Below are positions 1-64,000 of a stretch of DNA of 64,000 nucleotides, one piece after another (within the stretch, counting starts at the first letter, position 1; each line of letters opens with the position of its first letter). The translations under genes and the position numbers were made by a program. The notes under the pieces were generated by a model that saw only the letters and a list, made by a program, of their open reading frames with translations, did not search any database and was not told the DNA's origin. The stretch is from Pararhizobium capsulatum DSM 1112 (GTDB lineage: Bacteria > Pseudomonadota > Alphaproteobacteria > Rhizobiales > Rhizobiaceae), in contig NZ_JAUSVF010000006.1 in NCBI RefSeq assembly GCF_030814475.1, forward strand, positions 60,232 to 124,231. Reading direction: 5' to 3'.

Positions 1-632
1 GAAAGGATTCGAACCGGCGACCCGCCGTTCGGTGGGAATGTTTTGCTTAAAACTTTCCGATACAGGCAACTACTTGCTTTCGGGAAAGACCGGTCTGGGG
101 CCGTCTACGGACTGGCCGGTTCTTGGAACTCACGCGGGGAAAACCCCCTTCACCTGGTCGCGGAGTTTCACACGATATCACGAGTTAGATTCAAGCTTTA
201 TCGCGCCTAAAGTGCCGGACAAAATAGGTTCTAAAGACTGGCGGTCGTTTTACTATCGAGGCGAAGGAGTATTCTGGAAAATACCAAGTCGACGACATGA
301 GCGTCGGCGCGAATGCTGCGACGGCAGACGCGGTGCGTGCACGATCAGCAGGGGATTTGCACAGCCCCGAAAACACGGATTCTTGGAATCCACCAGTGCG
401 CAGCAAAGGCGATGATAAATCTTTTCTACGAGGTCCGGGCTCTTACGGAGGTTCAGTCACATAGCCGCGCACTGGAGATCTGGCTGCATTAAAATTCGAC
501 AAGAGAGAGCAGCCGTGGATCTTCGGTCGGAGTTGTGCTCGCGCTCAAGAGGCAAAACCCTATTCATCCACCCGACCTGCGTGTCGGCCCCGCCGGCGGG
601 AAATCCACATCACGAACGATCAGACGACGGCA
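1..632. other. no gene recognised
   Basis: Open frames here have no ribosome-binding site and no recognisable domains. The first bases resemble the T-loop of a tRNA read on the minus strand (TTCGAATCC), but the flanking T-stem does not pair, so no tRNA is called. The stretch ends at the stop of the TetR gene. Confidence 0.5.
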
Positions 633-1268
633 CTAACGCCCAATGAAGGTCGCCGCGTAGCTTTTCATCGCGTTCTTCAACTCGTCCATGAGTTCGGGCC
701 GTTGATCTTCAGGCTGTTCGAAAATGAACCGAAGCAACTTATCGCCGAGGTTGGCGAGAATGACGGCTCCGCTGGGACTGAACTTGATGTCGTGGCCGGA
801 CGAACGTTCGATGAGGTCGATCACGGTCTGATGAATGTGACTGTTCGCTTCGTTGCCAGCTAGCTTCGCCGTCTGTGTAAGCCGGTTGTTCAACCATAGC
901 TCTCTGACGGTGGGTTGGCTGTAAAACTCCGCGAAACGATCGTTCACGGCGTCGATGGCAACTTCCCAGCTCTGGAAGTTTTCGGCTGCAAGCTCATCGA
1001 TCGCCGCCCGAGTCTGTTCTGCATACATAAGACTGAGGGCTTCCAAGACGGCCTCGCCGTTCTCAAAGTAATTGTAAAAGACTCCCGCCGTGACACCTGA
1101 AGCGTCGACGATTGGCCATGGGGATTGCACGATCGCCTCATAGCCGTACTCGGGCAAAAGCCTGTCGGCCGCCTCCAGAATGCTGCGGACTTTCTCACGG
1201 CTTCGCTGCTGGGTCGGCAGGCGCCTCAAGGCACTGCTCAAATCAATTTGGGAAATCGTCTTGATCAT
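633..1268 (-). CDS. TetR/AcrR family transcriptional regulator
   Basis: A 211-aa protein with a TetR-type N-terminal helix-turn-helix at about residues 22-65: the motif VDASGVTAGVFYNYFENGE matches the family pattern of a recognition helix followed by Y-x-Y-F. The C-terminal two thirds are the variable ligand-binding helical part. The start at 1268 (MIKTIS) was chosen because the helix-turn-helix then sits at the usual distance from the N terminus; the frame stays open further upstream and an ATG at 1307 is possible. It is divergent from the decarboxylase-like gene at 1385, so it probably represses that unit and itself by binding the 116-bp intergenic region. Its ligand cannot be read from the sequence. 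Confidence 0.85.
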   Translation of the reverse strand: MIKTISQIDLSSALRRLPTQQRSREKVRSILEAADRLLPEYGYEAIVQSPWPIVDASGVTAGVFYNYFENGEAVLEALSLMYAEQTRAAIDELAAENFQSWEVAIDAVNDRFAEFYSQPTVRELWLNNRLTQTAKLAGNEANSHIHQTVIDLIERSSGHDIKFSPSGAVILANLGDKLLRFIFEQPEDQRPELMDELKNAMKSYAATFIGR

Positions 1269-1384
1269 GTTTCTCGGTGCTCGCCCCTGCCCAATTCGTT
1301 GCCACATCGTGAGCCGCTTGACGACTTCTATTTTTAGGGATAGCAAATTACCAGAATAGAATCCATTCCATTTTGGAGATTGCA

Positions 1385-2122
1385 ATGAATATCCCCGCCG
1401 TATCGATCCCGATGTGGACATCGCTCATGAATCCGCCGCCGCATAAGTTCAGGAACTGCAAACGCGTGTTGATCCTATGCGCCGCCGATCCGGGCCGCGT
1501 TCAAGCACTCCTTCCCGCCCCTCTCGAAGCCACCGGCGATTTCGTCGTCATCAGTTGGATTACCATTGGCGAGGTCGAAGGTTACGTCGACGCCCGCAAC
1601 ATCTCCATCAACCTTCCCTGCCGCTACCAGGACCAGCACGGAAAGACATGCTCTCTCGAGTACATCGACGTGGACATGGGCCTGACAGCAGGACGCGAGA
1701 TGTGGAGCTGGCCGAAGAAGGGCGGCGACTTCGTGTGGCAGGAGAGCGATATGGGCATCCATCTGGAATGCGCCCGCCGCGGCCATACGCTGTTCAAGGC
1801 AGACGTCACCTTTAAGCCCGGAGCCCCCACCGTCGACTGGCAGGCGGCACATGGCGCGCCGGATCTAGGTTCGACGAATCTTCAGGTCAGGCATCTCGCG
1901 GATTCGTTTGAGCACCAGCCTCACACCGCAGAAGTGCTGCAGGTGCCGACGCCGAATTTCGTGCTTCACTCCAGCGTCCCGGTCGACGCCACGATCGAAG
2001 TTACGAGCGGACCACAGGATTCGCTGAGCGAACTCGGTCCGCTGCGCGTCGTAGCCGCACGCTATGAGCACAGCGAATTCGATCTCGCTTCAGGAACCGT
2101 CATCGGCAGCGTCACACTTTAA
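1385..2122 (+). CDS. acetoacetate decarboxylase family protein
   Basis: A 245-aa protein of the acetoacetate decarboxylase fold. The motif GREMWSWPKKGG (about residues 98-109) carries the lysine pair that in true decarboxylases provides the Schiff-base lysine and its neighbour. The family normally decarboxylates beta-keto acids, but many members have other aldolase or dehydratase roles, so the substrate is unknown. ATG 1385 has GGAG at 1375-1378. An in-frame TTG at 1373 overlaps this site and is rejected. The gene heads a probable operon with the ABC transporter genes (23-bp gap), suggesting that the enzyme processes the imported compound. Divergent TetR control is likely. Confidence 0.85.
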   Translation: MNIPAVSIPMWTSLMNPPPHKFRNCKRVLILCAADPGRVQALLPAPLEATGDFVVISWITIGEVEGYVDARNISINLPCRYQDQHGKTCSLEYIDVDMGLTAGREMWSWPKKGGDFVWQESDMGIHLECARRGHTLFKADVTFKPGAPTVDWQAAHGAPDLGSTNLQVRHLADSFEHQPHTAEVLQVPTPNFVLHSSVPVDATIEVTSGPQDSLSELGPLRVVAARYEHSEFDLASGTVIGSVTL

Positions 2123-2145
2123 ACAACCATAAAAGGGGAACAAGC

Positions 2146-3012
2146 ATGACAAGATTCAACACCTCGATGATCCCAGCCATGGTCGCAGCGGTACTGGCCG
2201 TCAATCCGGTGACGGCGCCATTCGCGCATGCGTCAGAGCAGAAATATGGCGACTGCGTCGTCACCGGCGCCTTTGGCAAATACAAGCTCGAGCCTTCTCA
2301 GTCGGGCCTGCTCACCATCCTTGCCACCCTTCCCGCGCCCGGAGACTACAACGGCGATACCGCGGAGCAGGTAAAAAGCGGCTATTCTTACTGCCTCGCG
2401 GCAGAAATCGCCCACCGCGGCGGTGTGCCCGCCATAACTGTAAAGAACGTCTCCTTCGACGCCTTGGTCAGCGGACGCTCGAAAGATTTCGACGTCGCGA
2501 TCCTGCAACTGTTCAAAACGCCGGAACGCGAGAAGGTCGCCGACTTCAGCACTCCATATCTGCGGGTCAACACCGGTATTCTCGTTCGCTCGAACAGCAA
2601 GATCGACGACACGACGATCAAGGACGCAAAGATCGGTGTCCTTCTAGGATCGATCAACGACATTTTCGTCAAGGAGACACTGAAACCGTCGCAGGCGCCT
2701 GCCCAGTTCCAGAGCATTTCGGATATGGTCACGGCGTTGATGGCGCGTCAGATCGATGCCATCCTGCTCGACACCACCTTGACGATGATCATCGCAAAGC
2801 AGACGGGCGGAAAGCTGAAGGTAATCGGCCAGTACGAGGCAGGCGGCGACGCCGCGGTTCTCTTGGCGAAGGGCTCCGCCAATACGAAGATCGTCGACAA
2901 GATCATAGAGGAACTTCGTGGAGAAGGTCGTCTGGATAGCCTTCTTGAAGAGCAGCTTGCTCCGTTCATGGGTGGCAATCCAAAAGACCTTCCGGTGTGG
3001 AAGGTAAAGTAG
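2146..3012 (+). CDS. ABC transporter substrate-binding protein, polar amino acid type (SBP family 3)
   Basis: A 288-aa periplasmic binding protein. The N terminus is a Sec signal peptide (MTRFNTSM, hydrophobic core, cleavage probably after AHA-S). The mature part shows the family-3 pattern: a first lobe ending in DFDVAILQLFKTPEREKVADFSTPY and a second containing IGVLLGSINDIFV. It would capture the solute and deliver it to the permease encoded next. A good ribosome-binding site (AAAAGGGG) precedes ATG 2146. An insert near residues 60-70 (PAPGDYNGDT) makes the ligand hard to predict; amino acid or opine-like compounds are typical for the family. Confidence 0.88.
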   Translation: MTRFNTSMIPAMVAAVLAVNPVTAPFAHASEQKYGDCVVTGAFGKYKLEPSQSGLLTILATLPAPGDYNGDTAEQVKSGYSYCLAAEIAHRGGVPAITVKNVSFDALVSGRSKDFDVAILQLFKTPEREKVADFSTPYLRVNTGILVRSNSKIDDTTIKDAKIGVLLGSINDIFVKETLKPSQAPAQFQSISDMVTALMARQIDAILLDTTLTMIIAKQTGGKLKVIGQYEAGGDAAVLLAKGSANTKIVDKIIEELRGEGRLDSLLEEQLAPFMGGNPKDLPVWKVK

Positions 3013-3014
3013 TC

Positions 3015-4133
3015 ATGGTCGCCGCCGAGGTGGGAATGTCCTTGCCAGTCTCAAATGGAACGCCGCGCTCCCCTGGAGCCACGCCACCGCCAACCACGGG
3101 CCGGCTCATTGGCACCGCCATCGTCATCGGGGGATTGGTAGCCGTCTGCGCGGCGTTGGCTGCCGGCAACGCCGCGCCGCAGCTTGGCTCGTCCGGGATT
3201 GTAGTTCCAGCGACCTTGGCCCTGGCTATCGTGCTGATGGTGGTGCTGGTTCCTCTGGCCAGGTCGATCGCAAATGCGTCGGCCTCTCATATCAAGTGGC
3301 GGGGTGGCGACGTCGTCGCCGCCCGCGCTCTCGCTCAAAAATCGCGGGATCTGTCCGCGACAGCCATCGGCCTATCGGTATTTCTCGCCGTCGCGGTCAC
3401 GGTTTTCTTCTTCCTCACAGTGACGGACGGCGCGATCCGCGACACATTCCTTCGTGGAGAGCTGATCCGCACTAGCGCCATCGAGACCGCCAAGGCTTTT
3501 GGCATTAATGTCGCATTGGCGATAGGCGCGGAAACCCTGGCCTTGGCGATCGGCCTGCTGCTCGCTCTCGGCCGGCTGCTTCCTGGAAAAGGTATGGGAT
3601 CGGTGCGCCTGCTTGCGATCAGCTACATCGATCTGTTCCGCGGCCTGCCTTCCGTCGTCGTCATCTACCTGATCTGCTTCGGTCTCCCGCTGGCGGAGAT
3701 CCCGGTCATCAGCGAGGCAAGCCCCATCATTTACGCAGTCATCGCGCTGTCGATGACCCACGCGGCCTACAATGCCGAGATATTCCGCGCGGGCATCGAA
3801 TCCGTCCATCCAAGCCAATATTCGGCGGCACTGTCGCTGGGCATGACCCCCGCCCGCGCGATGCTTCACGTCATCCTCCCGCAAGGGGTGCTCAGGGTAT
3901 TCCCTCCGCTCTTGAGCGGATTCGTCGCGCTTCAGAAGGATACAGCGCTCGTCAACATCGTCGGCATCGTCGACGCCTTCGCCCAAGCGAAAATTTACGC
4001 GGCGAATTATTATAATCTTTCTGCCGTGACCACTGTCTGCATTCTCTTCGTGATCATCACAATCCCGCAAACGCGCCTTGTCGACTACATGCTTGCGCGG
4101 CGCGCGGCCAGAGCAAGAGTATCTTCCCAATGA
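3015..4133 (+). CDS. ABC transporter permease, His/Glu/Gln type
   Basis: An inner-membrane permease of 372 aa. The core has the amino-acid permease fold with the EAA loop visible as NAEIFRAGIESVHPSQYSAA followed by LGMTPARAMLHVILPQG. The N terminus carries about 150 extra residues with two or three additional hydrophobic segments (near residues 30-50, 60-85 and 115-140), longer than the usual 220-aa HisM/GlnP proteins. ATG 3015 is chosen because GGAAGG lies 10 nt upstream; ATG 3036 is an alternative. It follows the binding protein almost without a gap and overlaps the ATPase gene by 4 bp (ATGA), so the three are translationally coupled. Confidence 0.87.
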   Translation: MVAAEVGMSLPVSNGTPRSPGATPPPTTGRLIGTAIVIGGLVAVCAALAAGNAAPQLGSSGIVVPATLALAIVLMVVLVPLARSIANASASHIKWRGGDVVAARALAQKSRDLSATAIGLSVFLAVAVTVFFFLTVTDGAIRDTFLRGELIRTSAIETAKAFGINVALAIGAETLALAIGLLLALGRLLPGKGMGSVRLLAISYIDLFRGLPSVVVIYLICFGLPLAEIPVISEASPIIYAVIALSMTHAAYNAEIFRAGIESVHPSQYSAALSLGMTPARAMLHVILPQGVLRVFPPLLSGFVALQKDTALVNIVGIVDAFAQAKIYAANYYNLSAVTTVCILFVIITIPQTRLVDYMLARRAARARVSSQ

Positions 4134-4879
4134 GCGCATTCATCGAAATCAAGGATGTGAGGAAGTCGTACGGTACGATGCCGGTGCTGAAAGGCATCAA
4201 CCTGTCCGTCGCGGCCCATGAAGTGATCTGCCTTATCGGGGCGTCCGGCTCCGGGAAGTCGACACTGTTGCGGTGCATGAACGGACTTGAGACGATAAAC
4301 GAAGGTCAGATCGTGTTGGATGGCGATATCGTCACCGGCGATGGCGTCGACCTGGTGCATCTTCGTCGGCGCGTCGGAATGATTTTCCAGAGCTTCAACC
4401 TGTTCCCCCATCTTACCGTGCTCGAGAACGTGACGCTCGCGCCTGTGACTTCGAACAAGATGTCGCGGGCTGCAGCGAGCGAGGAGGCGATGGCGATGCT
4501 CAAGCGCGTCGGGCTTGATGCAAGAGCGCATTACAGACCCGATCAGCTCTCCGGAGGGCAGCAGCAGCGCGTGGCCATCGTCCGCGCCATGCTGATGCAC
4601 CCCTCCGTGCTGCTCATGGACGAAATCACTTCGGCGCTCGATCCAGCGCTCGTGCGCGAGGTCCTCGACCTCGTCCGCGAACTCGCCCGCTCCGGAATGA
4701 CCATTCTCATGGCCACCCATGAGATGGCGTTTGCGCGCGAGGTATCGAGCCGAGTCTGTTTTTTGCATCAAGGCATCCTCGTCGAACAGGGAACGCCTGA
4801 GCAGATCTTCGGTTCGCCGCAGATGAACGAGACGCAGGAGTTTCTCCGGGCTCAGATCAAAGGGCAGATCGCGGCCTGA
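4130..4879 (+). CDS. ABC transporter ATP-binding protein, polar amino acid type
   Basis: A 249-aa ATPase with all family motifs: Walker A GASGSGKST (about residue 38), Q-loop in IFQSFNLFPH, signature LSGGQQQR (about 142-149), Walker B VLLMDEITSALD and the switch histidine in MATHEM. The length and the FPHLTVLENV segment match GlnQ/HisP-type proteins. It energises the adjacent permease. One oddity is isoleucine in the Walker B region (DEITSALD where DEPTSALD is usual), a known natural variant. It is the last gene of the cluster; no clear terminator follows. Confidence 0.92.
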   Translation: MSAFIEIKDVRKSYGTMPVLKGINLSVAAHEVICLIGASGSGKSTLLRCMNGLETINEGQIVLDGDIVTGDGVDLVHLRRRVGMIFQSFNLFPHLTVLENVTLAPVTSNKMSRAAASEEAMAMLKRVGLDARAHYRPDQLSGGQQQRVAIVRAMLMHPSVLLMDEITSALDPALVREVLDLVRELARSGMTILMATHEMAFAREVSSRVCFLHQGILVEQGTPEQIFGSPQMNETQEFLRAQIKGQIAA

Positions 4880-5379
4880 ACGGCGTTAACTATTGGTCGC
4901 CACGCCCGCGACCGCTGCGGATCATTTGCTCTCGATCAAAGTAGCCGACATTACATTCCAAACACTGATTATTCATGACGCCGGGATCCATAACCGCCGA
5001 TAAGTATCGCCTATCGATGGTGATTGATTTCGAGCCGCAAATCATTCCGAAGCGGGCAAGAGCATGGCCCGCGAGGCGCGCCGATGGCGAATTTTCTGGT
5101 TTAACGCTGCTGGAGGTACAATGGCTATCGTCGGCCGAGCGATCGTGTTCTGCGAACGCTGCACAGGTCAAACCTCGAGTCGACGCTCGAGGGCCGGAAG
5201 TCCGCAGCGACTTCCGATCGATCCGGCGCGACGATCTGGCCGAGTTCCTCACAAACCATGCCTCGAAACCCTGCTTCACCTCGTCAACGAAGGCGTAGGC
5301 GGAAACAGTGTAACGCGCACCCACGTCTGACATGCATATCTGCAAGCTCGGTCACTGGCGGCAACCGGTGCCTCCCTCC
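4880..5379. other. no intact gene; degraded sequence
   Basis: Several overlapping open frames on both strands lack start signals and recognisable domains. The stretch joins the decayed recombinase that begins near 5380 and is probably the remains of the same or a neighbouring mobile insertion. Confidence 0.4.
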
Positions 5380-6170
5380 TCCGCGACGTCGATCCTCTTC
5401 ACGGCATGCCCAACGTCTGCGCGACCAGCGTTTTCTGCGATGGACCAGGCCGCATGCACCCGATGCCGTCAGACGCCGGCTCGCGACCGGGTCGACGCCT
5501 ACCAAATGGCGCGCGCCGACCGGCGCCTTTTCCTCCCCTGCCCTGAAATCGGCGATCCGGTGTGACGCAGGCACCACCCCGCTTCACCGGCGATGTGCTG
5601 GCAAGACTGCCTGCAGCACCGACACTCTTCGCGACGTGCGCGATCGGGCCATCCTGATGGGGGCCTTTGCCGCAGGTGGGCGAGGCGCAGCGAGATCGCC
5701 GGACTGCGACTAGAGCAGCTAGCTGCCGAGGCGCCGATCATCTGCGAGGGCACCCCCCCCCTCCCCGCTGTCTGCATCCTCGGCCGCACCAAGACGTCGG
5801 GCGCAGAACATGATGAGATGGTCTTTCTGACGGGCGGCCCGTCGAGGTGTTAAATGGGTGGCTTTTGGCTGCCAGGATCGAGAGTGGCGCGGTGTTCGGA
5901 AGGTCAATCGCTGGGGCAATGTTTCGGCAAAGGCGCTTGAACCGGCGGCGGTCAAATCCGATCGTTTAGCAGCGCGCCGAGATGGCCGGCCTGGAGCCAG
6001 CAGAGCTCTCAGCGCATAAGGTTGCGGTCGGTTCAGACCGAAGGCGCCAATCGTGGAATTCCGCTGCCTGAGGCCATAGCACAATCTCGCCATCGCTTGG
6101 TCCAGCAGGCATCCATCTTATAATAACGCAACCAGACGCACCGGAAGAGCAGCTCGTTTGCTGATCTGAA
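5380..6170 (+). pseudogene. tyrosine recombinase (site-specific integrase), multiply frameshifted
   Basis: Pieces of a phage-type integrase can be read in order by changing frame: RRRLATGSTPTKWR and FSSPALKSAIR (core-binding part, 5470-5560), GDVLARL, then TLRDVRDRAILMGAFAAGG, then RRSEIAGLRLEQL (the catalytic arginine region, 5640-5720), LGRTKTSGAEHDEMVFLTG, PVEVLNGWLLAARIESGAVF, RWGNVSAKALEPAAV, QRAEMAGLEPAELSAHK, and ANRGIPLPEAIAQSRHR ending in YNNATRRTGRAARLL. At least five frameshifts and stops separate them, so no functional recombinase can be made. The order and spacing match the whole catalytic domain. The RHR segment near the C terminus is the expected Arg/His box. The family identification is from remembered motif patterns. 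Confidence 0.8.
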
Positions 6171-6180
6171 CTTCCCTGTC

Positions 6181-6501
6181 TCAGGAGTTAGTCCGCGTTC
6201 GCTCAACGATGCTTGAGAGATCGACCTTTCTGCCGGCCACGTCGGCGACGATCTTCAGCGTTCCGCCCAGCGACTCCACGTACTCTCGCAAGGTCGATAG
6301 CTTCATATCTGCACGCTTTTCGAGCCGCGAAACATTGGTCTGCTTGATCCCGGATTTTGCAGAAACCTGTTCTTGCGTTCGCCCGGCTAGTACGCGTAAC
6401 TCCCGCAGGTTATCCGCCGTCACAAGCGCGTTCGCACGGTCCGTAATTGCTTGGCGCTCATCTGCTGGAAGACCGGAAATCAGCTTATCAAGTTCGTCCA
6501 C
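6181..6501 (-). CDS. XRE-family antitoxin of a type II toxin-antitoxin pair
   Basis: A 106-aa protein with a Cro/C1 helix-turn-helix at about residues 34-85 (LRELRVLAGRTQEQVSAKSGIKQTNVSRLEKRADMKLSTLREYVESLGG). It is expected to bind and neutralise the toxin encoded just upstream and to repress their shared promoter. The start is GTG 6501, supported by GGAG 7 nt upstream; the first 14 bases overlap the end of the toxin gene, so the two are coupled. The order toxin then antitoxin is that of HigBA-like modules. Its place next to repABC suggests replicon maintenance, by inference. Confidence 0.85.
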   Translation of the reverse strand: MDELDKLISGLPADERQAITDRANALVTADNLRELRVLAGRTQEQVSAKSGIKQTNVSRLEKRADMKLSTLREYVESLGGTLKIVADVAGRKVDLSSIVERTRTNS

Positions 6502-6859
6502 GGTTTTTCTCCAGATCTGAGAGATGTTGGTCGTATCGTCGGTCGGCCAATTCGATCAGCCGTTTGTAAAAGAGCTTTTGGCTCACACCACTTTTCGCGC
6601 CACCGCATAAGAGGACGGCTTTTCGTTCTGGATCGAACGCAAACGCAAAGCGCCAGTGTACCTTCAACACCTTTACACGAAGCTCTTTCATGTTGGCGTG
6701 CCGTGAGCCTTCAAGCGTATCGACTTCAGGCCTTCCAAGGCGAAAGCCTTTTTCCCTGAGTGCCACAAGGTGAGCAAGCAGCTCGATCCGGGCTTCCTTC
6801 GGGAGGTCGTTAATTTCTTCACGGAATTGACCGTGAAACTCGACCTTCCATCCCGCCAT
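6488..6859 (-). CDS. RelE/HigB-like toxin
   Basis: A 123-aa protein beginning MAGWKVEFHGQFREEINDLP, with the RelE-superfamily layout: an N-terminal strand and helix, then RVKVLKVHWRFAFAFDPERKAVLLCGGAKSG in the central sheet and a C-terminal helix rich in basic residues. Such proteins are usually ribosome-dependent or free mRNA endonucleases. ATG 6859 is preferred because a GGA lies 8 nt upstream; an in-frame ATG at 6889 has no ribosome-binding site. It overlaps the antitoxin gene by 14 bp and is transcribed first. Confidence 0.82.
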   Translation of the reverse strand: MAGWKVEFHGQFREEINDLPKEARIELLAHLVALREKGFRLGRPEVDTLEGSRHANMKELRVKVLKVHWRFAFAFDPERKAVLLCGGAKSGVSQKLFYKRLIELADRRYDQHLSDLEKNRGRT

Positions 6860-8093
6860 GTAAAATTCCAAAAGATATAGATCCGTCATGATATATAAAG
6901 CACCAGTCCAGCTTTTACAACCTTTCGCTGGGCGCTCGAGCAAAAGGCAGTTTGCCGCGAAGGTCTTTGTCAGCGGCCCGCGATTTGCGAAACCGTCCTG
7001 ATTAGAAAAATGTCTTCCCCGTAATGATGGAACCGCGTGTGATGTGCCCGGAATACCAGCGGGTTTCGAGCAGGAGGAAACGCAAAAAAATTGTGCGGGC
7101 GAGTGCAAAGCGCGATGGCGCGGATGCCAAGGGAGATCAAGCTGACTGCTTGAAAGGGCCCCACATATTTGACCCTACCCCAGACCTTTTACCGCCCGGA
7201 GTGCGGGCCGGGGCATCGACGGTGAAACGGGTGAGCGATGACGCCGGAGACACCTGACTGATCCTCTTTATGTGCGATGCCTTCAGATGGATCACTAAGG
7301 CCGGTTGTCACGCCCGCAACCCTCGACCGAAATGATTTTCCAGGTCCTAAGGATCCCCTCACGAAGTACAACCGTCCCGTTCTCAAGCGCTGCACCCCTT
7401 GGGGTGCGGACCTTCCTCTTGCTGTCGTTTTGTCGTGCCCATCGGCAGCGTTAACAATTGAGATACAGCAATGTCCGACCTCGTAAACTTCATCCGTTCA
7501 CCGAGACCGGCCTCTCAGGCAACATCGCATCCATGGCTCGCCGAAGACGGCAGCAGCGCGAGCCCGAAAAATTGCCCGTTTATCCACTTCTCACTAAAAC
7601 TCCGAGGGCGCTCTCTGTGGAAATCGGCGGCATTTGGATGAAGGGCAATCAGATCCGGTGGCAGATATCACACCCGGACGGTCAATACGGGATACTGACG
7701 GTTTAATTGCTTCCCCGGCCAGATCTGAGGGTGGCATCCCCTGGTGATTGATCCAGCGAGGTGCAACCCCGGTGGGCCGTGGTACACCCGGAAAGGAGAT
7801 GTACAGAGCAGCGGCTACGCTACCTAGCCCCTTTTGTCGAAACTCGTGTAGCGGCGGGGCTTTACGTTGAAGCGGAGCCATTAGGTAAGTAGCCCGAACA
7901 AGTGATTTCCGCGACATCGTGTGTGCCATGATTCTGTAGAGTTGCCACATGGCAACTTTTAAGCCGAGCGTGGAGAACACTGGCGCCGTGTCCTTGTTAA
8001 GATTTTGTTAACTCAATTTTCCTTGCTACCGGTCGCGACTCGGGGCAATGTCACCTACGAGATATTTGCTCACTGTGGAGAATTATCGTAGTT
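6860..8093. other. long intergenic region upstream of repA
   Basis: About 1.2 kb lies between the toxin start and repA. A short frame near 7471 (MSDLVNFIRSPRPASQ) could be a degraded small gene but is not supported. The repA-proximal part holds a parS-like palindrome at 7941 and should contain the repABC promoter. Nothing else is recognised. Confidence 0.5.
7941..7956. promoter_or_regulatory. parS: parS-like partition site upstream of repA
   Basis: GTTGCCACATGGCAAC has 7-bp arms around a 2-bp centre and fits the general GTT-N10-AAC form of repABC partition sites. The identical 16-mer recurs inside repB at 9355. RepB is expected to bind it to nucleate the segregation complex. The assignment rests on form, repetition and position. 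Confidence 0.75.
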
Positions 8094-9308
8094 ATGTTGA
8101 AGCCTCGTAGTCAGGCGGTCGCCCAAGCCACCTTGAAGCCATTGATGACCGACATCATCGCTGGCGATGGAGCTGCGCTCTCTCAAGAGTTGTTGGCAAT
8201 GAGGAAGGCGCTCTTTCCACCAGTCTCGCAAAAGACTCTCCGCTCGTTTTCATCAGTCGAATCTGCAAAGCTGATCGGTATAGCGGATGCTTATCTCCGA
8301 CAGTTGTCATTGAACGGGAAAGGACCGCAACCCGACATTGGGTCTGGCGGTCGACGCTGGTACACTCTTAATCAAATTAATCTAATACGCGCAGTCCTCG
8401 ACGAAAACTCCAAGGGCAAAAAATACGTACCCCGACGGCGTCCCAGTGAACATTGTCAAGTAATGGCGGTTGTCAACTTCAAGGGTGGCAGCGGGAAGAC
8501 GACCACCGCTGCGCATCTCGCACAATACCTTGCACTTCAAGGATATCGCGTTCTCGCTGTCGATCTCGACCCGCAAGCCTCGCTCACCGCTCTACACGGT
8601 TACCAGCCCGAGTATGACATCGCTGCAAATGAGACTATGTACGCGGCGATCCGGTATGACGATCAACGGCGTCCGATGTCAGAGATTATAAAGCCAACCT
8701 ACTTTTCGGGGCTCGATATTGTTCCTGGTAACCTCGAGCTCATGGAGTATGAGCATGATACGCCACGTGCTCTTGCGGAGCACTCCTCTGAACCGTTTTT
8801 TGGTCGTGTCGCGTCTGCACTCGGTTCGGTGGAAGACAACTATGATGTTATGGTTCTCGATTGCCCGCCGCAGTTGGGCTTCCTAACTCTTGGAGCTCTT
8901 TGTGCTTCGACGGGGCTTCTAATCACCGCCCATCCGCAGATGCTTGATGTTATGTCGATGTGTCAGTTTCTCCTAATGACATCTGACCTCCTCGGAGTTG
9001 TTCAGGAAGCGGGCGGCGATCTCGACTACGACTTCATTCGTTACGTGGTAACACGGTTTGAACCGTCCGATGCGCCACAGGCGCAGATGGTCGGTTTCAT
9101 GCGGTCTCTCTTCCGCGAACGCGTACTGACAAACACGATGCTGAAATCGACAGCTGTTTCCGATGCGGGTCTATCAAAGCAGACGCTCTATGAGGTGGGA
9201 CGAGAGAATTTCTCAAAGGCAACGTATGACCGCGCCATTGAGTCGCTTGATGCAGTGAATGGCGAGATTGAGAGCCTAATTAGGCAGGCTTGGGGGAGGG
9301 CGACATGA
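8094..9308 (+). CDS. repA: RepA, ParA-type partition ATPase
   Basis: A 404-aa RepA of the repABC family. The N-terminal part has the conserved LFPPVSQKTLRSFSSVESAKLIG and YLRQLSLNGKGPQPDIG segments that form the DNA-binding region. The deviant Walker A of ParA ATPases, KGGSGKTTTAAHLAQYLA, is at about residues 129-146, followed by VLAVDLDPQASLT and MVLDCPPQLGFLT. It moves replicon copies apart together with RepB and parS and represses the operon. The ATG at 8094 has a GGAG about 15 nt upstream, not ideal; ATG 8145 is an alternative. It overlaps repB by 4 bp (ATGA). Confidence 0.95.
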   Translation: MLKPRSQAVAQATLKPLMTDIIAGDGAALSQELLAMRKALFPPVSQKTLRSFSSVESAKLIGIADAYLRQLSLNGKGPQPDIGSGGRRWYTLNQINLIRAVLDENSKGKKYVPRRRPSEHCQVMAVVNFKGGSGKTTTAAHLAQYLALQGYRVLAVDLDPQASLTALHGYQPEYDIAANETMYAAIRYDDQRRPMSEIIKPTYFSGLDIVPGNLELMEYEHDTPRALAEHSSEPFFGRVASALGSVEDNYDVMVLDCPPQLGFLTLGALCASTGLLITAHPQMLDVMSMCQFLLMTSDLLGVVQEAGGDLDYDFIRYVVTRFEPSDAPQAQMVGFMRSLFRERVLTNTMLKSTAVSDAGLSKQTLYEVGRENFSKATYDRAIESLDAVNGEIESLIRQAWGRAT

Positions 9309-10318
9309 GCCGCAAGGATACGCTGAAGGCCATGCTCTCTCGGCGAGAAAGCGAGTTGCCACATGGCAACCTTGAAGAGGATACCTTTGAAACTGAGGAG
9401 GTTCCTCCTCCGGAGAAGAAGCTTCAGCACATCCGATCAGGCGCGGTTGGCGCAATGGGGCGCTCACTTGGCAACATAGTTAGCGCCGCGGACCAGGCTC
9501 GTGCGCTCATTGCCGAAGGTTCTGCCGTCGTCGAGATACAGCCTGATAAGATTGACAGCTCTTTTGTTTCAGATCGACTGCCCGATGACGGCGAAACCTT
9601 CCAGCAGCTTTTAGAAGCTATTCGAGTTTCCGGCCAGAATAGCCCAGTGCTTCTTCGACCCCATCCGGAAAACGCGGATCGATATCAAATCGTATTCGGC
9701 CATCGGCGCGTCAGAGTCGCCTCAACACTGAAGCAGGCAGTCAAGGCCGTCGTTCAGAATCTGTCTGACGAAGAAATGGTAGTCGCGCAAGGTCAGGAAA
9801 ATGCGACTCGAACCGATCTGAGTTATATTGAGCGCGGACTATTTGCCTTGGCGCTTGAGGAACGTGGCTTTGATCGCCACGTCATAATGCGTTCGTTGGG
9901 AATGGAGAAAACCCAGCTCTCGAAGCTAATGGCAGTTGCTCATTCCGTGCCGCGTGAGATCATCGAAGCAATAGGGCCTGCGCCTAAGGCTGGAAGGCCT
10001 CGTTGGATGGGGCTCGCCGAGAAGCTCGCAGTCAGCAAGCCAAAGGTTCTGGAAGACATTCTCCAGCGCAAGGACTTTCGAAACTCCGACACAGATGCCC
10101 GTTTTGCAATGGTAATGGAAGCGCTCACTGCTAAGCGAAAGGCAGCGAAGGCCGAGACGATTAAATCGGGCGATGGTCAAAAACTTGCGATGGTTCAGCG
10201 TTCGACGAAGGTGCTTAATCTGAGTTTTGATGAAAAGACATCGCCGGCGTTTGGCGATTTTATCATCGGCAAACTGGAGCAGCTTCATCAAGAGTTCAAG
10301 AAATTTCAGGAGAGGTGA
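9305..10318 (+). CDS. repB: RepB, ParB-type partition protein
   Basis: A 337-aa centromere-binding protein. It begins MSRKDTLKAMLSRR, typical of plasmid RepB, and has the ParB box NSPVLLRPHPENADRYQIVFGHRRVRVA (about residues 117-145) and a central helix-turn-helix around RSLGMEKTQLSKLMAVAHSVP. The C-terminal part is for dimerisation. ATG 9305 overlaps the repA stop and is preceded by GGGGAGGG, so the longer in-frame extension from 9290 is rejected. A parS-like 16-mer lies inside the gene near codon 17, so the protein can bind within its own coding sequence. Confidence 0.95.
   Translation: MSRKDTLKAMLSRRESELPHGNLEEDTFETEEVPPPEKKLQHIRSGAVGAMGRSLGNIVSAADQARALIAEGSAVVEIQPDKIDSSFVSDRLPDDGETFQQLLEAIRVSGQNSPVLLRPHPENADRYQIVFGHRRVRVASTLKQAVKAVVQNLSDEEMVVAQGQENATRTDLSYIERGLFALALEERGFDRHVIMRSLGMEKTQLSKLMAVAHSVPREIIEAIGPAPKAGRPRWMGLAEKLAVSKPKVLEDILQRKDFRNSDTDARFAMVMEALTAKRKAAKAETIKSGDGQKLAMVQRSTKVLNLSFDEKTSPAFGDFIIGKLEQLHQEFKKFQER
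9355..9370. promoter_or_regulatory. parS: second parS-like site, inside repB
   Basis: An exact copy of the 16-mer found at 7941 (GTTGCCACATGGCAAC). Being inside coding sequence and unchanged, it is probably held by its binding function. Position near the 5' end of repB is unusual compared with sites upstream of repA or downstream of repC. Confidence 0.7.
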
Positions 10319-10365
10319 GTTCGGTTCACTTCACATGGATCAGATATAAGAGGAACAACCCGCAA

Positions 10366-10421
10366 AAGAAAAAGGCCCCCAAACGTTGCCGTCGTGGAAG
10401 CCCTTCTCGTATTCTCTAGCA
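10366..10421 (-). ncRNA. countertranscribed antisense RNA of repABC (incompatibility RNA)
   Basis: In the 196-bp repB-repC gap, the minus strand has a near-ideal promoter: TTGACT (complement of 10451-10456) and GATTCT (complement of 10428-10433) spaced 17 bp, predicting a start near 10421. About 15 nt downstream begins a 10-bp hairpin (10371-10380 paired with 10396-10405) followed by a run of Ts, a Rho-independent terminator. The predicted RNA is about 55 nt, the usual size of the small antisense RNAs that repress repC translation in this family. Ends are estimates. Confidence 0.85.
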
Positions 10422-10514
10422 AGATCGAGAATCGCATTTCCCCGAATCACAGTCAAGAGTCTTTGGCATCGTTTTGGTGAGCAGGTTTCTTTTGCCTTTT
10501 GAAAGGTGAAGGAC

Positions 10515-11729
10515 ATGCAGAGTGGAAGTGTGACGACGCCCTTCGGGCGGCGGCCGATGACGCTTGCCTTGATCAGGGGGCAGCTGGAAACAGCCGGCGC
10601 CAAGCAGGGCAGGTCGGTCGACAAATGGAAAATCTACCGTGACGCCTGCGACGCCCGCACCATTCTGGGCCTGCGGGACCGTGCCCTGGCGGTTCTCAAC
10701 GCCTTGCTGACGTTTTATCCGGAGACCGAACTGAGCGACGACGAAAACCTCGTGGTGTTTCCGTCGAATTCGCAGCTGACAGCACGCGCCAACGGTATTG
10801 CCGGCACGACACTTCGCGAGAACCTGGCACTGCTGGTCGATGCTGGCCTGATCCACCGAAACGACAGCCCGAACGGCAAGCGTTATGCCCGCAAGGGCAG
10901 GGACGGGGCGATCGAAACCGCTTATGGCTTCAGCCTGGCTCCGCTTCTCGCGCGCGCCGAAGAGCTGGCGCTGATGGCGCAGGATGTCGCCGAAGAGCGA
11001 CGGCGCCTCAAAATCCTGAAAGAACGGATCTCGCTGCGCCGTAGAGATATCCGCAAACTGATCTCTGCCGCCATGGAGGAGGGGGCTTCCGGTGACTGGG
11101 GCATGGTTGAAGACCACTACATCGCTGCTGTCGGGCGTCTTTCGAAGGCAAAATCCGGCGAGGAACTGTCCGGATGTGCCGAGGAACTCGACCTTCTGCA
11201 TGAAGAAGTGATCAACCTGCTGGAACTTCAGCTGATTTCAGAAAAAACCGTCACCATTGATGGCGAATACCGTCAGCACATACAGAATTCAAAAACCGAA
11301 TCCAGCTATGAACTTGAACCTCGCTCTGAAAACGAGCAGGGCGAACCGGCCGTGCCACACAACCAGCCGAAGCGGGAGACGCCGCAGGTGTTTCCGTTGG
11401 GACTGGTGTTGCGGGCTTGCCCGGAGATGTCCGCTTACGGGCAGGGGGGCAAGATCGAGAACTGGCGCGACATGCGAACGGCTGCCGTGGTGGTGCGATC
11501 GATGCTCGGCGTCAGCCCGTCGGCCTACGAGGAGGCCTGCGAAGCGCTCGGGGCCGAGAATGCCGCGGTCGCGATTGCTTGCATTCTCGAGCGGGCCGGG
11601 CACATCAACTCGGCCGGCGGCTATCTGCGGGATCTCACGGCGCGCGCGCGGCGAGGGGAGTTTTCCATTGGACCGATGCTGATGGCGTTGCTGCGGCTCA
11701 ACGGGACGGTGCAGCAGAAAACCGGCTAA
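10515..11729 (+). CDS. repC: RepC, replication initiator
   Basis: A 404-aa replication initiator of repABC replicons, beginning MQSGSVTTPFGRRPMTLALI, the family's conserved N terminus. The first 260 residues form the winged-helix DNA-binding part (DACDARTILGLRDRALAVLNALLTFYPE) and the C-terminal domain starts near residue 300 (PLGLVLRACPEMSAYG). RepC proteins bind an origin that lies within their own coding sequence, so oriV is expected here, probably in an AT-richer part of the middle; I could not mark it exactly. ATG 10515 has GAAAGG 8 nt upstream; an in-frame GTG at 10506 is too close. Expression should be controlled by the antisense RNA. Confidence 0.95.
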   Translation: MQSGSVTTPFGRRPMTLALIRGQLETAGAKQGRSVDKWKIYRDACDARTILGLRDRALAVLNALLTFYPETELSDDENLVVFPSNSQLTARANGIAGTTLRENLALLVDAGLIHRNDSPNGKRYARKGRDGAIETAYGFSLAPLLARAEELALMAQDVAEERRRLKILKERISLRRRDIRKLISAAMEEGASGDWGMVEDHYIAAVGRLSKAKSGEELSGCAEELDLLHEEVINLLELQLISEKTVTIDGEYRQHIQNSKTESSYELEPRSENEQGEPAVPHNQPKRETPQVFPLGLVLRACPEMSAYGQGGKIENWRDMRTAAVVVRSMLGVSPSAYEEACEALGAENAAVAIACILERAGHINSAGGYLRDLTARARRGEFSIGPMLMALLRLNGTVQQKTG

Positions 11730-11775
11730 GGACGGCGGACGCAGACTTCAATAGTTTCCGTTGAGGACGAACAGA

Positions 11776-11982
11776 ATGAGCTCACAGTACGATATGTTTG
11801 AGATTGAGCAGCGCCCGGCGCCAACGGAAAATCGTCCCGGACCCCGCCGGCCGGTAGGCATGTCGGAAGACGATATGGCTCGCTATCTCCAGGCAACCGG
11901 TCGCTATCGCATTCTCAGCAAGCTTGAGTCTCGCCGTATCGTCACCGTGCCGTCGATGATTGCCACGCGCTTCTGGAGGTAA
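11776..11982 (+). CDS. small hypothetical protein downstream of repC
   Basis: A 68-aa protein (MSSQYDMFEIEQRPAPTENRP) of unknown function: an acidic N terminus, a proline-rich linker and a helical C terminus with basic residues (ATGRYRILSKLESRR). GAGG lies about 8 nt before ATG 11776. The next gene follows after 6 bp with its ribosome-binding site overlapping this gene's end, so both are probably cotranscribed from the repC side. Confidence 0.5.
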   Translation: MSSQYDMFEIEQRPAPTENRPGPRRPVGMSEDDMARYLQATGRYRILSKLESRRIVTVPSMIATRFWR

Positions 11983-11988
11983 AGGGCA

Positions 11989-12516
11989 ATGACACGGAAA
12001 GCCTTTCCATGGCGGAAGCTGACACCGGCACAAATCGACATGATGGAAAAGCTGGCCACGGGCGGAGGGTCGCTGCCGTACGATAAACTGGAATACCGCG
12101 ATCTGGTTGCCTTCGAAGAGTTGCGGAAACTCGACTTTGCCGACATCAGGCCAAAGGGCCGAACGAAGCTGGAAGCAGTGATGACGGAAAAGGGCAAGGC
12201 GCTTCAGGCCAATAATTACCAGACCGAACGCATCATAGTTCGCATCACTGCCGCGCAAATCGAGTTGCTTCGCAGCCTCAACGATACCGAAAATGAAGAT
12301 AGCGTCGGCGCGGCGATCCACGACTTGCCGGGTTCCATGTATGATGGTTGCCGGCGCATGATGTTGCGTGGCTGGGTAGAGTGGCATGAAGGCTGGGACA
12401 AGCGCTTCTGGGCAAGGCTGTCGCCCGCCGGCCGTGAGGTACTGGAAGCCGTCGATGCACTGGATGACACTATTGTGCAGATGGCTGATGCACTGAAACG
12501 CGGGAAGCTGCATTGA
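11989..12516 (+). CDS. hypothetical protein with two winged-helix-like repeats
   Basis: A 175-aa protein that I read as an internal duplication. Residues about 11-70 start LTPAQIDMMEKLATGGGSL and end with a T-x-x-G-K motif (VMTEKGKALQ). Residues about 87-155 start ITAAQIELLRSLND and end LSPAGREVLEAVD. Both have the pattern of a MarR-like winged helix (helix, acidic-basic turn, wing, helix). No known family was recognised. AGG-rich sequence CTGGAGGTAAAG precedes ATG 11989. Position behind repC suggests a replicon-linked DNA-binding protein; this is inference. Confidence 0.6.
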   Translation: MTRKAFPWRKLTPAQIDMMEKLATGGGSLPYDKLEYRDLVAFEELRKLDFADIRPKGRTKLEAVMTEKGKALQANNYQTERIIVRITAAQIELLRSLNDTENEDSVGAAIHDLPGSMYDGCRRMMLRGWVEWHEGWDKRFWARLSPAGREVLEAVDALDDTIVQMADALKRGKLH

Positions 12517-12711
12517 ACGCATAAGCGTGTATATGAGTTTTGGGCCAGCCTTCGAGCCATTGACCGGGCCATCGCCGCGACAGGAAGAAAAACGACGCCT
12601 CCGCTTTCTGTCCGGTTGCCAACCAATCTCCCGTATCTGCGACTTGGCTCGTGCCTACGTCCTGCCACGTTTCACGCCTAAACACCTCCAAGAAGTAAGG
12701 CAGATCGACGG

Positions 12712-13026
12712 ATGAGCATGACCGACCAAGGGCCAGACACACCGCTACCAAAAAGACCTTTGTCCGACGCAGTCGAAACAAACTTTCGCATTATTGCAGC
12801 AACGTTTTTCCTGTTCGCTGCGATTATCGTCGGTCTGCAAATTCTTGGTTATCTGACTTCCGGGCACTGGATACCATTCTCGGTAATCGAACTGGCTCGG
12901 CTGTTCAGCGATAATGAGTGGTTACTAACCCCAGTAACTTGGATTGTAGTTCACAAAACTTTCTCCGCTATTCCAGCATCCGCACTCTTTTTGGCTGCCG
13001 GATTTATCATTGCGGTTACCGGATAA
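12712..13026 (+). CDS. small membrane protein
   Basis: A 104-aa protein with two clear hydrophobic segments (about residues 27-49 FRIIAATFFLFAAIIVGLQI, and 84-103 ASALFLAAGFIIAVTG) separated by an amphipathic stretch. It belongs to no family I can name. ATG 12712 or ATG 12718 could be the start; the ribosome-binding site is weak (AAGG). The two-helix topology is the main reason to believe it is coding. Confidence 0.5.
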   Translation: MSMTDQGPDTPLPKRPLSDAVETNFRIIAATFFLFAAIIVGLQILGYLTSGHWIPFSVIELARLFSDNEWLLTPVTWIVVHKTFSAIPASALFLAAGFIIAVTG

Positions 13027-14056
13027 AACCGGGCGAATTTTCAGCCCGTTAACTTAAGCAGCCGGCCTGACTTGCCCTCCGTCAAATCTCCCCTATGATT
13101 TCCGACAGATGCAGACCACGGATGGACTGGCTGCGGATGGATACGAAAGGCTGGGTTTATTACCCGGCCTTTTTGTTGCCTATTGCCCCCGCATTTCCCG
13201 TGGGCCCAAGTCACTTTCTTTTCTAACAGTGGCGATTTCGACAGTATGGGGGGCCACTTTGGACCCCCATGGGAGGTGGTTGCCTCCTCAGCCATATCAA
13301 GACGAAGACGGGAACGAACTCGTCGCGGATCTCTGAACGAGAAAGCCCGGGGTGACCCGGGCTCTTCATTCCGATGGTTAATCTCCGCCGGGCCTTCTGT
13401 CCGCTGCTCGATCGCCGCAGCTTGAGCCATCACTCGCACTCTGCCACGAGTAGCTACAGTTTCCGGCAAAGGCCGGAGCCTGCAGAGCCGAAACCAAAAC
13501 CATTGACGCCAGTAAAATCCTGATCAAATTTCCATCCCCTTCGTTGAAGCAGCTGGAGAATACGCGTCCCTTGCAAAGCGTCCAATCGCCCCAGACGACT
13601 ACTTTTTGCTTTCACACGCCAATGGCTTGTCTCTAGCTGTCGACCCATCTCCGACGCGGTTTCCGCTTGTAGCGTGGCGGCCTCGGCAGTACGGAACGAT
13701 TGAGCCACCCTGCGTGAGTGCTTGCAGGATGGCTCGAGTCCGGTTGGGGGAACCGGGCGCTCGGCGATGTGGTCCACGCATGCAATGATCGAGGACTACT
13801 TGGGGGCACCAATAAGCGCCTCACAAGGTCGCTGAAATTTTCAAATTGCGTAACCCTACAATTACAGTGGCACGACACAAACGGTTCCACGGCGTTCTTA
13901 AGGTAGTGAAGGCTGCGGCCACCAACCCGTGCGAGTGCATGTCAATTCTGTCTTTGGGCCAAGTTCTCGGGTTTTTCTTTCGATCCGGCGAGACAATTGA
14001 GCCAACTTGACACCTGTGTGCATCCTGTCAGTTTTCCCTAAAGGACGGGGGGAACT
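13027..14056. other. gene-poor stretch with hairpins
   Basis: No gene is supported. The region holds a strong terminator at 13146, a GC-rich hairpin at 13344-13363 (AGCCCGGG, loop GTGA, CCCGGGCT) and an imperfect 12-bp hairpin near 13703-13736. Several short frames overlap these structures and look like chance. Confidence 0.5.
13146..13174 (+). terminator. Rho-independent terminator
   Basis: An 11-bp stem (AAAGGCTGGGT with ACCCGGCCTTT, one G-T pair) around the loop TTATT, followed by five Ts in total. It probably ends transcription from the small membrane protein gene at 12712. Confidence 0.75.
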
Positions 14057-14323
14057 ATGGATAGGTTTCTGGAATTCACAGGGATTGGCATTGTCATCGT
14101 GACGTTTGGTGCCGCAGTGGCGGTGTTTATGAGCGCAGGACATGCGCCCGGTCCGGGTCTACTGGGAGTGGCTACCTGGGCGCTCCCAACTATTGTGGGA
14201 GGCGTGGTCCTTGCAGCCTTCGGCCGGATGCTAGGAGAACTTAAAGCGTTACGTCACGAGGCCGCAAAGCAAACTGGGACGCTGGACAAGATTTCGTCTT
14301 ATCTTTCGCGCCGCCGCCCCTGA
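14057..14323 (+). CDS. small membrane protein
   Basis: An 88-aa protein with two hydrophobic helices (about residues 8-28 and 38-58), the second containing a GG motif (PTIVGGVVLAAFG), and a basic C-terminal tail ending in SRRRP. GGGGGG sits just before ATG 14057. Family not recognised; the size and topology resemble small accessory membrane proteins of prophages and plasmids. Confidence 0.6.
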   Translation: MDRFLEFTGIGIVIVTFGAAVAVFMSAGHAPGPGLLGVATWALPTIVGGVVLAAFGRMLGELKALRHEAAKQTGTLDKISSYLSRRRP

Positions 14324-14360
14324 ACAGCCTCCCCGAACCAGCTATCGAGGTTCTCAAACC

Positions 14361-14669
14361 ATGACTCACACAACCGAGTTCATCGCGGAACTGATTAGGG
14401 CCGTGAATGAAGTTGATCGGCTGACCGCACGCGAAGTGAGCCGGCTTCTCGATCGGTCGATCGACACAATCCGAGACATGCGGGGCCATATCGGACCAGA
14501 GGAAACAGCACTCGGGCGAGATGTAGTGATCTACCTACGAACGGCATCAGCAAGAGCGCGGTGGTTACCGGTCGATCAGGCGAAAGATGCTCTGCTCGAC
14601 GCAGCTACGACAATCCGCACGCTCAAGATTGAGCTGGATGCGAAGGATGAAGCTACAGGAGGAAACTGA
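14361..14669 (+). CDS. hypothetical protein
   Basis: A 102-aa predicted soluble, mostly helical protein (MTHTTEFIAELIRAVNEVDRL), with a segment TAREVSRLLDRSIDTIRDMRG that could be a helix-turn-helix. GAGG lies about 12 nt before ATG 14361. Its final codons contain the AGGAGG used by the next gene, so the two are probably coupled. Function unknown. Confidence 0.5.
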   Translation: MTHTTEFIAELIRAVNEVDRLTAREVSRLLDRSIDTIRDMRGHIGPEETALGRDVVIYLRTASARARWLPVDQAKDALLDAATTIRTLKIELDAKDEATGGN

Positions 14670-14671
14670 CA

Positions 14672-14935
14672 ATCCCGAGTGATCCAGCGTTGCTTTCGGC
14701 CAGCGCGGTAGCGCTCTCGGTCTCTGCTACCTTTACCGCCTTGATGAAACATCTCCATCGCATCGGTGCGGTAAGCGATCCGGCCGAGCAGGAAATATAT
14801 TCTGATGCCCTGAAGATGCTCGAGGAAAGCCAGGGCGGTGACGAAAGCCCGGTCTTCGAAGGGGCTCGCGCCCTTATCTTGAAGCAGCTCAGGCCCGACG
14901 ACGGAGGTGCAGGACGAGCGACCACGATCTACTGA
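14672..14935 (+). CDS. 87-aa accessory protein family, copy A, with ATC at the start position
   Basis: The 87 codons from 14672 align without gaps to the 87-aa protein at 23620 (shared DPALLS/NPALLS, RIGAVS, EIY-DAL-MLEE, and KQL segments). At the position of the paralogue's ATG this copy has ATC, 9 nt after a perfect AGGAGG (14657-14662). Initiation at ATC is possible but very rare; CTG 14666 or TTG 14690 are other options, or the copy is silenced. The protein has a hydrophobic N-terminal helix (AVALSVSATFTALM) and an acidic C terminus. Function unknown. Confidence 0.55.
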   Translation: MPSDPALLSASAVALSVSATFTALMKHLHRIGAVSDPAEQEIYSDALKMLEESQGGDESPVFEGARALILKQLRPDDGGAGRATTIY

Positions 14936-15219
14936 CGGCCGACCAGGTAGCCGCCATGCTCACTGTCTCCAAAAAAACATTGCAAGAGCACGCGAAAGCT
15001 GGCGAAATGGCCTTCATCCTGATTGGCAGGGGCAAGAAGAGGATGCGAAAGGGCTTCGACCCCAAAGACATCCTCGAATTCATAGAGCGCCGCAGGCTCC
15101 GTCTATGTCCGTCTACAAAAGCCCCAAAAGTCCGATCTACAAGTTCGATTTCTTCGTCCGGGGTTGTCGCTTTCACGGATCTACCAAGACCTCCAACAAG
15201 AAGGAAGCAGAAGCCGTAG
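14911..15219 (+). CDS. excisionase/MerR-like helix-turn-helix protein, start codon apparently lost
   Basis: The frame reads DHDLLTADQVAAMLTVSKKTLQEHAKAGEMAFILIGRGKK-RMRKGFDPKDILEFIERRR, the layout of small excisionase-type DNA-binding proteins. A GGAGG at 14903 is followed at the proper distance by AGG (14911) where an ATG would be expected; the first ATG in frame (14956) would cut into the first helix of the DNA-binding domain. It overlaps copy A of the 87-aa family. Its 3' end overlaps the integrase start at 15105, the usual xis-int arrangement. Probably silenced or translated weakly. Confidence 0.5.
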   Translation, partial: RTSDHDLLTADQVAAMLTVSKKTLQEHAKAGEMAFILIGRGKKRMRKGFDPKDILEFIERRRLRLCPSTKAPKVRSTSSISSSGVVAFTDLPRPPTRRKQKP

Positions 15220-15230
15220 TACTCTCAGAA
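15105..15230 (+). pseudogene. integrase 5' stub
   Basis: From ATG 15105 the frame reads MSVYKSPKSPIYKFDFFVRGCRFHGSTK followed by TSNKKEAEAV, the characteristic start of phage-type tyrosine integrases (Arm-binding domain). After about 40 residues the similarity ends and no core-binding or catalytic domain follows in any frame nearby. It is therefore a truncated remnant, directly after an excisionase-like gene. Confidence 0.65.
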
Positions 15231-15327
15231 ATGATATGCGGGATTGGTGGAACCGCCGCGATGCCGCCTGCCATGCCCGCGGAACAAACCTTTCAGCGCG
15301 CAGTTCCCGGCGAACGGAGACCCCGCC

Positions 15328-15567
15328 ATGCCCACCATCCAACCGCCCGCTTACCCAGGCAAATACGAAGATCGATTTCTCGACTGTCAGCGAGAGATAG
15401 ACACACGGATCATCGATCTCGTATCGGAGGCCTGTCGCGCGGGCTGGTCGGCTCAAGAGGTATTGGCAGCGGTGATCGAGGTGGCCGACAATCTCATGCT
15501 CGGAGCGGATGAAAACGATCAGGTAAACGCTCTTCTTTCCGCCTTGAAAAATCGTACTGCAGAGTAG
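15328..15567 (+). CDS. hypothetical protein
   Basis: A 79-aa acidic protein (MPTIQPPAYPGKYEDRFLDCQ) with a long helical stretch (AGWSAQEVLAAVIEVADNLMLG). GGAGA lies about 9 nt before ATG 15328, which is preferred to the upstream in-frame start at 15244. No family recognised; small proteins of this type are common on rhizobial plasmids. Confidence 0.6.
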   Translation: MPTIQPPAYPGKYEDRFLDCQREIDTRIIDLVSEACRAGWSAQEVLAAVIEVADNLMLGADENDQVNALLSALKNRTAE

Positions 15568-15657
15568 CGTCTTGACTCTCCCCCAAGCCAGAACATAATT
15601 AGAACATCCATGGCGCAGAGGCGGCGCGCCTATCTGAAAATTTGAGCCTGAAAACTC

Positions 15658-15927
15658 ATGCCATCGCAGGAGAGCGAAGACGTGCGCCCAAAAACCATGA
15701 GTGTAGAAACCCACGAGGTTATCTACAGCGGACCGGTCGACGAGGTATCTGCCGCCATTGCCGAGCATAACGGAGACTTCAGGGAGACTGTTCGCTCCCT
15801 TTTGCTTAGGGAAAGAACTCTACTGGAGCGACTCTCATTTGCCGAAGGGTGCATGGGCAGAGGGTTTACCCGAGGCTGGAAACCATCTGAGCAGGTGGAA
15901 GAACCGTGCGACACCCAAGAAGCATAG
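15658..15927 (+). CDS. hypothetical protein
   Basis: An 89-aa protein. The core SVETHEVIYSGPVDEVSAAIAEHNGDFRETVRSLL and the end GCMGRGFTRGWKPS look like a small conserved rhizobial family, recognised by pattern only, without a known role. A second start at MSVETHEV (15697) would give 76 aa. It overlaps the next gene by 22 bp. Confidence 0.55.
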   Translation: MPSQESEDVRPKTMSVETHEVIYSGPVDEVSAAIAEHNGDFRETVRSLLLRERTLLERLSFAEGCMGRGFTRGWKPSEQVEEPCDTQEA

Positions 15928-16163
15928 ATCTGGTGCAGGACTCCGGCACTCAATTTGACACGGAGACTATCGCCTTGCTTCCGGAATGGTATGTGCTGGA
16001 AGGTGTGTGCGGGAAATGCGGCCACGTCGAGTTGATTGGGCGTCGGCAGATCACCAGGCGTTTTGGCGAGCATATTCGCCTTCCCGAAATTGCCAGGAAA
16101 CTCCGCTGCCGATGCGGCAACAAGGGCAACAACATCCTACGCCTGGGAGTGCTGCCGCGATGA
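15906..16163 (+). CDS. zinc-ribbon protein
   Basis: An 85-aa protein with a four-cysteine zinc site: CGKC at about residues 36-39 and CRC(G) at about 68-71, separated by a basic stretch with RRQITRRFGEH. The GTG start at 15906 has AGGTGGA close upstream; GTG 15933 is an alternative. The gene overlaps both neighbours (22 bp with the previous one, ATGA with the next), which suggests a translationally coupled string. Likely nucleic-acid binding, by inference. Confidence 0.6.
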   Translation: MRHPRSIDLVQDSGTQFDTETIALLPEWYVLEGVCGKCGHVELIGRRQITRRFGEHIRLPEIARKLRCRCGNKGNNILRLGVLPR

Positions 16164-16489
16164 AATTTAGAACACGGATCAATCCGGCGATCGAGGCGCG
16201 TATCCCCAAAATGGCGGATATCGAAGAACACGGTCAATTTGTCGTCGTGACCTGCGGCTTGTGCCGAAAATCTCATCGGTACTATCCCCGCGATATCCAG
16301 GCCTTGCTTGGAAACGTGCCTTTCCTGAATATCGAGCAGTATTTTCATTGCGTGACGTGCGATGAGGGACTTTACATGAAGGCGAAACTTGAAACGCCGA
16401 GCGCGAAGGAACGCAATGGCTTGGTCGTTCGCAGGCTCGTTGAGGTGAAGACCGTGAGGCGTCCTGTTTGGCGGGATGAGAAGCTTTAG
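16160..16489 (+). CDS. zinc-ribbon protein
   Basis: A 109-aa protein starting MKFRTRINPAIEARIPKM at an ATG that overlaps the previous stop (ATGA). It has two CxxC pairs, TCGLC (about residues 32-35) and CVTC (about 66-69), around RKSHRYYPRDIQALLG, forming a second, different zinc ribbon. The C terminus is basic (VRRLVEVKTVRRPVW). It and the previous gene may act together. Confidence 0.65.
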   Translation: MKFRTRINPAIEARIPKMADIEEHGQFVVVTCGLCRKSHRYYPRDIQALLGNVPFLNIEQYFHCVTCDEGLYMKAKLETPSAKERNGLVVRRLVEVKTVRRPVWRDEKL

Positions 16490-16505
16490 GCTGGGAGGTC
16501 GAGGC

Positions 16506-17279
16506 ATGTGCAATCTGTATCGCATGGAAGACAAAGACTGGGTGAACAAGTGGGCTCAGGATGTCGAGAGCATGATCAACCTGATGCCGGCCTACCAGAT
16601 GAACCCCGATCAGATGGGACCAATCGTTCGCAACACACTCGACGGCAGGAAGCAGCTCGTGCATGCTCGATGGGGACTGCCAACACCGATCTTTGTTCAG
16701 AAGAAAGCGGCCGAGGCGCGGGCCGGGAAGCTACGCGCCAAGGGCAAGGAAGTCGATTTTGACGCGTTGCTGAAAGCCGAGCCAGACAGAGGCGTGACGA
16801 ACGTCCGCAAACTCAATCTACCTCACTGGAAGCAATGGTTCGGAATTGAGCATCGTTGCATCGTACCGGTCACAAGCTTTGCCGAGCCAGATCCGGCCAG
16901 CAAGCAGGATGGTGGCAGCACCCCGAACGCATGGTTCGCACGAGACGAAAGCAAACCGCTGATGTTCTTTGCCGGCGTCCATGTGCAGGGCTGGAAGAGC
17001 GTTCGCAAGGTCAAGGACGGGCTCACGACTGATGACCTTTACGGGTTTCTGACGACTGAGCCAAATGCGGTCGTTGCGCCAATCCACGAGAAGGCCATGC
17101 CGGTGCTGCTGCTCACGAAGGCAGAAACGGACGTTTGGATGAACGCGCCCTGGGATGAGGCCATGCACCTCGCCCGACCACTTCATGAGGATGCATTGAT
17201 CGTGGCGTCTCGGGAGCCCTATGGCTCCTCAATCGTCACCAATGGCGGTGAACCGATCACTCAGCCAAGCTTATTTTAG
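16506..17279 (+). CDS. SRAP-domain protein (YedK/HMCES-like)
   Basis: A 257-aa protein beginning MCNLYRM. The cysteine at position 2, exposed after removal of Met, is the residue that crosslinks to abasic sites in single-stranded DNA. The other active-site parts are visible: PVTSFAEPD with the catalytic glutamate (about residue 125) and PIHEKAMPVLL with the histidine (about 200). These proteins shield abasic DNA during replication and repair. The insert between the first strand and RWGLPTP is the usual one. GGGAGG upstream supports ATG 16506. SRAP genes are often carried by mobile and phage elements. Confidence 0.9.
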   Translation: MCNLYRMEDKDWVNKWAQDVESMINLMPAYQMNPDQMGPIVRNTLDGRKQLVHARWGLPTPIFVQKKAAEARAGKLRAKGKEVDFDALLKAEPDRGVTNVRKLNLPHWKQWFGIEHRCIVPVTSFAEPDPASKQDGGSTPNAWFARDESKPLMFFAGVHVQGWKSVRKVKDGLTTDDLYGFLTTEPNAVVAPIHEKAMPVLLLTKAETDVWMNAPWDEAMHLARPLHEDALIVASREPYGSSIVTNGGEPITQPSLF

Positions 17280-17294
17280 TTGCAGGGGAATACT

Positions 17295-17522
17295 ATGTCG
17301 GACGAGAAAGGCGGCGCTGTAGCGACCGCAGGCGTGCACTACGCGCCGAAATGCTGCGTCGGAGAATGCGATAAGTGGGGATTGGCCGGGTTTGCGGCGA
17401 GCAAGCACGTTGAGGCCCGCTGGTGGTGCTGGGAGCATTATCCCCATAAGCACGAGACGCCGGAACAAAGGGAAGCCGCGAGCATTGCCGCAAGGCTTGG
17501 AATAGGGAAACCACCCCACTGA
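17295..17522 (+). CDS. cysteine-rich hypothetical protein
   Basis: A 75-aa protein with CCVGEC (about residues 21-26) and WWCWEHYPHKH (about 43-53), which could together bind a metal. AGGGGA precedes ATG 17295, 15 bp after the SRAP gene, so they are probably cotranscribed. An in-frame TTG at 17280 overlaps the ribosome-binding site and is rejected. Function unknown. Confidence 0.6.
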   Translation: MSDEKGGAVATAGVHYAPKCCVGECDKWGLAGFAASKHVEARWWCWEHYPHKHETPEQREAASIAARLGIGKPPH

Positions 17523-17629
17523 GCTTGAACGCAGTGAGACGGTTCAGGTCCGTCGCATCGACGATCGAATCAATACCACAAGGAACTGATTCCCGCGTAC
17601 CCCATTTTGGGGGAACGGGAGGACCGAAC

Positions 17630-17773
17630 ATGACCCACTACGCCTGGACTATCGAAGCAAAGGGCCGACAGACCATTCAGAAGGTCACCACGATCGAGGA
17701 TATGCACGACGTGTTGCGCGTGCTGGAACTGCCGGGCGTAGCGCCGCCTCACACTGGAAGCAGGAAATGCTGA
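17630..17773 (+). CDS. small hypothetical protein
   Basis: A 47-aa protein (MTHYAWTIEAKGRQTIQKV) preceded by GGGAGG 8 nt before the ATG, the strongest translation signal nearby. It reads as a short alpha/beta fold. No family recognised. It is too short to be certain. Confidence 0.45.
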   Translation: MTHYAWTIEAKGRQTIQKVTTIEDMHDVLRVLELPGVAPPHTGSRKC

Positions 17774-18074
17774 CCACGCAGCTACACCCACAACGAGGGT
17801 GGTGCGGACGAGTAGTCGCTGACTTGGACGAAGGTTCGATGACCCTGAGGCAGAAACTTCTCGGTGATTGTCCCAAGGCCGGAAGTTGGGGTGCGGCCCG
17901 CCGCTGCTTAACAGCGGGCTAAAAGTTTACGTCCTTGGAAAAACCGCGCGCGTTACATGAGCGGCGCATGGGTAAGCATTGAACGCGGAATTTGTTCCGT
18001 ACGCCATCGGCTACGGTCCGCGCTTCTGCGCTGCCTCGATACGCTGGAGGACTGTGCCGGATGGAGATGTCCCG
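17774..18074. other. no gene seen
   Basis: No frame is supported. A 6-bp hairpin with CTTAA loop (CCGCTG/CAGCGG) near 17898-17915, followed by TAAAAGTTT, might terminate the plus-strand gene at 17630. Confidence 0.4.
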
Positions 18075-18242
18075 CTACGGATCCGATTTATCACTGGGAA
18101 TGCCAAGTCTGTCTTTTATTTTGAGGTTGGGTATCACGCCCAACTCCTGAGCGCCTCGGTAGACGTAGCGAGTCGCGAAAAATGACCCTACCCAGCCCGA
18201 GACAGCAATGAGAACAGCGATAATAAGTACCTTGACGCGCAC
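18075..18242 (-). CDS. single-pass membrane micropeptide, copy 1
   Basis: A 55-aa protein starting at GTG 18242 after AGGGGAG. It has an N-terminal hydrophobic helix (VLIIAVLIAVSGWVGSFFATR) and a conserved tail YRGAQELGVIPNLKIKDRLGI. The copy at 23236 has the same start, length and tail with mostly conservative replacements, which supports real coding. The family is not one I recognise. It lies at the left end of a segment found twice in the window. Confidence 0.65.
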   Translation of the reverse strand: MRVKVLIIAVLIAVSGWVGSFFATRYVYRGAQELGVIPNLKIKDRLGIPSDKSDP

Positions 18243-18395
18243 TTCGCTCCCCTAAGAACATAGGGGATTGTCTCATAAATCAGGGTTAGCGCAAGAAATA
18301 CAGATGCTTGCACTTGACCTGAATGTCCACCGGTGATGACTGGGATGTATTGCAGCCAAAATGTAATTTATCGCTTTCCAATCAGAGGCTTAAGT

Positions 18396-18476
18396 ATGAA
18401 GCGTTTTTACCTTTCGATTGTGGTGGTCATAGGAATATTATTTTGCGGCGACGTGCTGTGGTTGATGCTTCGCTAG
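18396..18476 (+). CDS. 26-aa membrane micropeptide, copy 1
   Basis: The frame MKRFYLSIVVVIGILFCGDV-LWLMLR is a single hydrophobic helix flanked by basic residues. The copy at 23381 has the same length and stop; of the ten differing codons five are synonymous and the rest mostly exchange hydrophobic residues. No strong ribosome-binding site is visible. Existence is inferred from this conservation. Confidence 0.45.
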   Translation: MKRFYLSIVVVIGILFCGDVLWLMLR

Positions 18477-18614
18477 TTGAGGGCATTGAACGGAAGGAAT
18501 TACAACGGGCTTAAATCAGTCACAGGTCTTGGCTCTTCTCGACGCTGTCGAGGTGAGCCGCAGGCTCAGGATCGGATTGAACCCAGATGATGAGCATATC
18601 AAGGAGAACCAAAC

Positions 18615-18776
18615 ATGCAGCATGACCCTGCCTTGCTTTCCACCGGAGCCGTTGCTCTTTCGACCTCGGCAACCGTTGCCGCTCTGATGGCCCATCTTGG
18701 ACGAATAGGCGCCGTCAGCAAGCAAGCTGAGCATGAAATCTATGAGGACGCGTTGCTGATGCTTGAGGAAGGCTAG
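18615..18776 (+). pseudogene. 87-aa accessory protein family, copy B, truncated
   Basis: Begins MQHDPALLSTGAVALSTSAT after AAGGAG and is nearly identical to the copy at 23620 for 53 codons, then stops at TAG 18774. A deletion removed part of the middle: the sequence after the stop (AKELIEKQL in another frame) matches the paralogue's C-terminal part. A shortened peptide may still be made. Confidence 0.7.
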
Positions 18777-18858
18777 GCTCGCCGCCGCCAAAGAGCTTAT
18801 CGAAAAGCAATTGGTGACGGATTCAAATGGCGAATGATGAGGTTTTAAGGAGCGAGTG

Positions 18859-19107
18859 ATGGCAGAACCCAAGATGACGGCCGCAGAAATGATGCAGGTC
18901 GTGGTTCACATGAACCTCGCTCACAACGCTGCCATCGTTTGCCTTGTCAAAGCCTTGGAGGATTCAGGCATGCTCAAAGTTGGGCGATACGAAGAACTTT
19001 TACGCCGTACGTCGGCGGGAATAGTCGCAAAAGGCGATCCGGGGGCAGCTTCGCTTATCGATGAACTGGCAGACGCTGTCAAACTCCTCAAGGGGTCGAC
19101 GCATTGA
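18859..19107 (+). CDS. hypothetical protein
   Basis: An 82-aa protein, mostly helical (MAEPKMTAAEMMQVVVHMNLAHN), with AAGGAG 5 nt before ATG 18859. It follows the broken copy B of the 87-aa family. No family recognised. Confidence 0.55.
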   Translation: MAEPKMTAAEMMQVVVHMNLAHNAAIVCLVKALEDSGMLKVGRYEELLRRTSAGIVAKGDPGAASLIDELADAVKLLKGSTH

Positions 19108-19233
19108 GCGACGGCCAGCGAAAACTGGCTCCGGTTCGTTTCCGCCGATCTGGGCACGGCGATCTCTTTGGTGGGGTGGTCGAGCGCTGGATACGGCCGA
19201 CAATCACTTTGATGGACGATCTGAGGACTACCT

Positions 19234-21069
19234 TCAGATCACGAAGAAATCCGCGTTGGTGAGTGATAGGTTGCCGGTCAGGGTGGCGAAATGGATGCCC
19301 CCGCCAGCGCCGCTCCCATTGGCATCATAGTAGAGTTCGCCAGTGTCCTTCTCGTAGATGATGCGGTCGCTGCTGTCGCCGGCAAGACCGGTCGAATTGG
19401 ACGCAAAGGCACCGGAAGCGAGCGTACCCAGAGCGGTCAGAGCGATGAAAATGGCGTTCTCCAGGCGGATCGTGTCGGCGGCGACATTGAAATCACTGAT
19501 CTTGTCGACATTCGTGGTCGCACTCACGGCACTGTTGAACAGGAAGGTGTCATTGCCTGCACCGCCCGTCAGTTTGTCGTTGCCGCCGCCGCCAATTAGT
19601 GTGTCATTGCCACCGCTGCCGTTGATGATGTTGGCGCCCGCGTTGCCAGTAATCGCTTGGGCGATGCTGTTGCCGGTGAGGTTGATCGCCGTCGTGCTGG
19701 CACTCGACGTCGTCGACAGCTTCTCGACATAAGCCGAAGAAGAAAGCGCGTAACTGACGCTCGTGGCGACCCAGTCGGACGTACCACCTGTCGAGCTTTC
19801 AACAATGACATCACCGGCATTGTCGACGATGTAGGTGTCGTTGCCGCCGCCACCGCGCATCGTATCAGCGCCGCCCTTACCATCGATTTTGTTGGCGCCG
19901 GCGTTACCGGTAATGGTCTGGGTAATCCCGTTCCCGGTCAGGTTGATCGCTGCCGTGCCTGAACTCGATGTCGTCGACAACTTCTCGACATAGGCCGACG
20001 ATGAAAGCGCATAACTGACGCTCGTCGCGACCCAGTCGGACGTGCCGCCGGTCGATGTCTCTACGACGACATCGCCGGCTTTGTCGACATAATAGGTGTC
20101 ATTGCCCGCGCCGCCGGTCATCGTGTCGACGCCGCCCTTGCCGTTGAGCTTATTGGCGCCGGCATTTCCGGTGATTGCATTGTTTAGCGAATTTCCCGTG
20201 CCATCGGTGTTGTCAGTGCCGATCAGGGTCAGGTTCTCGAATGTTCCCAATACAGTGGCAGAATTAGCCAAGCTGAAGCTGACAGATGACTGTACTGTGT
20301 CGGTTCCACCGCCGCCATTATTCTTCTCGTCCACGATATCCAATTCGCCGTCGACCACGTAGGTGTCGTTGCCGGCGCCGCCGCTCATCGTATCGACGCC
20401 TTCCTTGCCATTGATCTTGTTGGCGCCAGCATTGCCGATGATGACGTTATCCCAGTCATTGCCCGTGCCGTTGATGTTGCCGGACCCGAGCAGCGTCAGG
20501 TTCTCGACTTCCCCAAAGACGACCTCGGTGTTGGCCAGGCTGAAACTGATCGACGCCCGCACGGTGTCTATCCCATAAGCCTCGAAATTATCTTCGTCGA
20601 CCAAATCGGAGGAGTTATCGACGAAATAGGTGTCATCACCCATACCCCCGTACATGTCGTCCCCACCCGTGCCACCGTCTAGGGTGTCGTTGCCTTCGCC
20701 ACCGATAAGCGAGTCGTTGCCGTCTCCGCCCCAGAACACGTTGTCGGCCTCGTTGCCCCAAATTTCATCGGCAAACTTGGTTCCCCTTGCATTCTCGATG
20801 TTGAAGAATTGGCTCAGGAGATGAGAAGTGTCGTCATTGGCCTCAACAGTGCTCGCAAAACCGACCGCATCGAAAAAGAACCTCACCCCGGAAGTGTAAA
20901 GCTCAAACGACAAGAGATCGATGCCGTCTCCACCGTCGATGAGTGTATATCCGGCGGACACGGACGGAAGAATTGTGTCGTTTCCACCCAAGCCATTAAT
21001 ATCGTTTCCTGGCAGTGTAAGGTAGATGGTGTCGGCGGATGCAGTGCCGTTCGCATTGTTTATTGCCAT
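19234..21069 (-). CDS. RTX calcium-binding protein with tandem 87-aa repeats
   Basis: A 611-aa secreted-type protein without N-terminal signal peptide. It has many GGxGxDxxx nonapeptides in clusters (for example GGDGNDSLIGGEGNDTLDGG, about residue 115) that form calcium-binding parallel beta rolls. Between them a unit of about 87 residues (ITGNAGANK...GNDTYYVD...SDWVATSVSYALSSSAYVEKLST...) occurs four times; the last two are nearly identical. The C terminus (NLSLTNADFFVI) resembles type I secretion signals. No type I transporter is encoded in the window. ATG 21069 has AGGGA upstream. The role (surface, enzyme-less adhesin or structural) is unknown. Confidence 0.88.
   Translation of the reverse strand: MAINNANGTASADTIYLTLPGNDINGLGGNDTILPSVSAGYTLIDGGDGIDLLSFELYTSGVRFFFDAVGFASTVEANDDTSHLLSQFFNIENARGTKFADEIWGNEADNVFWGGDGNDSLIGGEGNDTLDGGTGGDDMYGGMGDDTYFVDNSSDLVDEDNFEAYGIDTVRASISFSLANTEVVFGEVENLTLLGSGNINGTGNDWDNVIIGNAGANKINGKEGVDTMSGGAGNDTYVVDGELDIVDEKNNGGGGTDTVQSSVSFSLANSATVLGTFENLTLIGTDNTDGTGNSLNNAITGNAGANKLNGKGGVDTMTGGAGNDTYYVDKAGDVVVETSTGGTSDWVATSVSYALSSSAYVEKLSTTSSSGTAAINLTGNGITQTITGNAGANKIDGKGGADTMRGGGGNDTYIVDNAGDVIVESSTGGTSDWVATSVSYALSSSAYVEKLSTTSSASTTAINLTGNSIAQAITGNAGANIINGSGGNDTLIGGGGNDKLTGGAGNDTFLFNSAVSATTNVDKISDFNVAADTIRLENAIFIALTALGTLASGAFASNSTGLAGDSSDRIIYEKDTGELYYDANGSGAGGGIHFATLTGNLSLTNADFFVI
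19640..20180 (-). repeat. near-identical 261-bp tandem repeats in the RTX gene
   Basis: Two units of 261 bp are almost identical (for example the stretch around 19706 matches that around 19967). High similarity at DNA level implies recent amplification or gene conversion; the more upstream units of the protein are related but more diverged. Confidence 0.75.
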
Positions 21070-21516
21070 CTGGACTTTCCCTGGAGCGGACTGCCAGCCG
21101 GCATGTCTCGTCTGAATTAGTATGCTGTCATGCTACTTCGACCAGTGAACTCGGTTCGCTTGGCCGTTCACCACCTTTGGGCGTGACCGCTCACACAGCT
21201 AGAGAGCCGTCCTCGCGACATAAAGTCCCGAACGAGAATGAGAGAGAGAGATCCCTGACTAAGCCCCGTCAGCAATTGACGCTAGTTGTGAATGATCGCG
21301 CGGAAATTGCAAGATACATTGTCCGCATTTGCGTTGGCAGTTGCAACTCGGAGGAGTTTCGCGCGCCTGTGCCCCTCAGCGACCACCCACAAAACCCGTC
21401 TCGTAACGGGGGCTAGGCCAGACTGCCTATGAACGAAATGGAATGTACGGGATACTGCAGTTCTCGGCACCCCTCGCTAAACAAAGTGCGGGGCAAGGGA
21501 AGCTCCGCGACTGGCG
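21070..21516. other. intergenic region between the RTX genes
   Basis: No gene is supported. It contains one copy (21369-21413) of a recurring terminator-like hairpin element, placed correctly to end transcription of the RTX gene that stops at 21517, and presumably the promoter of the 611-aa RTX gene. Confidence 0.5.
21369..21413 (-). terminator. recurring hairpin element R1
   Basis: On the minus strand CCCGT, loop TACGAG, ACGGG is followed by TTTT and then a shared 3' part (GGTCGCTGA). Related elements occur at 22947, 24136 and, inverted, at 26005. It lies about 100 bp after the RTX stop at 21517. Confidence 0.65.
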
Positions 21517-22569
21517 TCACACCAGGAAATCGCCTTTTTCCATGGTGAAAAGGCCGACAATCTTGATGCTGAAATCAGTGGCCCCGTCGCCGTTGGTGTC
21601 ACCATATACATAGGTGTTACCGCCGCTTTTCGTATACCGGAGTTCCCCGGCATGTCCGCCGAAGGCAGCCGAGCCTATGAATGTGAATGCATCGTTGACC
21701 GATGAAGACGACTTAGCGTCTATAGTGTGCAGATCGATAGTGTCGACGTGGTTGAAGTCATAAATGATGTCCCGAACCGCCATCGTGGATTCACTGGTTT
21801 TGTTAAACACGAACGTGTCGGCTTCGATGCCACCATAAAGCTTGTCCGCGCCACCCGCGCCGTAAATGCGGTCTTTGCCGCCATCGCCGTGGAGTTCGTT
21901 TCCTTCCTTGCCACCGTACAATGTGTCCGCACCGTCACCGCCTGCGACGATGCCCTTCACCGATCCTAGTCGGCCATCGTATTTGTCGTCACCACCATCC
22001 AGCTTTATACCCCCAACGATCACGCCAGAATTGAGGAAGTTTTCCTTTCCGCCGAAGCCTTGAGAGGTGTAGGCCAAACCGGGGCCTTTTATCGTTCCCG
22101 TGCTTGTTATGTTAATGGTGTCCGCGCTACCGAAGTAACGATAGATCGTTGCAACTGAACCATCGGTTGCTTCAATCGTCCCATCGTTGTTTACGATTGT
22201 TGTCGAGACAGCTGCTGCCGAGCCAACGGCTAAACCCCAATACCCTTTGATATATCCCTCATTGTCGAGGGAAGAGTTCGCCGAATGAATAACAACGGGA
22301 ACCGAGTCGTAGCTCCAAACCTTGGAATGCTCGGCAATAGTTATCTGGTTGTTCGAAGTGGAGGCAATTCCCTCCATATCAATCGAGATACCGGCATTGA
22401 TTAGATTGCCAAAAACGTTGATAGTATGGTTAGAAAAATTGGCAACGACGCCCCTGTCGTTTGTACTGCCAACATTAACACCATCGGCGATATAAACGTC
22501 ATCCCCCTCGGCGAGCGTAGCTAAGGCCCCAGTCGTCGAGTAACTCGACATAAAAAGCTTCACCACCAT
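21517..22569 (-). CDS. RTX calcium-binding protein
   Basis: A 350-aa protein. The first 180 residues are beta-rich, with short alternating polar/hydrophobic segments (VVANFSNHTINVFGNLINAG) that suggest a beta-helix. Residues about 215-250 carry GGDGADTLYGGKEGNELHGDGG, RTX nonapeptides. The C terminus (IVGLFTMEKGDFLV) resembles a type I secretion signal. GGAGG lies 7 nt before ATG 22569. It is transcribed toward the second RTX gene. Function unknown; probably exported to the cell surface or medium. Confidence 0.87.
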   Translation of the reverse strand: MVVKLFMSSYSTTGALATLAEGDDVYIADGVNVGSTNDRGVVANFSNHTINVFGNLINAGISIDMEGIASTSNNQITIAEHSKVWSYDSVPVVIHSANSSLDNEGYIKGYWGLAVGSAAAVSTTIVNNDGTIEATDGSVATIYRYFGSADTINITSTGTIKGPGLAYTSQGFGGKENFLNSGVIVGGIKLDGGDDKYDGRLGSVKGIVAGGDGADTLYGGKEGNELHGDGGKDRIYGAGGADKLYGGIEADTFVFNKTSESTMAVRDIIYDFNHVDTIDLHTIDAKSSSSVNDAFTFIGSAAFGGHAGELRYTKSGGNTYVYGDTNGDGATDFSIKIVGLFTMEKGDFLV

Positions 22570-22820
22570 TTTAAATCCTCCAAAATAGCATTGATAACAT
22601 CGGCACTGAACTGCATTGATGCTACCACAGATTCTCGGTTTATGATGATGTCCTGATAGTCAGGAACCCGCGCTGGCTGCGGGCGACCTCTCTTACGCGC
22701 TCCGTTTTTAAAATGTGCCCCTCCGGCACATTTAAAGACCGGGAGTAGGGTGCGGCCTTGGCGGTGATGACGAGTGGTCGCTTAGGTGGACTAACGTCGG
22801 GAGACTAGGGGTGTAAAAAT

Positions 22821-22840
22821 GGCCCTCGAAACCGAGGGCC
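22821..22840 (-). terminator. Rho-independent terminator
   Basis: GGCCCTCG, loop of four, CGAGGGCC: a perfect 8-bp stem, followed on the minus strand by ATTTTTA. It is the second of two minus-strand terminators after the micropeptide gene at 23236. Confidence 0.7.
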
Positions 22841-22946
22841 AAGGGTATCCTCATATTTACAGTCGAGACATCACACTTGATCCGCGAAGCATCTAGATGT
22901 TTTCGACCCGGAATCGGCCCGGCCGGCACGATCGCAATGAACCTCC

Positions 22947-22997
22947 GTGCCCATCAGCGACCGCCCCAAAAAAAGCCCTCGTCTCGTAACGGGGGCC
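22947..22997 (-). terminator. recurring hairpin element R2
   Basis: On the minus strand a GC-rich stem with the loop region TTACGAGA is followed by seven Ts and the shared GGTCGCTGATGGGCAC part. It is 75 bp after the stop of the micropeptide gene at 23072. Same family as R1, R3 and R4. Confidence 0.7.
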
Positions 22998-23071
22998 AAG
23001 TATCCTTTGCTCTGGACAGCGGGAATATACGTGATTTGAAGGGAATGGCTACCCATGGACGGCGTGGGTTA

Positions 23072-23236
23072 TTAAGACGGCCTCTTATCCCCGATGCCGA
23101 GCCTTTCTTTAATGTGGAGGTTGGGCATCACGCCTATATCCTGAGCGCCCCGGTAGGCGTGGCGGGTAACGAAAAATGACCCTACCCACATGGCGCCAGC
23201 GATGAGAAGAGCGGTGATCAGTATCCGGACGCGCAC
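23072..23236 (-). CDS. single-pass membrane micropeptide, copy 2
   Basis: A 54-aa protein from GTG 23236 preceded by GAGG. It has a hydrophobic helix (ILITALLIAGAMWVGSFF) and the tail YRGAQDIGVMPNLHIKERLGI, nearly the same as in copy 1 at 18242. The shared parts WVGSFF-TR, YRGAQ and GV-PNL-IK-RLGI point to selection on the peptide. Followed by terminator R2. Confidence 0.65.
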   Translation of the reverse strand: MRVRILITALLIAGAMWVGSFFVTRHAYRGAQDIGVMPNLHIKERLGIGDKRPS

Positions 23237-23380
23237 TGAGATCCTCTAAAAACATAGGGGGATTCTGCCAAAACTCAGCAAAATTATAAGAAATTCAGGT
23301 GGTTGGCCTTGACCTGACCATTGCTCATGAAGGAGTGTGGGTGTCATACCGCACTGCAGCAAATGTGGACCTTGCCAAAC

Positions 23381-23461
23381 ATGAAGCGTTTTTACTTCTC
23401 GATTGTGGTCGTAGTAGGAATTTTATTTTGGGGTGACGTGCTGTGGCTGACAGTTCGCTAG
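23381..23461 (+). CDS. 26-aa membrane micropeptide, copy 2
   Basis: MKRFYFSIVVVVGILFWGDV-LWLTVR: one hydrophobic helix with a basic start. Same length as copy 1 at 18396, with half of the codon differences synonymous. No strong ribosome-binding site is visible, so translation is uncertain. Confidence 0.45.
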   Translation: MKRFYFSIVVVVGILFWGDVLWLTVR

Positions 23462-23619
23462 TTTACAGGCCCGCTCTCAGTCGAATTTTGTAAATCCGGA
23501 GGAATTGCAACCGGCTTAAATCAGTCGCAGCTCTTGGCTCTTCTCGACGCTGGCGACGTGATCCGCATGCTCAGGATCGAATTGAACCCAGATGATGAGC
23601 ATATCAAGGAGCACCCAAC

Positions 23620-23883
23620 ATGCAGCATAACCCTGCCTTGCTTTCCACCGGAGCCGTTGCTCTTTCGACCTCGGCAACCGTTGCCGCTCTGATGGCCCAT
23701 CTTGGTCGGATAGGCGCCGTCAGCAAGCAAGCTGAGCATGAAATCTATGAGGACGCGTTGCTGATGCTCGAGGAAGGCCAGGCCGACGATGAGAGTGGAG
23801 TATTCGTCGCAGCCAGAGAGCTTATCGAAAAGCAATTGGCGATGGATGAAGTTGTGAGAGGCGCAGCAGGGCAAACAGAATGA
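23620..23883 (+). CDS. 87-aa accessory protein family, copy C (intact)
   Basis: An 87-aa protein (MQHNPALLSTGAVALSTSAT) preceded by AAGGAG. The N-terminal half has a small-residue-rich helix, then LGRIGAVSKQAEHEIYEDALLMLEEGQ and an acidic middle. Two related copies are at 14672 (altered start) and 18615 (truncated). It overlaps the next gene by 4 bp (ATGA). Function unknown; three copies in 9 kb suggest a mobile or phage-associated family. Confidence 0.7.
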   Translation: MQHNPALLSTGAVALSTSATVAALMAHLGRIGAVSKQAEHEIYEDALLMLEEGQADDESGVFVAARELIEKQLAMDEVVRGAAGQTE

Positions 23884-24143
23884 TTTGTCCAAAGCTCGAC
23901 GAGTTGGAGACGGACACACTTGACCCCACGAGGATCGAGATGGTTTCCAACGGCACCTGGGCCGGTATGATCGCGATGAACCTTCAGGTTCACGTAAGCT
24001 GTGGGCCGTGCAATCTCATGGTCGAGGTGGACATGAATAAACAGCCGCCTGACGGCAAGGCGATCGGCGTCGCCTTTCGATGCGGCGAATGCGGTCGGCT
24101 TGGTGGAACCATCATCAGCGGCCCTGCACCGCGCCGTGTCTAA
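23880..24143 (+). CDS. zinc-ribbon hypothetical protein
   Basis: An 87-aa protein with CGPC (about residues 41-44) and CGEC (about 68-71), a four-cysteine zinc ribbon, and a short C-terminal tail. Its start overlaps the stop of copy C of the 87-aa family, so the two are translationally coupled. It is followed by hairpin element R3. No specific family recognised. Confidence 0.6.
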   Translation: MICPKLDELETDTLDPTRIEMVSNGTWAGMIAMNLQVHVSCGPCNLMVEVDMNKQPPDGKAIGVAFRCGECGRLGGTIISGPAPRRV

Positions 24144-24188
24144 TCAGCGGCCGGGCAAAAAGAATGCTCCCGTCTCGTAACGAGGGCC
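24136..24188. repeat. recurring hairpin element R3
   Basis: Contains CTCGTAACGAG plus flanking GC pairs and the AATCAGCGGCCG part shared with R1 and R2. It overlaps the last codons of the zinc-ribbon gene. There is no minus-strand gene just upstream of it, so a terminator role for that strand is less obvious here. Confidence 0.55.
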
Positions 24189-24515
24189 GATACCTATCGG
24201 GCCGTTGAGGCCATTTATCGACATCGGTGCTTGCGGGCGAAATGAGGCTCGCTTGGCCCCGGCAAAGGACCAGATTTTCGCTAAATCAGCAGTAGGCCAT
24301 CTTGAAAGTTTCGCTCTTTACAAGATTAATCTCTTTTGTCGCGGTTCCGATTTGACCATCCTCTCGGAAAAGTCCCGATTGCCCCAATCTCTCGGGAACG
24401 CCCCACCGCGACACGTCAGGCGAAAGGCCCCTTTGTCCGCTTCTCGAACCGGCGTGCTTAGGGGTCTTTCGTTGCTATCGCGCCCTTCGCCGCTGAAAGG
24501 AAGTGGTGGGTTTCA
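24144..24515. other. no gene seen
   Basis: Only element R3 at the left edge is recognised. Short frames on both strands lack start signals. The promoter of the next gene should lie at the right end. Confidence 0.45.
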
Positions 24516-24800
24516 ATGAAAGCACTATTCGCAACCACCTGCATCGCGATCCTTGCGGCCATCGCTTATTATGGCATCGGCGAATATCGCCAGCATGCCG
24601 CCGAGCAGGAACAGGCCGACAGAATAGAAGGCGCGCGGGCTGAGCTTTACAAAATGGCCGGAGCGCAGCCCGGCGCTGTGGGCGAGCCCGCCGTAAAGGC
24701 ATTTTGCGAGACCATGGAGGAAGGGATCAAAGGCGATCTTAAGGACAACGAGGTCGCAAAAGGCTTGGCACATAATTGCCGGGTCTTGGGCTATCTTTAG
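24516..24800 (+). CDS. small exported or membrane-anchored protein
   Basis: A 94-aa protein with an N-terminal signal or anchor (MKALFATTCIAILAAIAYYGIG) followed by a charged soluble domain with two cysteines (FCETMEEG and HNCRVLG) that could pair in the periplasm. GGTGGG lies 6 nt before ATG 24516. No family recognised. Confidence 0.6.
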   Translation: MKALFATTCIAILAAIAYYGIGEYRQHAAEQEQADRIEGARAELYKMAGAQPGAVGEPAVKAFCETMEEGIKGDLKDNEVAKGLAHNCRVLGYL

Positions 24801-24819
24801 GCCGTGCTATGATCAGCAC

Positions 24820-25047
24820 ATGCCCCGGATATCCCCCCACAATCTTTCATCCGCCGAAAAGCTGGAAAGCATGCTGGGCGCTTTGCGTCATGATGCCGGA
24901 ATGAGCCCGAGCGAGATCGCCCACGCGGCGCGCCTTAGCCGCACAACCGTCTGGCGACCGGCGGTCGGCGAATGCTCAGCCCCCGGCGCGGATACCTTTC
25001 AGCGGATCGAAGGCCTTTACAGAGACAGATGCAGGCGCCCGACATGA
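24820..25047 (+). CDS. small helix-turn-helix protein
   Basis: A 75-aa protein: SAEKLESMLGALRHDAGMSPSEIAHAARLSRTTVWR is a Cro/C1-like helix-turn-helix at about residues 11-46, and GADTFQRIEGLYRDR is the usual final helix. Likely a transcription repressor of the accessory region. It overlaps the next small gene by 4 bp (ATGA). Confidence 0.55.
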   Translation: MPRISPHNLSSAEKLESMLGALRHDAGMSPSEIAHAARLSRTTVWRPAVGECSAPGADTFQRIEGLYRDRCRRPT

Positions 25048-25166
25048 GCTTCGTCGTTGTCAAATGGTTGGCAAATTTGAGTTGGGATGTTTATGGGCGA
25101 ATTATGCCCAATAAACCCTTTACGAGAATTTTGCTTTCCATCGTGGTCGTGATGTTCTTTCTCTAA
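25044..25166 (+). CDS. 40-aa membrane micropeptide
   Basis: Starts in an ATGA overlap with the helix-turn-helix gene: MSFVVVKWLANLSWDVYGRI and a hydrophobic end SIVVVMFFL. After the TAA the frame continues with LALAVWIYRTK and then TGA, which would complete a normal membrane helix with a basic tail. The TAA may therefore be a recent premature stop in a peptide of 52 residues. Confidence 0.45.
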   Translation: MSFVVVKWLANLSWDVYGRIMPNKPFTRILLSIVVVMFFL

Positions 25167-25488
25167 TTGGCTCTTGCTGTCTGGATATATCGGACCAAGT
25201 GAGCCCTCGGCCGTTTCATCGAGGACGGCAAGAAGGGCGTATGCCGCGGACATCGAACACGGATGATCGTGGAGCAATGTGATAACAAAATATTAACCAT
25301 ACCAACCCACAATTTCCCCGAGCTTGGCTGTCGACGCCCCCAAGTGGCTTGAATGCCCCCAATCCCTCTCGCGACTTCGTGAAAGGGCCTTCCTCGATGA
25401 GGTAATCAGCCAAATCGAAACTTGTTGCCGCACGATAGGCACAAATTTCCCATGGTGCCTCGCAACACCGATCGGACGAGGTGCAATA
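25167..25488. other. no gene seen
   Basis: Apart from the continued frame of the micropeptide up to about 25202, nothing is recognised on either strand. Confidence 0.4.
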
Positions 25489-25605
25489 ATGAGGTATGAT
25501 TGGACAGGAAAGAAGGCGCAAAGCCAGATTGAAAACCGCTTGCTTATGGTCAGCGTATTTTCAATTTTAATTCTCTGTATCTATATTCTCAAATTCTGGT
25601 TTTAA
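25489..25605 (+). CDS. 38-aa membrane micropeptide
   Basis: MRYDWTGKKAQSQIENRLLM followed by one strong hydrophobic helix (VSVFSILILCIYILKFWF) ending the protein: a tail-anchored layout. GAGG is about 7 nt before the ATG. Local sequence is AT-rich compared with the neighbourhood. Confidence 0.45.
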   Translation: MRYDWTGKKAQSQIENRLLMVSVFSILILCIYILKFWF

Positions 25606-25834
25606 GCGGCCCCACGTTTACGAACGGAAATGTAAATTCTCCCATGCTAGAGCGCATTTCACGTTGTCCTAGCCGGATCGATTGCCATAACAATCGGGCT
25701 AGTGGTTGTTATTGTTTGGGGAAATGGAGACGGTGCGGGGATGCCGCCATCCACACACGGAATGATAAACGCGCAGGCGAATTGATGGTGTCGCCTCGCT
25801 GCGACGCCGATGGCAATGCGATGCCCACACGACC

Positions 25835-25860
25835 CTGGGCCTGCGGGACCGTGCCCTGGC
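25835..25860 (+). pseudogene. short repC-derived relic
   Basis: The 26 bp at 25835-25860 are identical to the repC segment at 10670-10695 that encodes LGLRDRALA, with weaker similarity just upstream (GATGCCCACACGA against GACGCCCGCACCA-like sequence). Outside this the match is lost. It looks like a scrap of another repC gene. Confidence 0.45.
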
Positions 25861-26004
25861 AGTCGCTCTACTTAGCCCGTGGGTGATCCACTTTATCAGG
25901 TGCAGTACAAACGCGCGGCGACGATCCGTACTCATCATGTTCTCCGCTTCAGTTCCATGAAAAGTCTCATCGAAACGCCCCGTGTTCTTCACTGCATGGT
26001 GCGA

Positions 26005-26068
26005 GGCCCTCGCTACGAAGCGGGGGCCCTATTGTTTCTCCTCGCCATAGTTGGCCACTGAATGCCCC
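26005..26068 (+). terminator. recurring hairpin element R4 (inverted orientation)
   Basis: A 9-bp stem (GGCCCTCGC with GCGGGGGCC, one T-G pair) around TACGAA, followed by CTATTGTTT and a GGCCACTGA part comparable with GGTCGCTGA of R1 and R2. It is the only copy facing the plus direction. Confidence 0.5.
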
Positions 26069-26374
26069 TTGCATCTCCACTCGGTGACGTACAGGCCTCA
26101 CGCTCGCATTCGAGATGCATCGGCGAGATGCATCGGCCCATTTCAACGGCACGAACAGTACCGCGACCGTCTCCTGCTCCGATACTTCCGGCAAGAAAGC
26201 GAGGCGTTGGCACTAAAGAGGGTAATCCCCTCCTTTCTTCGCCGCTGACCGGCCGCCAGTCGCGATAGGGTAGCGAACTGTTGGCTCCAGATTGTCGGTA
26301 TGGCTGACGACGCGCTGTACCCGTCGGGGTCAACCAACAACAGGCGCTCGAAGGGGTCCGGCTATCGGCCGCAA

Positions 26375-26629
26375 CTATCGGCAAGGTGCCTCGAACCGGC
26401 GACCATAGCGATCGCGGTAAATGCAATAGCCCCGGTGTTCCTGGGAGTGGCCAACAAGTGCGCCGACAACACCACCAGCCACCGCGCCAATAGCCGCGCC
26501 TTCCCAGCTATTGCTGACAGCGCCGCCAATGATTGCGCCGGAGCCTGCACCGATTGCGGTGCCTCGTTCTGTTTGCGTGCATGACGAGAGAATCCCAATC
26601 ATTCCAACCGCAATGATAAGCTTTTTCAT
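26375..26629 (-). CDS. glycine-zipper lipoprotein (17-kDa antigen/YMGG-like)
   Basis: An 84-aa protein with a lipoprotein signal (MKKLIIAVGMIGILSSCTQ; lipobox LSSC, cysteine at position 17) and a glycine zipper (GTAIGAGSGAIIGGAVSN and AAIGAVAGGVVGALVGH) forming a hairpin that inserts in the outer membrane. The tail CIYRDRYGRRFEAPC has two cysteines. The start at 26629 has TTGGAAG upstream and gives the proper signal; the longer in-frame ORF is rejected. Confidence 0.85.
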   Translation of the reverse strand: MKKLIIAVGMIGILSSCTQTERGTAIGAGSGAIIGGAVSNSWEGAAIGAVAGGVVGALVGHSQEHRGYCIYRDRYGRRFEAPCR

Positions 26630-26835
26630 ACTTCCAACCCTTTGACCTTTGCATGATCTCAACCCGGCACAGCATCTGCGCAATGGGTGACATTGTCGAT
26701 AGTGCCACAGGATCGATGCGAGTTGGTTCAGGGTTTGGGTGTCGACTCATGTGCATCGTCGGTTTCTTGTCCAATCCCGTGAGACAGGACGCGATAGGCG
26801 CGGGGTTCTGCGTGCGCGCCAATCCCGCCTATGCC

Positions 26836-27090
26836 CTAAAAACCGAAAATTCGACGAAGGAACGTTCGTTCTGGGGAGGATGGTTGAAGCGCCGCCAACG
26901 CAGCTTTCAACGACGACAGCCTTTTGGCGATCTGGTGGTGTTCCAAGCTGGTCGCGAAATTGTGGAGCAGCCGATCAATGTCGGCACATTCCAACTGCGA
27001 TTGCACCATAGCAAACCGCCTGCTGATCTGCCATCCGTCGCCAAGCTTTTCCTTCGATATCGATGCCAACGGCCTATCAGGAAACGCCAT
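26836..27090 (-). CDS. hypothetical protein
   Basis: An 84-aa protein starting MAFPDRPLASISKEKLGDGW after GGGAGTGGG. It is mostly helical (ECADIDRLLHNFATSLEHHQIAKRL) and has no recognised family. The start was chosen for the ribosome-binding site; a longer frame to 27267 exists. Coding status is uncertain. Confidence 0.4.
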   Translation of the reverse strand: MAFPDRPLASISKEKLGDGWQISRRFAMVQSQLECADIDRLLHNFATSLEHHQIAKRLSSLKAALAALQPSSPERTFLRRIFGF

Positions 27091-27788
27091 TTCACCCACT
27101 CCCAAGGTTGACCCGTGCCAGTCCTCAAAAACGCACGACGTGAAAGGTTCGCGCAGGCGGTCGCCAAAGGCAAGACCGGTGAAGAGGGTTATGTCGAGGA
27201 AGCATCGGGGCAACGCCACCTGGATGGAAGGAGGATCCGCGATACCACGCGGTGCCTTGATCTCCATGGCAATCGCGCCAGCAAGGGGGCGTTGACGGTT
27301 TGTTATGCAATTGCGTGTGACAACAGATCAGGCGCGAAAGTTCTGCGGTGGCGCCTGCCGATGTGGCTGCCGGATGTGACGGCTGCCAGCCCGGTTTTTC
27401 GGGCCTCTGCCCGCTCAAAAACGCCCGTTGCTCTCTAATGAGAGAAACGAGCGATAAGCCAACATTATCGGTCGTTATGTGGTGGAGACGGGCGGTGCGT
27501 TTAAACCACTATTGATGGTCCTAACTGCACAGAAGTGATACGCTTAGTGGCCGCAGCATTGTATTTCTGCCTCGGACTATTAGGCTCTTCAACGGATCGT
27601 TTAGTGGGCACATGTTGGGTCGGTGAGATCGATCGAGCCAATGTCCGCCTAGGCACCTACCACAAGCCGGCCGATGTCGCGTCGGCCGAGCGTATTGGCC
27701 GCCGATCGTGGCTTTTCCTGCGCCTTGACGGAGGCTCGCACGGAACAGCTGATTTGCCGATTGGGCGAGGTTCAGCTGGGCGCGCAAC
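27091..27788. other. no gene seen
   Basis: Frames on both strands are short or without start signals. A minus frame near 27640-27800 (RAQLNLAQSANQLFRASLR) faintly recalls the C terminus of outer-membrane efflux proteins but cannot be supported. Confidence 0.4.
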
Positions 27789-28155
27789 CTGTTCCGCCTT
27801 CTGCATGACGACAGTGGCGTCGGGGAAAAGCCTGACGTTTCCAATATGGTCGCCATGAGTATGCGATACAAGGACGAAGTTCACGTCTTCAGGCTTCAGT
27901 CCGATCTCGGCGAGTTGCGAGGTGATGGTCCTCTCGAGATGATAGACGATGAGTTTCGGCAACGTGGACCAGTCTGCCAGATTATTCACGGTGTCGTCGG
28001 GTACCCCAGTGTCCCAGAGGAGAATATCAGAGCCATGGCGAATGAGGTAGCAAGTCGATGAAAACTCGATAGGCTTGCCAATATTTCCCCCCGGCGTCCA
28101 TACCGACTCGTCGTTGGCTTTGGAGTGTCCGCAGTCCACCGATAAAGACGGTCAT
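27789..28155 (-). pseudogene. metallo-beta-lactamase-fold lactonase-like hydrolase, truncated
   Basis: The start MTVFI (ATG 28155) is in a different frame from the continuation DCGHSKANDESVWTPGGNIGKPIEF, implying a one-base frameshift near 28139. The body has CYLIRHGSDILLWDTGVPD and the metal-binding motif SHTHGDHIGN typical of N-acyl-homoserine-lactone lactonases and relatives. After VVMQKAEQ (27789) the similarity ends; the second half with the remaining metal ligands is missing. It cannot be active. Confidence 0.75.
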
Positions 28156-28315
28156 TTGTCGCAGGACTGGTCGCTCATCGGCAATGGTTATCGCGTCGCC
28201 TGACGGGTGCCTTGAACCGCGCTTACTATGCCTACGACGCTCAGAAAGTAGAATCGGGAAATCATGTTCAACATCCTGGGCGGATGTTTGCCATCGGCGC
28301 CGCTAGGTTTGTTCG

Positions 28316-29152
28316 CTACCTTGAGAGCTGACCTAGGTGGTACCCGAGACGATTTTCGATATCGCCGGGTTTGTGAAACCCCTGGTCCATTAAGGCCTTG
28401 ATGCCCTCTTGCGCCGCAGGCCGGCCGAGAGACGCGATGCACGCGTCCCACCCGGCTCCAAGTTCGACCTCCGGCGCCAAACTTGTGTTGACGAGTCGCT
28501 TAGTGTTCGCGATCGCCCACTTGTCGAATTTGGCGATGCGGAGCGCAAACGCGTTGACATAAGCGTCAAGTTCCGCATCGGGTATGGCGCGATTCACGTA
28601 TCCCATGGCTTCTGCCCGCTCTGCGGTGAGGTCTTCCGAACCCAGGAGCACCTCCAGAGCGCGGTTCCTGCCGATAAGCTGGGGCAGACGAGCCATTGGA
28701 CCGCCTCCCGCGACCATCCCGACACCGACCTCCCACTGCGAGATAATCGCTCTTTCAAAACTGGCGAAGGCCATGTCGCAGGCCAGTGTGATCTCGCTAC
28801 CGTTCCCTGTGGCGCGACCGCGGATCAATGCGATCGATACAACGGGAGCGCGAGGGAGGCGAACTAGAAAATCAGGCCATGGCGGCAGTCCGGTGGGACC
28901 AGCCGGCAAGGAAGTGATCTCTTCGATCGGTGTCAGAAAATCCGAATGGTTGAGGAAAAAATGATCGACCGCGCTGTCGAAGACCACGACCTTGACGTCC
29001 TTGTCCGTTTCCAGAGCAGCGATGACCTCTTGAAACTGCTGCACCATCGCGGCGCCCATGACGTTGATGGGCGGATTGTCGATTGTCACGCGCCAGTAAG
29101 CCGGGGATAGCTTGGTTGTGCGGAGTTGCGGAGTTTTGATCGTCGCGCTCAC
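28316..29152 (-). CDS. enoyl-CoA hydratase/isomerase (crotonase) family protein
   Basis: A 278-aa crotonase-fold protein: YWRVTIDNPPINVMG at the first strand, VVVFDSAVDHFFLNH, SIALIRGRATGNGSEITLACD (oxyanion-hole region), and GRNRALEVLLGSEDLTAERAEAMGYVNR. The start is GTG 29152, with AAGGA 9 nt upstream; the frame is open further but without signals. It resembles the crotonase at 51731 (shared PAYWRVT-/PSYWRVT, GPTGL-P-PD-LVR, RGRATG). The usual catalytic glutamates are not clearly placed, so the reaction is unknown. An inverted repeat lies upstream at 29274. Confidence 0.85.
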   Translation of the reverse strand: MSATIKTPQLRTTKLSPAYWRVTIDNPPINVMGAAMVQQFQEVIAALETDKDVKVVVFDSAVDHFFLNHSDFLTPIEEITSLPAGPTGLPPWPDFLVRLPRAPVVSIALIRGRATGNGSEITLACDMAFASFERAIISQWEVGVGMVAGGGPMARLPQLIGRNRALEVLLGSEDLTAERAEAMGYVNRAIPDAELDAYVNAFALRIAKFDKWAIANTKRLVNTSLAPEVELGAGWDACIASLGRPAAQEGIKALMDQGFHKPGDIENRLGYHLGQLSR

Positions 29153-29273
29153 TGTGATTGTCCTTGTTATCGCAAACAGTAGAACTCCAACTTGAATGTT
29201 CGGCCATGATTTCACTATCGAACAATGGTATCGCTTGGACCTCGACAATCGCTCTGCGACGCGAAAACCGACA

Positions 29274-29287
29274 CCATTGGACAATGG
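29274..29287. promoter_or_regulatory. inverted repeat upstream of the crotonase gene
   Basis: CCATTG-GA-CAATGG, a perfect 6-2-6 palindrome 122 bp before the GTG start. It is a plausible operator. A related motif (CCAAT-GGT-ATTGG) is found before the histidine kinase gene at 42396. Confidence 0.45.
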
Positions 29288-29306
29288 GTTTTCGCTTGCA
29301 ACTGAC

Positions 29307-29798
29307 CTACGATTCCGCGTTGCCGGCCAGCCACACGGCGAGGCCGTCCAGCGTCTGCAGCCCGTATTCGACCGCACCGAAGCCGATGACCTCTTGACGC
29401 CGCTTAGCGCTGGGGTGGAGCTGGCGCATGGTCAGCACAGTCTTGCCGTCGGCCTGTTCATCAAAGGTCACCGTGACGCGGAAACGGTCGGGATCGTCAG
29501 GATCACGCGTGCCATAGTCCATGACGATCCTCTCGTTCGGCACGATCTGCAGAAAGCGCATGAGGTTTGGAAAGCGCTGCTGCTGGCCCTCGAATATGCC
29601 CACCATATCGAACCGCCAGACCCCGCCCTCGCGAATATCGGCTTCGTGGGTCTCGATACTGAGGCCGGCCGGGCCGTACCATTCGGAAAGTGCCTTGGGG
29701 TCCATCCACGCGGCAAAGACCTTCTCGCGTCGATGGTTGAGCAGCTTCACCAGCACGATTTCGCGGTCAAGCGACCATGTCTCAAACAGGTTTGCCAT
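29307..29798 (-). CDS. SRPBCC/AHSA1-domain protein
   Basis: A 163-aa protein of the START-like superfamily: RREKVFAAWMDPKALSEWYGP near the N terminus, GGVWRFDMVG and a final helix EYGLQTLDGLAVWLAG. Members bind hydrophobic ligands or modulate Hsp90; partners of ArsR regulators like this one have no fixed reaction. ATG 29798 is used; ATG 29810 is possible. Both lie inside the 3' end of the ArsR gene, so the pair is one coupled unit. Confidence 0.85.
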   Translation of the reverse strand: MANLFETWSLDREIVLVKLLNHRREKVFAAWMDPKALSEWYGPAGLSIETHEADIREGGVWRFDMVGIFEGQQQRFPNLMRFLQIVPNERIVMDYGTRDPDDPDRFRVTVTFDEQADGKTVLTMRQLHPSAKRRQEVIGFGAVEYGLQTLDGLAVWLAGNAES

Positions 29799-30135
29799 AT
29801 CCTTCGTCATCCTCTTCGGTTTTGTCCAGGTAGGTTTCCAGTCGACCCAACCGCTCGGCCCAGCGCCGGCGCTCTTCCATCCAGTCCGCCGCCTCATCGA
29901 AGCGCGCCTGCACCAACCGGCACCATCGGCTGCGCCCGCGCTTCTCGCTTGCGATCAACCCGCAATCTTCCAGTACCTTGAGATGCTGGGCGAAGGAGGG
30001 CAGGGCCATGTCGAAAGGCTCGGCGAGGGTGCTGACGGGCAACTCGCCCTCGACCAGCCGCGACACCACAGCGCGGCGGGTCGGGTCGCTGAGAGCGTGA
30101 AAGGCGAGGTCGAGCGGATTTGAATGGTAAGGCAT
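29782..30135 (-). CDS. ArsR/SmtB-family transcriptional regulator
   Basis: A 117-aa winged-helix repressor: HALSDPTRRAVVSRLVEGELPVSTLAEPFDMALPSFAQHLKVLEDCGLIASEKRGRSRWCRL is the complete helix-turn-helix and wing. The metal-binding cysteine pair of arsenic-type members is absent, as in the subgroup paired with AHSA1 proteins. It overlaps the SRPBCC gene. Two near-palindromic sites upstream (30178 and 30212) are its likely operators. Confidence 0.9.
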   Translation of the reverse strand: MPYHSNPLDLAFHALSDPTRRAVVSRLVEGELPVSTLAEPFDMALPSFAQHLKVLEDCGLIASEKRGRSRWCRLVQARFDEAADWMEERRRWAERLGRLETYLDKTEEDDEGYGKPV

Positions 30136-30177
30136 GTGCGTCCGTAAAGTGGGCGGGTGCGACCGTCAAGACTAAAA

Positions 30178-30191
30178 AAGGCACTTGCCTT
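30178..30191. promoter_or_regulatory. ArsR-type operator 1
   Basis: AAGGCA-CT-TGCCTT, a perfect 6-2-6 palindrome 43 bp upstream of the ArsR start codon. A related site follows 34 bp further at 30212. Confidence 0.6.
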
Positions 30192-30211
30192 AGTATGGGG
30201 CTACGAATATA

Positions 30212-30225
30212 AAGGCACCTACCTT
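30212..30225. promoter_or_regulatory. ArsR-type operator 2, adjoining the IS
   Basis: AAGGCA-CC-TACCTT, the same palindrome with one mismatch. The insertion sequence begins 3 bp after it, and its last bases form part of the 5-bp target duplication CTTAG. Confidence 0.55.
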
Positions 30226-30227
30226 AG

Positions 30228-31802
30228 CTCGACTTTGTACAAAATTCTTTGGGAATTTGAGTTGGTTGGCGGCGCTGACAGGCTGCGTCCGGCCGGCTTA
30301 TGGTGCATACCAGCGCACGCATTTTCTATCATCTGAATTGGGTGAATCAATTTGCCGCAGTCTCTTTGCCTTGCCTGTTTCGTCTGAGCGGATTCGAACC
30401 GATGGATGACCGATCATAATGAGAACTGCGTCGGGTCGAGTGATCCTGTTCCGCACATCCTTCGCCAGTGGCTGTCGTCGTTTCGTCCCTGGTTCACGGC
30501 ACCCAGCTGGGAGCATCTGCTGGTCCTGGTGATGGGCGCGATCCTGTCTCCAGGCAAACGAACAGTATCGTCGTGTTTGCGGATCACCGGCCGCGCCGAG
30601 GCCGGCAATTTTTCCCTCTACCATCAGCTGCTTAATCGCGCGCGTTGGAACCCGCGCACACTGGCTTCGCGGCTGCTATCGGTTGTTGTCGCCCGCCTCG
30701 TACCTGCTGGCCCTGTCATTATCGGCATGGACGACACCATCGAACGCCGATGGGGACCAAAGATTGCCGCCCGCGGCATCTATCGCGATCCGGTGCGCTC
30801 CAGTCACGGTCACTTCGTCAAAGCCAGCGGCTTGCGCTGGCTGAGCTTCATGGTTCTTGCCCCAGTCCCATGGGCCAAATGCATCAAGGCCCTGCCAGTC
30901 TTGACGCTGTTATGCCCCTCGGAGCGCTACGATAAGAAAAGGGGACGAAAGCATAAACTGCTGACGGATTGGGCAAGGCAGGGCGTGCTGCAGCTCTGCC
31001 GATGGCTACCTGGTCGCGACATCATCTTTGTCGGAGACAGCAGTTTTGCGGTTCACACCCTGGCTGCGGCTCTTCCCCACAAAGCCATCCTCATCACACG
31101 CTTGCGCCTGGATGCAAGTCTGTTTGCTCCACCAGACCAACGGCACGAACACACGCTTGGGAGGCCTGCACAAAAGGGCATGCCACAGCCCAAACTGAAG
31201 ACGATCCTGCACCATCCCAAAACCGTGTGGCAGCGCATTACCGCCTCAAGCTGGTACGGACGAGAAACGAACAAGAGCCTCGATATTACCTCTTCCACCG
31301 GGTTATGGTACCGGCGAGGAACGCCGCCAAAGCTAATTCGCTGGGTGTTGGTCCGAGACCCCTCAGGCCGCCGCGAACCGCAGGCGTTCATGAGCACCAA
31401 TACCGATCTCGAACCAGCTCAGATCATTGCCTACTTCGTTCGGCGCTGGCAAATCGAGGTAACGTTCGCGGAAACACGCGCGCATCTGGGTATCGAAACC
31501 CAGCGCCAATGGAGCGGCAACGCTATCCTGCGCACGACACCTTCGCTTCTTGCCCTCTACAGTCTCGTCACGGTATGGGCCGGTGATGTTCTCAGCCAAA
31601 AAACGCGCCCCTACGCGGCCGCATGGTACAAGAAAACCGATCTGACATTCACAGATGCAATGGCTGCAGTTCGCCTGGTTTTGTGGAGTGACGATCTTTA
31701 TCGACACTCACCGTCAAACCCGGAAATGCATAAAATACCTCCCGGACGGCTTCAGCGCATGGCCCAGGCTCTTTGCTTCGCCGCATAATGTACAAAGTCG
31801 AG
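30228..31802 (+). mobile_element. intact insertion sequence, IS701-like, 1575 bp
   Basis: Ends are inverted repeats CTCGACTTTGTACA and TGTACAAAGTCGAG (14 bp). CTTAG flanks both sides (30223-30227 and 31803-31807), a clean target duplication, so the insertion is recent. One transposase gene fills the element. It separates the ArsR operator region from a reductase gene that was probably divergently transcribed. A degraded relative lies at 56700-58253. The family name is from remembered features of the transposase and is less certain than the boundaries. Confidence 0.88.
30406..31788 (+). CDS. IS transposase (DDE type, IS701-like)
   Basis: A 460-aa transposase. The acidic triad can be placed: GMDDTIERRWG (about residue 107), FVGDSSFAVH (about 208) and RRWQIEVTFAETRAHLG (about 350). 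The protein is full length with no frameshift, and its terminal repeats are intact, so the element may be active. ATG 30406 is the first start in frame; its ribosome-binding site is poor, which is common for transposases. Confidence 0.9.
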   Translation: MTDHNENCVGSSDPVPHILRQWLSSFRPWFTAPSWEHLLVLVMGAILSPGKRTVSSCLRITGRAEAGNFSLYHQLLNRARWNPRTLASRLLSVVVARLVPAGPVIIGMDDTIERRWGPKIAARGIYRDPVRSSHGHFVKASGLRWLSFMVLAPVPWAKCIKALPVLTLLCPSERYDKKRGRKHKLLTDWARQGVLQLCRWLPGRDIIFVGDSSFAVHTLAAALPHKAILITRLRLDASLFAPPDQRHEHTLGRPAQKGMPQPKLKTILHHPKTVWQRITASSWYGRETNKSLDITSSTGLWYRRGTPPKLIRWVLVRDPSGRREPQAFMSTNTDLEPAQIIAYFVRRWQIEVTFAETRAHLGIETQRQWSGNAILRTTPSLLALYSLVTVWAGDVLSQKTRPYAAAWYKKTDLTFTDAMAAVRLVLWSDDLYRHSPSNPEMHKIPPGRLQRMAQALCFAA

Positions 31803-31863
31803 CTTAGGGTTAGCCCCGGGCATTGGGGCGGTTATGGTGCAATCGCACGCAAGGAGGACCCCG

Positions 31864-32505
31864 GTGGTAGTTCGTGTCGATCTCATGATCTCGCTAGATG
31901 GTTTCGCGACAACGACGGACCAGACGCCCGAAGCCCCGTTCGGCGAGGACTGGCCGCGTCTCGTCGGCGCATATGTTGCAACACGAACGTTTCGTGAGCG
32001 CGTGTTCAAGGACACCACGGGAGCAGGGACCACAGGTGTGGACGACGAATACGCGACGGAATATTTCGAGAATGTGGGTGCCGAGATTATGGGCGCTGGA
32101 ATGTTCGGGCTCCACAACTTTCCCGACGATCCGAACTGGCGTGGCTGGTGGGGCGACGAGCCGCCCTTCCAGGTTCCGGTCTTTGTCCTCACCCGCAACC
32201 CACGACCCTCCATAGAGATGGCCGGTGGCACCACTTTCCACTTCCTCAATAGCACACCGGTGGATGCGCTCCAGCAGGCGGTAAGGGTCGCAAATGGCAA
32301 GGATGTGAGGATAGGCGGCGGTCCTACCGTCGTCCGCGACTATCTCAAGGCCGGCCTTGTCGATCGCCTTCATGTTGCTATCACGCCGATTTTGCTCGGG
32401 CGCGGCATCCGCCTGTGGGACGATCTGGGCGGCCTCGAAGCTGGCTACTCAGTTAAAGCCGAAACGGCTGAGAGCGGCACCATCCACGTCACATTCCAAC
32501 GATAG
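31864..32505 (+). CDS. dihydrofolate-reductase-like (RibD C-terminal) protein
   Basis: A 213-aa protein of the RibD/DHFR-like reductase fold: VRVDLMISLDGFATT at the start, GAGMFGLHNF, VFVLTRNPRPSIEMAGGTTFHF and VRIGGGPTVVRDYLKAGLVDRLHVAITPILLGRG, the NADPH-binding core. The start is GTG 31864 with AGGAGG 8 nt upstream. Its upstream region is cut by the insertion sequence, which now lies 62 bp away, so expression may have changed. Substrate unknown; resistance to antifolates is not implied. Confidence 0.85.
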   Translation: MVVRVDLMISLDGFATTTDQTPEAPFGEDWPRLVGAYVATRTFRERVFKDTTGAGTTGVDDEYATEYFENVGAEIMGAGMFGLHNFPDDPNWRGWWGDEPPFQVPVFVLTRNPRPSIEMAGGTTFHFLNSTPVDALQQAVRVANGKDVRIGGGPTVVRDYLKAGLVDRLHVAITPILLGRGIRLWDDLGGLEAGYSVKAETAESGTIHVTFQR

Positions 32506-32603
32506 CCGCTCGCATGGGACGCGATCATGGACTATCCGCAGGGGATCCATGATGTCTGCTTTCCGTGGATCAGCTAGAGTCCAAGTGCCGAGAATTGTAG
32601 ATT

Positions 32604-32897
32604 TCAGCGTTCGTCCAGTTGGCAGATTTTAAGGTGACAAATTCCGTCACGTGTAGGAACGTTCGTTGCTTCGAGCTCCTCGTCAGAACCACACTGGCCG
32701 ACGTTTTCAACATAACGGTCATATAGGGTTAGCCCTGGCGGCATCGTCGACGGAAAGCGGATGACGAGTTCGCCTTCTGTCTTGATGCGTTGCTGGATGA
32801 AAATGCAGGACTCGTTCAATGAATCCACCATATCCACCGCGGCGGCAGGGGCCGCGAGGAAAAGGATAGCGGGCGCAAAATAAGCTAAAGCTCTCAT
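32604..32897 (-). CDS. small secreted cysteine-containing protein
   Basis: A 97-aa protein with a Sec signal peptide (MRALAYFAPAILFLAAPAAAVD, cleavage after AAA) and four cysteines in the mature part (ESCIF, GQCGS, GICHLKIC) that may form two disulfides. GGAG lies 8 nt before the ATG. No family recognised. Confidence 0.7.
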   Translation of the reverse strand: MRALAYFAPAILFLAAPAAAVDMVDSLNESCIFIQQRIKTEGELVIRFPSTMPPGLTLYDRYVENVGQCGSDEELEATNVPTRDGICHLKICQLDER

Positions 32898-33143
32898 TTT
32901 ATAACTCCATTTTCATAGTGTTTCGCTACTGACTTCTCATCGGATGAAGGTACTCCTTACAAATCGGTGCCGGTTGATCTGCGTTGCCGGGCTTTGGGTG
33001 CCCCGTGGGAGATCAGGGTATTACGTCGCGCTTGGACTTACGTGTAGACGTACTATGCCGCCGTCCCATTTTGCTTCTACCTTCCGTGCAGCCTCCGCGA
33101 CCAAGTCTTAGCGGCTCGCTAACAACTTGGAAAAAGCTACTAT

Positions 33144-34508
33144 TCACATCGGTCTCAGGTCACGGATCAGCGTGGGGAAGAGCTCCGATACCGTCGGATG
33201 AATAGGTACGGCCCACTTCAAGTCTGAAAACGGTATACCCGCGGTTTTGGCGTCGATGATCCCGTGGATGACCTCATCGCCCCCGACCCCCAAAACGGAA
33301 GCGCCAAGAATCTGTTTCGTGTCGGCGTCGGCGATGAGCTTCATAAAGCCGGCAGTCTCCCCCTTTTCGACGGCGCGACCGACACGGCTCATGGGGCGGG
33401 CTGATACCAGTATCGACTTACCAGATCGCCGCGCCTCGTCCTCTGTCATCCCGACGCGGCCCAAGGGAGGGTCGATGTAGAGCGCGTATGCGGGAATGCG
33501 GTCCGAAAGCTTTCGGTTATCACCATCGAGAAGATTGGCAGCGGAGATCTCGTAGTCGTTGTATGAAGTATGCGTGAAGGCACCGCGTCCGTTACAGTCA
33601 CCCAACGCCCATATCCCTGCGACACTGGTTTCCAGACGATCATTTACCTCGATGAATCCACGGTCATCGATCCTGACACCTGCCGACGCCAGACCGAGAT
33701 CATCGGTATTCGGCGTCCGTCCGACGGCGAGCAGGAGATGGCTACCGTGAACCAATGTATCCTTCGAAAATCGAACTTCGACGCCATCTCCATCTCTTCT
33801 GAACGAGAAACCGCTCGCGCTCGTATGTGTTGCCACTCCTTCTGAGCGGAGAATTTCCTCAACAGCGCACGAAACATCGTCATCTTCTCGGGATAACAGA
33901 CGAGGGCCGCGTTCGATCACTGTGACCTTGGCGCCGAAACGGCGATACATTTGAGCAAACTCCAGCCCTATGTAGCTGCCGCCGATCACCACAAGGTGCT
34001 CTGGAACGGAGCATAGCTGGAGGATACTTGTGCTCGTGAAGTAATCGACCTCGTTGATTCCCGGAAATGCTGGAATGGTTGGACGCGCACCGACGTTGAT
34101 GAAGATCCTCGGAGCTGTCAGCTTTTCGCTATTCACGACAACGGTTCTTTGGTCTTCAAGCAGGGCATGTCCATAAATGACGGACATTGAATCAAACGAA
34201 CCCAGCCATTCCGTCAGAGCCTTGCGGGCGTCGAGGGTGACCTTCTCAGCACGAGCCTTCACGACCGTCATGTCTACATCGATCGGTCCCCGAAAAATCA
34301 CGCCGAAACTGGCAGCTCTTCTCGCGGCGGCCGCAGCATGGGCGCTGGCGACAAGGGTCTTTGTCGGCATGCACCCAGCATTGACGCACGTCCCGCCGAG
34401 GAATTTGCGCTCGATCAGAGCAACTTTTTGGCCATCTGCAGCCATACGTGCAGCGAGAAACGGTCCTGCCTGACCTGCACCTATGAAAATAGCATCGTAT
34501 TCCGTCAT
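33144..34508 (-). CDS. FAD-dependent pyridine nucleotide-disulfide oxidoreductase (mercuric-reductase-like)
   Basis: A 454-aa flavoprotein. The N-terminal FAD motif GAGQAGPFLAARMAADG is followed by the redox-active disulfide GGTCVNAGCMPTK (about residues 39-51). The NAD(P) motif is VVIGGSYIGLEFAQMY (about 175-190), the second FAD motif GIWALGDCNG, and the C-terminal interface has HPTVSELFPTL. The overall set matches MerA/lipoamide-dehydrogenase relatives, but the MerA C-terminal cysteine pair and N-terminal HMA domain are absent, so mercury is not the expected substrate. ATG 34508 fits the FAD motif; the longer ORF lacks signals. Confidence 0.88.
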   Translation of the reverse strand: MTEYDAIFIGAGQAGPFLAARMAADGQKVALIERKFLGGTCVNAGCMPTKTLVASAHAAAAARRAASFGVIFRGPIDVDMTVVKARAEKVTLDARKALTEWLGSFDSMSVIYGHALLEDQRTVVVNSEKLTAPRIFINVGARPTIPAFPGINEVDYFTSTSILQLCSVPEHLVVIGGSYIGLEFAQMYRRFGAKVTVIERGPRLLSREDDDVSCAVEEILRSEGVATHTSASGFSFRRDGDGVEVRFSKDTLVHGSHLLLAVGRTPNTDDLGLASAGVRIDDRGFIEVNDRLETSVAGIWALGDCNGRGAFTHTSYNDYEISAANLLDGDNRKLSDRIPAYALYIDPPLGRVGMTEDEARRSGKSILVSARPMSRVGRAVEKGETAGFMKLIADADTKQILGASVLGVGGDEVIHGIIDAKTAGIPFSDLKWAVPIHPTVSELFPTLIRDLRPM

Positions 34509-34623
34509 GATGAGCTCCCTCATTAGCGGAGCGCCGGCGCCGGCACTCTCATTATGGGCCGTCGGTAGGTCAATCCAAGACGCGGGAACGACTTGGCAAA
34601 CCACCACTACCCGATCGGAACAA

Positions 34624-34654
34624 CCTGACCGACCCGTTCCCCGAGCCGGTCAGG
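34624..34654. terminator. hairpin between epoxide hydrolase and flavoprotein genes
   Basis: CCTGACCG and CGGTCAGG form a perfect 8-bp stem with a 15-nt loop, downstream of the epoxide hydrolase stop at 34703 on the minus strand. No T-run follows; it could also be an operator for the flavoprotein gene. Confidence 0.35.
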
Positions 34655-34702
34655 CGCCTGACATGAGGCTGCATCAGCAATGCGTTTGGCATCGCGATGG
34701 GA

Positions 34703-36007
34703 TCAAATTGGCTTAATCTGATCGCGCAGGGACCTGAAAGACGCCCTTAGTTCGGCGGTGAAGAGTTCTGGCTGCTCCCACGCGGCAAAATGCCCACCCT
34801 TTGGTAGTCGGTTGTAGTGGACCAGATTCGGATAAGCCCGCTCTGCCCAGCTCTGCGGAGCCTGGTAGATTTCATCCGGAAAGGCACTTACTGCAACCGG
34901 AATTTTAATGCCGCGGGGATCGAAGAAGCCGCCGGTCGGAAAATGCGCATTGCTCCAATAGAGGCGAGCCGACGAAATAGCGGTGTTGGTCAACCAATAG
35001 AGTGTGATGTTGTCCAGCACGTCGTCTGGCGTTAACCCCTCACTCTCGCCATCGAATGATCTAGCGATCATTCGGTAGCTGCGGATGTCGTGATCAAGCA
35101 TCCAAGCAGCAAGACCGATCGGAGAATCGGCGATACCATAAAGGGTCTGTGGCCTGTTATTCATTTCGATGGCGTAGCCCAAGCCATTCTTGTTGAAGTC
35201 GTCGAGCTGCTCGTAGGCCAACTGCTCGTCCGCGGATAAGTTTGCAGGCGGGGTGCCAGCCGCAAGCGCCTTGGAAATCTCGGCAGGGACTGTGGCAGCC
35301 ATGTTGGTATGGATGCCAAGCAGTCCCGCGGGCTGCTGTACTGCCATCAGTTCTGTGACTGCGTTGCCCCAATCTCCTCCTTGAGCAACATACTTTGTAT
35401 AACCAAGTCGTTCCATCAGGATGGCCCACGCTTTAGCGATGCGAAGTGGGGTCCAATCGGGGTCCCGTGGTTTGGCGGAGAAGCCGTAGCCGGGAAGTGA
35501 AGGGATAACGACATGGAAGGCGTCCGCTTCAGCGCCGCCATAGGCAGTAGGATCCGTCAAAGGCTCGATAATTTTCAACTGCTCGATGACAGAGCCTGGC
35601 CAGCCGTGGGTGATGATGATCGGGAGCGCATGTTCGTGCTTTGATTTGACGTGAATGAAATGGATGTCAAGGCCGTCGATCTCTGTAATGAACTGTGAAA
35701 AGGAGTTCAACCGGGCCTCCACCTTCCGCCAATCGTGGCTCTTCCAGTGCTTGGCCAACTTCTTGATCGTGTTAAGCCGGACGCCTTGGCTGTCATCTGA
35801 AACGTTCTCTTCGTCGGGCCAGCGGGTCGAAGCGACGCGACGATGAAGATCCGAAAGCTGGTCTTTGGTGGCCGCGAATTTGAAAGGCTTCAGGTCCGAA
35901 CTAGAGCCCGTGGCCGCGAAGGCCCCCGGGATCATGCTGATAGCGCTGGCGGACGCGGCGACCGCAAGCAGTGTTCGACGAGTTACCGATGGTGGTATGA
36001 GGGACAT
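34703..36007 (-). CDS. epoxide hydrolase, alpha/beta fold, Tat-exported (copy 1)
   Basis: A 434-aa protein. The N terminus has a twin-arginine signal (SVTRRTLLAVAASASAISMI). The epoxide hydrolase N-terminal domain follows (KPFKFAATKDQLSDLHRRVASTRWPDE). The alpha/beta hydrolase part shows the oxyanion motif THGWPGS (about residue 160), the nucleophile in YVAQGGDWGN (aspartate, about 235) and the histidine in KGGHFAAWEQP (about 405). It would open epoxides to diols in the periplasm. AAGGAG lies 6 nt before ATG 36007. About 45% similar by eye to copy 2 at 44808. A perfect inverted repeat is found 77 bp upstream. Confidence 0.92.
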   Translation of the reverse strand: MSLIPPSVTRRTLLAVAASASAISMIPGAFAATGSSSDLKPFKFAATKDQLSDLHRRVASTRWPDEENVSDDSQGVRLNTIKKLAKHWKSHDWRKVEARLNSFSQFITEIDGLDIHFIHVKSKHEHALPIIITHGWPGSVIEQLKIIEPLTDPTAYGGAEADAFHVVIPSLPGYGFSAKPRDPDWTPLRIAKAWAILMERLGYTKYVAQGGDWGNAVTELMAVQQPAGLLGIHTNMAATVPAEISKALAAGTPPANLSADEQLAYEQLDDFNKNGLGYAIEMNNRPQTLYGIADSPIGLAAWMLDHDIRSYRMIARSFDGESEGLTPDDVLDNITLYWLTNTAISSARLYWSNAHFPTGGFFDPRGIKIPVAVSAFPDEIYQAPQSWAERAYPNLVHYNRLPKGGHFAAWEQPELFTAELRASFRSLRDQIKPI

Positions 36008-36083
36008 AGCAATCTCCTTGCGTGTTTGCCTTACTTCTATGAGAAGAAAGGTCGCACCGAAGGAGACCCGCAACTATTGCACC

Positions 36084-36102
36084 AAGGTATGGTCGATACC
36101 TT
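36084..36102. promoter_or_regulatory. inverted repeat upstream of epoxide hydrolase copy 1
   Basis: AAGGTAT-GGTCG-ATACCTT: perfect 7-bp arms with a 5-bp spacer, 77-95 bp before the start codon. The same repeat with a different spacer is upstream of epoxide hydrolase copy 2 (44718) and again at 59939. It has the form of a dimeric regulator site. Confidence 0.6.
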
Positions 36103-36194
36103 TGTATTGGACAGCGTTTTATCGCAGCCATAATCGATCGCGGCGGTCTCGCACGTCATCTCGAGACGGCAGCCGGCATGCGGGGTGTGAACCA

Positions 36195-39100
36195 TCAAGC
36201 TGTAGCTGCTGCAAATCCTCTTTCCTCGGTCGAAGCCCTCGGCACGGAGAAGCTCATGGTGACGCCCGGACCGTCATTGGGCCGAGCCCACATCCTTCCA
36301 CCATGACTTTCGATAATGGAACGACAAACTGACAGCCCGATTCCCATGCCATCGTTCTTCGTGGTGTAGAACGCCTCGAAAATTCGCGAACCTTCATCTA
36401 AGTCGAAACCGACCCCGTTGTCGCTGACTGCGACACTCACTTGACCACCGTCGTCAATGCTAGTTCGAATCTCGACAAATCTCAGGCGATCTTTTACCCC
36501 GGAGACAGCATCTATGGCATTCCGGAGCAAGTTAATGATCACTTGCTGAAGTTGGACTCGGTCGCCGTTGATTGGAGGTAGGGCATGGGTGAAGGAGGTT
36601 CGTACAGAAACGCCGTTGCGCCTCTGATCTCCCTCCGATAGTGCGACCACCTCACTCACCGCATCGTTGATGTCAATGTCTTCAAACGCTATGATGCGCT
36701 TACTGAACAACGCCCTTAGCCTTGTGATGACTTCAGCAGCCCGGTTGCCATCCCTTATCGTTCGCCGCGCTGTCTCAAGGGCTGTTTCAATATCAGGTGG
36801 GTCCGCTGAGAGCATTCGCAGACACGTGCTTGCATTTGTAATGATACCTGAAAGGGGCTGGTTGACCTCATGCGCGATCGCCGCCGACATTTGCCCTAGA
36901 CTTAGGATACCGGTCAACCGTGCAAGTTCCGTGCGCAACTGATCGCGCGCTTCCTCCGTCAAGCGTCTTTGTGTCACATCCTGGATTGCCCCGAGGCACT
37001 CCCGTTGTCCGTTCTGGTGATGAATTACTTCGCCGATGACGCGAACGTGCTTTATATTGCCTTTTCGACCCACGACGCGGACCTCATACTCGGACTCCCC
37101 ATCGCCGTCGCGTACCGCACCGATTTTCTCGGCAAATAGAGCGGCGTCGTCCGGGTGGATCCGCTCACCTATTTGCTCGAATGTTACGACGTCATCCTTT
37201 TCAAATTCGAGTATTCGTAGCCATTCATCGGACAGTACAAGTTCATCTGTATTGATGTGCCAGGAGAAGGTTCCCGTACTGATTAGCCGCTGACCCGCGA
37301 CCAGCAGGGCCTGGCTTCGTCGAAGTTCATCTTCGGCCTTCTTGCGATCGTCAATGTCAGTCAGTAGCCCGTACCAGCGAACAATGTTGTCTTCGGCATC
37401 ACGAAGTGGCTGCCCGCGAACCTGGAACCAGCGAAAAACTCCGTCGTGGCGGCGGTAGCGGCTTTGGTAGTCGTAGGGCTCGCCGCTTTTGAGCGACCCC
37501 ATGAATTTGTCAACGTTGATTTGAACGTCGTCAGGATGGGTTATTCCATTCGTCGACCAGTCTTGCACCTCCTCCAGCGAAGTCCCGAAGTAGTCCAGAA
37601 GTTGTTGATTGCTGCCGTCAAGCGTTCCATCAGGTTGCGCGAGAATTATCATGCCCGGTACCATATTGACTATATGGCGGAATTCCCTCTCGCTGTTTGC
37701 CAACGCCACCTCGGCCTGCTTGCGATCCTCGATATCGTTTAAAAGGAAGTACCATCGCACCGCCACTCCATCGTGGTTCAACAGGGGACTTCCCCGAAGC
37801 TGGAACCAACGATACGCGCCGTCATTGCGGCGAAGCCTTTCTACTATCTCGTAAGATTGGCCAGAGGCGGCCGCCTCGGCGAACCTGGCCACGCCCCGGT
37901 CGCGATCTTCCGGATGTATTATGTTGTTGGTTTGCCATTTTTGGTGTTCATGAAAATCGTAGCCGAAATATCGCAAGGACTGGTCGTTCACGCTCTCCAC
38001 AGACCCGTCAGGTCGGAGCACAATGATCAGGCCGGGGATTGAATTGACGATCAACTGAAGCTCGGCTTGACTTGCGCGCAGCGCCGCGACGGCCCCCCGC
38101 TGGTCGTCGATATCGGTCAAGAGGCCGTACCAGCGAGCAATTTCCCCGTCACTACCCCGTACCGGATGGCCGCGGATTTGGAACCAGCGGTAAACACCAT
38201 CGTGGCGACGGAATCGGGTTTCAAATTCGTAAGGATCACCTGTTTGAAGCGAGCTTGTGAAGGTCTCGACACAATGTTGCAGATCCTCAGGGTGGGTCAT
38301 CCCGTTAGTAGTCCAGTTCGCGACTTCCTCAAGGGGCTGCTGGAAGTAGTCGAGAAGCCGTTGGTTGCCGCCGTTCAACTTGCCGTCGGGCGTGAAGAGC
38401 GCGACCATCCCCGCTATGGTGCCGACGATCAAGCGAGCTTCCCGTTCGCTGTCCGCCAGCGCAACCTCGGTACGCTTCCGGTCATGGATGTCGATCAGCA
38501 GATGGAGCCAGCGCTGTATGTTGCCAGCTGCATCTCGCAGGGGAAGACCTAGGACATTGTGCCACCGATACACGCCATCCGCGCGCAGATGCCGGCTTTC
38601 GACGTTGTACGAGTTGCCGGCCATGTGAGCGGCGAGCTGAGCCTCGACAGTCTCCTTCAGATCGTCTGGATGGACCACCTCTGACGCCTTCCACTGCTTC
38701 AGTTCCGAGAGGCTGAGTCCAAAATAAGATAGTGTGAGTTGGTTCAGTCCCTCCACCTCACCGGTCGGAGTCGTCACGGCAACGGGCAGGGGAATGCTGT
38801 CGACGACGAGCTGGAAGTCTAGTGCGGCACGTGGCTGCTCCCGCTCCCGAACGACAAATTCAATATCGGTCGCGATGCCGCACCACTTCTCAATGGTGCC
38901 CGACACGCTTCGCAACGGGGTCCACTGGACGACAAAATGTCGAAAGTCGCCGACGTTGTTTCTAAGGCGCACCTCGATGGGCTCGGTCGTCTCTGCGGCG
39001 CGAACGCTTTGCAGATGCACGGTGAGCGCACCTAGGTCGGCTGGGTGCACTGCATCGAGCCAGTTCCAAGTTTGGCGCGACGTGAGGTGAAATCCAGTGT

Positions 39101-39203
39101 ATTCTTCCCAGCTACGATTGACGAACTCTACTTGGTCGTCCGCTCGCACAGTCAAAACTATGCTCGGCAGCGAGCCGAAGAACTGGTCGACATCAATCTC
39201 CAT
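36195..39203 (-). CDS. histidine kinase with six PAS domains
   Basis: A cytoplasmic sensor of about 1002 aa without membrane segments. Six PAS/PAC units follow one another (about residues 1-125, 130-250, 255-375, 380-500, 505-625, 630-755), several ending in the PAC motif RWYGLLTDIDDRK. Then comes the HisKA part with AIAHEVNQPLSGI (phospho-histidine about residue 790) and the ATPase domain with LQQVIINLLRNAIDA (N box), DNGVGFD and GMGIGLSV. The HEVNQPL type resembles FixL-like kinases that pair with single receivers. ATG 39203 is preferred to GTG 39209. The response regulator gene ends 160 bp upstream on the same strand, a likely partner. Confidence 0.9.
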   Translation of the reverse strand: MEIDVDQFFGSLPSIVLTVRADDQVEFVNRSWEEYTGFHLTSRQTWNWLDAVHPADLGALTVHLQSVRAAETTEPIEVRLRNNVGDFRHFVVQWTPLRSVSGTIEKWCGIATDIEFVVREREQPRAALDFQLVVDSIPLPVAVTTPTGEVEGLNQLTLSYFGLSLSELKQWKASEVVHPDDLKETVEAQLAAHMAGNSYNVESRHLRADGVYRWHNVLGLPLRDAAGNIQRWLHLLIDIHDRKRTEVALADSEREARLIVGTIAGMVALFTPDGKLNGGNQRLLDYFQQPLEEVANWTTNGMTHPEDLQHCVETFTSSLQTGDPYEFETRFRRHDGVYRWFQIRGHPVRGSDGEIARWYGLLTDIDDQRGAVAALRASQAELQLIVNSIPGLIIVLRPDGSVESVNDQSLRYFGYDFHEHQKWQTNNIIHPEDRDRGVARFAEAAASGQSYEIVERLRRNDGAYRWFQLRGSPLLNHDGVAVRWYFLLNDIEDRKQAEVALANSEREFRHIVNMVPGMIILAQPDGTLDGSNQQLLDYFGTSLEEVQDWSTNGITHPDDVQINVDKFMGSLKSGEPYDYQSRYRRHDGVFRWFQVRGQPLRDAEDNIVRWYGLLTDIDDRKKAEDELRRSQALLVAGQRLISTGTFSWHINTDELVLSDEWLRILEFEKDDVVTFEQIGERIHPDDAALFAEKIGAVRDGDGESEYEVRVVGRKGNIKHVRVIGEVIHHQNGQRECLGAIQDVTQRRLTEEARDQLRTELARLTGILSLGQMSAAIAHEVNQPLSGIITNASTCLRMLSADPPDIETALETARRTIRDGNRAAEVITRLRALFSKRIIAFEDIDINDAVSEVVALSEGDQRRNGVSVRTSFTHALPPINGDRVQLQQVIINLLRNAIDAVSGVKDRLRFVEIRTSIDDGGQVSVAVSDNGVGFDLDEGSRIFEAFYTTKNDGMGIGLSVCRSIIESHGGRMWARPNDGPGVTMSFSVPRASTEERGFAAATA

Positions 39204-39364
39204 CGCCACCCCGAAGTTTATATTTTCGCGAAAGACTGTAGGATATTGCGTCGCACAGCGCTACTGGTTCGTAATCATCTTTTGAATGGTCGGATCTGCC
39301 CGGTTCCCGAACCGCTCCTTGAACATTCTTGAGATGCGGCGCGCAAAGGAAGGCTTTCTATTGC

Positions 39365-39739
39365 TCAGTCTATCAACGACGCGAGTCGCAATGCATCCTG
39401 AAGTTCGTCGTCACTGAAGGGCTTAAATAGGCACTCCGCTGCTCCGTCCCGCATCAACCCCGTTCTAACCTTTTGGTCCCGAATCGCCGTGATAAAAACG
39501 ATTGGAATCCGCCGTCCTCTTCGCGCTATTTCCTTCTGCAGCTCAGGTCCCGTCATGCCGGGCATTGCGACGTCGAGGATCATCCCATCGCTGGAACCTA
39601 ACGCGCTTGAATTCAAAAACGCCTCCGCAGAAGCGAATGCTTCCACGGATAGACCGAAAGTCCGCAGAAGGTCTGGGAGAGCCTCGCGTACGGATTCGTC
39701 GTCATCGACAACAGAGACGTGTTTTATGCGGATTGCCAT
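39365..39739 (-). CDS. single-domain response regulator (receiver only)
   Basis: A 124-aa receiver domain: acidic pocket VVDDDES, phospho-acceptor aspartate in MILDVAMPGMTG (about residue 57), threonine in VFITA and lysine in LFKPFSDDEL. There is no output domain, so it must signal through another protein or act as a phosphate sink. It is coupled to the kinase at 42396: ATGATG overlaps the kinase stop, and the second ATG (39739) has the better distance from GAGG. Very similar to the regulator at 60655. Confidence 0.9.
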   Translation of the reverse strand: MAIRIKHVSVVDDDESVREALPDLLRTFGLSVEAFASAEAFLNSSALGSSDGMILDVAMPGMTGPELQKEIARRGRRIPIVFITAIRDQKVRTGLMRDGAAECLFKPFSDDELQDALRLASLID

Positions 39740-42396
39740 CATTTCCTCATTGTGTCGTCGGTCTTTTCTAAGCCCGACATTCCTCCACTTTCCAAGTCCG
39801 ACCCTAGGGAGATCGGGACCGAAAATCCTATTGTGACACCGTGATGCTTGTTTCGCTCGGCCCACAGCCGGCCGTTGTGGTTTTTTATGATGGACTCACT
39901 TACCGAGAGTCCGATGCCCATGCCCTCGGGCTTCGTCGTATAGAATGCATCAAAAATCCGGTCACTCCCCTGCGGGCCAAACCCCACGCCCGAATCTTCG
40001 ATGGATAGCTTGATCTCGCCATTGTTTGAATCGGTCTTCAGCACAATTCGTCTGGGGCGGTCTCCGACAGCCAAAAGCGCCTCAATAGAGTTGCGGAGGA
40101 GGTTCATTACGACCTGTTGTAGCTGCACGCGAGCGCCCGTCATGCGAGGCAGATCGGTAGCGAAGTCGGTCGTCAAGATCACTTTTGAACTCTGCAGGTC
40201 GCTGGACATCAGGGCGATTACTTCGCCGGAGATCTCGTTTAGATCCACGTCTTCGACGCTCGGCGGTTTCCGGCTGAAGAGATCCCAAAGCCGCGATATT
40301 ACATCGGCGGCGCGGTTCGCGTCGCGGATCATGCGCCGCGCCGTGTCCTTTGCGACGTCGATGTTTGGAGGATCCGAGGTTAGAACGCGCAGGCATGTGC
40401 TTGCGTTGGTGACCAATCCTGCGAGCGGTTGGTTCACTTCGTGAGCGATGGATGCCGTCAGTACGCCCAGGCTTGTGACGCGTGTGACATAGGATAGATC
40501 GGACCGCGCCTGATTTAGCGCCTCTTCCGCCTTCCGGCTTTCGGTGATGTCCTGCACGGCGCCGATCAGTTCCGGATCGCCGTCCTTGTTCCTCTCACTG
40601 TGCGCGAGCACTCGAACATATTTTAGCGACTGGTCGGGGGTGTTCAGTAAGATTTCGTAGTCAAAGTCGCCGCGCCCTTCATTGGCCCTATCGATCACTT
40701 GCTGCACTGTCGACAAGCTTTCGGGGAGGAGCCGTGATAAGACCGTGCCGAGTGTCACCGGAGTGGCCGGATCAACTTCGAAAATGCGATAGGTCTCCGC
40801 CGACCATGTGACTTCATTGGTGCCGAGGTTCAGCAAAAAGCTTCCGGTCTTGCTGAGGCGCTGGGCGTCCGTTAAAAACGCCTCGTTGCGGCGAAGCTTT
40901 TCTTCCGCTCGCTTTCGGTCGTCGATATCTGTCAAAAGTCCGTACCAGCGGACAATCTCGCCCTCGGAAGTGCGCAGGGGAAGTCCTCTGAGCTGGAACC
41001 ATCTCCAAGTGCCGTCATGGCGTAAAAAGCGGGTCTCGTAGTCATACGGTTCTCCCGTGACCATTGATCCCATAAAGCTGTCGATGCACGTCTGCAGATC
41101 ATCTGGATGGGTAATTCCGTTGCTCGACCAGTCGTTTAGTTCGGACAGTGGACGCTCGAAATAATCGAGGATTTGGCGATTTCCGTCGATCAACTGTGCA
41201 TCGGGCGAAAAGATCGCAATCATTCCTGCAATGCCATCAACGATCAAGCGCGATTCGCGCTCACGCTCCGCCAGCGCTTGTTCGGCGCGCTTCCGGTCTT
41301 CAATGTCGATATTAGTTCCATACCATTTGGTGATCTTCCCATCATCGCCGAGTAGGGGGGTCGCACGAAATAAGAACCACCTATATTCGCCATCCGATCC
41401 ACGCATCCTTGCCTCGAAATCCGCAGGGTCGCCTGATACGAGACTGGTGTTCCAAGCTTTCTCCAGACGACCGGCATCCTGTGGGTGAAGGATGGCTGTC
41501 CAGGCGGAGCCCTCGGCCTGTTCAGCAGTGAAACCTGCATACTCAAGCCATCGCTCGTTCACGAAGTCGCAGTACCCGTCAGGTCGGCTAGTCCAAACGG
41601 CGAGCGGCATTCCATCGATGATTTTTCGGAGCTCCAATTCATTGGATTTTAGTGCATCCTCAGCTCGCCGCCGATCCTCGACATCAATGTGAAGGGCGTA
41701 CCATCGTGCGACGCCGCCCTTTTCGTTTTCCAGGGGGTAACCGATAATTTGGAACCAGCGGAACCTGCCGTCTGAACGCCGAAGCCGCACCTCGGCTTCG
41801 TAGGCTGTTCCCGTGCCGACCGCCAATTTCACTGCTTCCATCAACCGCGGGAGGTCATCAGGATGGACCACGTCGCTGCTGCCCCACTGGCGCAGTTCAT
41901 CGAGCGTCCTACCGTAGTATTGGAGGAGGTGGCCGTTGATCGTGTCTACGTTGCCGTTGGCATCGAGGACGCCGATGCCTGCGGGGATGCTTTCCAGGAT
42001 TGCGTGGGTTTCGCGGTTTATCGGTGGTAGTGTGTCTCTATGAGGAGCTTGCCACGCGTTGCCCGCACATTCAGAAGCGACGCCATACCACTTCACAACC
42101 CGATCATTCTCAACCAGCGGATTGCATTGAAGACGCAGGCCCTGAGATCCAGACTCAGAGTGCATGATCGGCAAGGTGAGTTCGAACGGCTCGCTTCCAG
42201 ACACAAGCGAGTTCCAGCGTTGTATCAGGGCTCGCGTGTCTGCCGACGAGGCGGCAATCGGCCAACTCGTGGCCGGTTCGGAAAGGCCAAGAAACTCGAC
42301 CATGCCCTTGTTCATGAAAGCGATGCTGCCGCTGGGGACGGCAGTAAACACCATTCCCGGTATTGTTTCCAGAACCCGAACGAGTTCCACGTCCAT
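39739..42396 (-). CDS. histidine kinase with five PAS domains
   Basis: A soluble sensor of 885 aa. Five PAS/PAC units precede the kinase (about residues 1-110, 125-240, 250-365, 370-490, 495-625; PAC ends such as RWYGLLTDIDDRKRAEE). The HisKA motif is SIAHEVNQPLAGL and the ATPase domain has LQQVVMNLLRNSIEA, DSGVGFG and GMGIGLSV. ATG 42396 follows AAGGGAAA; the longer frame to 42489 lacks signals. It overlaps the receiver gene, so the two form a two-component pair. The ligand or redox signal cannot be told from the sequence. Confidence 0.9.
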   Translation of the reverse strand: MDVELVRVLETIPGMVFTAVPSGSIAFMNKGMVEFLGLSEPATSWPIAASSADTRALIQRWNSLVSGSEPFELTLPIMHSESGSQGLRLQCNPLVENDRVVKWYGVASECAGNAWQAPHRDTLPPINRETHAILESIPAGIGVLDANGNVDTINGHLLQYYGRTLDELRQWGSSDVVHPDDLPRLMEAVKLAVGTGTAYEAEVRLRRSDGRFRWFQIIGYPLENEKGGVARWYALHIDVEDRRRAEDALKSNELELRKIIDGMPLAVWTSRPDGYCDFVNERWLEYAGFTAEQAEGSAWTAILHPQDAGRLEKAWNTSLVSGDPADFEARMRGSDGEYRWFLFRATPLLGDDGKITKWYGTNIDIEDRKRAEQALAERERESRLIVDGIAGMIAIFSPDAQLIDGNRQILDYFERPLSELNDWSSNGITHPDDLQTCIDSFMGSMVTGEPYDYETRFLRHDGTWRWFQLRGLPLRTSEGEIVRWYGLLTDIDDRKRAEEKLRRNEAFLTDAQRLSKTGSFLLNLGTNEVTWSAETYRIFEVDPATPVTLGTVLSRLLPESLSTVQQVIDRANEGRGDFDYEILLNTPDQSLKYVRVLAHSERNKDGDPELIGAVQDITESRKAEEALNQARSDLSYVTRVTSLGVLTASIAHEVNQPLAGLVTNASTCLRVLTSDPPNIDVAKDTARRMIRDANRAADVISRLWDLFSRKPPSVEDVDLNEISGEVIALMSSDLQSSKVILTTDFATDLPRMTGARVQLQQVVMNLLRNSIEALLAVGDRPRRIVLKTDSNNGEIKLSIEDSGVGFGPQGSDRIFDAFYTTKPEGMGIGLSVSESIIKNHNGRLWAERNKHHGVTIGFSVPISLGSDLESGGMSGLEKTDDTMRK

Positions 42397-42459
42397 AGTT
42401 TCCCTTTCGCAGACTCCCCAAGGGGCATCCTGAGATTTAAGGAACTTCCCGTATATTAT

Positions 42460-42472
42460 CCAATGGTATTGG
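42460..42472. promoter_or_regulatory. inverted repeat upstream of the five-PAS kinase
   Basis: CCAAT-GGT-ATTGG, perfect 5-bp arms, 64 bp before the start codon. It resembles the palindrome at 29274 and could be an operator. Confidence 0.4.
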
Positions 42473-42522
42473 GTGGGTCTTGTCACCAATGTGAAGGGAG
42501 GGGCAAACGCGTCAACTGACCG

Positions 42523-43191
42523 TCAGGTTGGAAGTCTTCCGCCTGACTGTTCCGCAGTAAGGTACTCCGCATACCAGTCTGGCCAATTCTCATCATGGTT
42601 TCCGCCGGTTCGTTTTTCATGCTCTCCATGAGCTGCGGCGACGCGTCGAAGTGCGCTGGCGAGATCTCGCATTGAAGCGAATGTCACACCGTTCTGATCG
42701 ATCCGTCCCGGCAGTCTAGTCGTCACTTCCTGAAGGAGCCACCCATTTCCGTCCGGATCGCTGAACGAAGCGAACGACCCATAGCTCGTGCGCGATGGAT
42801 GGGGACCGGCCAGCCTGCCTTCGGTGCCTCCACGGTGAAAGAGACCACCTGAGTCATGGAAAACCCCGCTAATTTCGGCGCCTCGCGAGCCAAGCGCCGC
42901 ATGAGCCAGGTCGATATCGGACACGATGAGATGAAGTCCCTGTGCCGAACCGGGTTCCGCGACAGTGACCTTTGAACCAAAAATCACCGAGCAGTGGGAT
43001 CCTGGCGGGGTCACCTGCACGACTCGAAAGCCGTCCTGTCCGGGAACGTCCGCGTCCAACCGCCATCCCAACCCTGTGTAGAAGGACTTGGCGCGATCCA
43101 CATCGGATACGGGAATGACCACGACTTCAAGCTTCGTGTCGATTTCGTGCAACGAATTGGCGGTTCGTCTTACTGGCTCTTGAAAGGTCAT
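42523..43191 (-). CDS. glyoxalase/bleomycin-resistance (VOC) family protein
   Basis: A 222-aa protein. Residues about 18-150 are a VOC domain: KLEVVVIPVSDVDRAKSFYTGLGWRLDAD, then GLHLIVSDIDLAHAAL and FSDPDGNGWLLQEV, with metal-ligand positions at the usual strands. The C-terminal 55 residues (FASMRDLASALRRVAAAHGEHEKRTGGNHDENWPDWYAEYL) are an extra helical part seen in some rhizobial members. Reaction unknown. GGAG lies just before ATG 43191. It is divergent from the LysR gene, a possible regulator. Confidence 0.85.
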   Translation of the reverse strand: MTFQEPVRRTANSLHEIDTKLEVVVIPVSDVDRAKSFYTGLGWRLDADVPGQDGFRVVQVTPPGSHCSVIFGSKVTVAEPGSAQGLHLIVSDIDLAHAALGSRGAEISGVFHDSGGLFHRGGTEGRLAGPHPSRTSYGSFASFSDPDGNGWLLQEVTTRLPGRIDQNGVTFASMRDLASALRRVAAAHGEHEKRTGGNHDENWPDWYAEYLTAEQSGGRLPT

Positions 43192-43483
43192 CGGGCTCTC
43201 CTTCGCTCAAATTCGTCCGGCTGTCACTGCGGCAAGGCAACGGTGCCCTGTGGTCAGACAAGTGTCCATTGTGCAAAGGTATCGCTTCGCTTTTGGGGAT
43301 ACGATTATGCAATTGCACCCTACAGAGTGAGCGGTCTGTTCCGCCGCGCCCGTTGGAGACGCTGCGGGGCGGTGGCGTCGCGGTCGTCTGCCTCCCTGCA
43401 TATTGGTCTCGGTCGCAACCTCAATGTTCTATTGCGCCATGTCCAATGCTGTGAAGATATTCGCGCAGCATAAGGAGTGGATG

Positions 43484-44416
43484 ATGGATCGTATCGATGC
43501 AATGAAAGTCTTCGTCACAGCCGTCGAGGAAGGTAGCCTCGCCGGCGCAGCGCGCAGGCTGAAACGGTCACCCACGGCGATCAGCCGAGCCCTCGGCCTG
43601 CTTGAGCAGCATGTTGGCGTCGAACTGCTCCACCGGACAACCCGGAGTCTGAAGCTAAGTGAAGCAGGGCAGCGGTATGTCGGAGCATGCCGGAGAGTGC
43701 TCATCGATCTGGAGGAGGCCGACATGATCGCCGGTTCCGAACAATCGTCTCCTAAAGGGACGCTGACGATCTCAGCACCACCCATTTTGGGCGAAGAGGT
43801 GCTGCGGCCGATCCTCGACAGCTTCCTCCGCGAGCATGCCAACGTCTCCGTGCGGCTACTGATGCTAGATCGCTTCGTTAATCTGGTGGACGAGGGCGTC
43901 GACGTCGCCCTTCGCATTGGCAATCTTACGGACTCGACGCACATCTCCATGCGTATAGGCGGCGATGTGCGCCGCGTCGTGGTAGCTGCGCCGCAGTATC
44001 TCGAACATCACTCTGCAATTAACGAGCCTTCGGATCTTTCTCGACACGATCTCATCGCCTTCTCGAATTTCGGTTTGGAATCTTGGAGCTTTGCACCTGT
44101 CAAAGATGCCTCCATTCCTCGAACCGTCCATTTTTCGCCTAGGTATCTCGTCAATAGCGTGCGCGCTGCCGCGGCTTCGGCCGCAGAGGGGATGGGCGTG
44201 ACCAGATTGTATTCCTATCACGTGGCTAATTATGTTCGCGATGGTCGCTTGAAGATCGTCCTTTCGCACGCGGAGCCACCTGCTCTGCCCGTCCATATTC
44301 TCACACCTCACGGTCGTGCATCCGTTCCGAAGGTCCGGGCATTCATAGACTTTGCAGTTCCGCGTCTTCGATCCGAACTTGGTCGCATAGCTGCGGAGGC
44401 GGGTACTCTAATCTGA
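43484..44416 (+). CDS. LysR-family transcriptional regulator
   Basis: A 310-aa regulator. Residues 1-60 are the LysR winged helix (MKVFVTAVEEGSLAGAARRLKRSPTAISRALGLLEQHVGVELLHRTTRSLKLSEAG). The rest is the inducer-binding domain (GTLTISAPPILGEEVLRPILDSFL). ATG 43484 has AAGGAG 6 nt upstream. It lies between divergent genes, so it may control the VOC gene and the epoxide hydrolase at 44808, in whose upstream regions AGGTAT half sites occur (43275 and 44718). Inducer unknown. Confidence 0.9.
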   Translation: MDRIDAMKVFVTAVEEGSLAGAARRLKRSPTAISRALGLLEQHVGVELLHRTTRSLKLSEAGQRYVGACRRVLIDLEEADMIAGSEQSSPKGTLTISAPPILGEEVLRPILDSFLREHANVSVRLLMLDRFVNLVDEGVDVALRIGNLTDSTHISMRIGGDVRRVVVAAPQYLEHHSAINEPSDLSRHDLIAFSNFGLESWSFAPVKDASIPRTVHFSPRYLVNSVRAAAASAAEGMGVTRLYSYHVANYVRDGRLKIVLSHAEPPALPVHILTPHGRASVPKVRAFIDFAVPRLRSELGRIAAEAGTLI

Positions 44417-44807
44417 CTATCCCGAAGTGCGGTTGAGTGAATGCCGAAAAATGACAATTCTCACTTCTGCCGAAGACGTCTAACCAAAGGGACAGGCGCT
44501 TCGGAGATAGGCGTCGGACGTGACTACGATCTCAGGCTTCATGTCGAAATGACTGCGGTATGCAGGCGTCGGCGTTTTGCAGTCGTGGGTAGTCGTTTCC
44601 GATATCTTTTTTTGTATGAGCCCGGGCAACCCGCCACGTTCGGACGATCATCCGTTGTGTACGTTGCCGTGCATCGTACGAAGTATCGCATCGTCAGCAA
44701 GCGGCTCACCAATCCATAGGTATCGCCAATACCTTCGGACAATAGCGTCGCGGCCGTTGCCGGACGACCCTTCGACATCCCAACCACCTCATTTAACGGA
44801 GGATGTC
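44417..44807. other. intergenic region with a possible VOC gene relic
   Basis: No intact gene. On the minus strand near 44490-44545 a short stretch (MKPEIVVTSDAYL) resembles the start of the neighbouring VOC protein (KLEVVVIPVSD), maybe a decayed duplicate. The right part holds the inverted repeat at 44718. Confidence 0.35.
44718..44734. promoter_or_regulatory. inverted repeat upstream of epoxide hydrolase copy 2
   Basis: AGGTAT-CGCCA-ATACCT, perfect 6-bp arms with a 5-bp spacer, about 75-90 bp before the start codon at 44808, the same position as the repeat at 36084 relative to copy 1. Confidence 0.6.
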
Positions 44808-46094
44808 ATGTCAGCAGAAGTTGAAACGAGACCAGCACTTTCGCCAACAAGGCGCGAGTTGGTTGCAGCCACCGTGGCAACCGCCGCCCTCAGCATTCTC
44901 CCCAAGCTCGTCAGAGCGGCGACGGGAGGCGATGCAATCCGTCCGTTCAAGTGCGCGATCCCGCAGAAGGAGGTCGATGAGCTTCGACGACGCGTTCGAG
45001 CCACCCGGTGGCCCGGCAAGGAGACGGTTGCCGACCGCTCGCAAGGCGCTCAGCTTCAAAAGCTGAAACCGCTCGTCGAGTACTGGGGCAGGGAATATGA
45101 CTGGAGGAGGGGAGAGAAGAAGCTGAATGCGCACGCGCAGTTTCTGACCCGGATCGATGGTCTCGACATCCATTTCATTCATGTGAAATCCAAGCATGAA
45201 GGCGCCCTACCGCTGATCATGACTCATGGTTGGCCGGGGTCGGTGCTTGAGCTCGTCAAAACGATCGGACCGCTCACTGATCCGACCGCACATGGCGGTT
45301 CCGCCGATGACGCGTTTCACGTCGTCATCCCGTCAATGCCGGGCTACGGGTTTTCTGAAGTTCCAAGCGAGGTGGGGTGGGGGCCGGACCGCATCGGCCG
45401 GGCCTGGCACGCCCCGATGAAACGGCTCGGCTACGGCCGCTATGTCGCGCAGGGCGGTGACTGGGGCGCCGTCGTATCCGACAAGATGGCGGCTCAGGCG
45501 CCCGATGGTCTGCTTGGCATTCATACGAACATGCCGGCGACTGTTCCTCCGGAGATCGCGAGGGCGCTTGCCGACGGCGAACCTGCTCCGGCGGGACTTT
45601 CTGCGGACGAGAGGGCCGCCTACGAGCAGATGAACGCACTCTATACCAAGGGCGCTGGCTATGCGTTGATGATGGTCACAAGGCCTCAGACTCTTGGGTA
45701 TGCGTTGACGGACTCGCCCGTGGGTCTTGCCGCTTGGTACTACGACAAATTCGCTGACTGGACATACAGCGGAGGCGATCCGGAGATGTCCCTGACCAAG
45801 GACGAGATGCTCGACGACATCTCCCTGTACTGGTTCACGGGAACAGCCACTTCCGGGGCACGCCTCTACTGGGAAAACAACGCCAACAACTTCAACGCCG
45901 TCGACATCAAGATTCCCGCGGCGATCACCGTGTTCCCCGGCGAGATCTATCAGGCGCCCAGGAGCTGGGCCGAGAAGGCCTACCACAACCTCGTCTACTA
46001 CAACAAAGTCGACAAGGGCGGCCACTTCGCCGCGTGGGAACAGCCGGACCTCTTCACATCCGAACTGCGGGCGGCATTCAGGACGCTACGCTAA
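44808..46094 (+). CDS. epoxide hydrolase, alpha/beta fold, Tat-exported (copy 2)
   Basis: A 428-aa protein with a twin-arginine signal (SPTRRELVAATVATAALSIL). The EHN domain starts at IRPFKCAIPQKEVDELRRRVRATRWPG. The hydrolase core has MTHGWPGS, the nucleophile aspartate in VAQGGDWGA and the histidine in KGGHFAAWEQP. GGAGG precedes ATG 44808; the in-frame extension to 44577 is rejected. It heads a run of closely spaced plus-strand genes (SDR, PLP enzyme, FMN reductase) that probably form one operon acting on the same substrate family. Confidence 0.92.
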   Translation: MSAEVETRPALSPTRRELVAATVATAALSILPKLVRAATGGDAIRPFKCAIPQKEVDELRRRVRATRWPGKETVADRSQGAQLQKLKPLVEYWGREYDWRRGEKKLNAHAQFLTRIDGLDIHFIHVKSKHEGALPLIMTHGWPGSVLELVKTIGPLTDPTAHGGSADDAFHVVIPSMPGYGFSEVPSEVGWGPDRIGRAWHAPMKRLGYGRYVAQGGDWGAVVSDKMAAQAPDGLLGIHTNMPATVPPEIARALADGEPAPAGLSADERAAYEQMNALYTKGAGYALMMVTRPQTLGYALTDSPVGLAAWYYDKFADWTYSGGDPEMSLTKDEMLDDISLYWFTGTATSGARLYWENNANNFNAVDIKIPAAITVFPGEIYQAPRSWAEKAYHNLVYYNKVDKGGHFAAWEQPDLFTSELRAAFRTLR

Positions 46095-46131
46095 CGACCC
46101 GCTCTTTTTCACTCCAGCAAGGACAACTTCC

Positions 46132-46941
46132 ATGACGAACTTTCCTAAGGGCACGGCCCTCATCACCGGCGCTTCGTCCGGCATCGGAGCACTCTACGCA
46201 GACAAGCTGGCGCGACGCGGCTACGACCTCATACTCGTTGCGAGAAGCCAGGATTCGCTAACAAGGGTGGCGAAGGACATCGCGCAAGCGACGGGTCGCA
46301 TCGTGAAAACCGTTCGGGCGGATCTCGGCGAAAGAGACGACCTGTTGAAGGTCGAGGGAATCCTTCGCAGCGACTCGTCGATCACGATGCTGGTTAACAA
46401 TGCCGGCGTCGGAGCGGTCGAGCCTCTTTTGATGTCCGACGTCGAGGCGATGGAGCGAATGATCAAGTTGAACGTCACGGCCCTGACCCGTCTCGTATAT
46501 GCCGTCGCGCCCTCGTTCGTAGCACGCGAGCACGGCACGATCGTCAACATGGCGTCGGCACTGGGCATCGCGCCCGAGATCCTGAACGGCGTCTACGGCG
46601 CTACAAAGGCGTTCGTCATCGCCTTGACGTTCTCTCTACAGAAAGAGCTGGCAGAAAAGAACATTCGCATCCAAGCCGTGCTTCCAGGGGCCGTTGAGAC
46701 CCCGTTCTGGGAAGCGTCCGGCGGGTCTCTCGCTCGCTTGCCGGATCAGATCGTCATGAAGGCGGAGGATGCGGTCGAGGCGGCGCTCGCCGGTCTCGAC
46801 ATGGGCGAGCTAATTACACTTCCTTCCGTACCCGACATTGATGACTGGAACGCTTACGAAGCGGCACGGCAGAAGCTGATGCCGAATCTATCACGCAATG
46901 CCCCAGCGCCTAGGTATCGAACCGCGGCGCTGGCATCTTGA
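46132..46941 (+). CDS. short-chain dehydrogenase/reductase
   Basis: A 269-aa SDR: cofactor motif TGASSGIG (about residues 13-20), NNAG (about 88-91), catalytic serine in MASALG and YxxxK in YGATKAF (about 156-160). It is 37 bp behind the epoxide hydrolase gene with AAGGA before its ATG, and its stop overlaps the next start. It would oxidise or reduce an alcohol/carbonyl, possibly the diol formed by the hydrolase; that link is inference. Confidence 0.9.
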   Translation: MTNFPKGTALITGASSGIGALYADKLARRGYDLILVARSQDSLTRVAKDIAQATGRIVKTVRADLGERDDLLKVEGILRSDSSITMLVNNAGVGAVEPLLMSDVEAMERMIKLNVTALTRLVYAVAPSFVAREHGTIVNMASALGIAPEILNGVYGATKAFVIALTFSLQKELAEKNIRIQAVLPGAVETPFWEASGGSLARLPDQIVMKAEDAVEAALAGLDMGELITLPSVPDIDDWNAYEAARQKLMPNLSRNAPAPRYRTAALAS

Positions 46942-48008
46942 TGGTCGTCATGGCCAGATTTTCGAAAGAGAGGTCAAGGGTGCTCGACAGTGATCTACTG
47001 ACCCGGTTTCCGCGCGTCCGCCTGATGAATGGGCCGACACCGATCCAGCGGTTGAGCCGCCTGGAGGAAGTGTTCGGGCCTAGACTAAAGAGCGTCTCGA
47101 TCTGGGCGAAACGAGACGATCTCATGGAACTAGGCGGCGGCGGCAATAAGCTCCGCAAGCTCGAGTTCCTGATCGGGTATGCCAAATCCGAAGGGTGCGA
47201 TACTGTCATAGCGATAGGCGGAGTTCAGTCCAACTTCGCTCGCCTCGCAGCCGCTGCCTGCGCCAGGACCGGGCTTGCCTGCGAACTGGTTCTTGCGCAA
47301 ATGGTCCCGCGGGAAAGCGAGATCTACCAGGGAAACGGCAACGTTCTCCTTGATCAGTTGTTCGGCGCACATCTCCACGTGCTCTCGAAGGGTGACGATG
47401 CGGCCGGGTTCGCGGCCCGCCGGGCGTCCGAGATCGCGATGTCCGGGGGAAAGGCGTTCGTCGCGGTTCTCGGCGGGTCGACCCCTGTCGGATGTTTAGG
47501 CTACGTCGACTGCGCCTTCGAGATCTCGGCGCAGTCGACCGAAATGGGTTTGGAGTTCGACCACCTGGTCCTTCCCAACGGAAGCGGCGGAATGCACGCC
47601 GGTCTCGTGGCTGGCATGGTTGTCGGCGGTAGGGACCTGTCCGGGATTAGAGCGCACACCGTTCTGTCGCCGGCTGACGCATGCGTCGTCGCCACTGTCG
47701 ACAAGGTCAACTCCGTGCTCCATCTCCTGTCGAGCGGCGAACGGGTCGAGCCGAAGGACTTAACGATCAGCGGTGGCCAGCTCGGTGGCGGTTACGGAAT
47801 CCCGACTCCGGAGATGGTCGAGGCGGTCAAGATCGTCGGCCGATCGGAGGGCCTTCTTCTCGATCCGGTCTACGGAGGAAAGGCATTCGCCGGTCTGCTT
47901 TCCGACATCGAAAGCGAAGTCATCACGCCAGGATCAAATGTCCTGTTTCTGATGACCGGAGGTTCACCTGGGCTCTATGCGTACGCGGACGCCCTGAACA
48001 GTAACTGA
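46941..48008 (+). CDS. PLP-dependent D-cysteine desulfhydrase / ACC deaminase family protein
   Basis: A 355-aa fold-type II PLP enzyme: the cofactor lysine is in GGGGNKLRKLEFLIG (about residue 71), with IGGVQSNFARLAAAACARTG next and LPNGSGGMHAGLVAGM and TGGSPGLYAY later. D-cysteine desulfhydrase and ACC deaminase cannot be separated reliably here; the NGSGG and GGVQSN forms favour the desulfhydrase-like group. ATG 46941 overlaps the SDR stop (TGATG). Confidence 0.85.
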   Translation: MVVMARFSKERSRVLDSDLLTRFPRVRLMNGPTPIQRLSRLEEVFGPRLKSVSIWAKRDDLMELGGGGNKLRKLEFLIGYAKSEGCDTVIAIGGVQSNFARLAAAACARTGLACELVLAQMVPRESEIYQGNGNVLLDQLFGAHLHVLSKGDDAAGFAARRASEIAMSGGKAFVAVLGGSTPVGCLGYVDCAFEISAQSTEMGLEFDHLVLPNGSGGMHAGLVAGMVVGGRDLSGIRAHTVLSPADACVVATVDKVNSVLHLLSSGERVEPKDLTISGGQLGGGYGIPTPEMVEAVKIVGRSEGLLLDPVYGGKAFAGLLSDIESEVITPGSNVLFLMTGGSPGLYAYADALNSN

Positions 48009-48056
48009 CCCCCGGCAAGGGGGCCGCCAACAGTCACCAACCCAATGAGGACAATC

Positions 48057-48650
48057 ATGGCTTCGAAACCGAAAATCGCTATTATCATAGGCTCGACCCG
48101 ACCCACTCGCTTTGCCGACAAGCCAGCACAGTGGATACTTAAGCAGGCACAGGCGCGCACCGACATCGAGGTCGAGGTGGTAGATCTTCGTGACCATCCC
48201 CTGCCGTTCTTCGACGAAGTGGCCTCCAATGCGTACGCACCCAGCCAGAGCGCCGAAGCCGTGCGGTGGCAGACGACCGTTGGCAAGTATGACGGCTACA
48301 TTTTCGTCGTCGCGGAATACAATCGCTCGATCACGGGCGTCCTGAAGAACGCGCTCGACCAAGCCTACACCGAATGGGGCCGCAAGCCATTCACGGCGAT
48401 CGCCTACGGAAGCGCCGGAGGATCGCGCGCACTGGAACACCTCCGCGGAATCGGCGTCGAACTACAGATGGTTTCGACGCACGCGGCCGTCCATATCGGC
48501 GGCAGCGATTTCTTCACTGTGTTTTCGATGGGCGGCAACAAGCCGATCGAGGACATCGAAGCGGGATTGCTCCCGTCGGCAAAGACCGCGCTCGACGAAC
48601 TCGTCTGGTGGGCGAAGGCGACGATGGCCGCCAAGGCCGCCGAAGTGTGA
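48057..48650 (+). CDS. NADPH-dependent FMN reductase
   Basis: A 197-aa flavodoxin-like reductase: IIGSTRPTRFADKPAQWI binds the FMN phosphate, AEYNRSITGVLKNALDQAYTEW is the family's hallmark near residue 87, and GSAGGSRALEHLR follows. GAGG is 6 nt before ATG 48057. It could reduce flavin for the monooxygenase-type enzymes nearby or reduce quinones or azo compounds; the sequence does not decide. Last gene of the plus-strand run. Confidence 0.9.
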   Translation: MASKPKIAIIIGSTRPTRFADKPAQWILKQAQARTDIEVEVVDLRDHPLPFFDEVASNAYAPSQSAEAVRWQTTVGKYDGYIFVVAEYNRSITGVLKNALDQAYTEWGRKPFTAIAYGSAGGSRALEHLRGIGVELQMVSTHAAVHIGGSDFFTVFSMGGNKPIEDIEAGLLPSAKTALDELVWWAKATMAAKAAEV

Positions 48651-48668
48651 GCCGACAATAAGACGGCG

Positions 48669-48692
48669 TCGTGGCGGCTTTCGCCGCCACGA
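48669..48692. terminator. hairpin between convergent genes
   Basis: A perfect 10-bp stem (TCGTGGCGGC with GCCGCCACGA) around TTTC, midway between the convergent ends of the FMN reductase and aldehyde dehydrogenase genes. There is no T-run, so it may act as a bidirectional or Rho-assisted terminator. Confidence 0.6.
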
Positions 48693-48702
48693 TGCCTCAA
48701 CG

Positions 48703-50232
48703 TTATGACCTTCTAAGCGCCTCCGGCAGTAGATCTGCCGGGAAGTCCTGGTAAGATACGGGACGGAGGAAGCGATAGATCGCCAATGTGCCGACAGACG
48801 TCGACCTTCCGTCCGATGTGGCCGGATAGGGGCCGCCATGGACCATCGCCGGGGAGACCTCCACGCCCGTTCCGAAACCGTTGACTAGAAGCCGGCCGGC
48901 GAGAAGCTCCAACTGCGGGATCATCTGCGAGGCGGCAACGAAGTCCTTGGCGTCCGCGTGCAGCCCGATAGTCAACTGACCTTCCAAGGATTCGACGACC
49001 CTGCGCAACTCCTCGCTGTTTTCGCAGCGAACGATCAGCCCAGCCGCGCCGAAGACCTCTTCCTGAAGCTCGGGGTTCGCAAGGAATGCAGCCGCCGTTG
49101 TTTCGAAAAGCGCTGCCGCGGCCTGATGGGGCGTTCCTCCCTTGCCCGCAGAGACCTGCGAGACCGCCGATGCCGCCGACAACCTTGCCACGCCCTTGCG
49201 ATAGGCCTCGCAGATGCCGCCAGTCAGCATGGTCTGGGCGGGCGCTTCCGCTAACGCTGTTGCCGCGCCCTCGATGAAGGCGTCGAGGCCCGCATCGTCG
49301 ATAGCGATGATCAGACCCGGATTGGTGCAGAACTGGCCAGCCCCGAGGGTCAGCGAAGCCGCGAAAGATTTCCCGATCTCCGCTCCCCGGTCCAGCAGTG
49401 CATTTGGGTAGAGGATGACGGGGTTGATGCTGCTCATTTCGGCATAGACGGGTATCGGCTGCTTCCGCTCGGATGCGATCTTCATCAACGCCGTGCCGCC
49501 ACGGCGCGAGCCGGTGAAGCCGACCGCGCGTACCCGGTGGTCGGCCACCAGAGTCTGGCCGACCTCGAACCCTGCGTCGAACAAAAGCGCAAAAATCCCT
49601 GGCGGGAGCCCGCATGCGGCGACCGCGTCGACGACGGCCCTGCCAACCAGTGCAGAGGTTCCGGGATGGGCCGAGTGCGCCTTGACGATGACCGGGCAGC
49701 CGGCGGCAAGGGCGGAGGCAGTGTCGCCGCCAGCGACGGAGAAGGCCAATGGAAAGTTTGACGCTCCGAATACCGCAACAGGGCCGAGAGCTACGTTTCG
49801 GAGCCGAAGGTCAGGCTTCGCGGCGGGCTTGCGGTCTGGGTCGGCCGGGTCGAAACGAAGTTCCCGGAAATTCCCGTCGCGGACTTCCTTCGCGAAGAGT
49901 CTAAGCTGCCCGACGGTTCTGGCACGCTCTCCTTCGATGCGACCGCGGGGTAACCCCGTCTCGTCGATCGCTCGCAGGACGAGTTCGTCGCCAAGAGCCA
50001 GTATTCCTTCCGCGATAGCTTCTAGGAACTGGGCTCTATCCTCGAGCGAGGTTTCCTTGAAGACCAGGAAGGCGTGCCAAGCCAATATCGTGGCTTTTTC
50101 AACCTGCTCCCTGGTGGCGCCCGCGAAGCTCGGTTTCATGGGACTGCCGTTGGCGGGATTGATCGCAGAAAATGTTGCGGCCGCGCCGCGCACGTTCGAG
50201 CCGCCGATAAGGAGGTCGCCGGAGAGTGTCAT
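48703..50232 (-). CDS. aldehyde dehydrogenase (2,5-dioxovalerate dehydrogenase type)
   Basis: A 509-aa NADP-type aldehyde dehydrogenase: cofactor lysine region [25 protein letters not shown], catalytic glutamate in [10 protein letters not shown] (about residue 258) and cysteine in [11 protein letters not shown] (about 296). The AEMSSINP and [10 protein letters not shown] forms are typical of alpha-ketoglutaric semialdehyde dehydrogenases of sugar-acid and hydroxyproline pathways. ATG 50232 follows AAGGA with the right distance; the first of two adjacent ATGs is too close. Context does not contain the rest of a sugar-acid pathway, so its substrate may differ. Confidence 0.88.
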
Positions 50233-50384
50233 CATGAATCCTTTCGAAACGAAGAGCCGATACCGTCCTTCAGTCGTGGGGGAGGCGCGAGGCGAACCGT
50301 CGGCGTTGGCTGTTGAACTCAAATAGGTGCGGGCGAGGCGCATGCCAACCCTCGGCATGCAAATAGTATTACTTTTGAAATGGG

Positions 50385-50419
50385 GTACATCCGGCGAGCT
50401 TAATGCCCGCCGGATGTAC
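50385..50419. terminator. inverted repeat after the isochorismatase-like gene
   Basis: GTACATCCGGCG and CGCCGGATGTAC form a perfect 12-bp stem with an 11-nt loop, 20 bp after the stop at 50440 on the minus strand. No T-run. It could terminate or stabilise that transcript, or serve as operator for the dehydrogenase gene. Confidence 0.5.
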
Positions 50420-50439
50420 GTGGCCCGCAAGATGGAAGC

Positions 50440-51075
50440 TTACGCCGCCTGAGTGAGGGCGATCGCCTCCACGGTTTCCCTGGTATCTACGATAGCGCTG
50501 GCATAGCTTGGCAGATTGACCTCCAGCGCCGCATGCATCATTTCCGGGGAGTAGTCGGCGACCGCATCCTTCACGACTGTGACATCGTAACCGAGTTCGG
50601 CGGCGTACCGGACGGTGGCTTCTATGCAGGTGTGGGCCACTAGCCCGATCACGATCACACGCTGGATGCCGTGCCGCTTGAGCTCGAGATCGAGATCGGT
50701 GTTGGCGAAGCCGCTCGAGCACCAGTGCTCCGATGCGACAACCTCGCCAGCCACGGGCACGAATTCGGCGCGGAACTCGCCGCCCCATGTCCCGAATTCG
50801 AAGCTCTTGCGGTGCCAGGCCGCGCGCTGGATCGGCGCCACGAACTTCCAGTTTTCGTAGTCGCCCGCACGATAGCGGTGGTGCATCGCAAAGAAGACCC
50901 GGAGCTTGGCTTTGCGTGCGGCGGTCAGCACTTCGAGCATGTGAGGAACGCAGTTGTTGGCCTCGGCAACCTCCTTGATCCGGGGCCAGATCTTGCCGCC
51001 CTCTGAGATGAAGTCGTTGTAGGGGTCGACTACCAGCAGGCCGGTGTTGCTCCGATCGAAGGATAGTTCTGTCAT
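50440..51075 (-). CDS. isochorismatase-family cysteine hydrolase
   Basis: A 211-aa protein with the catalytic set of the family: aspartate in LLVVDPYNDF (about residue 18), a lysine in the middle region and cysteine in GLVAHTCIEATVRYAAELGY (about 155). Relatives hydrolyse amides, ureas or vinyl ethers; the substrate here is unknown. AAGGAG precedes ATG 51075. A truncated second copy of its 3' part occurs at 59676-59870. It is followed upstream (on the minus strand) by the SRPBCC-like gene with a 19-bp gap, so they are cotranscribed. Confidence 0.88.
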   Translation of the reverse strand: MTELSFDRSNTGLLVVDPYNDFISEGGKIWPRIKEVAEANNCVPHMLEVLTAARKAKLRVFFAMHHRYRAGDYENWKFVAPIQRAAWHRKSFEFGTWGGEFRAEFVPVAGEVVASEHWCSSGFANTDLDLELKRHGIQRVIVIGLVAHTCIEATVRYAAELGYDVTVVKDAVADYSPEMMHAALEVNLPSYASAIVDTRETVEAIALTQAA

Positions 51076-51094
51076 GATGCTCTCCTTCGACGGT

Positions 51095-51643
51095 TCAGGC
51101 CGCCTTCGTGGCGGAGTTCCTGAGCGCTGCGCGCTCGATGCTCGCCGCGAACAGCGGCGTCTCGCCCTTGTTGTGGGCGATGGACATCGGCTGTCGCTGC
51201 GTGCGGAAGAGTTCAAACGGGATGCCCTGGCGATCGAGAAAGGCCATCATCTCGTCCGTCGCGTAGGATTGGACGCGGTTCGTGAATTCGCAGCGGTTCG
51301 TATCGAGCTTTTTCACGCTCAGTTCCCAAGTGACGTGGATAGTGATCCGGCCGTTCGGCGTGAAGACGTCGGAATCGGAGTCGAGGATGAGGTGATTCTT
51401 TTCGCCGAGGGTCTCGTGGTAATGCTGGACCATCAGGCTGCCGCCGATTGTCTCGACGTTGATCGACATCCGCGTGCCATCGGCCGCTGTAGTAAAGCCC
51501 GCGGCTATGTGGGCGGGCGAGCATCCCTGGTATTCCTTTTCGGAGAGAGTAAAGCACCATGTCGGAATATCGATCTTCTCGATCGGCGCGTTGATGATGG
51601 CCGAAAAGCTGGAATCGACGATTTGGTTTTCGAGAGTGTGCAT
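51095..51643 (-). CDS. hypothetical protein, SRPBCC-like
   Basis: A 182-aa protein. The first 130 residues look like a START/SRPBCC beta-grip fold (NAPIEKIDIPTWCFTL, GTRMSINVETIGGSLMVQHYHE, TIHVTWELSVKKLD), followed by a helical part ending in ALRNSATKAA. GGAG lies 7 nt before the ATG. Probably binds a hydrophobic ligand; no firm family. Confidence 0.6.
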   Translation of the reverse strand: MHTLENQIVDSSFSAIINAPIEKIDIPTWCFTLSEKEYQGCSPAHIAAGFTTAADGTRMSINVETIGGSLMVQHYHETLGEKNHLILDSDSDVFTPNGRITIHVTWELSVKKLDTNRCEFTNRVQSYATDEMMAFLDRQGIPFELFRTQRQPMSIAHNKGETPLFAASIERAALRNSATKAA

Positions 51644-51730
51644 GGAATTTCTCCATCGTGGGTTGGGTGCGTGGAAGAATGTTTGATGCCTGCCCGATCT
51701 ACCGTGTCATTGGGCGGGCACCATCTCGGC

Positions 51731-52720
51731 CTAGTCCTCGGCCAGAGTCTCCGTGTAGTGTCCGAGCCTGGCTTCGATGTCGGGATCCTTCTGCAGGCCC
51801 ATCTCCATCAGGCGCCCGATGTTCTTCTGCGCGGCCGGACGTTGCACCGACGTGATGAAGGCATCCCAGCCAGCCGCGATCTCGGGATCGCTCGGAAGGC
51901 TCGCGAAGTCGACCAAGCGTTTCGTGTCAGCGATTGCCTGGCGGTCGAAGCCGGAGATCCGCGTCGCGAGAGCGTCTACGAACGGATCAAGCTTGTCGTC
52001 GTCGAAAGAGCGATTGACGTAACCGTACTCCTCCGCGAGATCGCCATTGATGTCGTCCGAGCCGAGAAGGACTTCGAGCGCGCGGCCGCGCCCCATGAGC
52101 CTCGGCAGACGCGCCATTGGTCCGCCGCCTGGGACAAGCGCGGCGCCTACTTCCCACTGGGACAGAATGGCATGCTGGCGACTTGCGAAGCGCATGTCGC
52201 TGGCGAGAGCGAGTTCGCTACCGACCCCTGTCGCCCGCCCGCGGATAAGCGCGATTGAGACCACGGGGGATTTGCTGATGCGAACCAGCATGTCGGGGAG
52301 TGGGTGAAGCCCGGTCGGACCCGAGGGAAGCCCGGTAGATTCGGCAAGTGGCGGCGTAAAGTTGTAGTGAGTGAGAAAGAAGCCCGGTACAGCGCTATCG
52401 AAGACGACAACTCTGAGATCGGGATCGGCTTCGATCGCTGCGACCACCTTTTCCATCTGGGGGATCGTTTCCGGTCCGAAAATGTTGAACGGCGGATTGT
52501 CGAAGGTGACACGCCAATAAGAAGGCGTCCGCTTCTCCACTTTGATCAGGGTCTGCTCGTGGCCAGGCTGGGCTTCTGCCGCCCGCGAGCCACCTACCTT
52601 TCCGGCAGCCTTTATTTCAGTGGAAACGGCGAGTGCCGGCACCAAGAGTAAAACCACAGCGGTGAGCAACTTTACAGACTTGCCGACGGTGTCGGCCAAA
52701 TTCGGGAGTCTGAAGTTCAT
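51731..52720 (-). CDS. crotonase-family protein with a signal peptide
   Basis: A 329-aa protein. It begins MNFRLPNLADTVGKSVKLLTAVVLLLVPALAVSTEIKAAG-like sequence (basic region, hydrophobic core, small residues), an apparent Sec signal, which is very unusual for a CoA-dependent fold. The crotonase core then follows: YWRVTFDNPPFNIFG, VVVFDSAVPGFFLTH, ALIRGRATGVGSELALASD and GRGRALEVLLGSDDINGDLAEEYGYVNR. GGAGG is 5 nt before ATG 52720. It resembles the protein at 28316, which lacks the signal. If exported it cannot use cytoplasmic CoA esters. Confidence 0.83.
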   Translation of the reverse strand: MNFRLPNLADTVGKSVKLLTAVVLLLVPALAVSTEIKAAGKVGGSRAAEAQPGHEQTLIKVEKRTPSYWRVTFDNPPFNIFGPETIPQMEKVVAAIEADPDLRVVVFDSAVPGFFLTHYNFTPPLAESTGLPSGPTGLHPLPDMLVRISKSPVVSIALIRGRATGVGSELALASDMRFASRQHAILSQWEVGAALVPGGGPMARLPRLMGRGRALEVLLGSDDINGDLAEEYGYVNRSFDDDKLDPFVDALATRISGFDRQAIADTKRLVDFASLPSDPEIAAGWDAFITSVQRPAAQKNIGRLMEMGLQKDPDIEARLGHYTETLAED

Positions 52721-52758
52721 AACTGCCTCCATATTGAGTTCGCAATTGAAAGGATTCA

Positions 52759-53229
52759 CTAGGGTTCGATCTCGAGGACGAGTTCGATTTCGACAGGCAT
52801 TCCAAGCGGAATACTGGAAACGCCAAGAACGATTCGGGGGGCGAGACGGTCAGGGCCAAAAATCGACAGCAGCAATTCAGACGCACCATCTGCGACCTTG
52901 GGGTGCTCAAGGAAGTCAACTGGTGCGGCGATATAGACGCCGAGCTTTACGATCGTCCGAATGCTATTCAGCGAGCCCAAGTGTGAACGTGCTGCAGCCA
53001 AGCCGCTCAAGCATGCTGCACGGGCGGCGTCGTACCCTTCGGCCACGGAGAGGTCGCGACCAACCAGTCCAGTGCAAAGAGGTACATGGTCGACCACCGG
53101 TAACATGCCACTTAGGAATAGCAGCGTTCCGCTCTGCACGGCCTCGACGTACGCGCCGAATGGCGTCGGCGGCGACGGAAGGGTGATCGCCAGCTCCGCT
53201 AGGCGTGTCTCCGCGTTCAGGGCTACCAT
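52759..53229 (-). CDS. RidA/YjgF family protein
   Basis: A 156-aa protein of the Rid superfamily: GTLLFLSGMLPVVD at the first strands, ARAACLSGLAAARSHLGSLNSIRTIVKLGVYIAAP, and a C-terminal VEIELVLEIEP containing the usual final strand and glutamate. Rid proteins hydrolyse reactive enamine/imine intermediates released by PLP enzymes; this member has an insert compared with RidA and lacks an obvious arginine in the usual site. Its ATG overlaps the stop of the SDR gene, and the next gene follows closely. Confidence 0.82.
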   Translation of the reverse strand: MVALNAETRLAELAITLPSPPTPFGAYVEAVQSGTLLFLSGMLPVVDHVPLCTGLVGRDLSVAEGYDAARAACLSGLAAARSHLGSLNSIRTIVKLGVYIAAPVDFLEHPKVADGASELLLSIFGPDRLAPRIVLGVSSIPLGMPVEIELVLEIEP

Positions 53230-53948
53230 TTTCCCAGATGCGCCCCGTTGTCAACATGGAGCACCTCCCCAGTAATATTGGAGGACTCGGTCAGATACAC
53301 GACGCCGTCCACAATCTCTTGCACGGCGGTGATCGTGCCCATCGGTGACAATGTCTTCAGAAAATCCTTCGGGTTCTTCGCATGGAGAGGAGTGTCGACG
53401 ACGCCAGGCGAGACCGCGTTCACCCTGATGTTGTCCGCGGCGAACTCTAGCGCCAAGCTCTTTGTGATGGCGTTGAGGCCGCCCTTTGTGATCATTGGGA
53501 CGGATGCAGTAACTTGCTTGATCGGGTGATCCGTCAGGGAGGATGTAATTGTCACTATACTGCCGCCGGACCTCTGTCGAAGCATTTGCTGGATGGCGTG
53601 CTTGGTAAAGTGGATGAATCCTTCCACGTTCGTTGCGGACAGCCGCCGGAAGTCGTCCACTGTGTACTCGAGGAAAGGCTTCGTGACGAAAATTCCGGCG
53701 TTGTTTACGAGCGCGTCGACCGATCCAAACTGTTCGAGGGCCCGCTGGGTGACACGTTCTGCCGTATCCGGATCTGCGACGTCTCCGTCGATCAACTCAA
53801 TTCTACGCGCACGGTTGAACAGGCTGGTTTCAGTGATGCGTCTGGAAGTGCCTACTACGTTCCACCCTTTATCGAGAAAGGACTTCACGAGTCCGGCGCC
53901 AATACCCTGTGAAGCCCCAGTGATCACTACTGTCTTGTGCACGCTCAT
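53223..53948 (-). CDS. short-chain dehydrogenase/reductase
   Basis: A 241-aa SDR: TGASQGIGAG (about residues 10-18), NNAGIF, catalytic serine in ITSSLTD, and the proton-relay lysine in ITKGGLNAITKS where methionine-isoleucine stand in place of the normal tyrosine neighbourhood (PMITKGGL instead of YxxxK), so the catalytic tyrosine appears missing. It may be inactive as a normal oxidoreductase. GGAGG precedes ATG 53948. First gene of the minus-strand run with RidA and the exported crotonase. Confidence 0.83.
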   Translation of the reverse strand: MSVHKTVVITGASQGIGAGLVKSFLDKGWNVVGTSRRITETSLFNRARRIELIDGDVADPDTAERVTQRALEQFGSVDALVNNAGIFVTKPFLEYTVDDFRRLSATNVEGFIHFTKHAIQQMLRQRSGGSIVTITSSLTDHPIKQVTASVPMITKGGLNAITKSLALEFAADNIRVNAVSPGVVDTPLHAKNPKDFLKTLSPMGTITAVQEIVDGVVYLTESSNITGEVLHVDNGAHLGKW

Positions 53949-54235
53949 CCTAGAAACCTCCGTTGCAAAGCCGAGGCACGCCACCGAATCCTAGGCAGCG
54001 CCCTTATCGTTCGCGAACTCTTTGAAGCCGATCGTCGACCGGGGAGCGGTGGCCATGTTTTCCCGACCGCTCTGAGGGGAACTTGGCGCCAATTGGCAGG
54101 ACCACGCTATTGTACGATGGTGTCCCCGATACTTTAGGCGCACTCCGGAAACGCTAGGACACCATGGTCCAATAGACCCCTCCGAGGGCCAGCGATAAGA
54201 CGTTTGGACAAGCTTCAAGATATCAGGAGACGTCA

Positions 54236-55324
54236 ATGACGCGTTGGACCGACCGCCGCATACTTGACCTTTTTGGCATCGAATTGCCGATTGTCCAGGC
54301 ACCGATGGCAGGCGCGACAACAGTCGACATGGTTGTCGCAGCATCGAATGCCGGGGGTCTCGGATCTTTGCCCAGCGCCCAGCTAAGCGTCGAGCAGCTC
54401 CGAGATGCTTTGCATCTGATTAGGACCGCTACGTATAAACCGATAAACGTGAACTTCTTCTCGCACGTACCCCCCCACGATGACGCAGCCGTGCAGCTTC
54501 GCTGGCGGGCAATACTCGCCCCTTACTTCTTCGAAATGGGACTAGATCCTTCCACTCCGACGTCTGGAAGGGCGCGCGCGCCGTTCGACGAATTATTTTG
54601 CGAGGTTGTCGAGGAGTTCAAACCGAATGTGGTGAGCTTCCACTTCGGCCTCCCTGAGATTTCGCTCGTTAATCGAGTCAAGGCGACCGGCGCAAAGGTC
54701 ATTTCGTCAGCAACCACTGTCGAGGAAGCGTTGTGGCTTGAGGTCAACGGCGTCGACGCAATTATCGCCATGGGATTTGAGGCCGGAGGTCACCGCGGCA
54801 ATTTTCTGATGGATGACATGTCCACGCAGGTCGGCACAATGGCACTGGTTCCACAGATCGTCGATACAGTCAAAGTACCGGTCATAGCGGCAGGCGGGAT
54901 TTCGGATGGGCGCGGTATGGCAGCGGCACTAATGCTGGGTGCGTCGGCCGTTCAGATCGGCACCGCTTATCTCTTTTGCCCCGAGGCTAAGATCCCCGCG
55001 GTGCATGCGGCGGCGCTCGACAGCGCGGGAGACGACAGCACAGCCATCACCAATGTGTTTACCGGGCGGCCCGCTCGCGGCGTCATAAACCGCATTATGC
55101 GTGAACTCGGCCCAATTTCCAAAAGCGTACCGCCTTTTCCCACAGCCGCGGCTGCACTCGGAGCTATCCGGGCGAAAGCTGAAGCAAGCGGTCGTGATGA
55201 CTTCACCAACTTGTGGTCTGGGCAGGCGGCTCGACTGGCCGCGCGTCTACCGGCCGGAGAACTTACCAGGAGACTTCTCGACGAAGCGCTGGCGGTCTTG
55301 GACAACCGTACCGGCCGATCGTGA
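54236..55324 (+). CDS. nitronate monooxygenase (2-nitropropane dioxygenase family)
   Basis: A 362-aa TIM-barrel flavoprotein: PIVQAPMAGATTVDMV at the start, NVNFFSH, SFHFGLPE, the catalytic histidine in GFEAGGHRGNF (about residue 183), VIAAGGISDGRGMAAALMLGASAVQIGTAYL for FMN phosphate. It oxidises nitronates such as propionate 3-nitronate to safe products. AGGAG lies 7 nt before the ATG. It is divergent from the SDR/RidA/crotonase run and followed by an MFS gene. Confidence 0.92.
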   Translation: MTRWTDRRILDLFGIELPIVQAPMAGATTVDMVVAASNAGGLGSLPSAQLSVEQLRDALHLIRTATYKPINVNFFSHVPPHDDAAVQLRWRAILAPYFFEMGLDPSTPTSGRARAPFDELFCEVVEEFKPNVVSFHFGLPEISLVNRVKATGAKVISSATTVEEALWLEVNGVDAIIAMGFEAGGHRGNFLMDDMSTQVGTMALVPQIVDTVKVPVIAAGGISDGRGMAAALMLGASAVQIGTAYLFCPEAKIPAVHAAALDSAGDDSTAITNVFTGRPARGVINRIMRELGPISKSVPPFPTAAAALGAIRAKAEASGRDDFTNLWSGQAARLAARLPAGELTRRLLDEALAVLDNRTGRS

Positions 55325-55481
55325 ATACCTACATTTGGCGGCGCACAGTCGTCCTAAAAGTTGGCATACTGGATCGATCCCACGCTTTCCATATCAGTGG
55401 CAGGGACTTGGCGATGTTTGCCTGATTGAGGTTTCCGGCGTCACGGGCAGCCGCGCTGTTGTCCGAACTTGAGGTTCACGG

Positions 55482-56687
55482 ATGTCCAACCATGCCAGGA
55501 AAGAAATTGTAGTTGTAGTTGCCGGATCGGCTTCCCTTGCCATCGCAATGGGCGTCGGAAGGTTCGCGTTCACACCGATCCTGCCTATGATGGTGCACGA
55601 TGGCGTTCTCGACCTGGATGTCGCGGGCGACTTAGCGACGGCAAACTATCTCGGATACCTCCTAGGAGCCCTTGTCGCAATGTTGATACCGAAGAAGTGG
55701 GACCAAACTGCGGTGATTAAATTGGCTCTCATCCTAACGGTTGTTTTCACTGGACTAATGGCGTTGCCCATCCCGTCCACTTGGATCGCGCTAAGGTTTC
55801 TTGCCGGTGTCGCTTCGGCCGTGGGTTTCGTGTTTACGTCGGGTTGGGCGCTGGCAGAATTATCCGGGGCTGCCGGCTCTATGGCTAGTGCGATCTACAC
55901 GGGACCTGGAGCGGGCATTGCGTTGTCGGGTATCGCTGCTACCATTTTGAGCGTCGCTGGGTTCACCGCACAGTGGAGTTGGGTGACGTTTGCAGTGATG
56001 TCCGCGGCGGTCAGCGCTCTTATTTGGAGAGTTTTCGCGACCAATGAGAAACCCGTTGACGCATACTACGTAGGAACCTCAAGAGTTTCGTCGGGAAGAG
56101 TTCCGCGAAGCGAAATGCCGTTGTTCGCTGTCGCATATGGGCTAGCAGGCTTCGGCTATATTGTCACCGCAACCTACTTACCCGTCATAGCTAAGAATGC
56201 ACTACCGGCATCTCCGTTGCTTACCATTTTCTGGCCGTTGTTTGGGGCGGCTGGTGTGGCAGGGTCTCTTTTTGCTGCACGGCTCAAGAAGAACGCGGAC
56301 GCACGGCTATACCTCGTCGCCTCTTACCTGGTGCAAGCCTTAGGGGTTACCATTTCAGTTCTGTGGCAAGACGTCGTTGGCCTTGCCCTGAGTAGTATCC
56401 TTGTGGGCGTGCCGTTCACCGCGATATCCTTTTTCGCCATGAATGAAGTTAGAAGGATTCGCACGAGCCATCACGCGCGCTATATGGGGTTGTTGACCGC
56501 AATGTTCGCTATTGGACAGATCATCGGGCCACCTGTGGTCACTATAATCCTGCGGCGTGAAGCGAGCATCGATGAAGGCTTTGCGTTCGCCCTTGGAATC
56601 GCCAGCATCGCTCTTGTCATCGGAGCAGCCATATTCGTCGCAATGATCGTATTGTTTCCCGCCGAGACGAAGCGCAGCAAGGTCTGA
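55482..56687 (+). CDS. MFS transporter (YbfB/YjiJ-like)
   Basis: A 401-aa membrane protein with about twelve hydrophobic segments, beginning VVVVAGSASLAIAMGVGRFAFTPILPMM, the characteristic GRFAFTPILP motif of the YbfB/YjiJ subfamily. The second half starts MPLFAVAYGLAGFGYIVTATYLPVIA. GAGG is 7 nt before ATG 55482. An exporter role for a product of the neighbouring enzymes is plausible but unproven. The degraded IS begins 13 bp after its stop. Confidence 0.9.
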   Translation: MSNHARKEIVVVVAGSASLAIAMGVGRFAFTPILPMMVHDGVLDLDVAGDLATANYLGYLLGALVAMLIPKKWDQTAVIKLALILTVVFTGLMALPIPSTWIALRFLAGVASAVGFVFTSGWALAELSGAAGSMASAIYTGPGAGIALSGIAATILSVAGFTAQWSWVTFAVMSAAVSALIWRVFATNEKPVDAYYVGTSRVSSGRVPRSEMPLFAVAYGLAGFGYIVTATYLPVIAKNALPASPLLTIFWPLFGAAGVAGSLFAARLKKNADARLYLVASYLVQALGVTISVLWQDVVGLALSSILVGVPFTAISFFAMNEVRRIRTSHHARYMGLLTAMFAIGQIIGPPVVTIILRREASIDEGFAFALGIASIALVIGAAIFVAMIVLFPAETKRSKV

Positions 56688-56699
56688 TGCAGGTCTAAG

Positions 56700-58253
56700 C
56701 TTGACTTTGTACAAAATCCCTTTGGAGTTTCAGGTTTGCGGCGGCGGCGCTGATCTTCTGCGCACTGGTAGCGTTGCGCGCGCGGCAATCTCATTTTGAG
56801 GCATTTTGAGCGGGGTGAATCAATTCGCCGCAGTCTCCCCTGACTTGCCTGTTTCGCGTGACCGGATTCGAACCGGTGGTTAACCGATCATAATGAGAAC
56901 TGCGTCGGGTCGGGTGATCCTGTTCAGCACATCCTTCGCCAGTGGCTGTCGTCGTTTCCCCTGGTTCACGGCACCCAGTTGGGAGCATCTGCTATCCTGG
57001 TGATGGGCGCGATCCTGTCTCCAGGCAAACGAACAGTGACGTCCTGTTTGCGGATCACCGGCCGCGCCGAGGCTGGCAATTTTTCCCTCTACCATCAACT
57101 CCTTAATCGCGCGCGTTGGAACCCACGCACGCTGGCTTCGCGGCTGCTATCGGTCGTTGTCGTCAGCCTCGTACTCGACAGGCCCACTGTGATCGGCATG
57201 GATGACACCATCGAACGCCGCTGGGGACCAAAGATTGCCGCCCGTGGCTTTTATCGAGATCCGGTGCGCTCCAGCACGGACACTTCGTCAAAGCTAGCGG
57301 TTTGCGCTAGTTGAGCTTCATGGTTCTTGCCCCGGTCCCATGGGCCAAACGCATCAATGCCGAACCGGTCTTGACGCTTTTAGTCCCCTCGGAGCGCTAC
57401 AATAAAAAAAGGGACGAAGGCACAAACTGCTGACGGATTGGGCAAGACAGGGTGTGATGCAGCTTTGCCGCTGGCTGCCTGGACGCGATCTCATCTATGT
57501 TGGCGCCAGCAGTTTTGCTATCCACACATTGGCTGCAGCACTGCCCGACAGGGCTACCCTCATCACACGCCTGCGTCTGGACGCCAGTCTGTTAGCCCCG
57601 CCAGATCCGCGATATGAACACATGCTAAGGCGGCCCGCACAAAAAGGTATGCCCTTACCCAAGCTGAAGGCAGTACTCAACAATCCCAAGACCGTCTGGC
57701 AACGCGTCATCGCGTCAACCTGGTATGGCAGGCAAACCGATAAACACCTTGATATCACGACAGGCACTGGCTTGTGGTATCGGCGGGAACCCCGCCAAGG
57801 CCAAATCGCTGGGTCCTGGTTCGAGACCCGACTGGCCGCCGCAAACCGCAGGCGTTTATGAGCACCAATACCGAGCTTGAGCCGACCCAGATCATCGCCT
57901 ACTTCGTGCGGCGCTGGTAGATCGAAGTGACGTTCGCCGAAACACCCGCCCATCTTGGTGTGGAGACCCAGCGCCAATGGAATGGCAACGCCATCATCCG
58001 CACGACACCTTCACTCTTGGCTATATACAGTCTCGTGACAGCCTGAGCCAAAGCACGCCCCCTCACGCGGCGGCATGGTATAAAAAACCGATCTGATATT
58101 CACCGATGCGATCGGTGCTGTGCGTCTCGTTTTGTGGAGGGACGATCTTTATCGACACTCACCGTCAAACCCAGAAATGCACAAAATACCTCCCGGACCT
58201 CTTATCCGAATGGTACAGTCCCTTTGCTTCGCCGCATAATGTATAAAGTCGAG
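56700..58253 (+). mobile_element. degraded copy of the IS701-like element
   Basis: Left end CTTGACTTTGTACA and right end TGTATAAAGTCGAG each differ by one base from those of the intact copy at 30228. The flanks CTAAG (56695-56699) and CTAAC (58254-58258) look like an old target duplication with one change. The length is 1554 bp against 1575 bp. It lies between the MFS gene and the broken reductase. Confidence 0.85.
56881..58238 (+). pseudogene. transposase of the degraded IS
   Basis: Matches the intact transposase over its length but the ATG is lost, and there are at least three frameshifts (near 57290, 57400 and 57800) and in-frame stops, for example the TAG that replaces a codon in RRW-IEVTFAET near 57918. 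It cannot be active; mobilisation by the intact copy would require its altered ends to be recognised. Confidence 0.88.
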
Positions 58254-58277
58254 CTAACAGACTGACTCGAAAAGAAA

Positions 58278-58400
58278 TCAATAAACATAGTAACTTGCGA
58301 GCCTTCGACTGAGAATCCGGATGTGGGCGATAAGCATCCACGCCTCAGCGGAGGCAATCGGTTTCTCCCAGTCTTTGGCCAGTCGCCTGCATCGCGGGCC
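58278..58400 (-). pseudogene. 3' remnant of an IS5-type transposase fused to the reductase
   Basis: The last 40 codons of the open frame (CRRLAKDWEKPIASAEAWML and IAHIRILSRRLA) are the characteristic C terminus of IS5-family transposases and not of reductases. The rest of the transposase is missing. It is fused in frame to the reductase at about 58400. Confidence 0.7.
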
Positions 58401-59143
58401 GTTGTACTGCGCGATCAGCCCGCAGACGGGAACGCGCGCGTAGAGATCCAACAACGGAAACACCGCGTCCCAGACATGTCCGCCGACATTCTCAAAATAG
58501 ACGTCGATCCCCTTCGGACAGGCGGTTGCGAGTTCGGAATCAAAAGTCGGAGAGCGGTGGTCGACGACGGCGTCGTATCCCAGTTCGTCCCTGATGTAGT
58601 CGCATTTGTCCTTCCCTCCTGCGACACCCACGTCTCGAGCGTCAGCGATCCTGGCTAACTGGCGAACAAGCGATCCGACAGGTCCAGACGCGGCGGCAAC
58701 GACAACCGTCTCTCCCGGTTTCGGCTGGCCGATGAACCTCATGCCACCATATGCCGTAAAACTTGGCATGCCGAGCACGCCAAGAGCCGTAGAGACGCGG
58801 GCTCGGTGCGTGTCCACATGCCGGATCTTGGGGGCGTCCATGACTGCGTAGGTGCACCAGCCCGTCATCGGTCGAACGATTTCTCCCGGCTGGAAGGATT
58901 GGCTGCGGGACTGCACGACCTCGCACACGGCCTCGCATTCCATGACACCTCCAACCGGAACGGGTTCGGCATACGACTTGGTAGCGCTCATCCGCCCCCG
59001 CATGTAGGGATCAAGCGACAGGAAAAGGACACGCAGCAACTCCTGTCCGTCCCGAAGCTCGGGGAGTTCGGACGTCACTGTCCTAATTCCGGTCTAGGCG
59101 CGGCTGTTGGTCGGCTCGCCAAAACTATCGAGGTTGCTTTCAT
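58401..59143 (-). pseudogene. medium-chain NADP-dependent oxidoreductase, frameshifted and 3'-truncated
   Basis: ATG 59143 (after AAGGATCC) gives MKATSIVLASRPTAAPRPEL, the normal start, then a missing base near 59083 shifts the frame; the rest continues as RTVTSELPELRDGQELLRVLFLSLDPYMRGRM. The body has VLGMPSFTAYGGM, the cofactor motif VVAAASGPVGSLVRQLA, YIRDELGYDAVVDHRS and DVYFENVGGHVWDAV. At VPVCGLIAQYN (58400) it is replaced by a transposase tail, losing about 70 residues. Part of the protein could be made from an internal start, but the fold is incomplete. Confidence 0.8.
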
Positions 59144-59177
59144 GTTCGGATCCTTGCCTAGCGGGGCGGCGCTAGTT

Positions 59178-59600
59178 TCAGACAAGCGTAAATGTGACCC
59201 CAATGTTCCCGTGCGTCGCCTTCGAGTAAGGGCAGATCTGATGTGCCTCATCGACGAGCTGCTGCGCGGCTTCGCGATCGACGCCAGGGATACCAACTGC
59301 GAAGCGAGCTGTCAGCGAATAGCCGCTCGTCGGGGAGAGATTGAGGTCCACCTCCGCATCGATGGTCACTTCACCGGCGAGCTTGATGTGCTTCTGTTTG
59401 ACAAGAATGCCAATGGCACTCTCGAAGCATGCCGACCATCCGGCGGCGAAGAGTTGCTCGGGGTTCGTGCCAGGTTTGGCGGTACCGGGAACGCCAAGCT
59501 TCAGGTCGAGCTGACCATCTGAACTGCGCGCGATGCCCTGCTCGCGACCGCCGCTGACGTGTGTCTTTGCCGTGTAGAGGACTTTCGACTGCTGATCCAT
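59178..59600 (-). CDS. organic hydroperoxide resistance protein (Ohr/OsmC family)
   Basis: A 140-aa thiol peroxidase with both catalytic cysteines: GWSACFESAI (about residue 58) and HQICPYSKAT (about 122). The N-terminal VLYTAKTHVSGGREG-like strand and LGVPGTAKPGTNPEQLFAAG with the catalytic arginine region also fit Ohr. It reduces organic and lipid hydroperoxides. AAGGAG is 6 nt before ATG 59600. The broken reductase was originally the next gene in its operon. Confidence 0.92.
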   Translation of the reverse strand: MDQQSKVLYTAKTHVSGGREQGIARSSDGQLDLKLGVPGTAKPGTNPEQLFAAGWSACFESAIGILVKQKHIKLAGEVTIDAEVDLNLSPTSGYSLTARFAVGIPGVDREAAQQLVDEAHQICPYSKATHGNIGVTFTLV

Positions 59601-59675
59601 TGTACGCTCCTTGGGTGCTGGATAGGGACAGGCGCCCGGCGCGCATCGCCGGGTCGGCTTGCTGATGGGAGGGGT

Positions 59676-59870
59676 CTATTCGGCGGCGAGGCGATCGCGA
59701 CAACCGACGAGATCGCCTTCAGGATCTCGTCGGTTGTCACGATCGCGCTGGCATAGCTGGGGTGGGTTTACCTCCAGCGCCGCATCCATCATTTCCGGCG
59801 AGTAGTCGGCGACCGCGTCCTTAACGATCGTCACGTCGTAGCCAAGCTCAGCGGCGTAGCGGACCGTGGA
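59676..59870 (-). pseudogene. 3' fragment of an isochorismatase-family gene
   Basis: TVRYAAELGYDVTIVKDAVADYSPEMMDAALEVN matches the end of the intact protein at 50440, then a one-base frameshift near 59773 leads to SYASAIVTTDEILKAISSVVAIA. The first two thirds of the gene are absent. The fragment starts exactly where a duplicated promoter segment ends (59871). Confidence 0.75.
59699..59738. repeat. 16-bp perfect inverted repeat
   Basis: GACAACCGACGAGATC and its exact complement flank an 8-nt loop. It lies within the isochorismatase fragment, in the part that encodes TTDEILKAISSVV. A terminator-like hairpin without T-run; probably a by-product of coding sequence or of rearrangement. Confidence 0.6.
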
Positions 59871-60286
59871 CCCTTGCGTGTTTGCCTTGCTTTACGAGAA
59901 GGAAGATCACATCAAACGAACCCAACAACTATTGCACCAAGGTATGGTCGATACTTTGGTATCGGACCATTGCCAAGGCTTCATTGCGAGGCACACCGTA
60001 GCAGTTCAACGATGGCTCGGAGGGTGCGATGTCGGTCGTGATGTTCGTCTTAAAGCTTTCGGTGTCGCCTTCGCTACGAAGTTTCGCTGCCATATTACCC
60101 AGTTCAGGGAGGGACTGGGGATTCATCATCCGTATTACATGACCCGCTGGGCGAGACACCACATTTCAATGCCTTGACGGTCATTGGAACGTCTCCAAAG
60201 CCGGAGACGAATATGATCGGCATCGGTGTGAGAGCTAACGACATTGCCCGCCGGCCATGGGCGAAATTCGCATACCTATGTCCGCG
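59871..60286. other. duplicated promoter segment and no intact gene
   Basis: Positions 59871-59965 closely match 36012-36110, the leader and operator of epoxide hydrolase copy 1, in the same orientation. The remainder up to the response regulator stop has no supported gene. Confidence 0.6.
59939..59957. promoter_or_regulatory. orphan copy of the epoxide-hydrolase inverted repeat
   Basis: AAGGTAT-GGTCG-ATACTTT, identical to the repeat at 36084 except for one base, followed at once by a further GGTATCGG half site. No epoxide hydrolase gene follows; the leader runs into the isochorismatase fragment. Confidence 0.6.
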
Positions 60287-60655
60287 CTATTTGAAGACGC
60301 GGTCGAGGGCGGCCTTAAGTGAGGAATCGCTGAATGGCTTATACAAACAGTCGATTGCGCCTCGCCTGATGAGGGGTAATCGCTCTTCTTCGTCCTTGTG
60401 GGCAGTGATGAAGATGATAGGAATTTTCTGGTCACGGCGGTCAAGTTCATCCTGCAGTTCTGGCCCGGACATGCCCGGCATTGCGACGTCTAGCACCAGA
60501 CATTCGGTTTTGGCGGCCCACGCCGATTGCAGGAACTCGGCCGCGGACGAGAAAGCCTGTACTTCATATCCAAACACGCGAAGCAGATCCGGCAAGGACT
60601 CCCTCACGGACTCATCGTCATCGATCACCGCCACAAGCGGGCGCGATAAGGTCAT
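60287..60655 (-). CDS. single-domain response regulator (receiver only)
   Basis: A 122-aa receiver: VIDDDESVRESLPDLLRVFG, phospho-aspartate in LVLDVAMPGMSG (about residue 55), IIFITAHKD and LYKPFSD. No output domain. It shares long stretches with the regulator at 39739 (VAMPGM-GPELQ, KPFSD), so the two modules arose by duplication. Its ATG overlaps the kinase stop (ATGA), making a two-component pair. Confidence 0.9.
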   Translation of the reverse strand: MTLSRPLVAVIDDDESVRESLPDLLRVFGYEVQAFSSAAEFLQSAWAAKTECLVLDVAMPGMSGPELQDELDRRDQKIPIIFITAHKDEEERLPLIRRGAIDCLYKPFSDSSLKAALDRVFK

Positions 60656-62577
60656 GATCGGCCTGCCCGGAACACGTCGGCGCCTTCTTCGAGACAGTGT
60701 TCCGGTTTTCCTGGAATCGAGAAACCGAATTTCGCTCCGATCGCGGAGTTACCCCTTCCCCAGATTTTCCCACCATGCGCTTCCACGATAGAGCGACTAA
60801 TGGACAGACCGATCCCCATGCCGTCCGCTTTTGTGGTGTGGAACGCGTCGAACAGTCTGTCTGGGTCGGTCCCTGCTATTCCGCAGCCGGTGTCCTCGAC
60901 TGAAAATCGGAGCGCCCTGTCCGCACCGAGCTCGGTGCGCACGACAATGTCGCGAGGGTGTTGCGACCGGTCGCCGATTGCGTCGATCGAATTTCGAAGA
61001 AAGTTCATTATCACCTGCTGTAGCTGTACGCGGTCGCCAGCGACGCGGGGTAGAGCCTCAAAAAGTTCTGTCCGCAGAGATATCCGGTGTCGTTGCAAGT
61101 CGGGCGAAAGAAGAGAGACGACCTCAAGAGCTGCTTCGTTGAGGTCGACCGGTTCCACAGCCGATGTTCCCCGTTTGAAGAGCACCCGCAGCCGGGTGAT
61201 CACGTCGGCAGCCCTGTTCCCATCGCGTATTGTCCGCCGGGCGGTCTCGATGGCGCCGTCGATGTTCGGCGGATCCGCAGATAGCATGTGCAGCGAAGTG
61301 CTTGCGTTCGTCACTATTCCCGTCAAGGGCTGGTTGACCTCGTGGGCAATTGCCGCGGCCATCGTACTAAGGCTCATGACGCGGGCGATCTGGGCCAGCT
61401 CCGAGCGCAGCTTGTCACGGGCTTCTTCGGCCAATCGTTGTGCCGTGACATCCTGTACGGCCCCGAGGCATTCCGTCGTGCCGTTCAAATGCTTTATGAT
61501 ACGTCCGACGACTCTCACATGCTTAACTTGGTCCGAGACTCTCAATCTGATTTCGTAATCCGGATTGTCGCTCCCCGATCGAACATTGCTCATTTTCTCA
61601 GCAAGCAGTGGCAGATCCTCGGGGTACACTCTCTCCGTGATACGATCAAAATCAACGATCGTGTCCTTTGGAAATCCGAAGATGCGGTGAAGCTCGTTAG
61701 AAAAAGTGATCTCGTCGGTGTCCACTTGCCATGAGAATGTCCCGGTCAGGCTGATCCTCTGCCCTTCAGCCAAAAGCATCTCGCTTCGACGAAGCAGTTC
61801 TTCGGCCGTCTTCCGTTGGGTTATGTCAGTAACCGCTCCGATAAACTCCGGCGCGGAACGGTCCAGTCCAATGTTTTGAAGGACGAGGCGCACGTATTTT
61901 ACTTCGCCATCCGGCATCAACAGACGGTGCTCAAGTTCGAGGTTCGCCCCATTTTCTACAGCTCGCGCCACCATCTCTTGAACGTGAGCCAAGTCATCAG
62001 GGTGGCATCTGCCCAGCATGAGCTCGACACTTGGCTGCTGTGTCTTTGGATACCCGGCAACGCGGTAGGCTTCGTCCGACCAGAATATTTCCTGGGTCAA
62101 CGGCTTCCACCAAACGCTACCCGTCTCGGTAAGCGTCTGCCCCTGCGCCAGGAACGCGGCGCTCCTTCGCAGAGCCTCTTCCGCCCGCTTGCGGTCGTCA
62201 ATGTCGGTGTTGGTGCCATACCACCGAGTGACGGAACCATCCTCAGCATAGACCGGATTTGCGCGGAACAGGAACCATCTGTACTGCCCGTCGGACCTTC
62301 TAAACCGCGCTTCAGTTTCTCCCGGACGTTTGGAAGCGATGAGCGCCGACCAGACGCTGGCGAGGGTTTCAAGTTCGTCAGGATGCAGCGAAGTCATCCA
62401 ACCCCATCCGTGGGCTACCTCGGATGTGATACCCAGAAAGGAGAGAAAGTGCTCGTTGAAGAAATCCGCTGTTCCGTCCGGCAGAGTAGACCAGGCCATT
62501 ACCGGGATCGCATTGATGATCTTATTCTGCTCCACAGAGTTTGCGGAGCTATCTTGGGTAAATTCTGCCGTGCTCAC
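60652..62577 (-). CDS. histidine kinase with three PAS domains
   Basis: A 641-aa soluble kinase. PAS units at about residues 18-135, 140-260 and 262-390 (PAC ends such as TRWYGTNTDIDDRKRAEE), then HisKA with AIAHEVNQPLTGI (about 425), and the ATPase domain with LQQVIMNFLRNSIDA, DTGCGIA and GMGIGLSI. GTG 62577 (STAEFTQ) has AAGGA 7 nt upstream; the GTG at 62601 has none. Kinase part is closely related to those at 36195 and 39739. Confidence 0.88.
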   Translation of the reverse strand: MSTAEFTQDSSANSVEQNKIINAIPVMAWSTLPDGTADFFNEHFLSFLGITSEVAHGWGWMTSLHPDELETLASVWSALIASKRPGETEARFRRSDGQYRWFLFRANPVYAEDGSVTRWYGTNTDIDDRKRAEEALRRSAAFLAQGQTLTETGSVWWKPLTQEIFWSDEAYRVAGYPKTQQPSVELMLGRCHPDDLAHVQEMVARAVENGANLELEHRLLMPDGEVKYVRLVLQNIGLDRSAPEFIGAVTDITQRKTAEELLRRSEMLLAEGQRISLTGTFSWQVDTDEITFSNELHRIFGFPKDTIVDFDRITERVYPEDLPLLAEKMSNVRSGSDNPDYEIRLRVSDQVKHVRVVGRIIKHLNGTTECLGAVQDVTAQRLAEEARDKLRSELAQIARVMSLSTMAAAIAHEVNQPLTGIVTNASTSLHMLSADPPNIDGAIETARRTIRDGNRAADVITRLRVLFKRGTSAVEPVDLNEAALEVVSLLSPDLQRHRISLRTELFEALPRVAGDRVQLQQVIMNFLRNSIDAIGDRSQHPRDIVVRTELGADRALRFSVEDTGCGIAGTDPDRLFDAFHTTKADGMGIGLSISRSIVEAHGGKIWGRGNSAIGAKFGFSIPGKPEHCLEEGADVFRAGRS

Positions 62578-62888
62578 AACCGGGTCCTTCTTCCACAACA
62601 CTTTAAAGTTGGACCGAACGTTCCTATCAATCTAACCGCCCCAGACTTAATTCGCCTCATTCGCGCGCAACCATACCTCAATGCCCGAGCCAGTCTATAG
62701 TTCAAAGGTGTTGACCCGCGTGTGGACGAATGCTGCTCCTGCACGGACAGCCTGAAGGGCGAACCCAAGGCCCCGAGGGGCCTCGGCTCTGTCGTGTTGG
62801 TTAGCAAAGTCACCGACACTTTAGTATTATTGACTGGACAGCATTCGGCCGTCCAACTTGGCGGAGCTTGACGGCGGGAACGTGAGGT
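62578..62888. other. intergenic region between divergent kinase genes
   Basis: No gene is supported. The promoters of both kinases should be here. CAAAGGTGTTGAC at 62703 and ACTTTAGTATTATTG at 62819 contain half-site-like sequence but no clear palindrome. Confidence 0.4.
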
Positions 62889-64000
62889 ATGGACCTGCGC
62901 AGACTTTTCGACAGCCTGCCTGGATTAGTCTGGACGTGCGGACCAGACGGCGTGACCGATTTCGTGAATCGGCGTTGGCAAGACTACGCGGGAATGACAG
63001 TCGACGAATTGCGGGAGCGCGGTTGGACTTCCACCATCCATCCTGACGACATCCCCACTGTCCGTTCGGCATGGCGGCACGCCGTAGGTACCGGAAGCTC
63101 CGCCGACTTGGAAATGCGTCTTCGCCGTTTCGACGGAAGTTACAGATGGTTCAGCGTCAAGGCGGAGCCGTTCCATGACGAGGAAGGTCGCGTTTGTGGC
63201 TGGTATGGGCTTAACTCAGACATCGAAAGTCAGAGGCGTGCGGAAGCAGAACTCGAAGCCGAGAGGAACCTGCTTGAGCTTGTCGCCCAGGGTATCGCTC
63301 TACCAACGATTCTTAATCAGCTTTGCCTTCATGTCGAGAAGCTTGCACCAGGCTCTCTTTGCAGCATTCTGTTTTCGGATCCCGATGAACTTCGTTTTCG
63401 GCTTGGCGCTGGGCCTAATCTTCCCGCACCGTACAACGCGGTCCTCGACGGATTGAAGATTGATCCCTTCTTCGGCCCGTGCTCCCTCGCCATACGGACC
63501 AAGACCACGATAATCGTCACCGATCCCCCCAACGACCCCCGTTGGACTGCGTCGGCTTGGCCGGATATGATGGTAAAATACGGTCTAGGCTCCTGCTGGT
63601 CGGCGCCGATCGTCGGAACCCGCGGTCAAGTTCTTGGCATATTCGCGATCTACAGACACGAGCGCGTTGGCCCGACCGACGAGGAGCAGGAACTGATCGA
63701 CCGATTTGCCAAGCTCTCCGGCATCGCAATGGAACGTGCGGAATCCGACGCGCTACTGGCCGCCAGCGGCTCTGAGCTGCGTCGTGCGAACGATTTCCTT
63801 GCTGGGGCCCAGAGATTAAGTAAGACTGGAAGTTTTTCGCTCGACCCGTTGCTCGATGAGCAGGTCTGGTCCGATGAGAACTATCGGATGTGGGAGTTCG
63901 ATCCGTCTGTGCCGCCGACAATGCAGATGGTTGTTGCCGCGATCCATCCGGACGACCGTGAACGAGCCTACAGGGCGTTCCAAGAAGCTGTCCAATTTCG
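62889..64000 (+). CDS. PAS-GAF-PAS sensor protein (probable histidine kinase), partial
   Basis: The frame from ATG 62889 stays open to the window edge (370 codons without stop). It contains a PAS/PAC domain (about residues 1-115: LPGLVWTCGPDGVTDFVNRRWQDYAG ... CGWYGLNSDIESQRRAEAE), a GAF domain (about 130-290: LEAERNLLELVAQG, ending GQVLGIFAIYRHERVGPTDEEQELIDRFAKLSGIAMERAE) and the start of a second PAS domain (SKTGSFSLDP). A kinase domain is expected beyond the window, as in its neighbours. Divergent from the kinase at 62577. Confidence 0.85.
   Translation, partial: MDLRRLFDSLPGLVWTCGPDGVTDFVNRRWQDYAGMTVDELRERGWTSTIHPDDIPTVRSAWRHAVGTGSSADLEMRLRRFDGSYRWFSVKAEPFHDEEGRVCGWYGLNSDIESQRRAEAELEAERNLLELVAQGIALPTILNQLCLHVEKLAPGSLCSILFSDPDELRFRLGAGPNLPAPYNAVLDGLKIDPFFGPCSLAIRTKTTIIVTDPPNDPRWTASAWPDMMVKYGLGSCWSAPIVGTRGQVLGIFAIYRHERVGPTDEEQELIDRFAKLSGIAMERAESDALLAASGSELRRANDFLAGAQRLSKTGSFSLDPLLDEQVWSDENYRMWEFDPSVPPTMQMVVAAIHPDDRERAYRAFQEAVQF

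Follow-up and report, generated by a model that had tools for sequence, protein, structure and literature searches.

A directional operator shared by epoxide hydrolase and oxidoreductase genes of a Pararhizobium capsulatum plasmid contig, and its candidate StyR/FixJ-type response regulator

INTRODUCTION

What controls a dispersed set of plasmid genes that have the same inverted repeat in their promoters? The question is raised by two epoxide hydrolase genes, EH1 and EH2, in a stretch of 64,000 nucleotides (the window) from Pararhizobium capsulatum DSM 1112 (assembly GCF_030814475.1, contig NZ_JAUSVF010000006.1, positions 60,232–124,231 of the forward strand). An initial annotation attributed the repeat to one regulator of a dispersed electrophile-response regulon, with a LysR-family protein and TetR proteins as candidates, and placed a third copy of the repeat at an orphan promoter. 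Our analysis retains the shared regulator, but neither LysR in that role nor the third site as an independent promoter; the label 'electrophile response' is a guess from the names of the enzymes.

MATERIALS AND METHODS

The genome searched comprises 6,477,857 bases (6.48 Mb), of which the plasmid contig, C6, makes up 1.9%. The candidate response regulator (RR) was tested at a threshold of E≤1e-60 in the same 199 family genomes as the box core. In 16 genomes chosen for carrying operators, RR was searched at E≤1e-60 and LysR at E≤1e-70. Ortholog rows were kept where the bit score was ≥120 and the match began within the first 20 residues, with 150 bp upstream; PALP rows were left out of the counts. 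Upstream palindromes were given a best-site score out of 18, and ≥15 was counted as present. The position weight matrix (PWM) was trained without the window and without C6, while orthologous promoters remain in its training set. In the tree, row L188_45 is a long-branch fragment.

RESULTS

The inverted repeat

The repeat AAGGTAT-N5-ATACCTT is real, being perfect at 36084–36102 upstream of EH1 (AAGGTATGGTCGATACCTT) and having a single mismatch both at 44717–44735 upstream of EH2 (TAGGTATCGCCAATACCTT) and at 59939–59957 (AAGGTATGGTCGATACTTT). It lies 76 bp from the EH1 start (ATG at 36007) and 72 bp from that of EH2 (ATG at 44808), close to the 75–95 bp originally given. With up to three mismatches allowed the window has seven matches, whereas 100 shuffles average 0.85 and never reach seven. 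A scan of the whole genome finds the repeat with no more than one mismatch at just these three places. Two mismatches add six further matches, and these are uninformative because the total of nine is hardly above the eight of a backwards control; the loose form AGGTRTN5AYACCT gives 21 genomic matches against 16 in its control. A strict palindrome search of the 199 genomes matched four, G161 and G165 among them. Since the bare or loose palindrome is barely above controls genome-wide, a directional core was chosen as the probe.

A directional operator

Upstream of EH1, EH2, a VOC gene and a nitronate-monooxygenase-family gene (NMO) we find a directional box, ACCWTNG-NN-CAATRG, 60–74 bp before the start codon. 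Where a mirror-image half adjoins it, as at EH1, EH2, the gap between NMO and the oxidoreductase gene SDR2, and in many relatives, the two make up the palindrome AAGGTRTCG-N-CGAYACCTT. The palindrome is the centre of a larger putative operator that has direction, its CAATRG end facing the gene that it would control.

The core AYACCWTNGNNCAATRG occurs seven times in the window and not at all in 100 shuffles, a count that is partly circular as the core was defined after the window and its relatives had been seen. There are eight copies in the whole genome, every one on C6, and the search adds sites at NMO/SDR2 and at 29271 to those listed originally. Three checks guard against this circularity: the core read backwards, which gave 10 matches against 48 for the core itself, the PWM trained without the window and C6, and the comparison across the 199 genomes. 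The aligned core positions are set by the search pattern, so that only the flanking letters count as a finding, and the flanking positions mostly carry little information. The same core precedes unrelated genes, and is also found in stretches from Variovorax, Burkholderiales and Eremiobacterota.

Genes that face the operator

The EH1 box (ATACCTTGGTGCAATAG, 36074–36090, minus strand) faces EH1 with a PWM score of 36.5, the window lying outside the training set. EH1 (34703–36007, minus; start taken from the translation) encodes an epoxide hydrolase with EHN (PF06441) and alpha/beta hydrolase regions and a Tat-like N-terminus, and the palindrome is kept before all 15 of its ortholog rows. The EH2 box (ATACCTTCGGACAATAG, 44729–44745, plus) scores 36.8 and faces the second epoxide hydrolase gene (44808–46094, plus; PF06441). 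Its operator is kept in 23/23 rows of at least 84% identity and in 0/7 of those at or below 78%, which gives 23/30 EH2 rows overall. EH2 apparently heads an operon with an SDR (46132–46941), a PLP-dependent enzyme (to 48008) and an NADPH-dependent FMN reductase (48045–48650), all on the plus strand and identified by Pfam, and this order is unchanged in relatives. The SDR has a site upstream in 4/27 rows, at loci that lack EH2 in front. No palindrome scoring ≥15 was found upstream of FMN reductase (0/23), isochorismatase (0/18), ECH (0/13), RidA (0/14) or MFS (0/8) rows.

A half site had been noted near 43275 beside the gene for the VOC/glyoxalase-fold protein (42523–43191, minus; PF00903). It proves to be a full directional box (ATACCTTTGCACAATGG, 43266–43282, minus; PWM 19.4) facing VOC, without a palindrome (best score 11 of 18). 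The palindrome is present upstream in 22/25 VOC rows, the window's own VOC not being among them. A fourth palindrome, additional to the three known at the outset, lies at 54117–54135 (ATGGTGTCCCCGATACTTT; three mismatches, score 15 of 18) in the divergent gap between SDR2 and NMO, and is kept before 14/15 NMO rows. One box (54107–54123, minus; PWM 36.1) faces SDR2 (53223–53984, minus; Pfam, start codon uncertain), which heads an SDR2-RidA-ECH gene row; another (54159–54175, plus; PWM 16.1) faces NMO (54236–55324, plus; PF03060). Two near-palindromic boxes (29214–29287, minus) stand upstream of ECH2 (28316–29125, ECH_1 domain); their direction is ambiguous, since the exact match to the core, at 29271, is on the plus strand.

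The candidate regulator

A single regulator for this dispersed gene set is well supported by conservation, in keeping with the original proposal: operators are conserved before the orthologs of EH2, EH1, NMO and VOC, and they co-occur with RR. The RR gene lies outside the window, about 51 kb before its start (C6:8276–8986, minus strand), and encodes a receiver (PF00072) and a LuxR-type DNA-binding domain (PF00196, GerE), the arrangement of FixJ/NarL-type regulators. The nearest solved structure, over both domains, is PDB 1yio ('response regulatory protein'), which we take to be StyR, followed by FixJ (5xso). We think it probable that the operators are bound by the phosphorylated form of this StyR/FixJ-type protein, encoded on the same plasmid contig.

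Across the 199 family genomes the core is present in 6/6 of those with RR and in 17/193 of those without, and three or more cores are found in 4/6 against 0/193; the association persists when the P. capsulatum genome is removed. Among the 16 operator-picked genomes RR is found in 14 and LysR in nine. Of 12 RR genes whose products are at least 63% identical to the C6 protein, 11 are preceded at a short distance by an exact core and the twelfth by a core with one mismatch; the box at the C6 gene itself has two mismatches. In the operator clade the recognition helix reads TVKAH, whereas paralogs have TVK[LVI]H. PWM sites lie within 1.5 kb of 29/42 KAH regulators against 0/25 others, part of the 29 having been used in training, and the remaining 13 KAH regulators have no PWM site within that distance. 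In M. ciceri the genes for a PAS protein, a receiver, RR, a large kinase and an epoxide hydrolase follow one another, and a strong site precedes the last of these. In stretches from 11 more distant box-bearing genomes the commonest families are the epoxide hydrolase (10, owing to the selection), receivers, RR among them (9), and PAS kinases (8), and LysR is not among the families present in at least five of 17 genomes.

The match is not complete. Operators without an RR at E≤1e-60 occur in two whole genomes, G226 (L020) and G230 (L019); in G230 RR is truncated to its first 94 residues. With plasmids W04, W05 and W06 these make up the five of 16 operator-bearing genomes or plasmids that lack an RR of at least 63% identity, and W05 and W06 (L110, L111) have a diverged RR with the same KAHRG helix. 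No box lies in the 320 bp upstream of more distant KAH regulators (55–65%; for example L072, L079, L219, L223 and L238), and G232 has a KAH regulator and no site in the two stretches examined (L044, L187). RR and box could also co-occur because the whole cluster is inherited together.

Two multi-PAS histidine kinases (36195–39209 and 39739–42489) and the CheY-like receiver between them (39365–39736), all on the minus strand and identified by Pfam, are candidate signalling partners; members of these receiver and kinase families are also found in the distant stretches that carry the box.

LysR and other regulators

The main alternative is that the palindrome is the binding site of the LysR-family protein encoded at 43484–44416 (plus strand; Pfam), and that this protein, by itself or jointly with RR, controls the cluster; we regard this as unlikely. 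The gene is linked in most of the fetched Rhizobium and Sinorhizobium clusters (79–96% identity), and an ortholog of at least 72% occurs in all six searched whole genomes that have the regulon. At the level of loci LysR is associated with the core (12/18 versus 1/59) at least as well as RR (9/18), and this comparison did not separate the two. Yet no LysR ortholog was found at E≤1e-70 in 7/16 box-bearing genomes, two of the seven being MAGs, and G103 has a 72% ortholog and no box core. The palindrome does occur upstream of LysR itself, but in only 6/24 rows, and in the four of these where LysR faces a divergent EH1 (L012, L014, L015 and L024) the CAATRG end points away from LysR and toward EH1. 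In the 3.9-kb stretches examined for eight unlinked orthologs (72–77%) the palindrome is absent, and seven of the eight, read by eye, have a different upstream element in common, TTCGSGWGAATA. LysR sites usually have T-N11-A spacing, and the palindrome lacks this in symmetric form. LysR as sole regulator was dropped on account of the seven genomes, G103 and the other element of the unlinked orthologs. At the genome level RR co-occurs with the box better than LysR does, making it the likeliest candidate.

Distinctly less probable is binding of the 19-bp palindrome by an unlinked TetR-like or other repressor, which its 9-1-9 shape, that of the tet operator, brings to mind. The near-perfect symmetry of many copies would suit such a protein, and CifR, a TetR repressor, reportedly exerts dedicated control over the epoxide hydrolase gene cif in Pseudomonas. 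We set this reading aside because the conservation is directional, taking in CAATRG beyond the palindrome; in addition, the promoters of the window's VOC gene and of RR have the box without the palindrome, and no TetR-family gene is among the entries of five annotated (incomplete) cluster tables.

The third copy

The third repeat was taken to mark an orphan promoter. The repeat is there, but positions 59893–59967 are 81% identical to the EH1 promoter (36038–36112), of which they are a degenerate copy. The copy extends over 59872–59967 (minus strand), with the palindrome at 59939–59957 and the box at 59929–59945; it ends at the ribosome-binding region and abuts the frameshifted 3′ remnant of an isochorismatase gene (59711–59869, minus). 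Judged by sequence, the third site is what is left of an EH1 promoter copy that has become joined to this remnant, and it has no known use as a promoter in its own right. A simple scan around it found neither a terminator-like site nor a promoter of sigma-70 type. The next intact gene downstream is OsmC-like (59178–59600, minus; PF02566), a possible captured target of the relic operator. That all the promoters are mere copies of each other with functionless sites is highly improbable, for while the third site is clearly a copy of this kind, the core precedes unrelated genes and recurs in the Variovorax, Burkholderiales and Eremiobacterota stretches, within flanks mostly low in information.

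DISCUSSION

The analysis takes a loose observation to a regulon open to testing: it names a regulator gene, defines the operator precisely, lists the targets and singles out a residue that may set specificity. In the mechanism that we propose the multi-PAS kinases would phosphorylate RR, possibly by way of the CheY-like receiver, and RR would bind the boxes as dimers. Once bound it would activate transcription from around –40, as StyR and CrbR do, rather than repress it. RR provides a handle on the signal that induces epoxide hydrolases, nitronate monooxygenases and VOC enzymes in root-nodule bacteria. The division of the recognition helix between alanine and leucine, valine or isoleucine, set against the presence of the box, offers a clean case for studying the choice of DNA by FixJ-type regulators.

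We suggest more tentatively that the multi-PAS kinase, the CheY-like relay and the TVKAH StyR-type RR form a travelling module, which may govern a plasmid xenobiotic regulon through a composite operator of about 37 bp and be conserved across alpha- and betaproteobacteria and as far as a contig that was binned as Candidatus Eremiobacterota; here a deletion may have brought osmC to lie downstream of a captured operator copy.

How does this compare with known systems? A search of a limited literature collection for the operator strings or for such a regulon found nothing, and no operator was found in the excerpted text of the AcfR paper (PMC7945327). The CrbS/CrbR (MxtR/ErdR) system is alike in that CrbR is a LuxR-family response regulator, as is the candidate RR, and its ACTU motif, TACTACCATCGTCGAAT, has ACCATCGTC-AAT in common with our box; in the excerpted account the motif is an imperfect inverted repeat at –52 to –36, with transcription starting 34 bp upstream of the ORF (PMC5715377). 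However, that system controls acetate use through a kinase with an SLC5 symporter domain, and the mirrored palindrome and CAATRG end are not seen in the same excerpts (PMC5715377). The targets here are hydrolases and oxidoreductases, and the kinases near the cluster are PAS proteins. In the CifR-cif pair, too, a dedicated regulator reportedly controls an epoxide hydrolase gene, but it is a TetR repressor. FixJ, a regulator of nitrogen fixation, is the second nearest structure to RR and has the same receiver and LuxR-type domain; its recognition helix, however, reads TIEVY in the aligned chain against TVKAH in RR. The StyS/StyR system of Pseudomonas fluorescens ST provides the nearest solved structure, if 1yio is StyR as we assume. 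It differs in controlling styrene oxidation and, by alignment, in the helix TVKVH. StyR is reported to activate from a site near –40 and to have several sites that differ in affinity (PMC2442086).

The operator and the genes that it precedes

The inverted repeat AAGGTAT-N5-ATACCTT is exact at 36084; the copies at 44717 and 59939 each deviate from it at a single position. With at most one mismatch it occurs at only three places in the 6.48-Mb genome, all inside the window. The initial annotation had placed it at a shared distance from two epoxide hydrolases, and the gaps to the start codons are indeed 76 bp for EH1 (34703-36007) and 72 bp for EH2 (44808-46094). Both proteins consist of an EHN domain plus an alpha/beta hydrolase. 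By eye, both have twin-arginine, Tat-like N-termini, as does an alpha/beta hydrolase elsewhere on the plasmid contig C6 (11332-12378 of the stretch C6:1-20000); from their sequences these hydrolases may therefore be exported.

Alignment of the promoters shows that conservation extends past the palindrome and has a direction, with ATACCTT-N4-CAATRG or near variants on the flank that faces the controlled gene. This directional box has the core AYACCWTNGNNCAATRG, of which the window has seven copies, compared with none in 100 shuffles: at 29271, 36074 (EH1), 43266 (VOC, a glyoxalase-fold gene), 44729 (EH2), 54107 (the neighbour SDR2), 54159 (NMO, of the nitronate monooxygenase family) and 59929 (the third repeat). 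The whole genome contains eight, every one on C6, which is 1.9% of the genome. The half site noted near VOC is thus accounted for by the box, while the palindrome is missing there (score only 11). A position weight matrix (PWM) trained with the window and C6 left out scores seven window sites at 13 or above; in random background a score of 14 arises once per 2 Mb and strand, and 16 never.

A transposase element (DDE_5/DDE_Tnp_1) lies on each side of the 25-kb hydrolase-NMO cluster, in the same orientation at 30223-31804 and 56695-58255, an arrangement resembling a composite transposon; the first copy is one 460-aa ORF and the second appears only as shorter ORFs. Elsewhere in the window, 18100-18778 is duplicated at 23094-23783 (pieces 79-94% identical), and tandem repeats of ~261-267 nt at 19561-20443 look by eye like a calcium-binding RTX-type region on the minus strand.

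How general is the operator? The hydrolase region is syntenic, though rearranged, on Rhizobium and Sinorhizobium plasmids, and at least 80% of a 6.3-kb query is covered in seven records. Using 77 loci with EH2 relatives, together with 12 plasmid stretches that surround the cluster, we compared the 220 bp preceding each gene with the 18 positions of AAGGTRTCG-N-CGAYACCTT and scored the match, taking rows with a bit score of at least 120, a match starting within the first 20 residues and 150 bp upstream available. A score of at least 15 is found for EH1 in 15/15, NMO 14/15, VOC 22/25, EH2 23/30, SDR2-like 13/23, LysR 6/24 and SDR 4/27 rows, and for none of FMN reductase (0/23), isochorismatase (0/18), RidA (0/14), ECH (0/13) or MFS (0/8). 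The seven EH2 rows below 15 are all of at most 78% identity. Shuffled upstream regions average ~10.5, with maxima mostly of 11-14 and once 16. More distant stretches yielded 27 distinct cores, in which the most frequent letters are approximately CCGATRCC-AAAGTRTYG-S-CGAYACCATCGTNCAATRGATTTG, the core itself being fixed by the search pattern; thus the palindrome is retained there in weaker form.

The third site is plainly a degenerate copy of the EH1 promoter. Positions 59893-59967 are 81% identical to 36038-36112, and the aligned copy (59872-59967) reaches the ribosome-binding region. Directly adjoining it is what remains of an isochorismatase gene, a frameshifted 3′ fragment (59711-59869). 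On a plasmid of Rhizobium sp. BG6, EH1, a 182-aa protein and isochorismatase form one row on the same strand, and the relic is therefore best read as an internal deletion within a copy of such an operon. The next gene on its strand, a possible target of the captured promoter, is OsmC-like (59178-59600); in a simple scan the interval between relic and gene showed no terminator-like site.

The probable regulator

We consider it probable that the box is the operator of RR, a StyR/FixJ-type response regulator with a receiver and a LuxR-type domain, encoded at C6:8276-8986 (minus strand). Of 16 operator-bearing genomes or plasmid records searched, 11 contain an RR relative of 63-76%; in 26 genomes of the genus, every further relative retrieved at E≤1e-55 stays at or below 56%. 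In 199 family genomes, with up to 14 candidates from a first look scored in each, RR is found at E≤1e-60 in six. These have a core in 6/6 cases (17/193 of the others), at least two in 5/6 (2/193) and at least three in 4/6 (0/193). Conversely, 14 of 16 genomes selected for carrying operators, one of them (G241) by PWM or two-mismatch sites only, have RR (57-96%); G226 and G230 do not.

Close relatives of RR also tend to carry the box before their own genes. An exact core lies shortly upstream of the gene in 11 of 12 RR matches of at least 63%, and one with a single mismatch in the twelfth; these cores often form a divergent pair. The recognition helix is TVKAHRG in the operator clade and TVK[LVI]H in paralogs. 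A PWM site lies within 1.5 kb of 29/42 KAH regulators (relatives with the TVKAH helix) and 0/25 others, although these rows are relatives of one another and some of the 29 belonged to the PWM's training set. On the regulator tree the helix label requires two changes, one apparently from a long-branch fragment, and KAHRG also occurs in a diverged regulator of loci L110 and L111. Mesorhizobium ciceri seemed at first an exception, and strong sites were then found at 16386 and 6370 of its locus; the former precedes an epoxide hydrolase gene in a row of PAS protein, receiver, RR, large kinase and hydrolase. An unbiased ORF-family comparison of 17 box-bearing genomes or plasmids, in which part of the families were annotated and some are antisense ORFs, ranks epoxide hydrolase (10/11, by selection), receivers including RR (9/11) and PAS kinases (8/11) highest among the 11 distant stretches.

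The co-occurrence of RR and box could also arise if the cluster were inherited as a block, and no box was found within 320 bp upstream of the more distant KAH regulators, or of paralogs whose helix has Leu, Val or Ile. Because of this possible block inheritance, and of autoregulation limited to the closer regulators, we hold the assignment to RR as probable and not firmer.

A second candidate is the LysR protein of the cluster (43484-44416, plus strand), which is linked in most fetched Rhizobium clusters and whose association with the core by locus is at least equally good (12/18, RR 9/18). Its proposed action at the repeat is nevertheless disfavoured: an ortholog at E≤1e-70 is present in just 9 of the 16 operator-selected genomes, being missing from G073, G147, Variovorax G236 and G237, Caballeronia G241 and two MAGs that may be incomplete or misbinned (Burkholderiales G239, Candidatus Eremiobacterota G240), and the palindrome is absent from 3.9-kb stretches of eight unlinked orthologs (72-77%). 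Upstream of seven of these eight (L131, L132, L133, L134, L159, L160, L161) we read TTCGSGWGAATA, with TTTACT ahead in five; judged by sequence this is possibly LysR's own site. An SDR gene follows the ortholog in five of the seven loci. LysR may well have a role of its own in the cluster. The linked LysR of Ensifer sp. USDA 6670 is in pieces, with stop codons; the operators persist there, and a second ortholog, of 74% and at another place in that genome, has an open frame.

Proposed mechanism and known relatives

Returning to RR, all steps beyond the boxes and their co-occurrence are ones that we infer. Most likely PAS kinases would sense a compound or redox change, whereupon RR would be phosphorylated, bind the box plus its mirrored neighbour, and activate EH1, the EH2 operon, VOC, NMO, SDR2 and further C6 genes, these being VOC2, an alpha/beta hydrolase and a SnoaL-like protein adjoining RR. 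The enzyme set suggests the handling of epoxides, aldehydes or nitronates. C6:1-20000 contains a second paralog set (VOC, ECH, SDR, alpha/beta hydrolase, LLM oxidoreductase, molybdopterin oxidoreductase and kinases) and extra palindromes at 5699, 12504 and 19337.

The solved structures closest to RR are 1yio and FixJ (5xso). StyR activates from a site at about -40 with extra weaker sites (PMC2442086), and the site of RpuR in Sinorhizobium is a direct repeat (PMC9100948). In Pseudomonas the LuxR-family response regulator CrbR requires, at acs, an imperfect repeat, TACTACCATCGTCGAAT, at -52 to -36, the start lying 34 bp before the ORF (PMC5715377). As described there, the CrbR site matches the box at ACCATCGTCCAAT and lies at a similar distance, and by this analogy the match suggests the box to be a CrbR-type operator.
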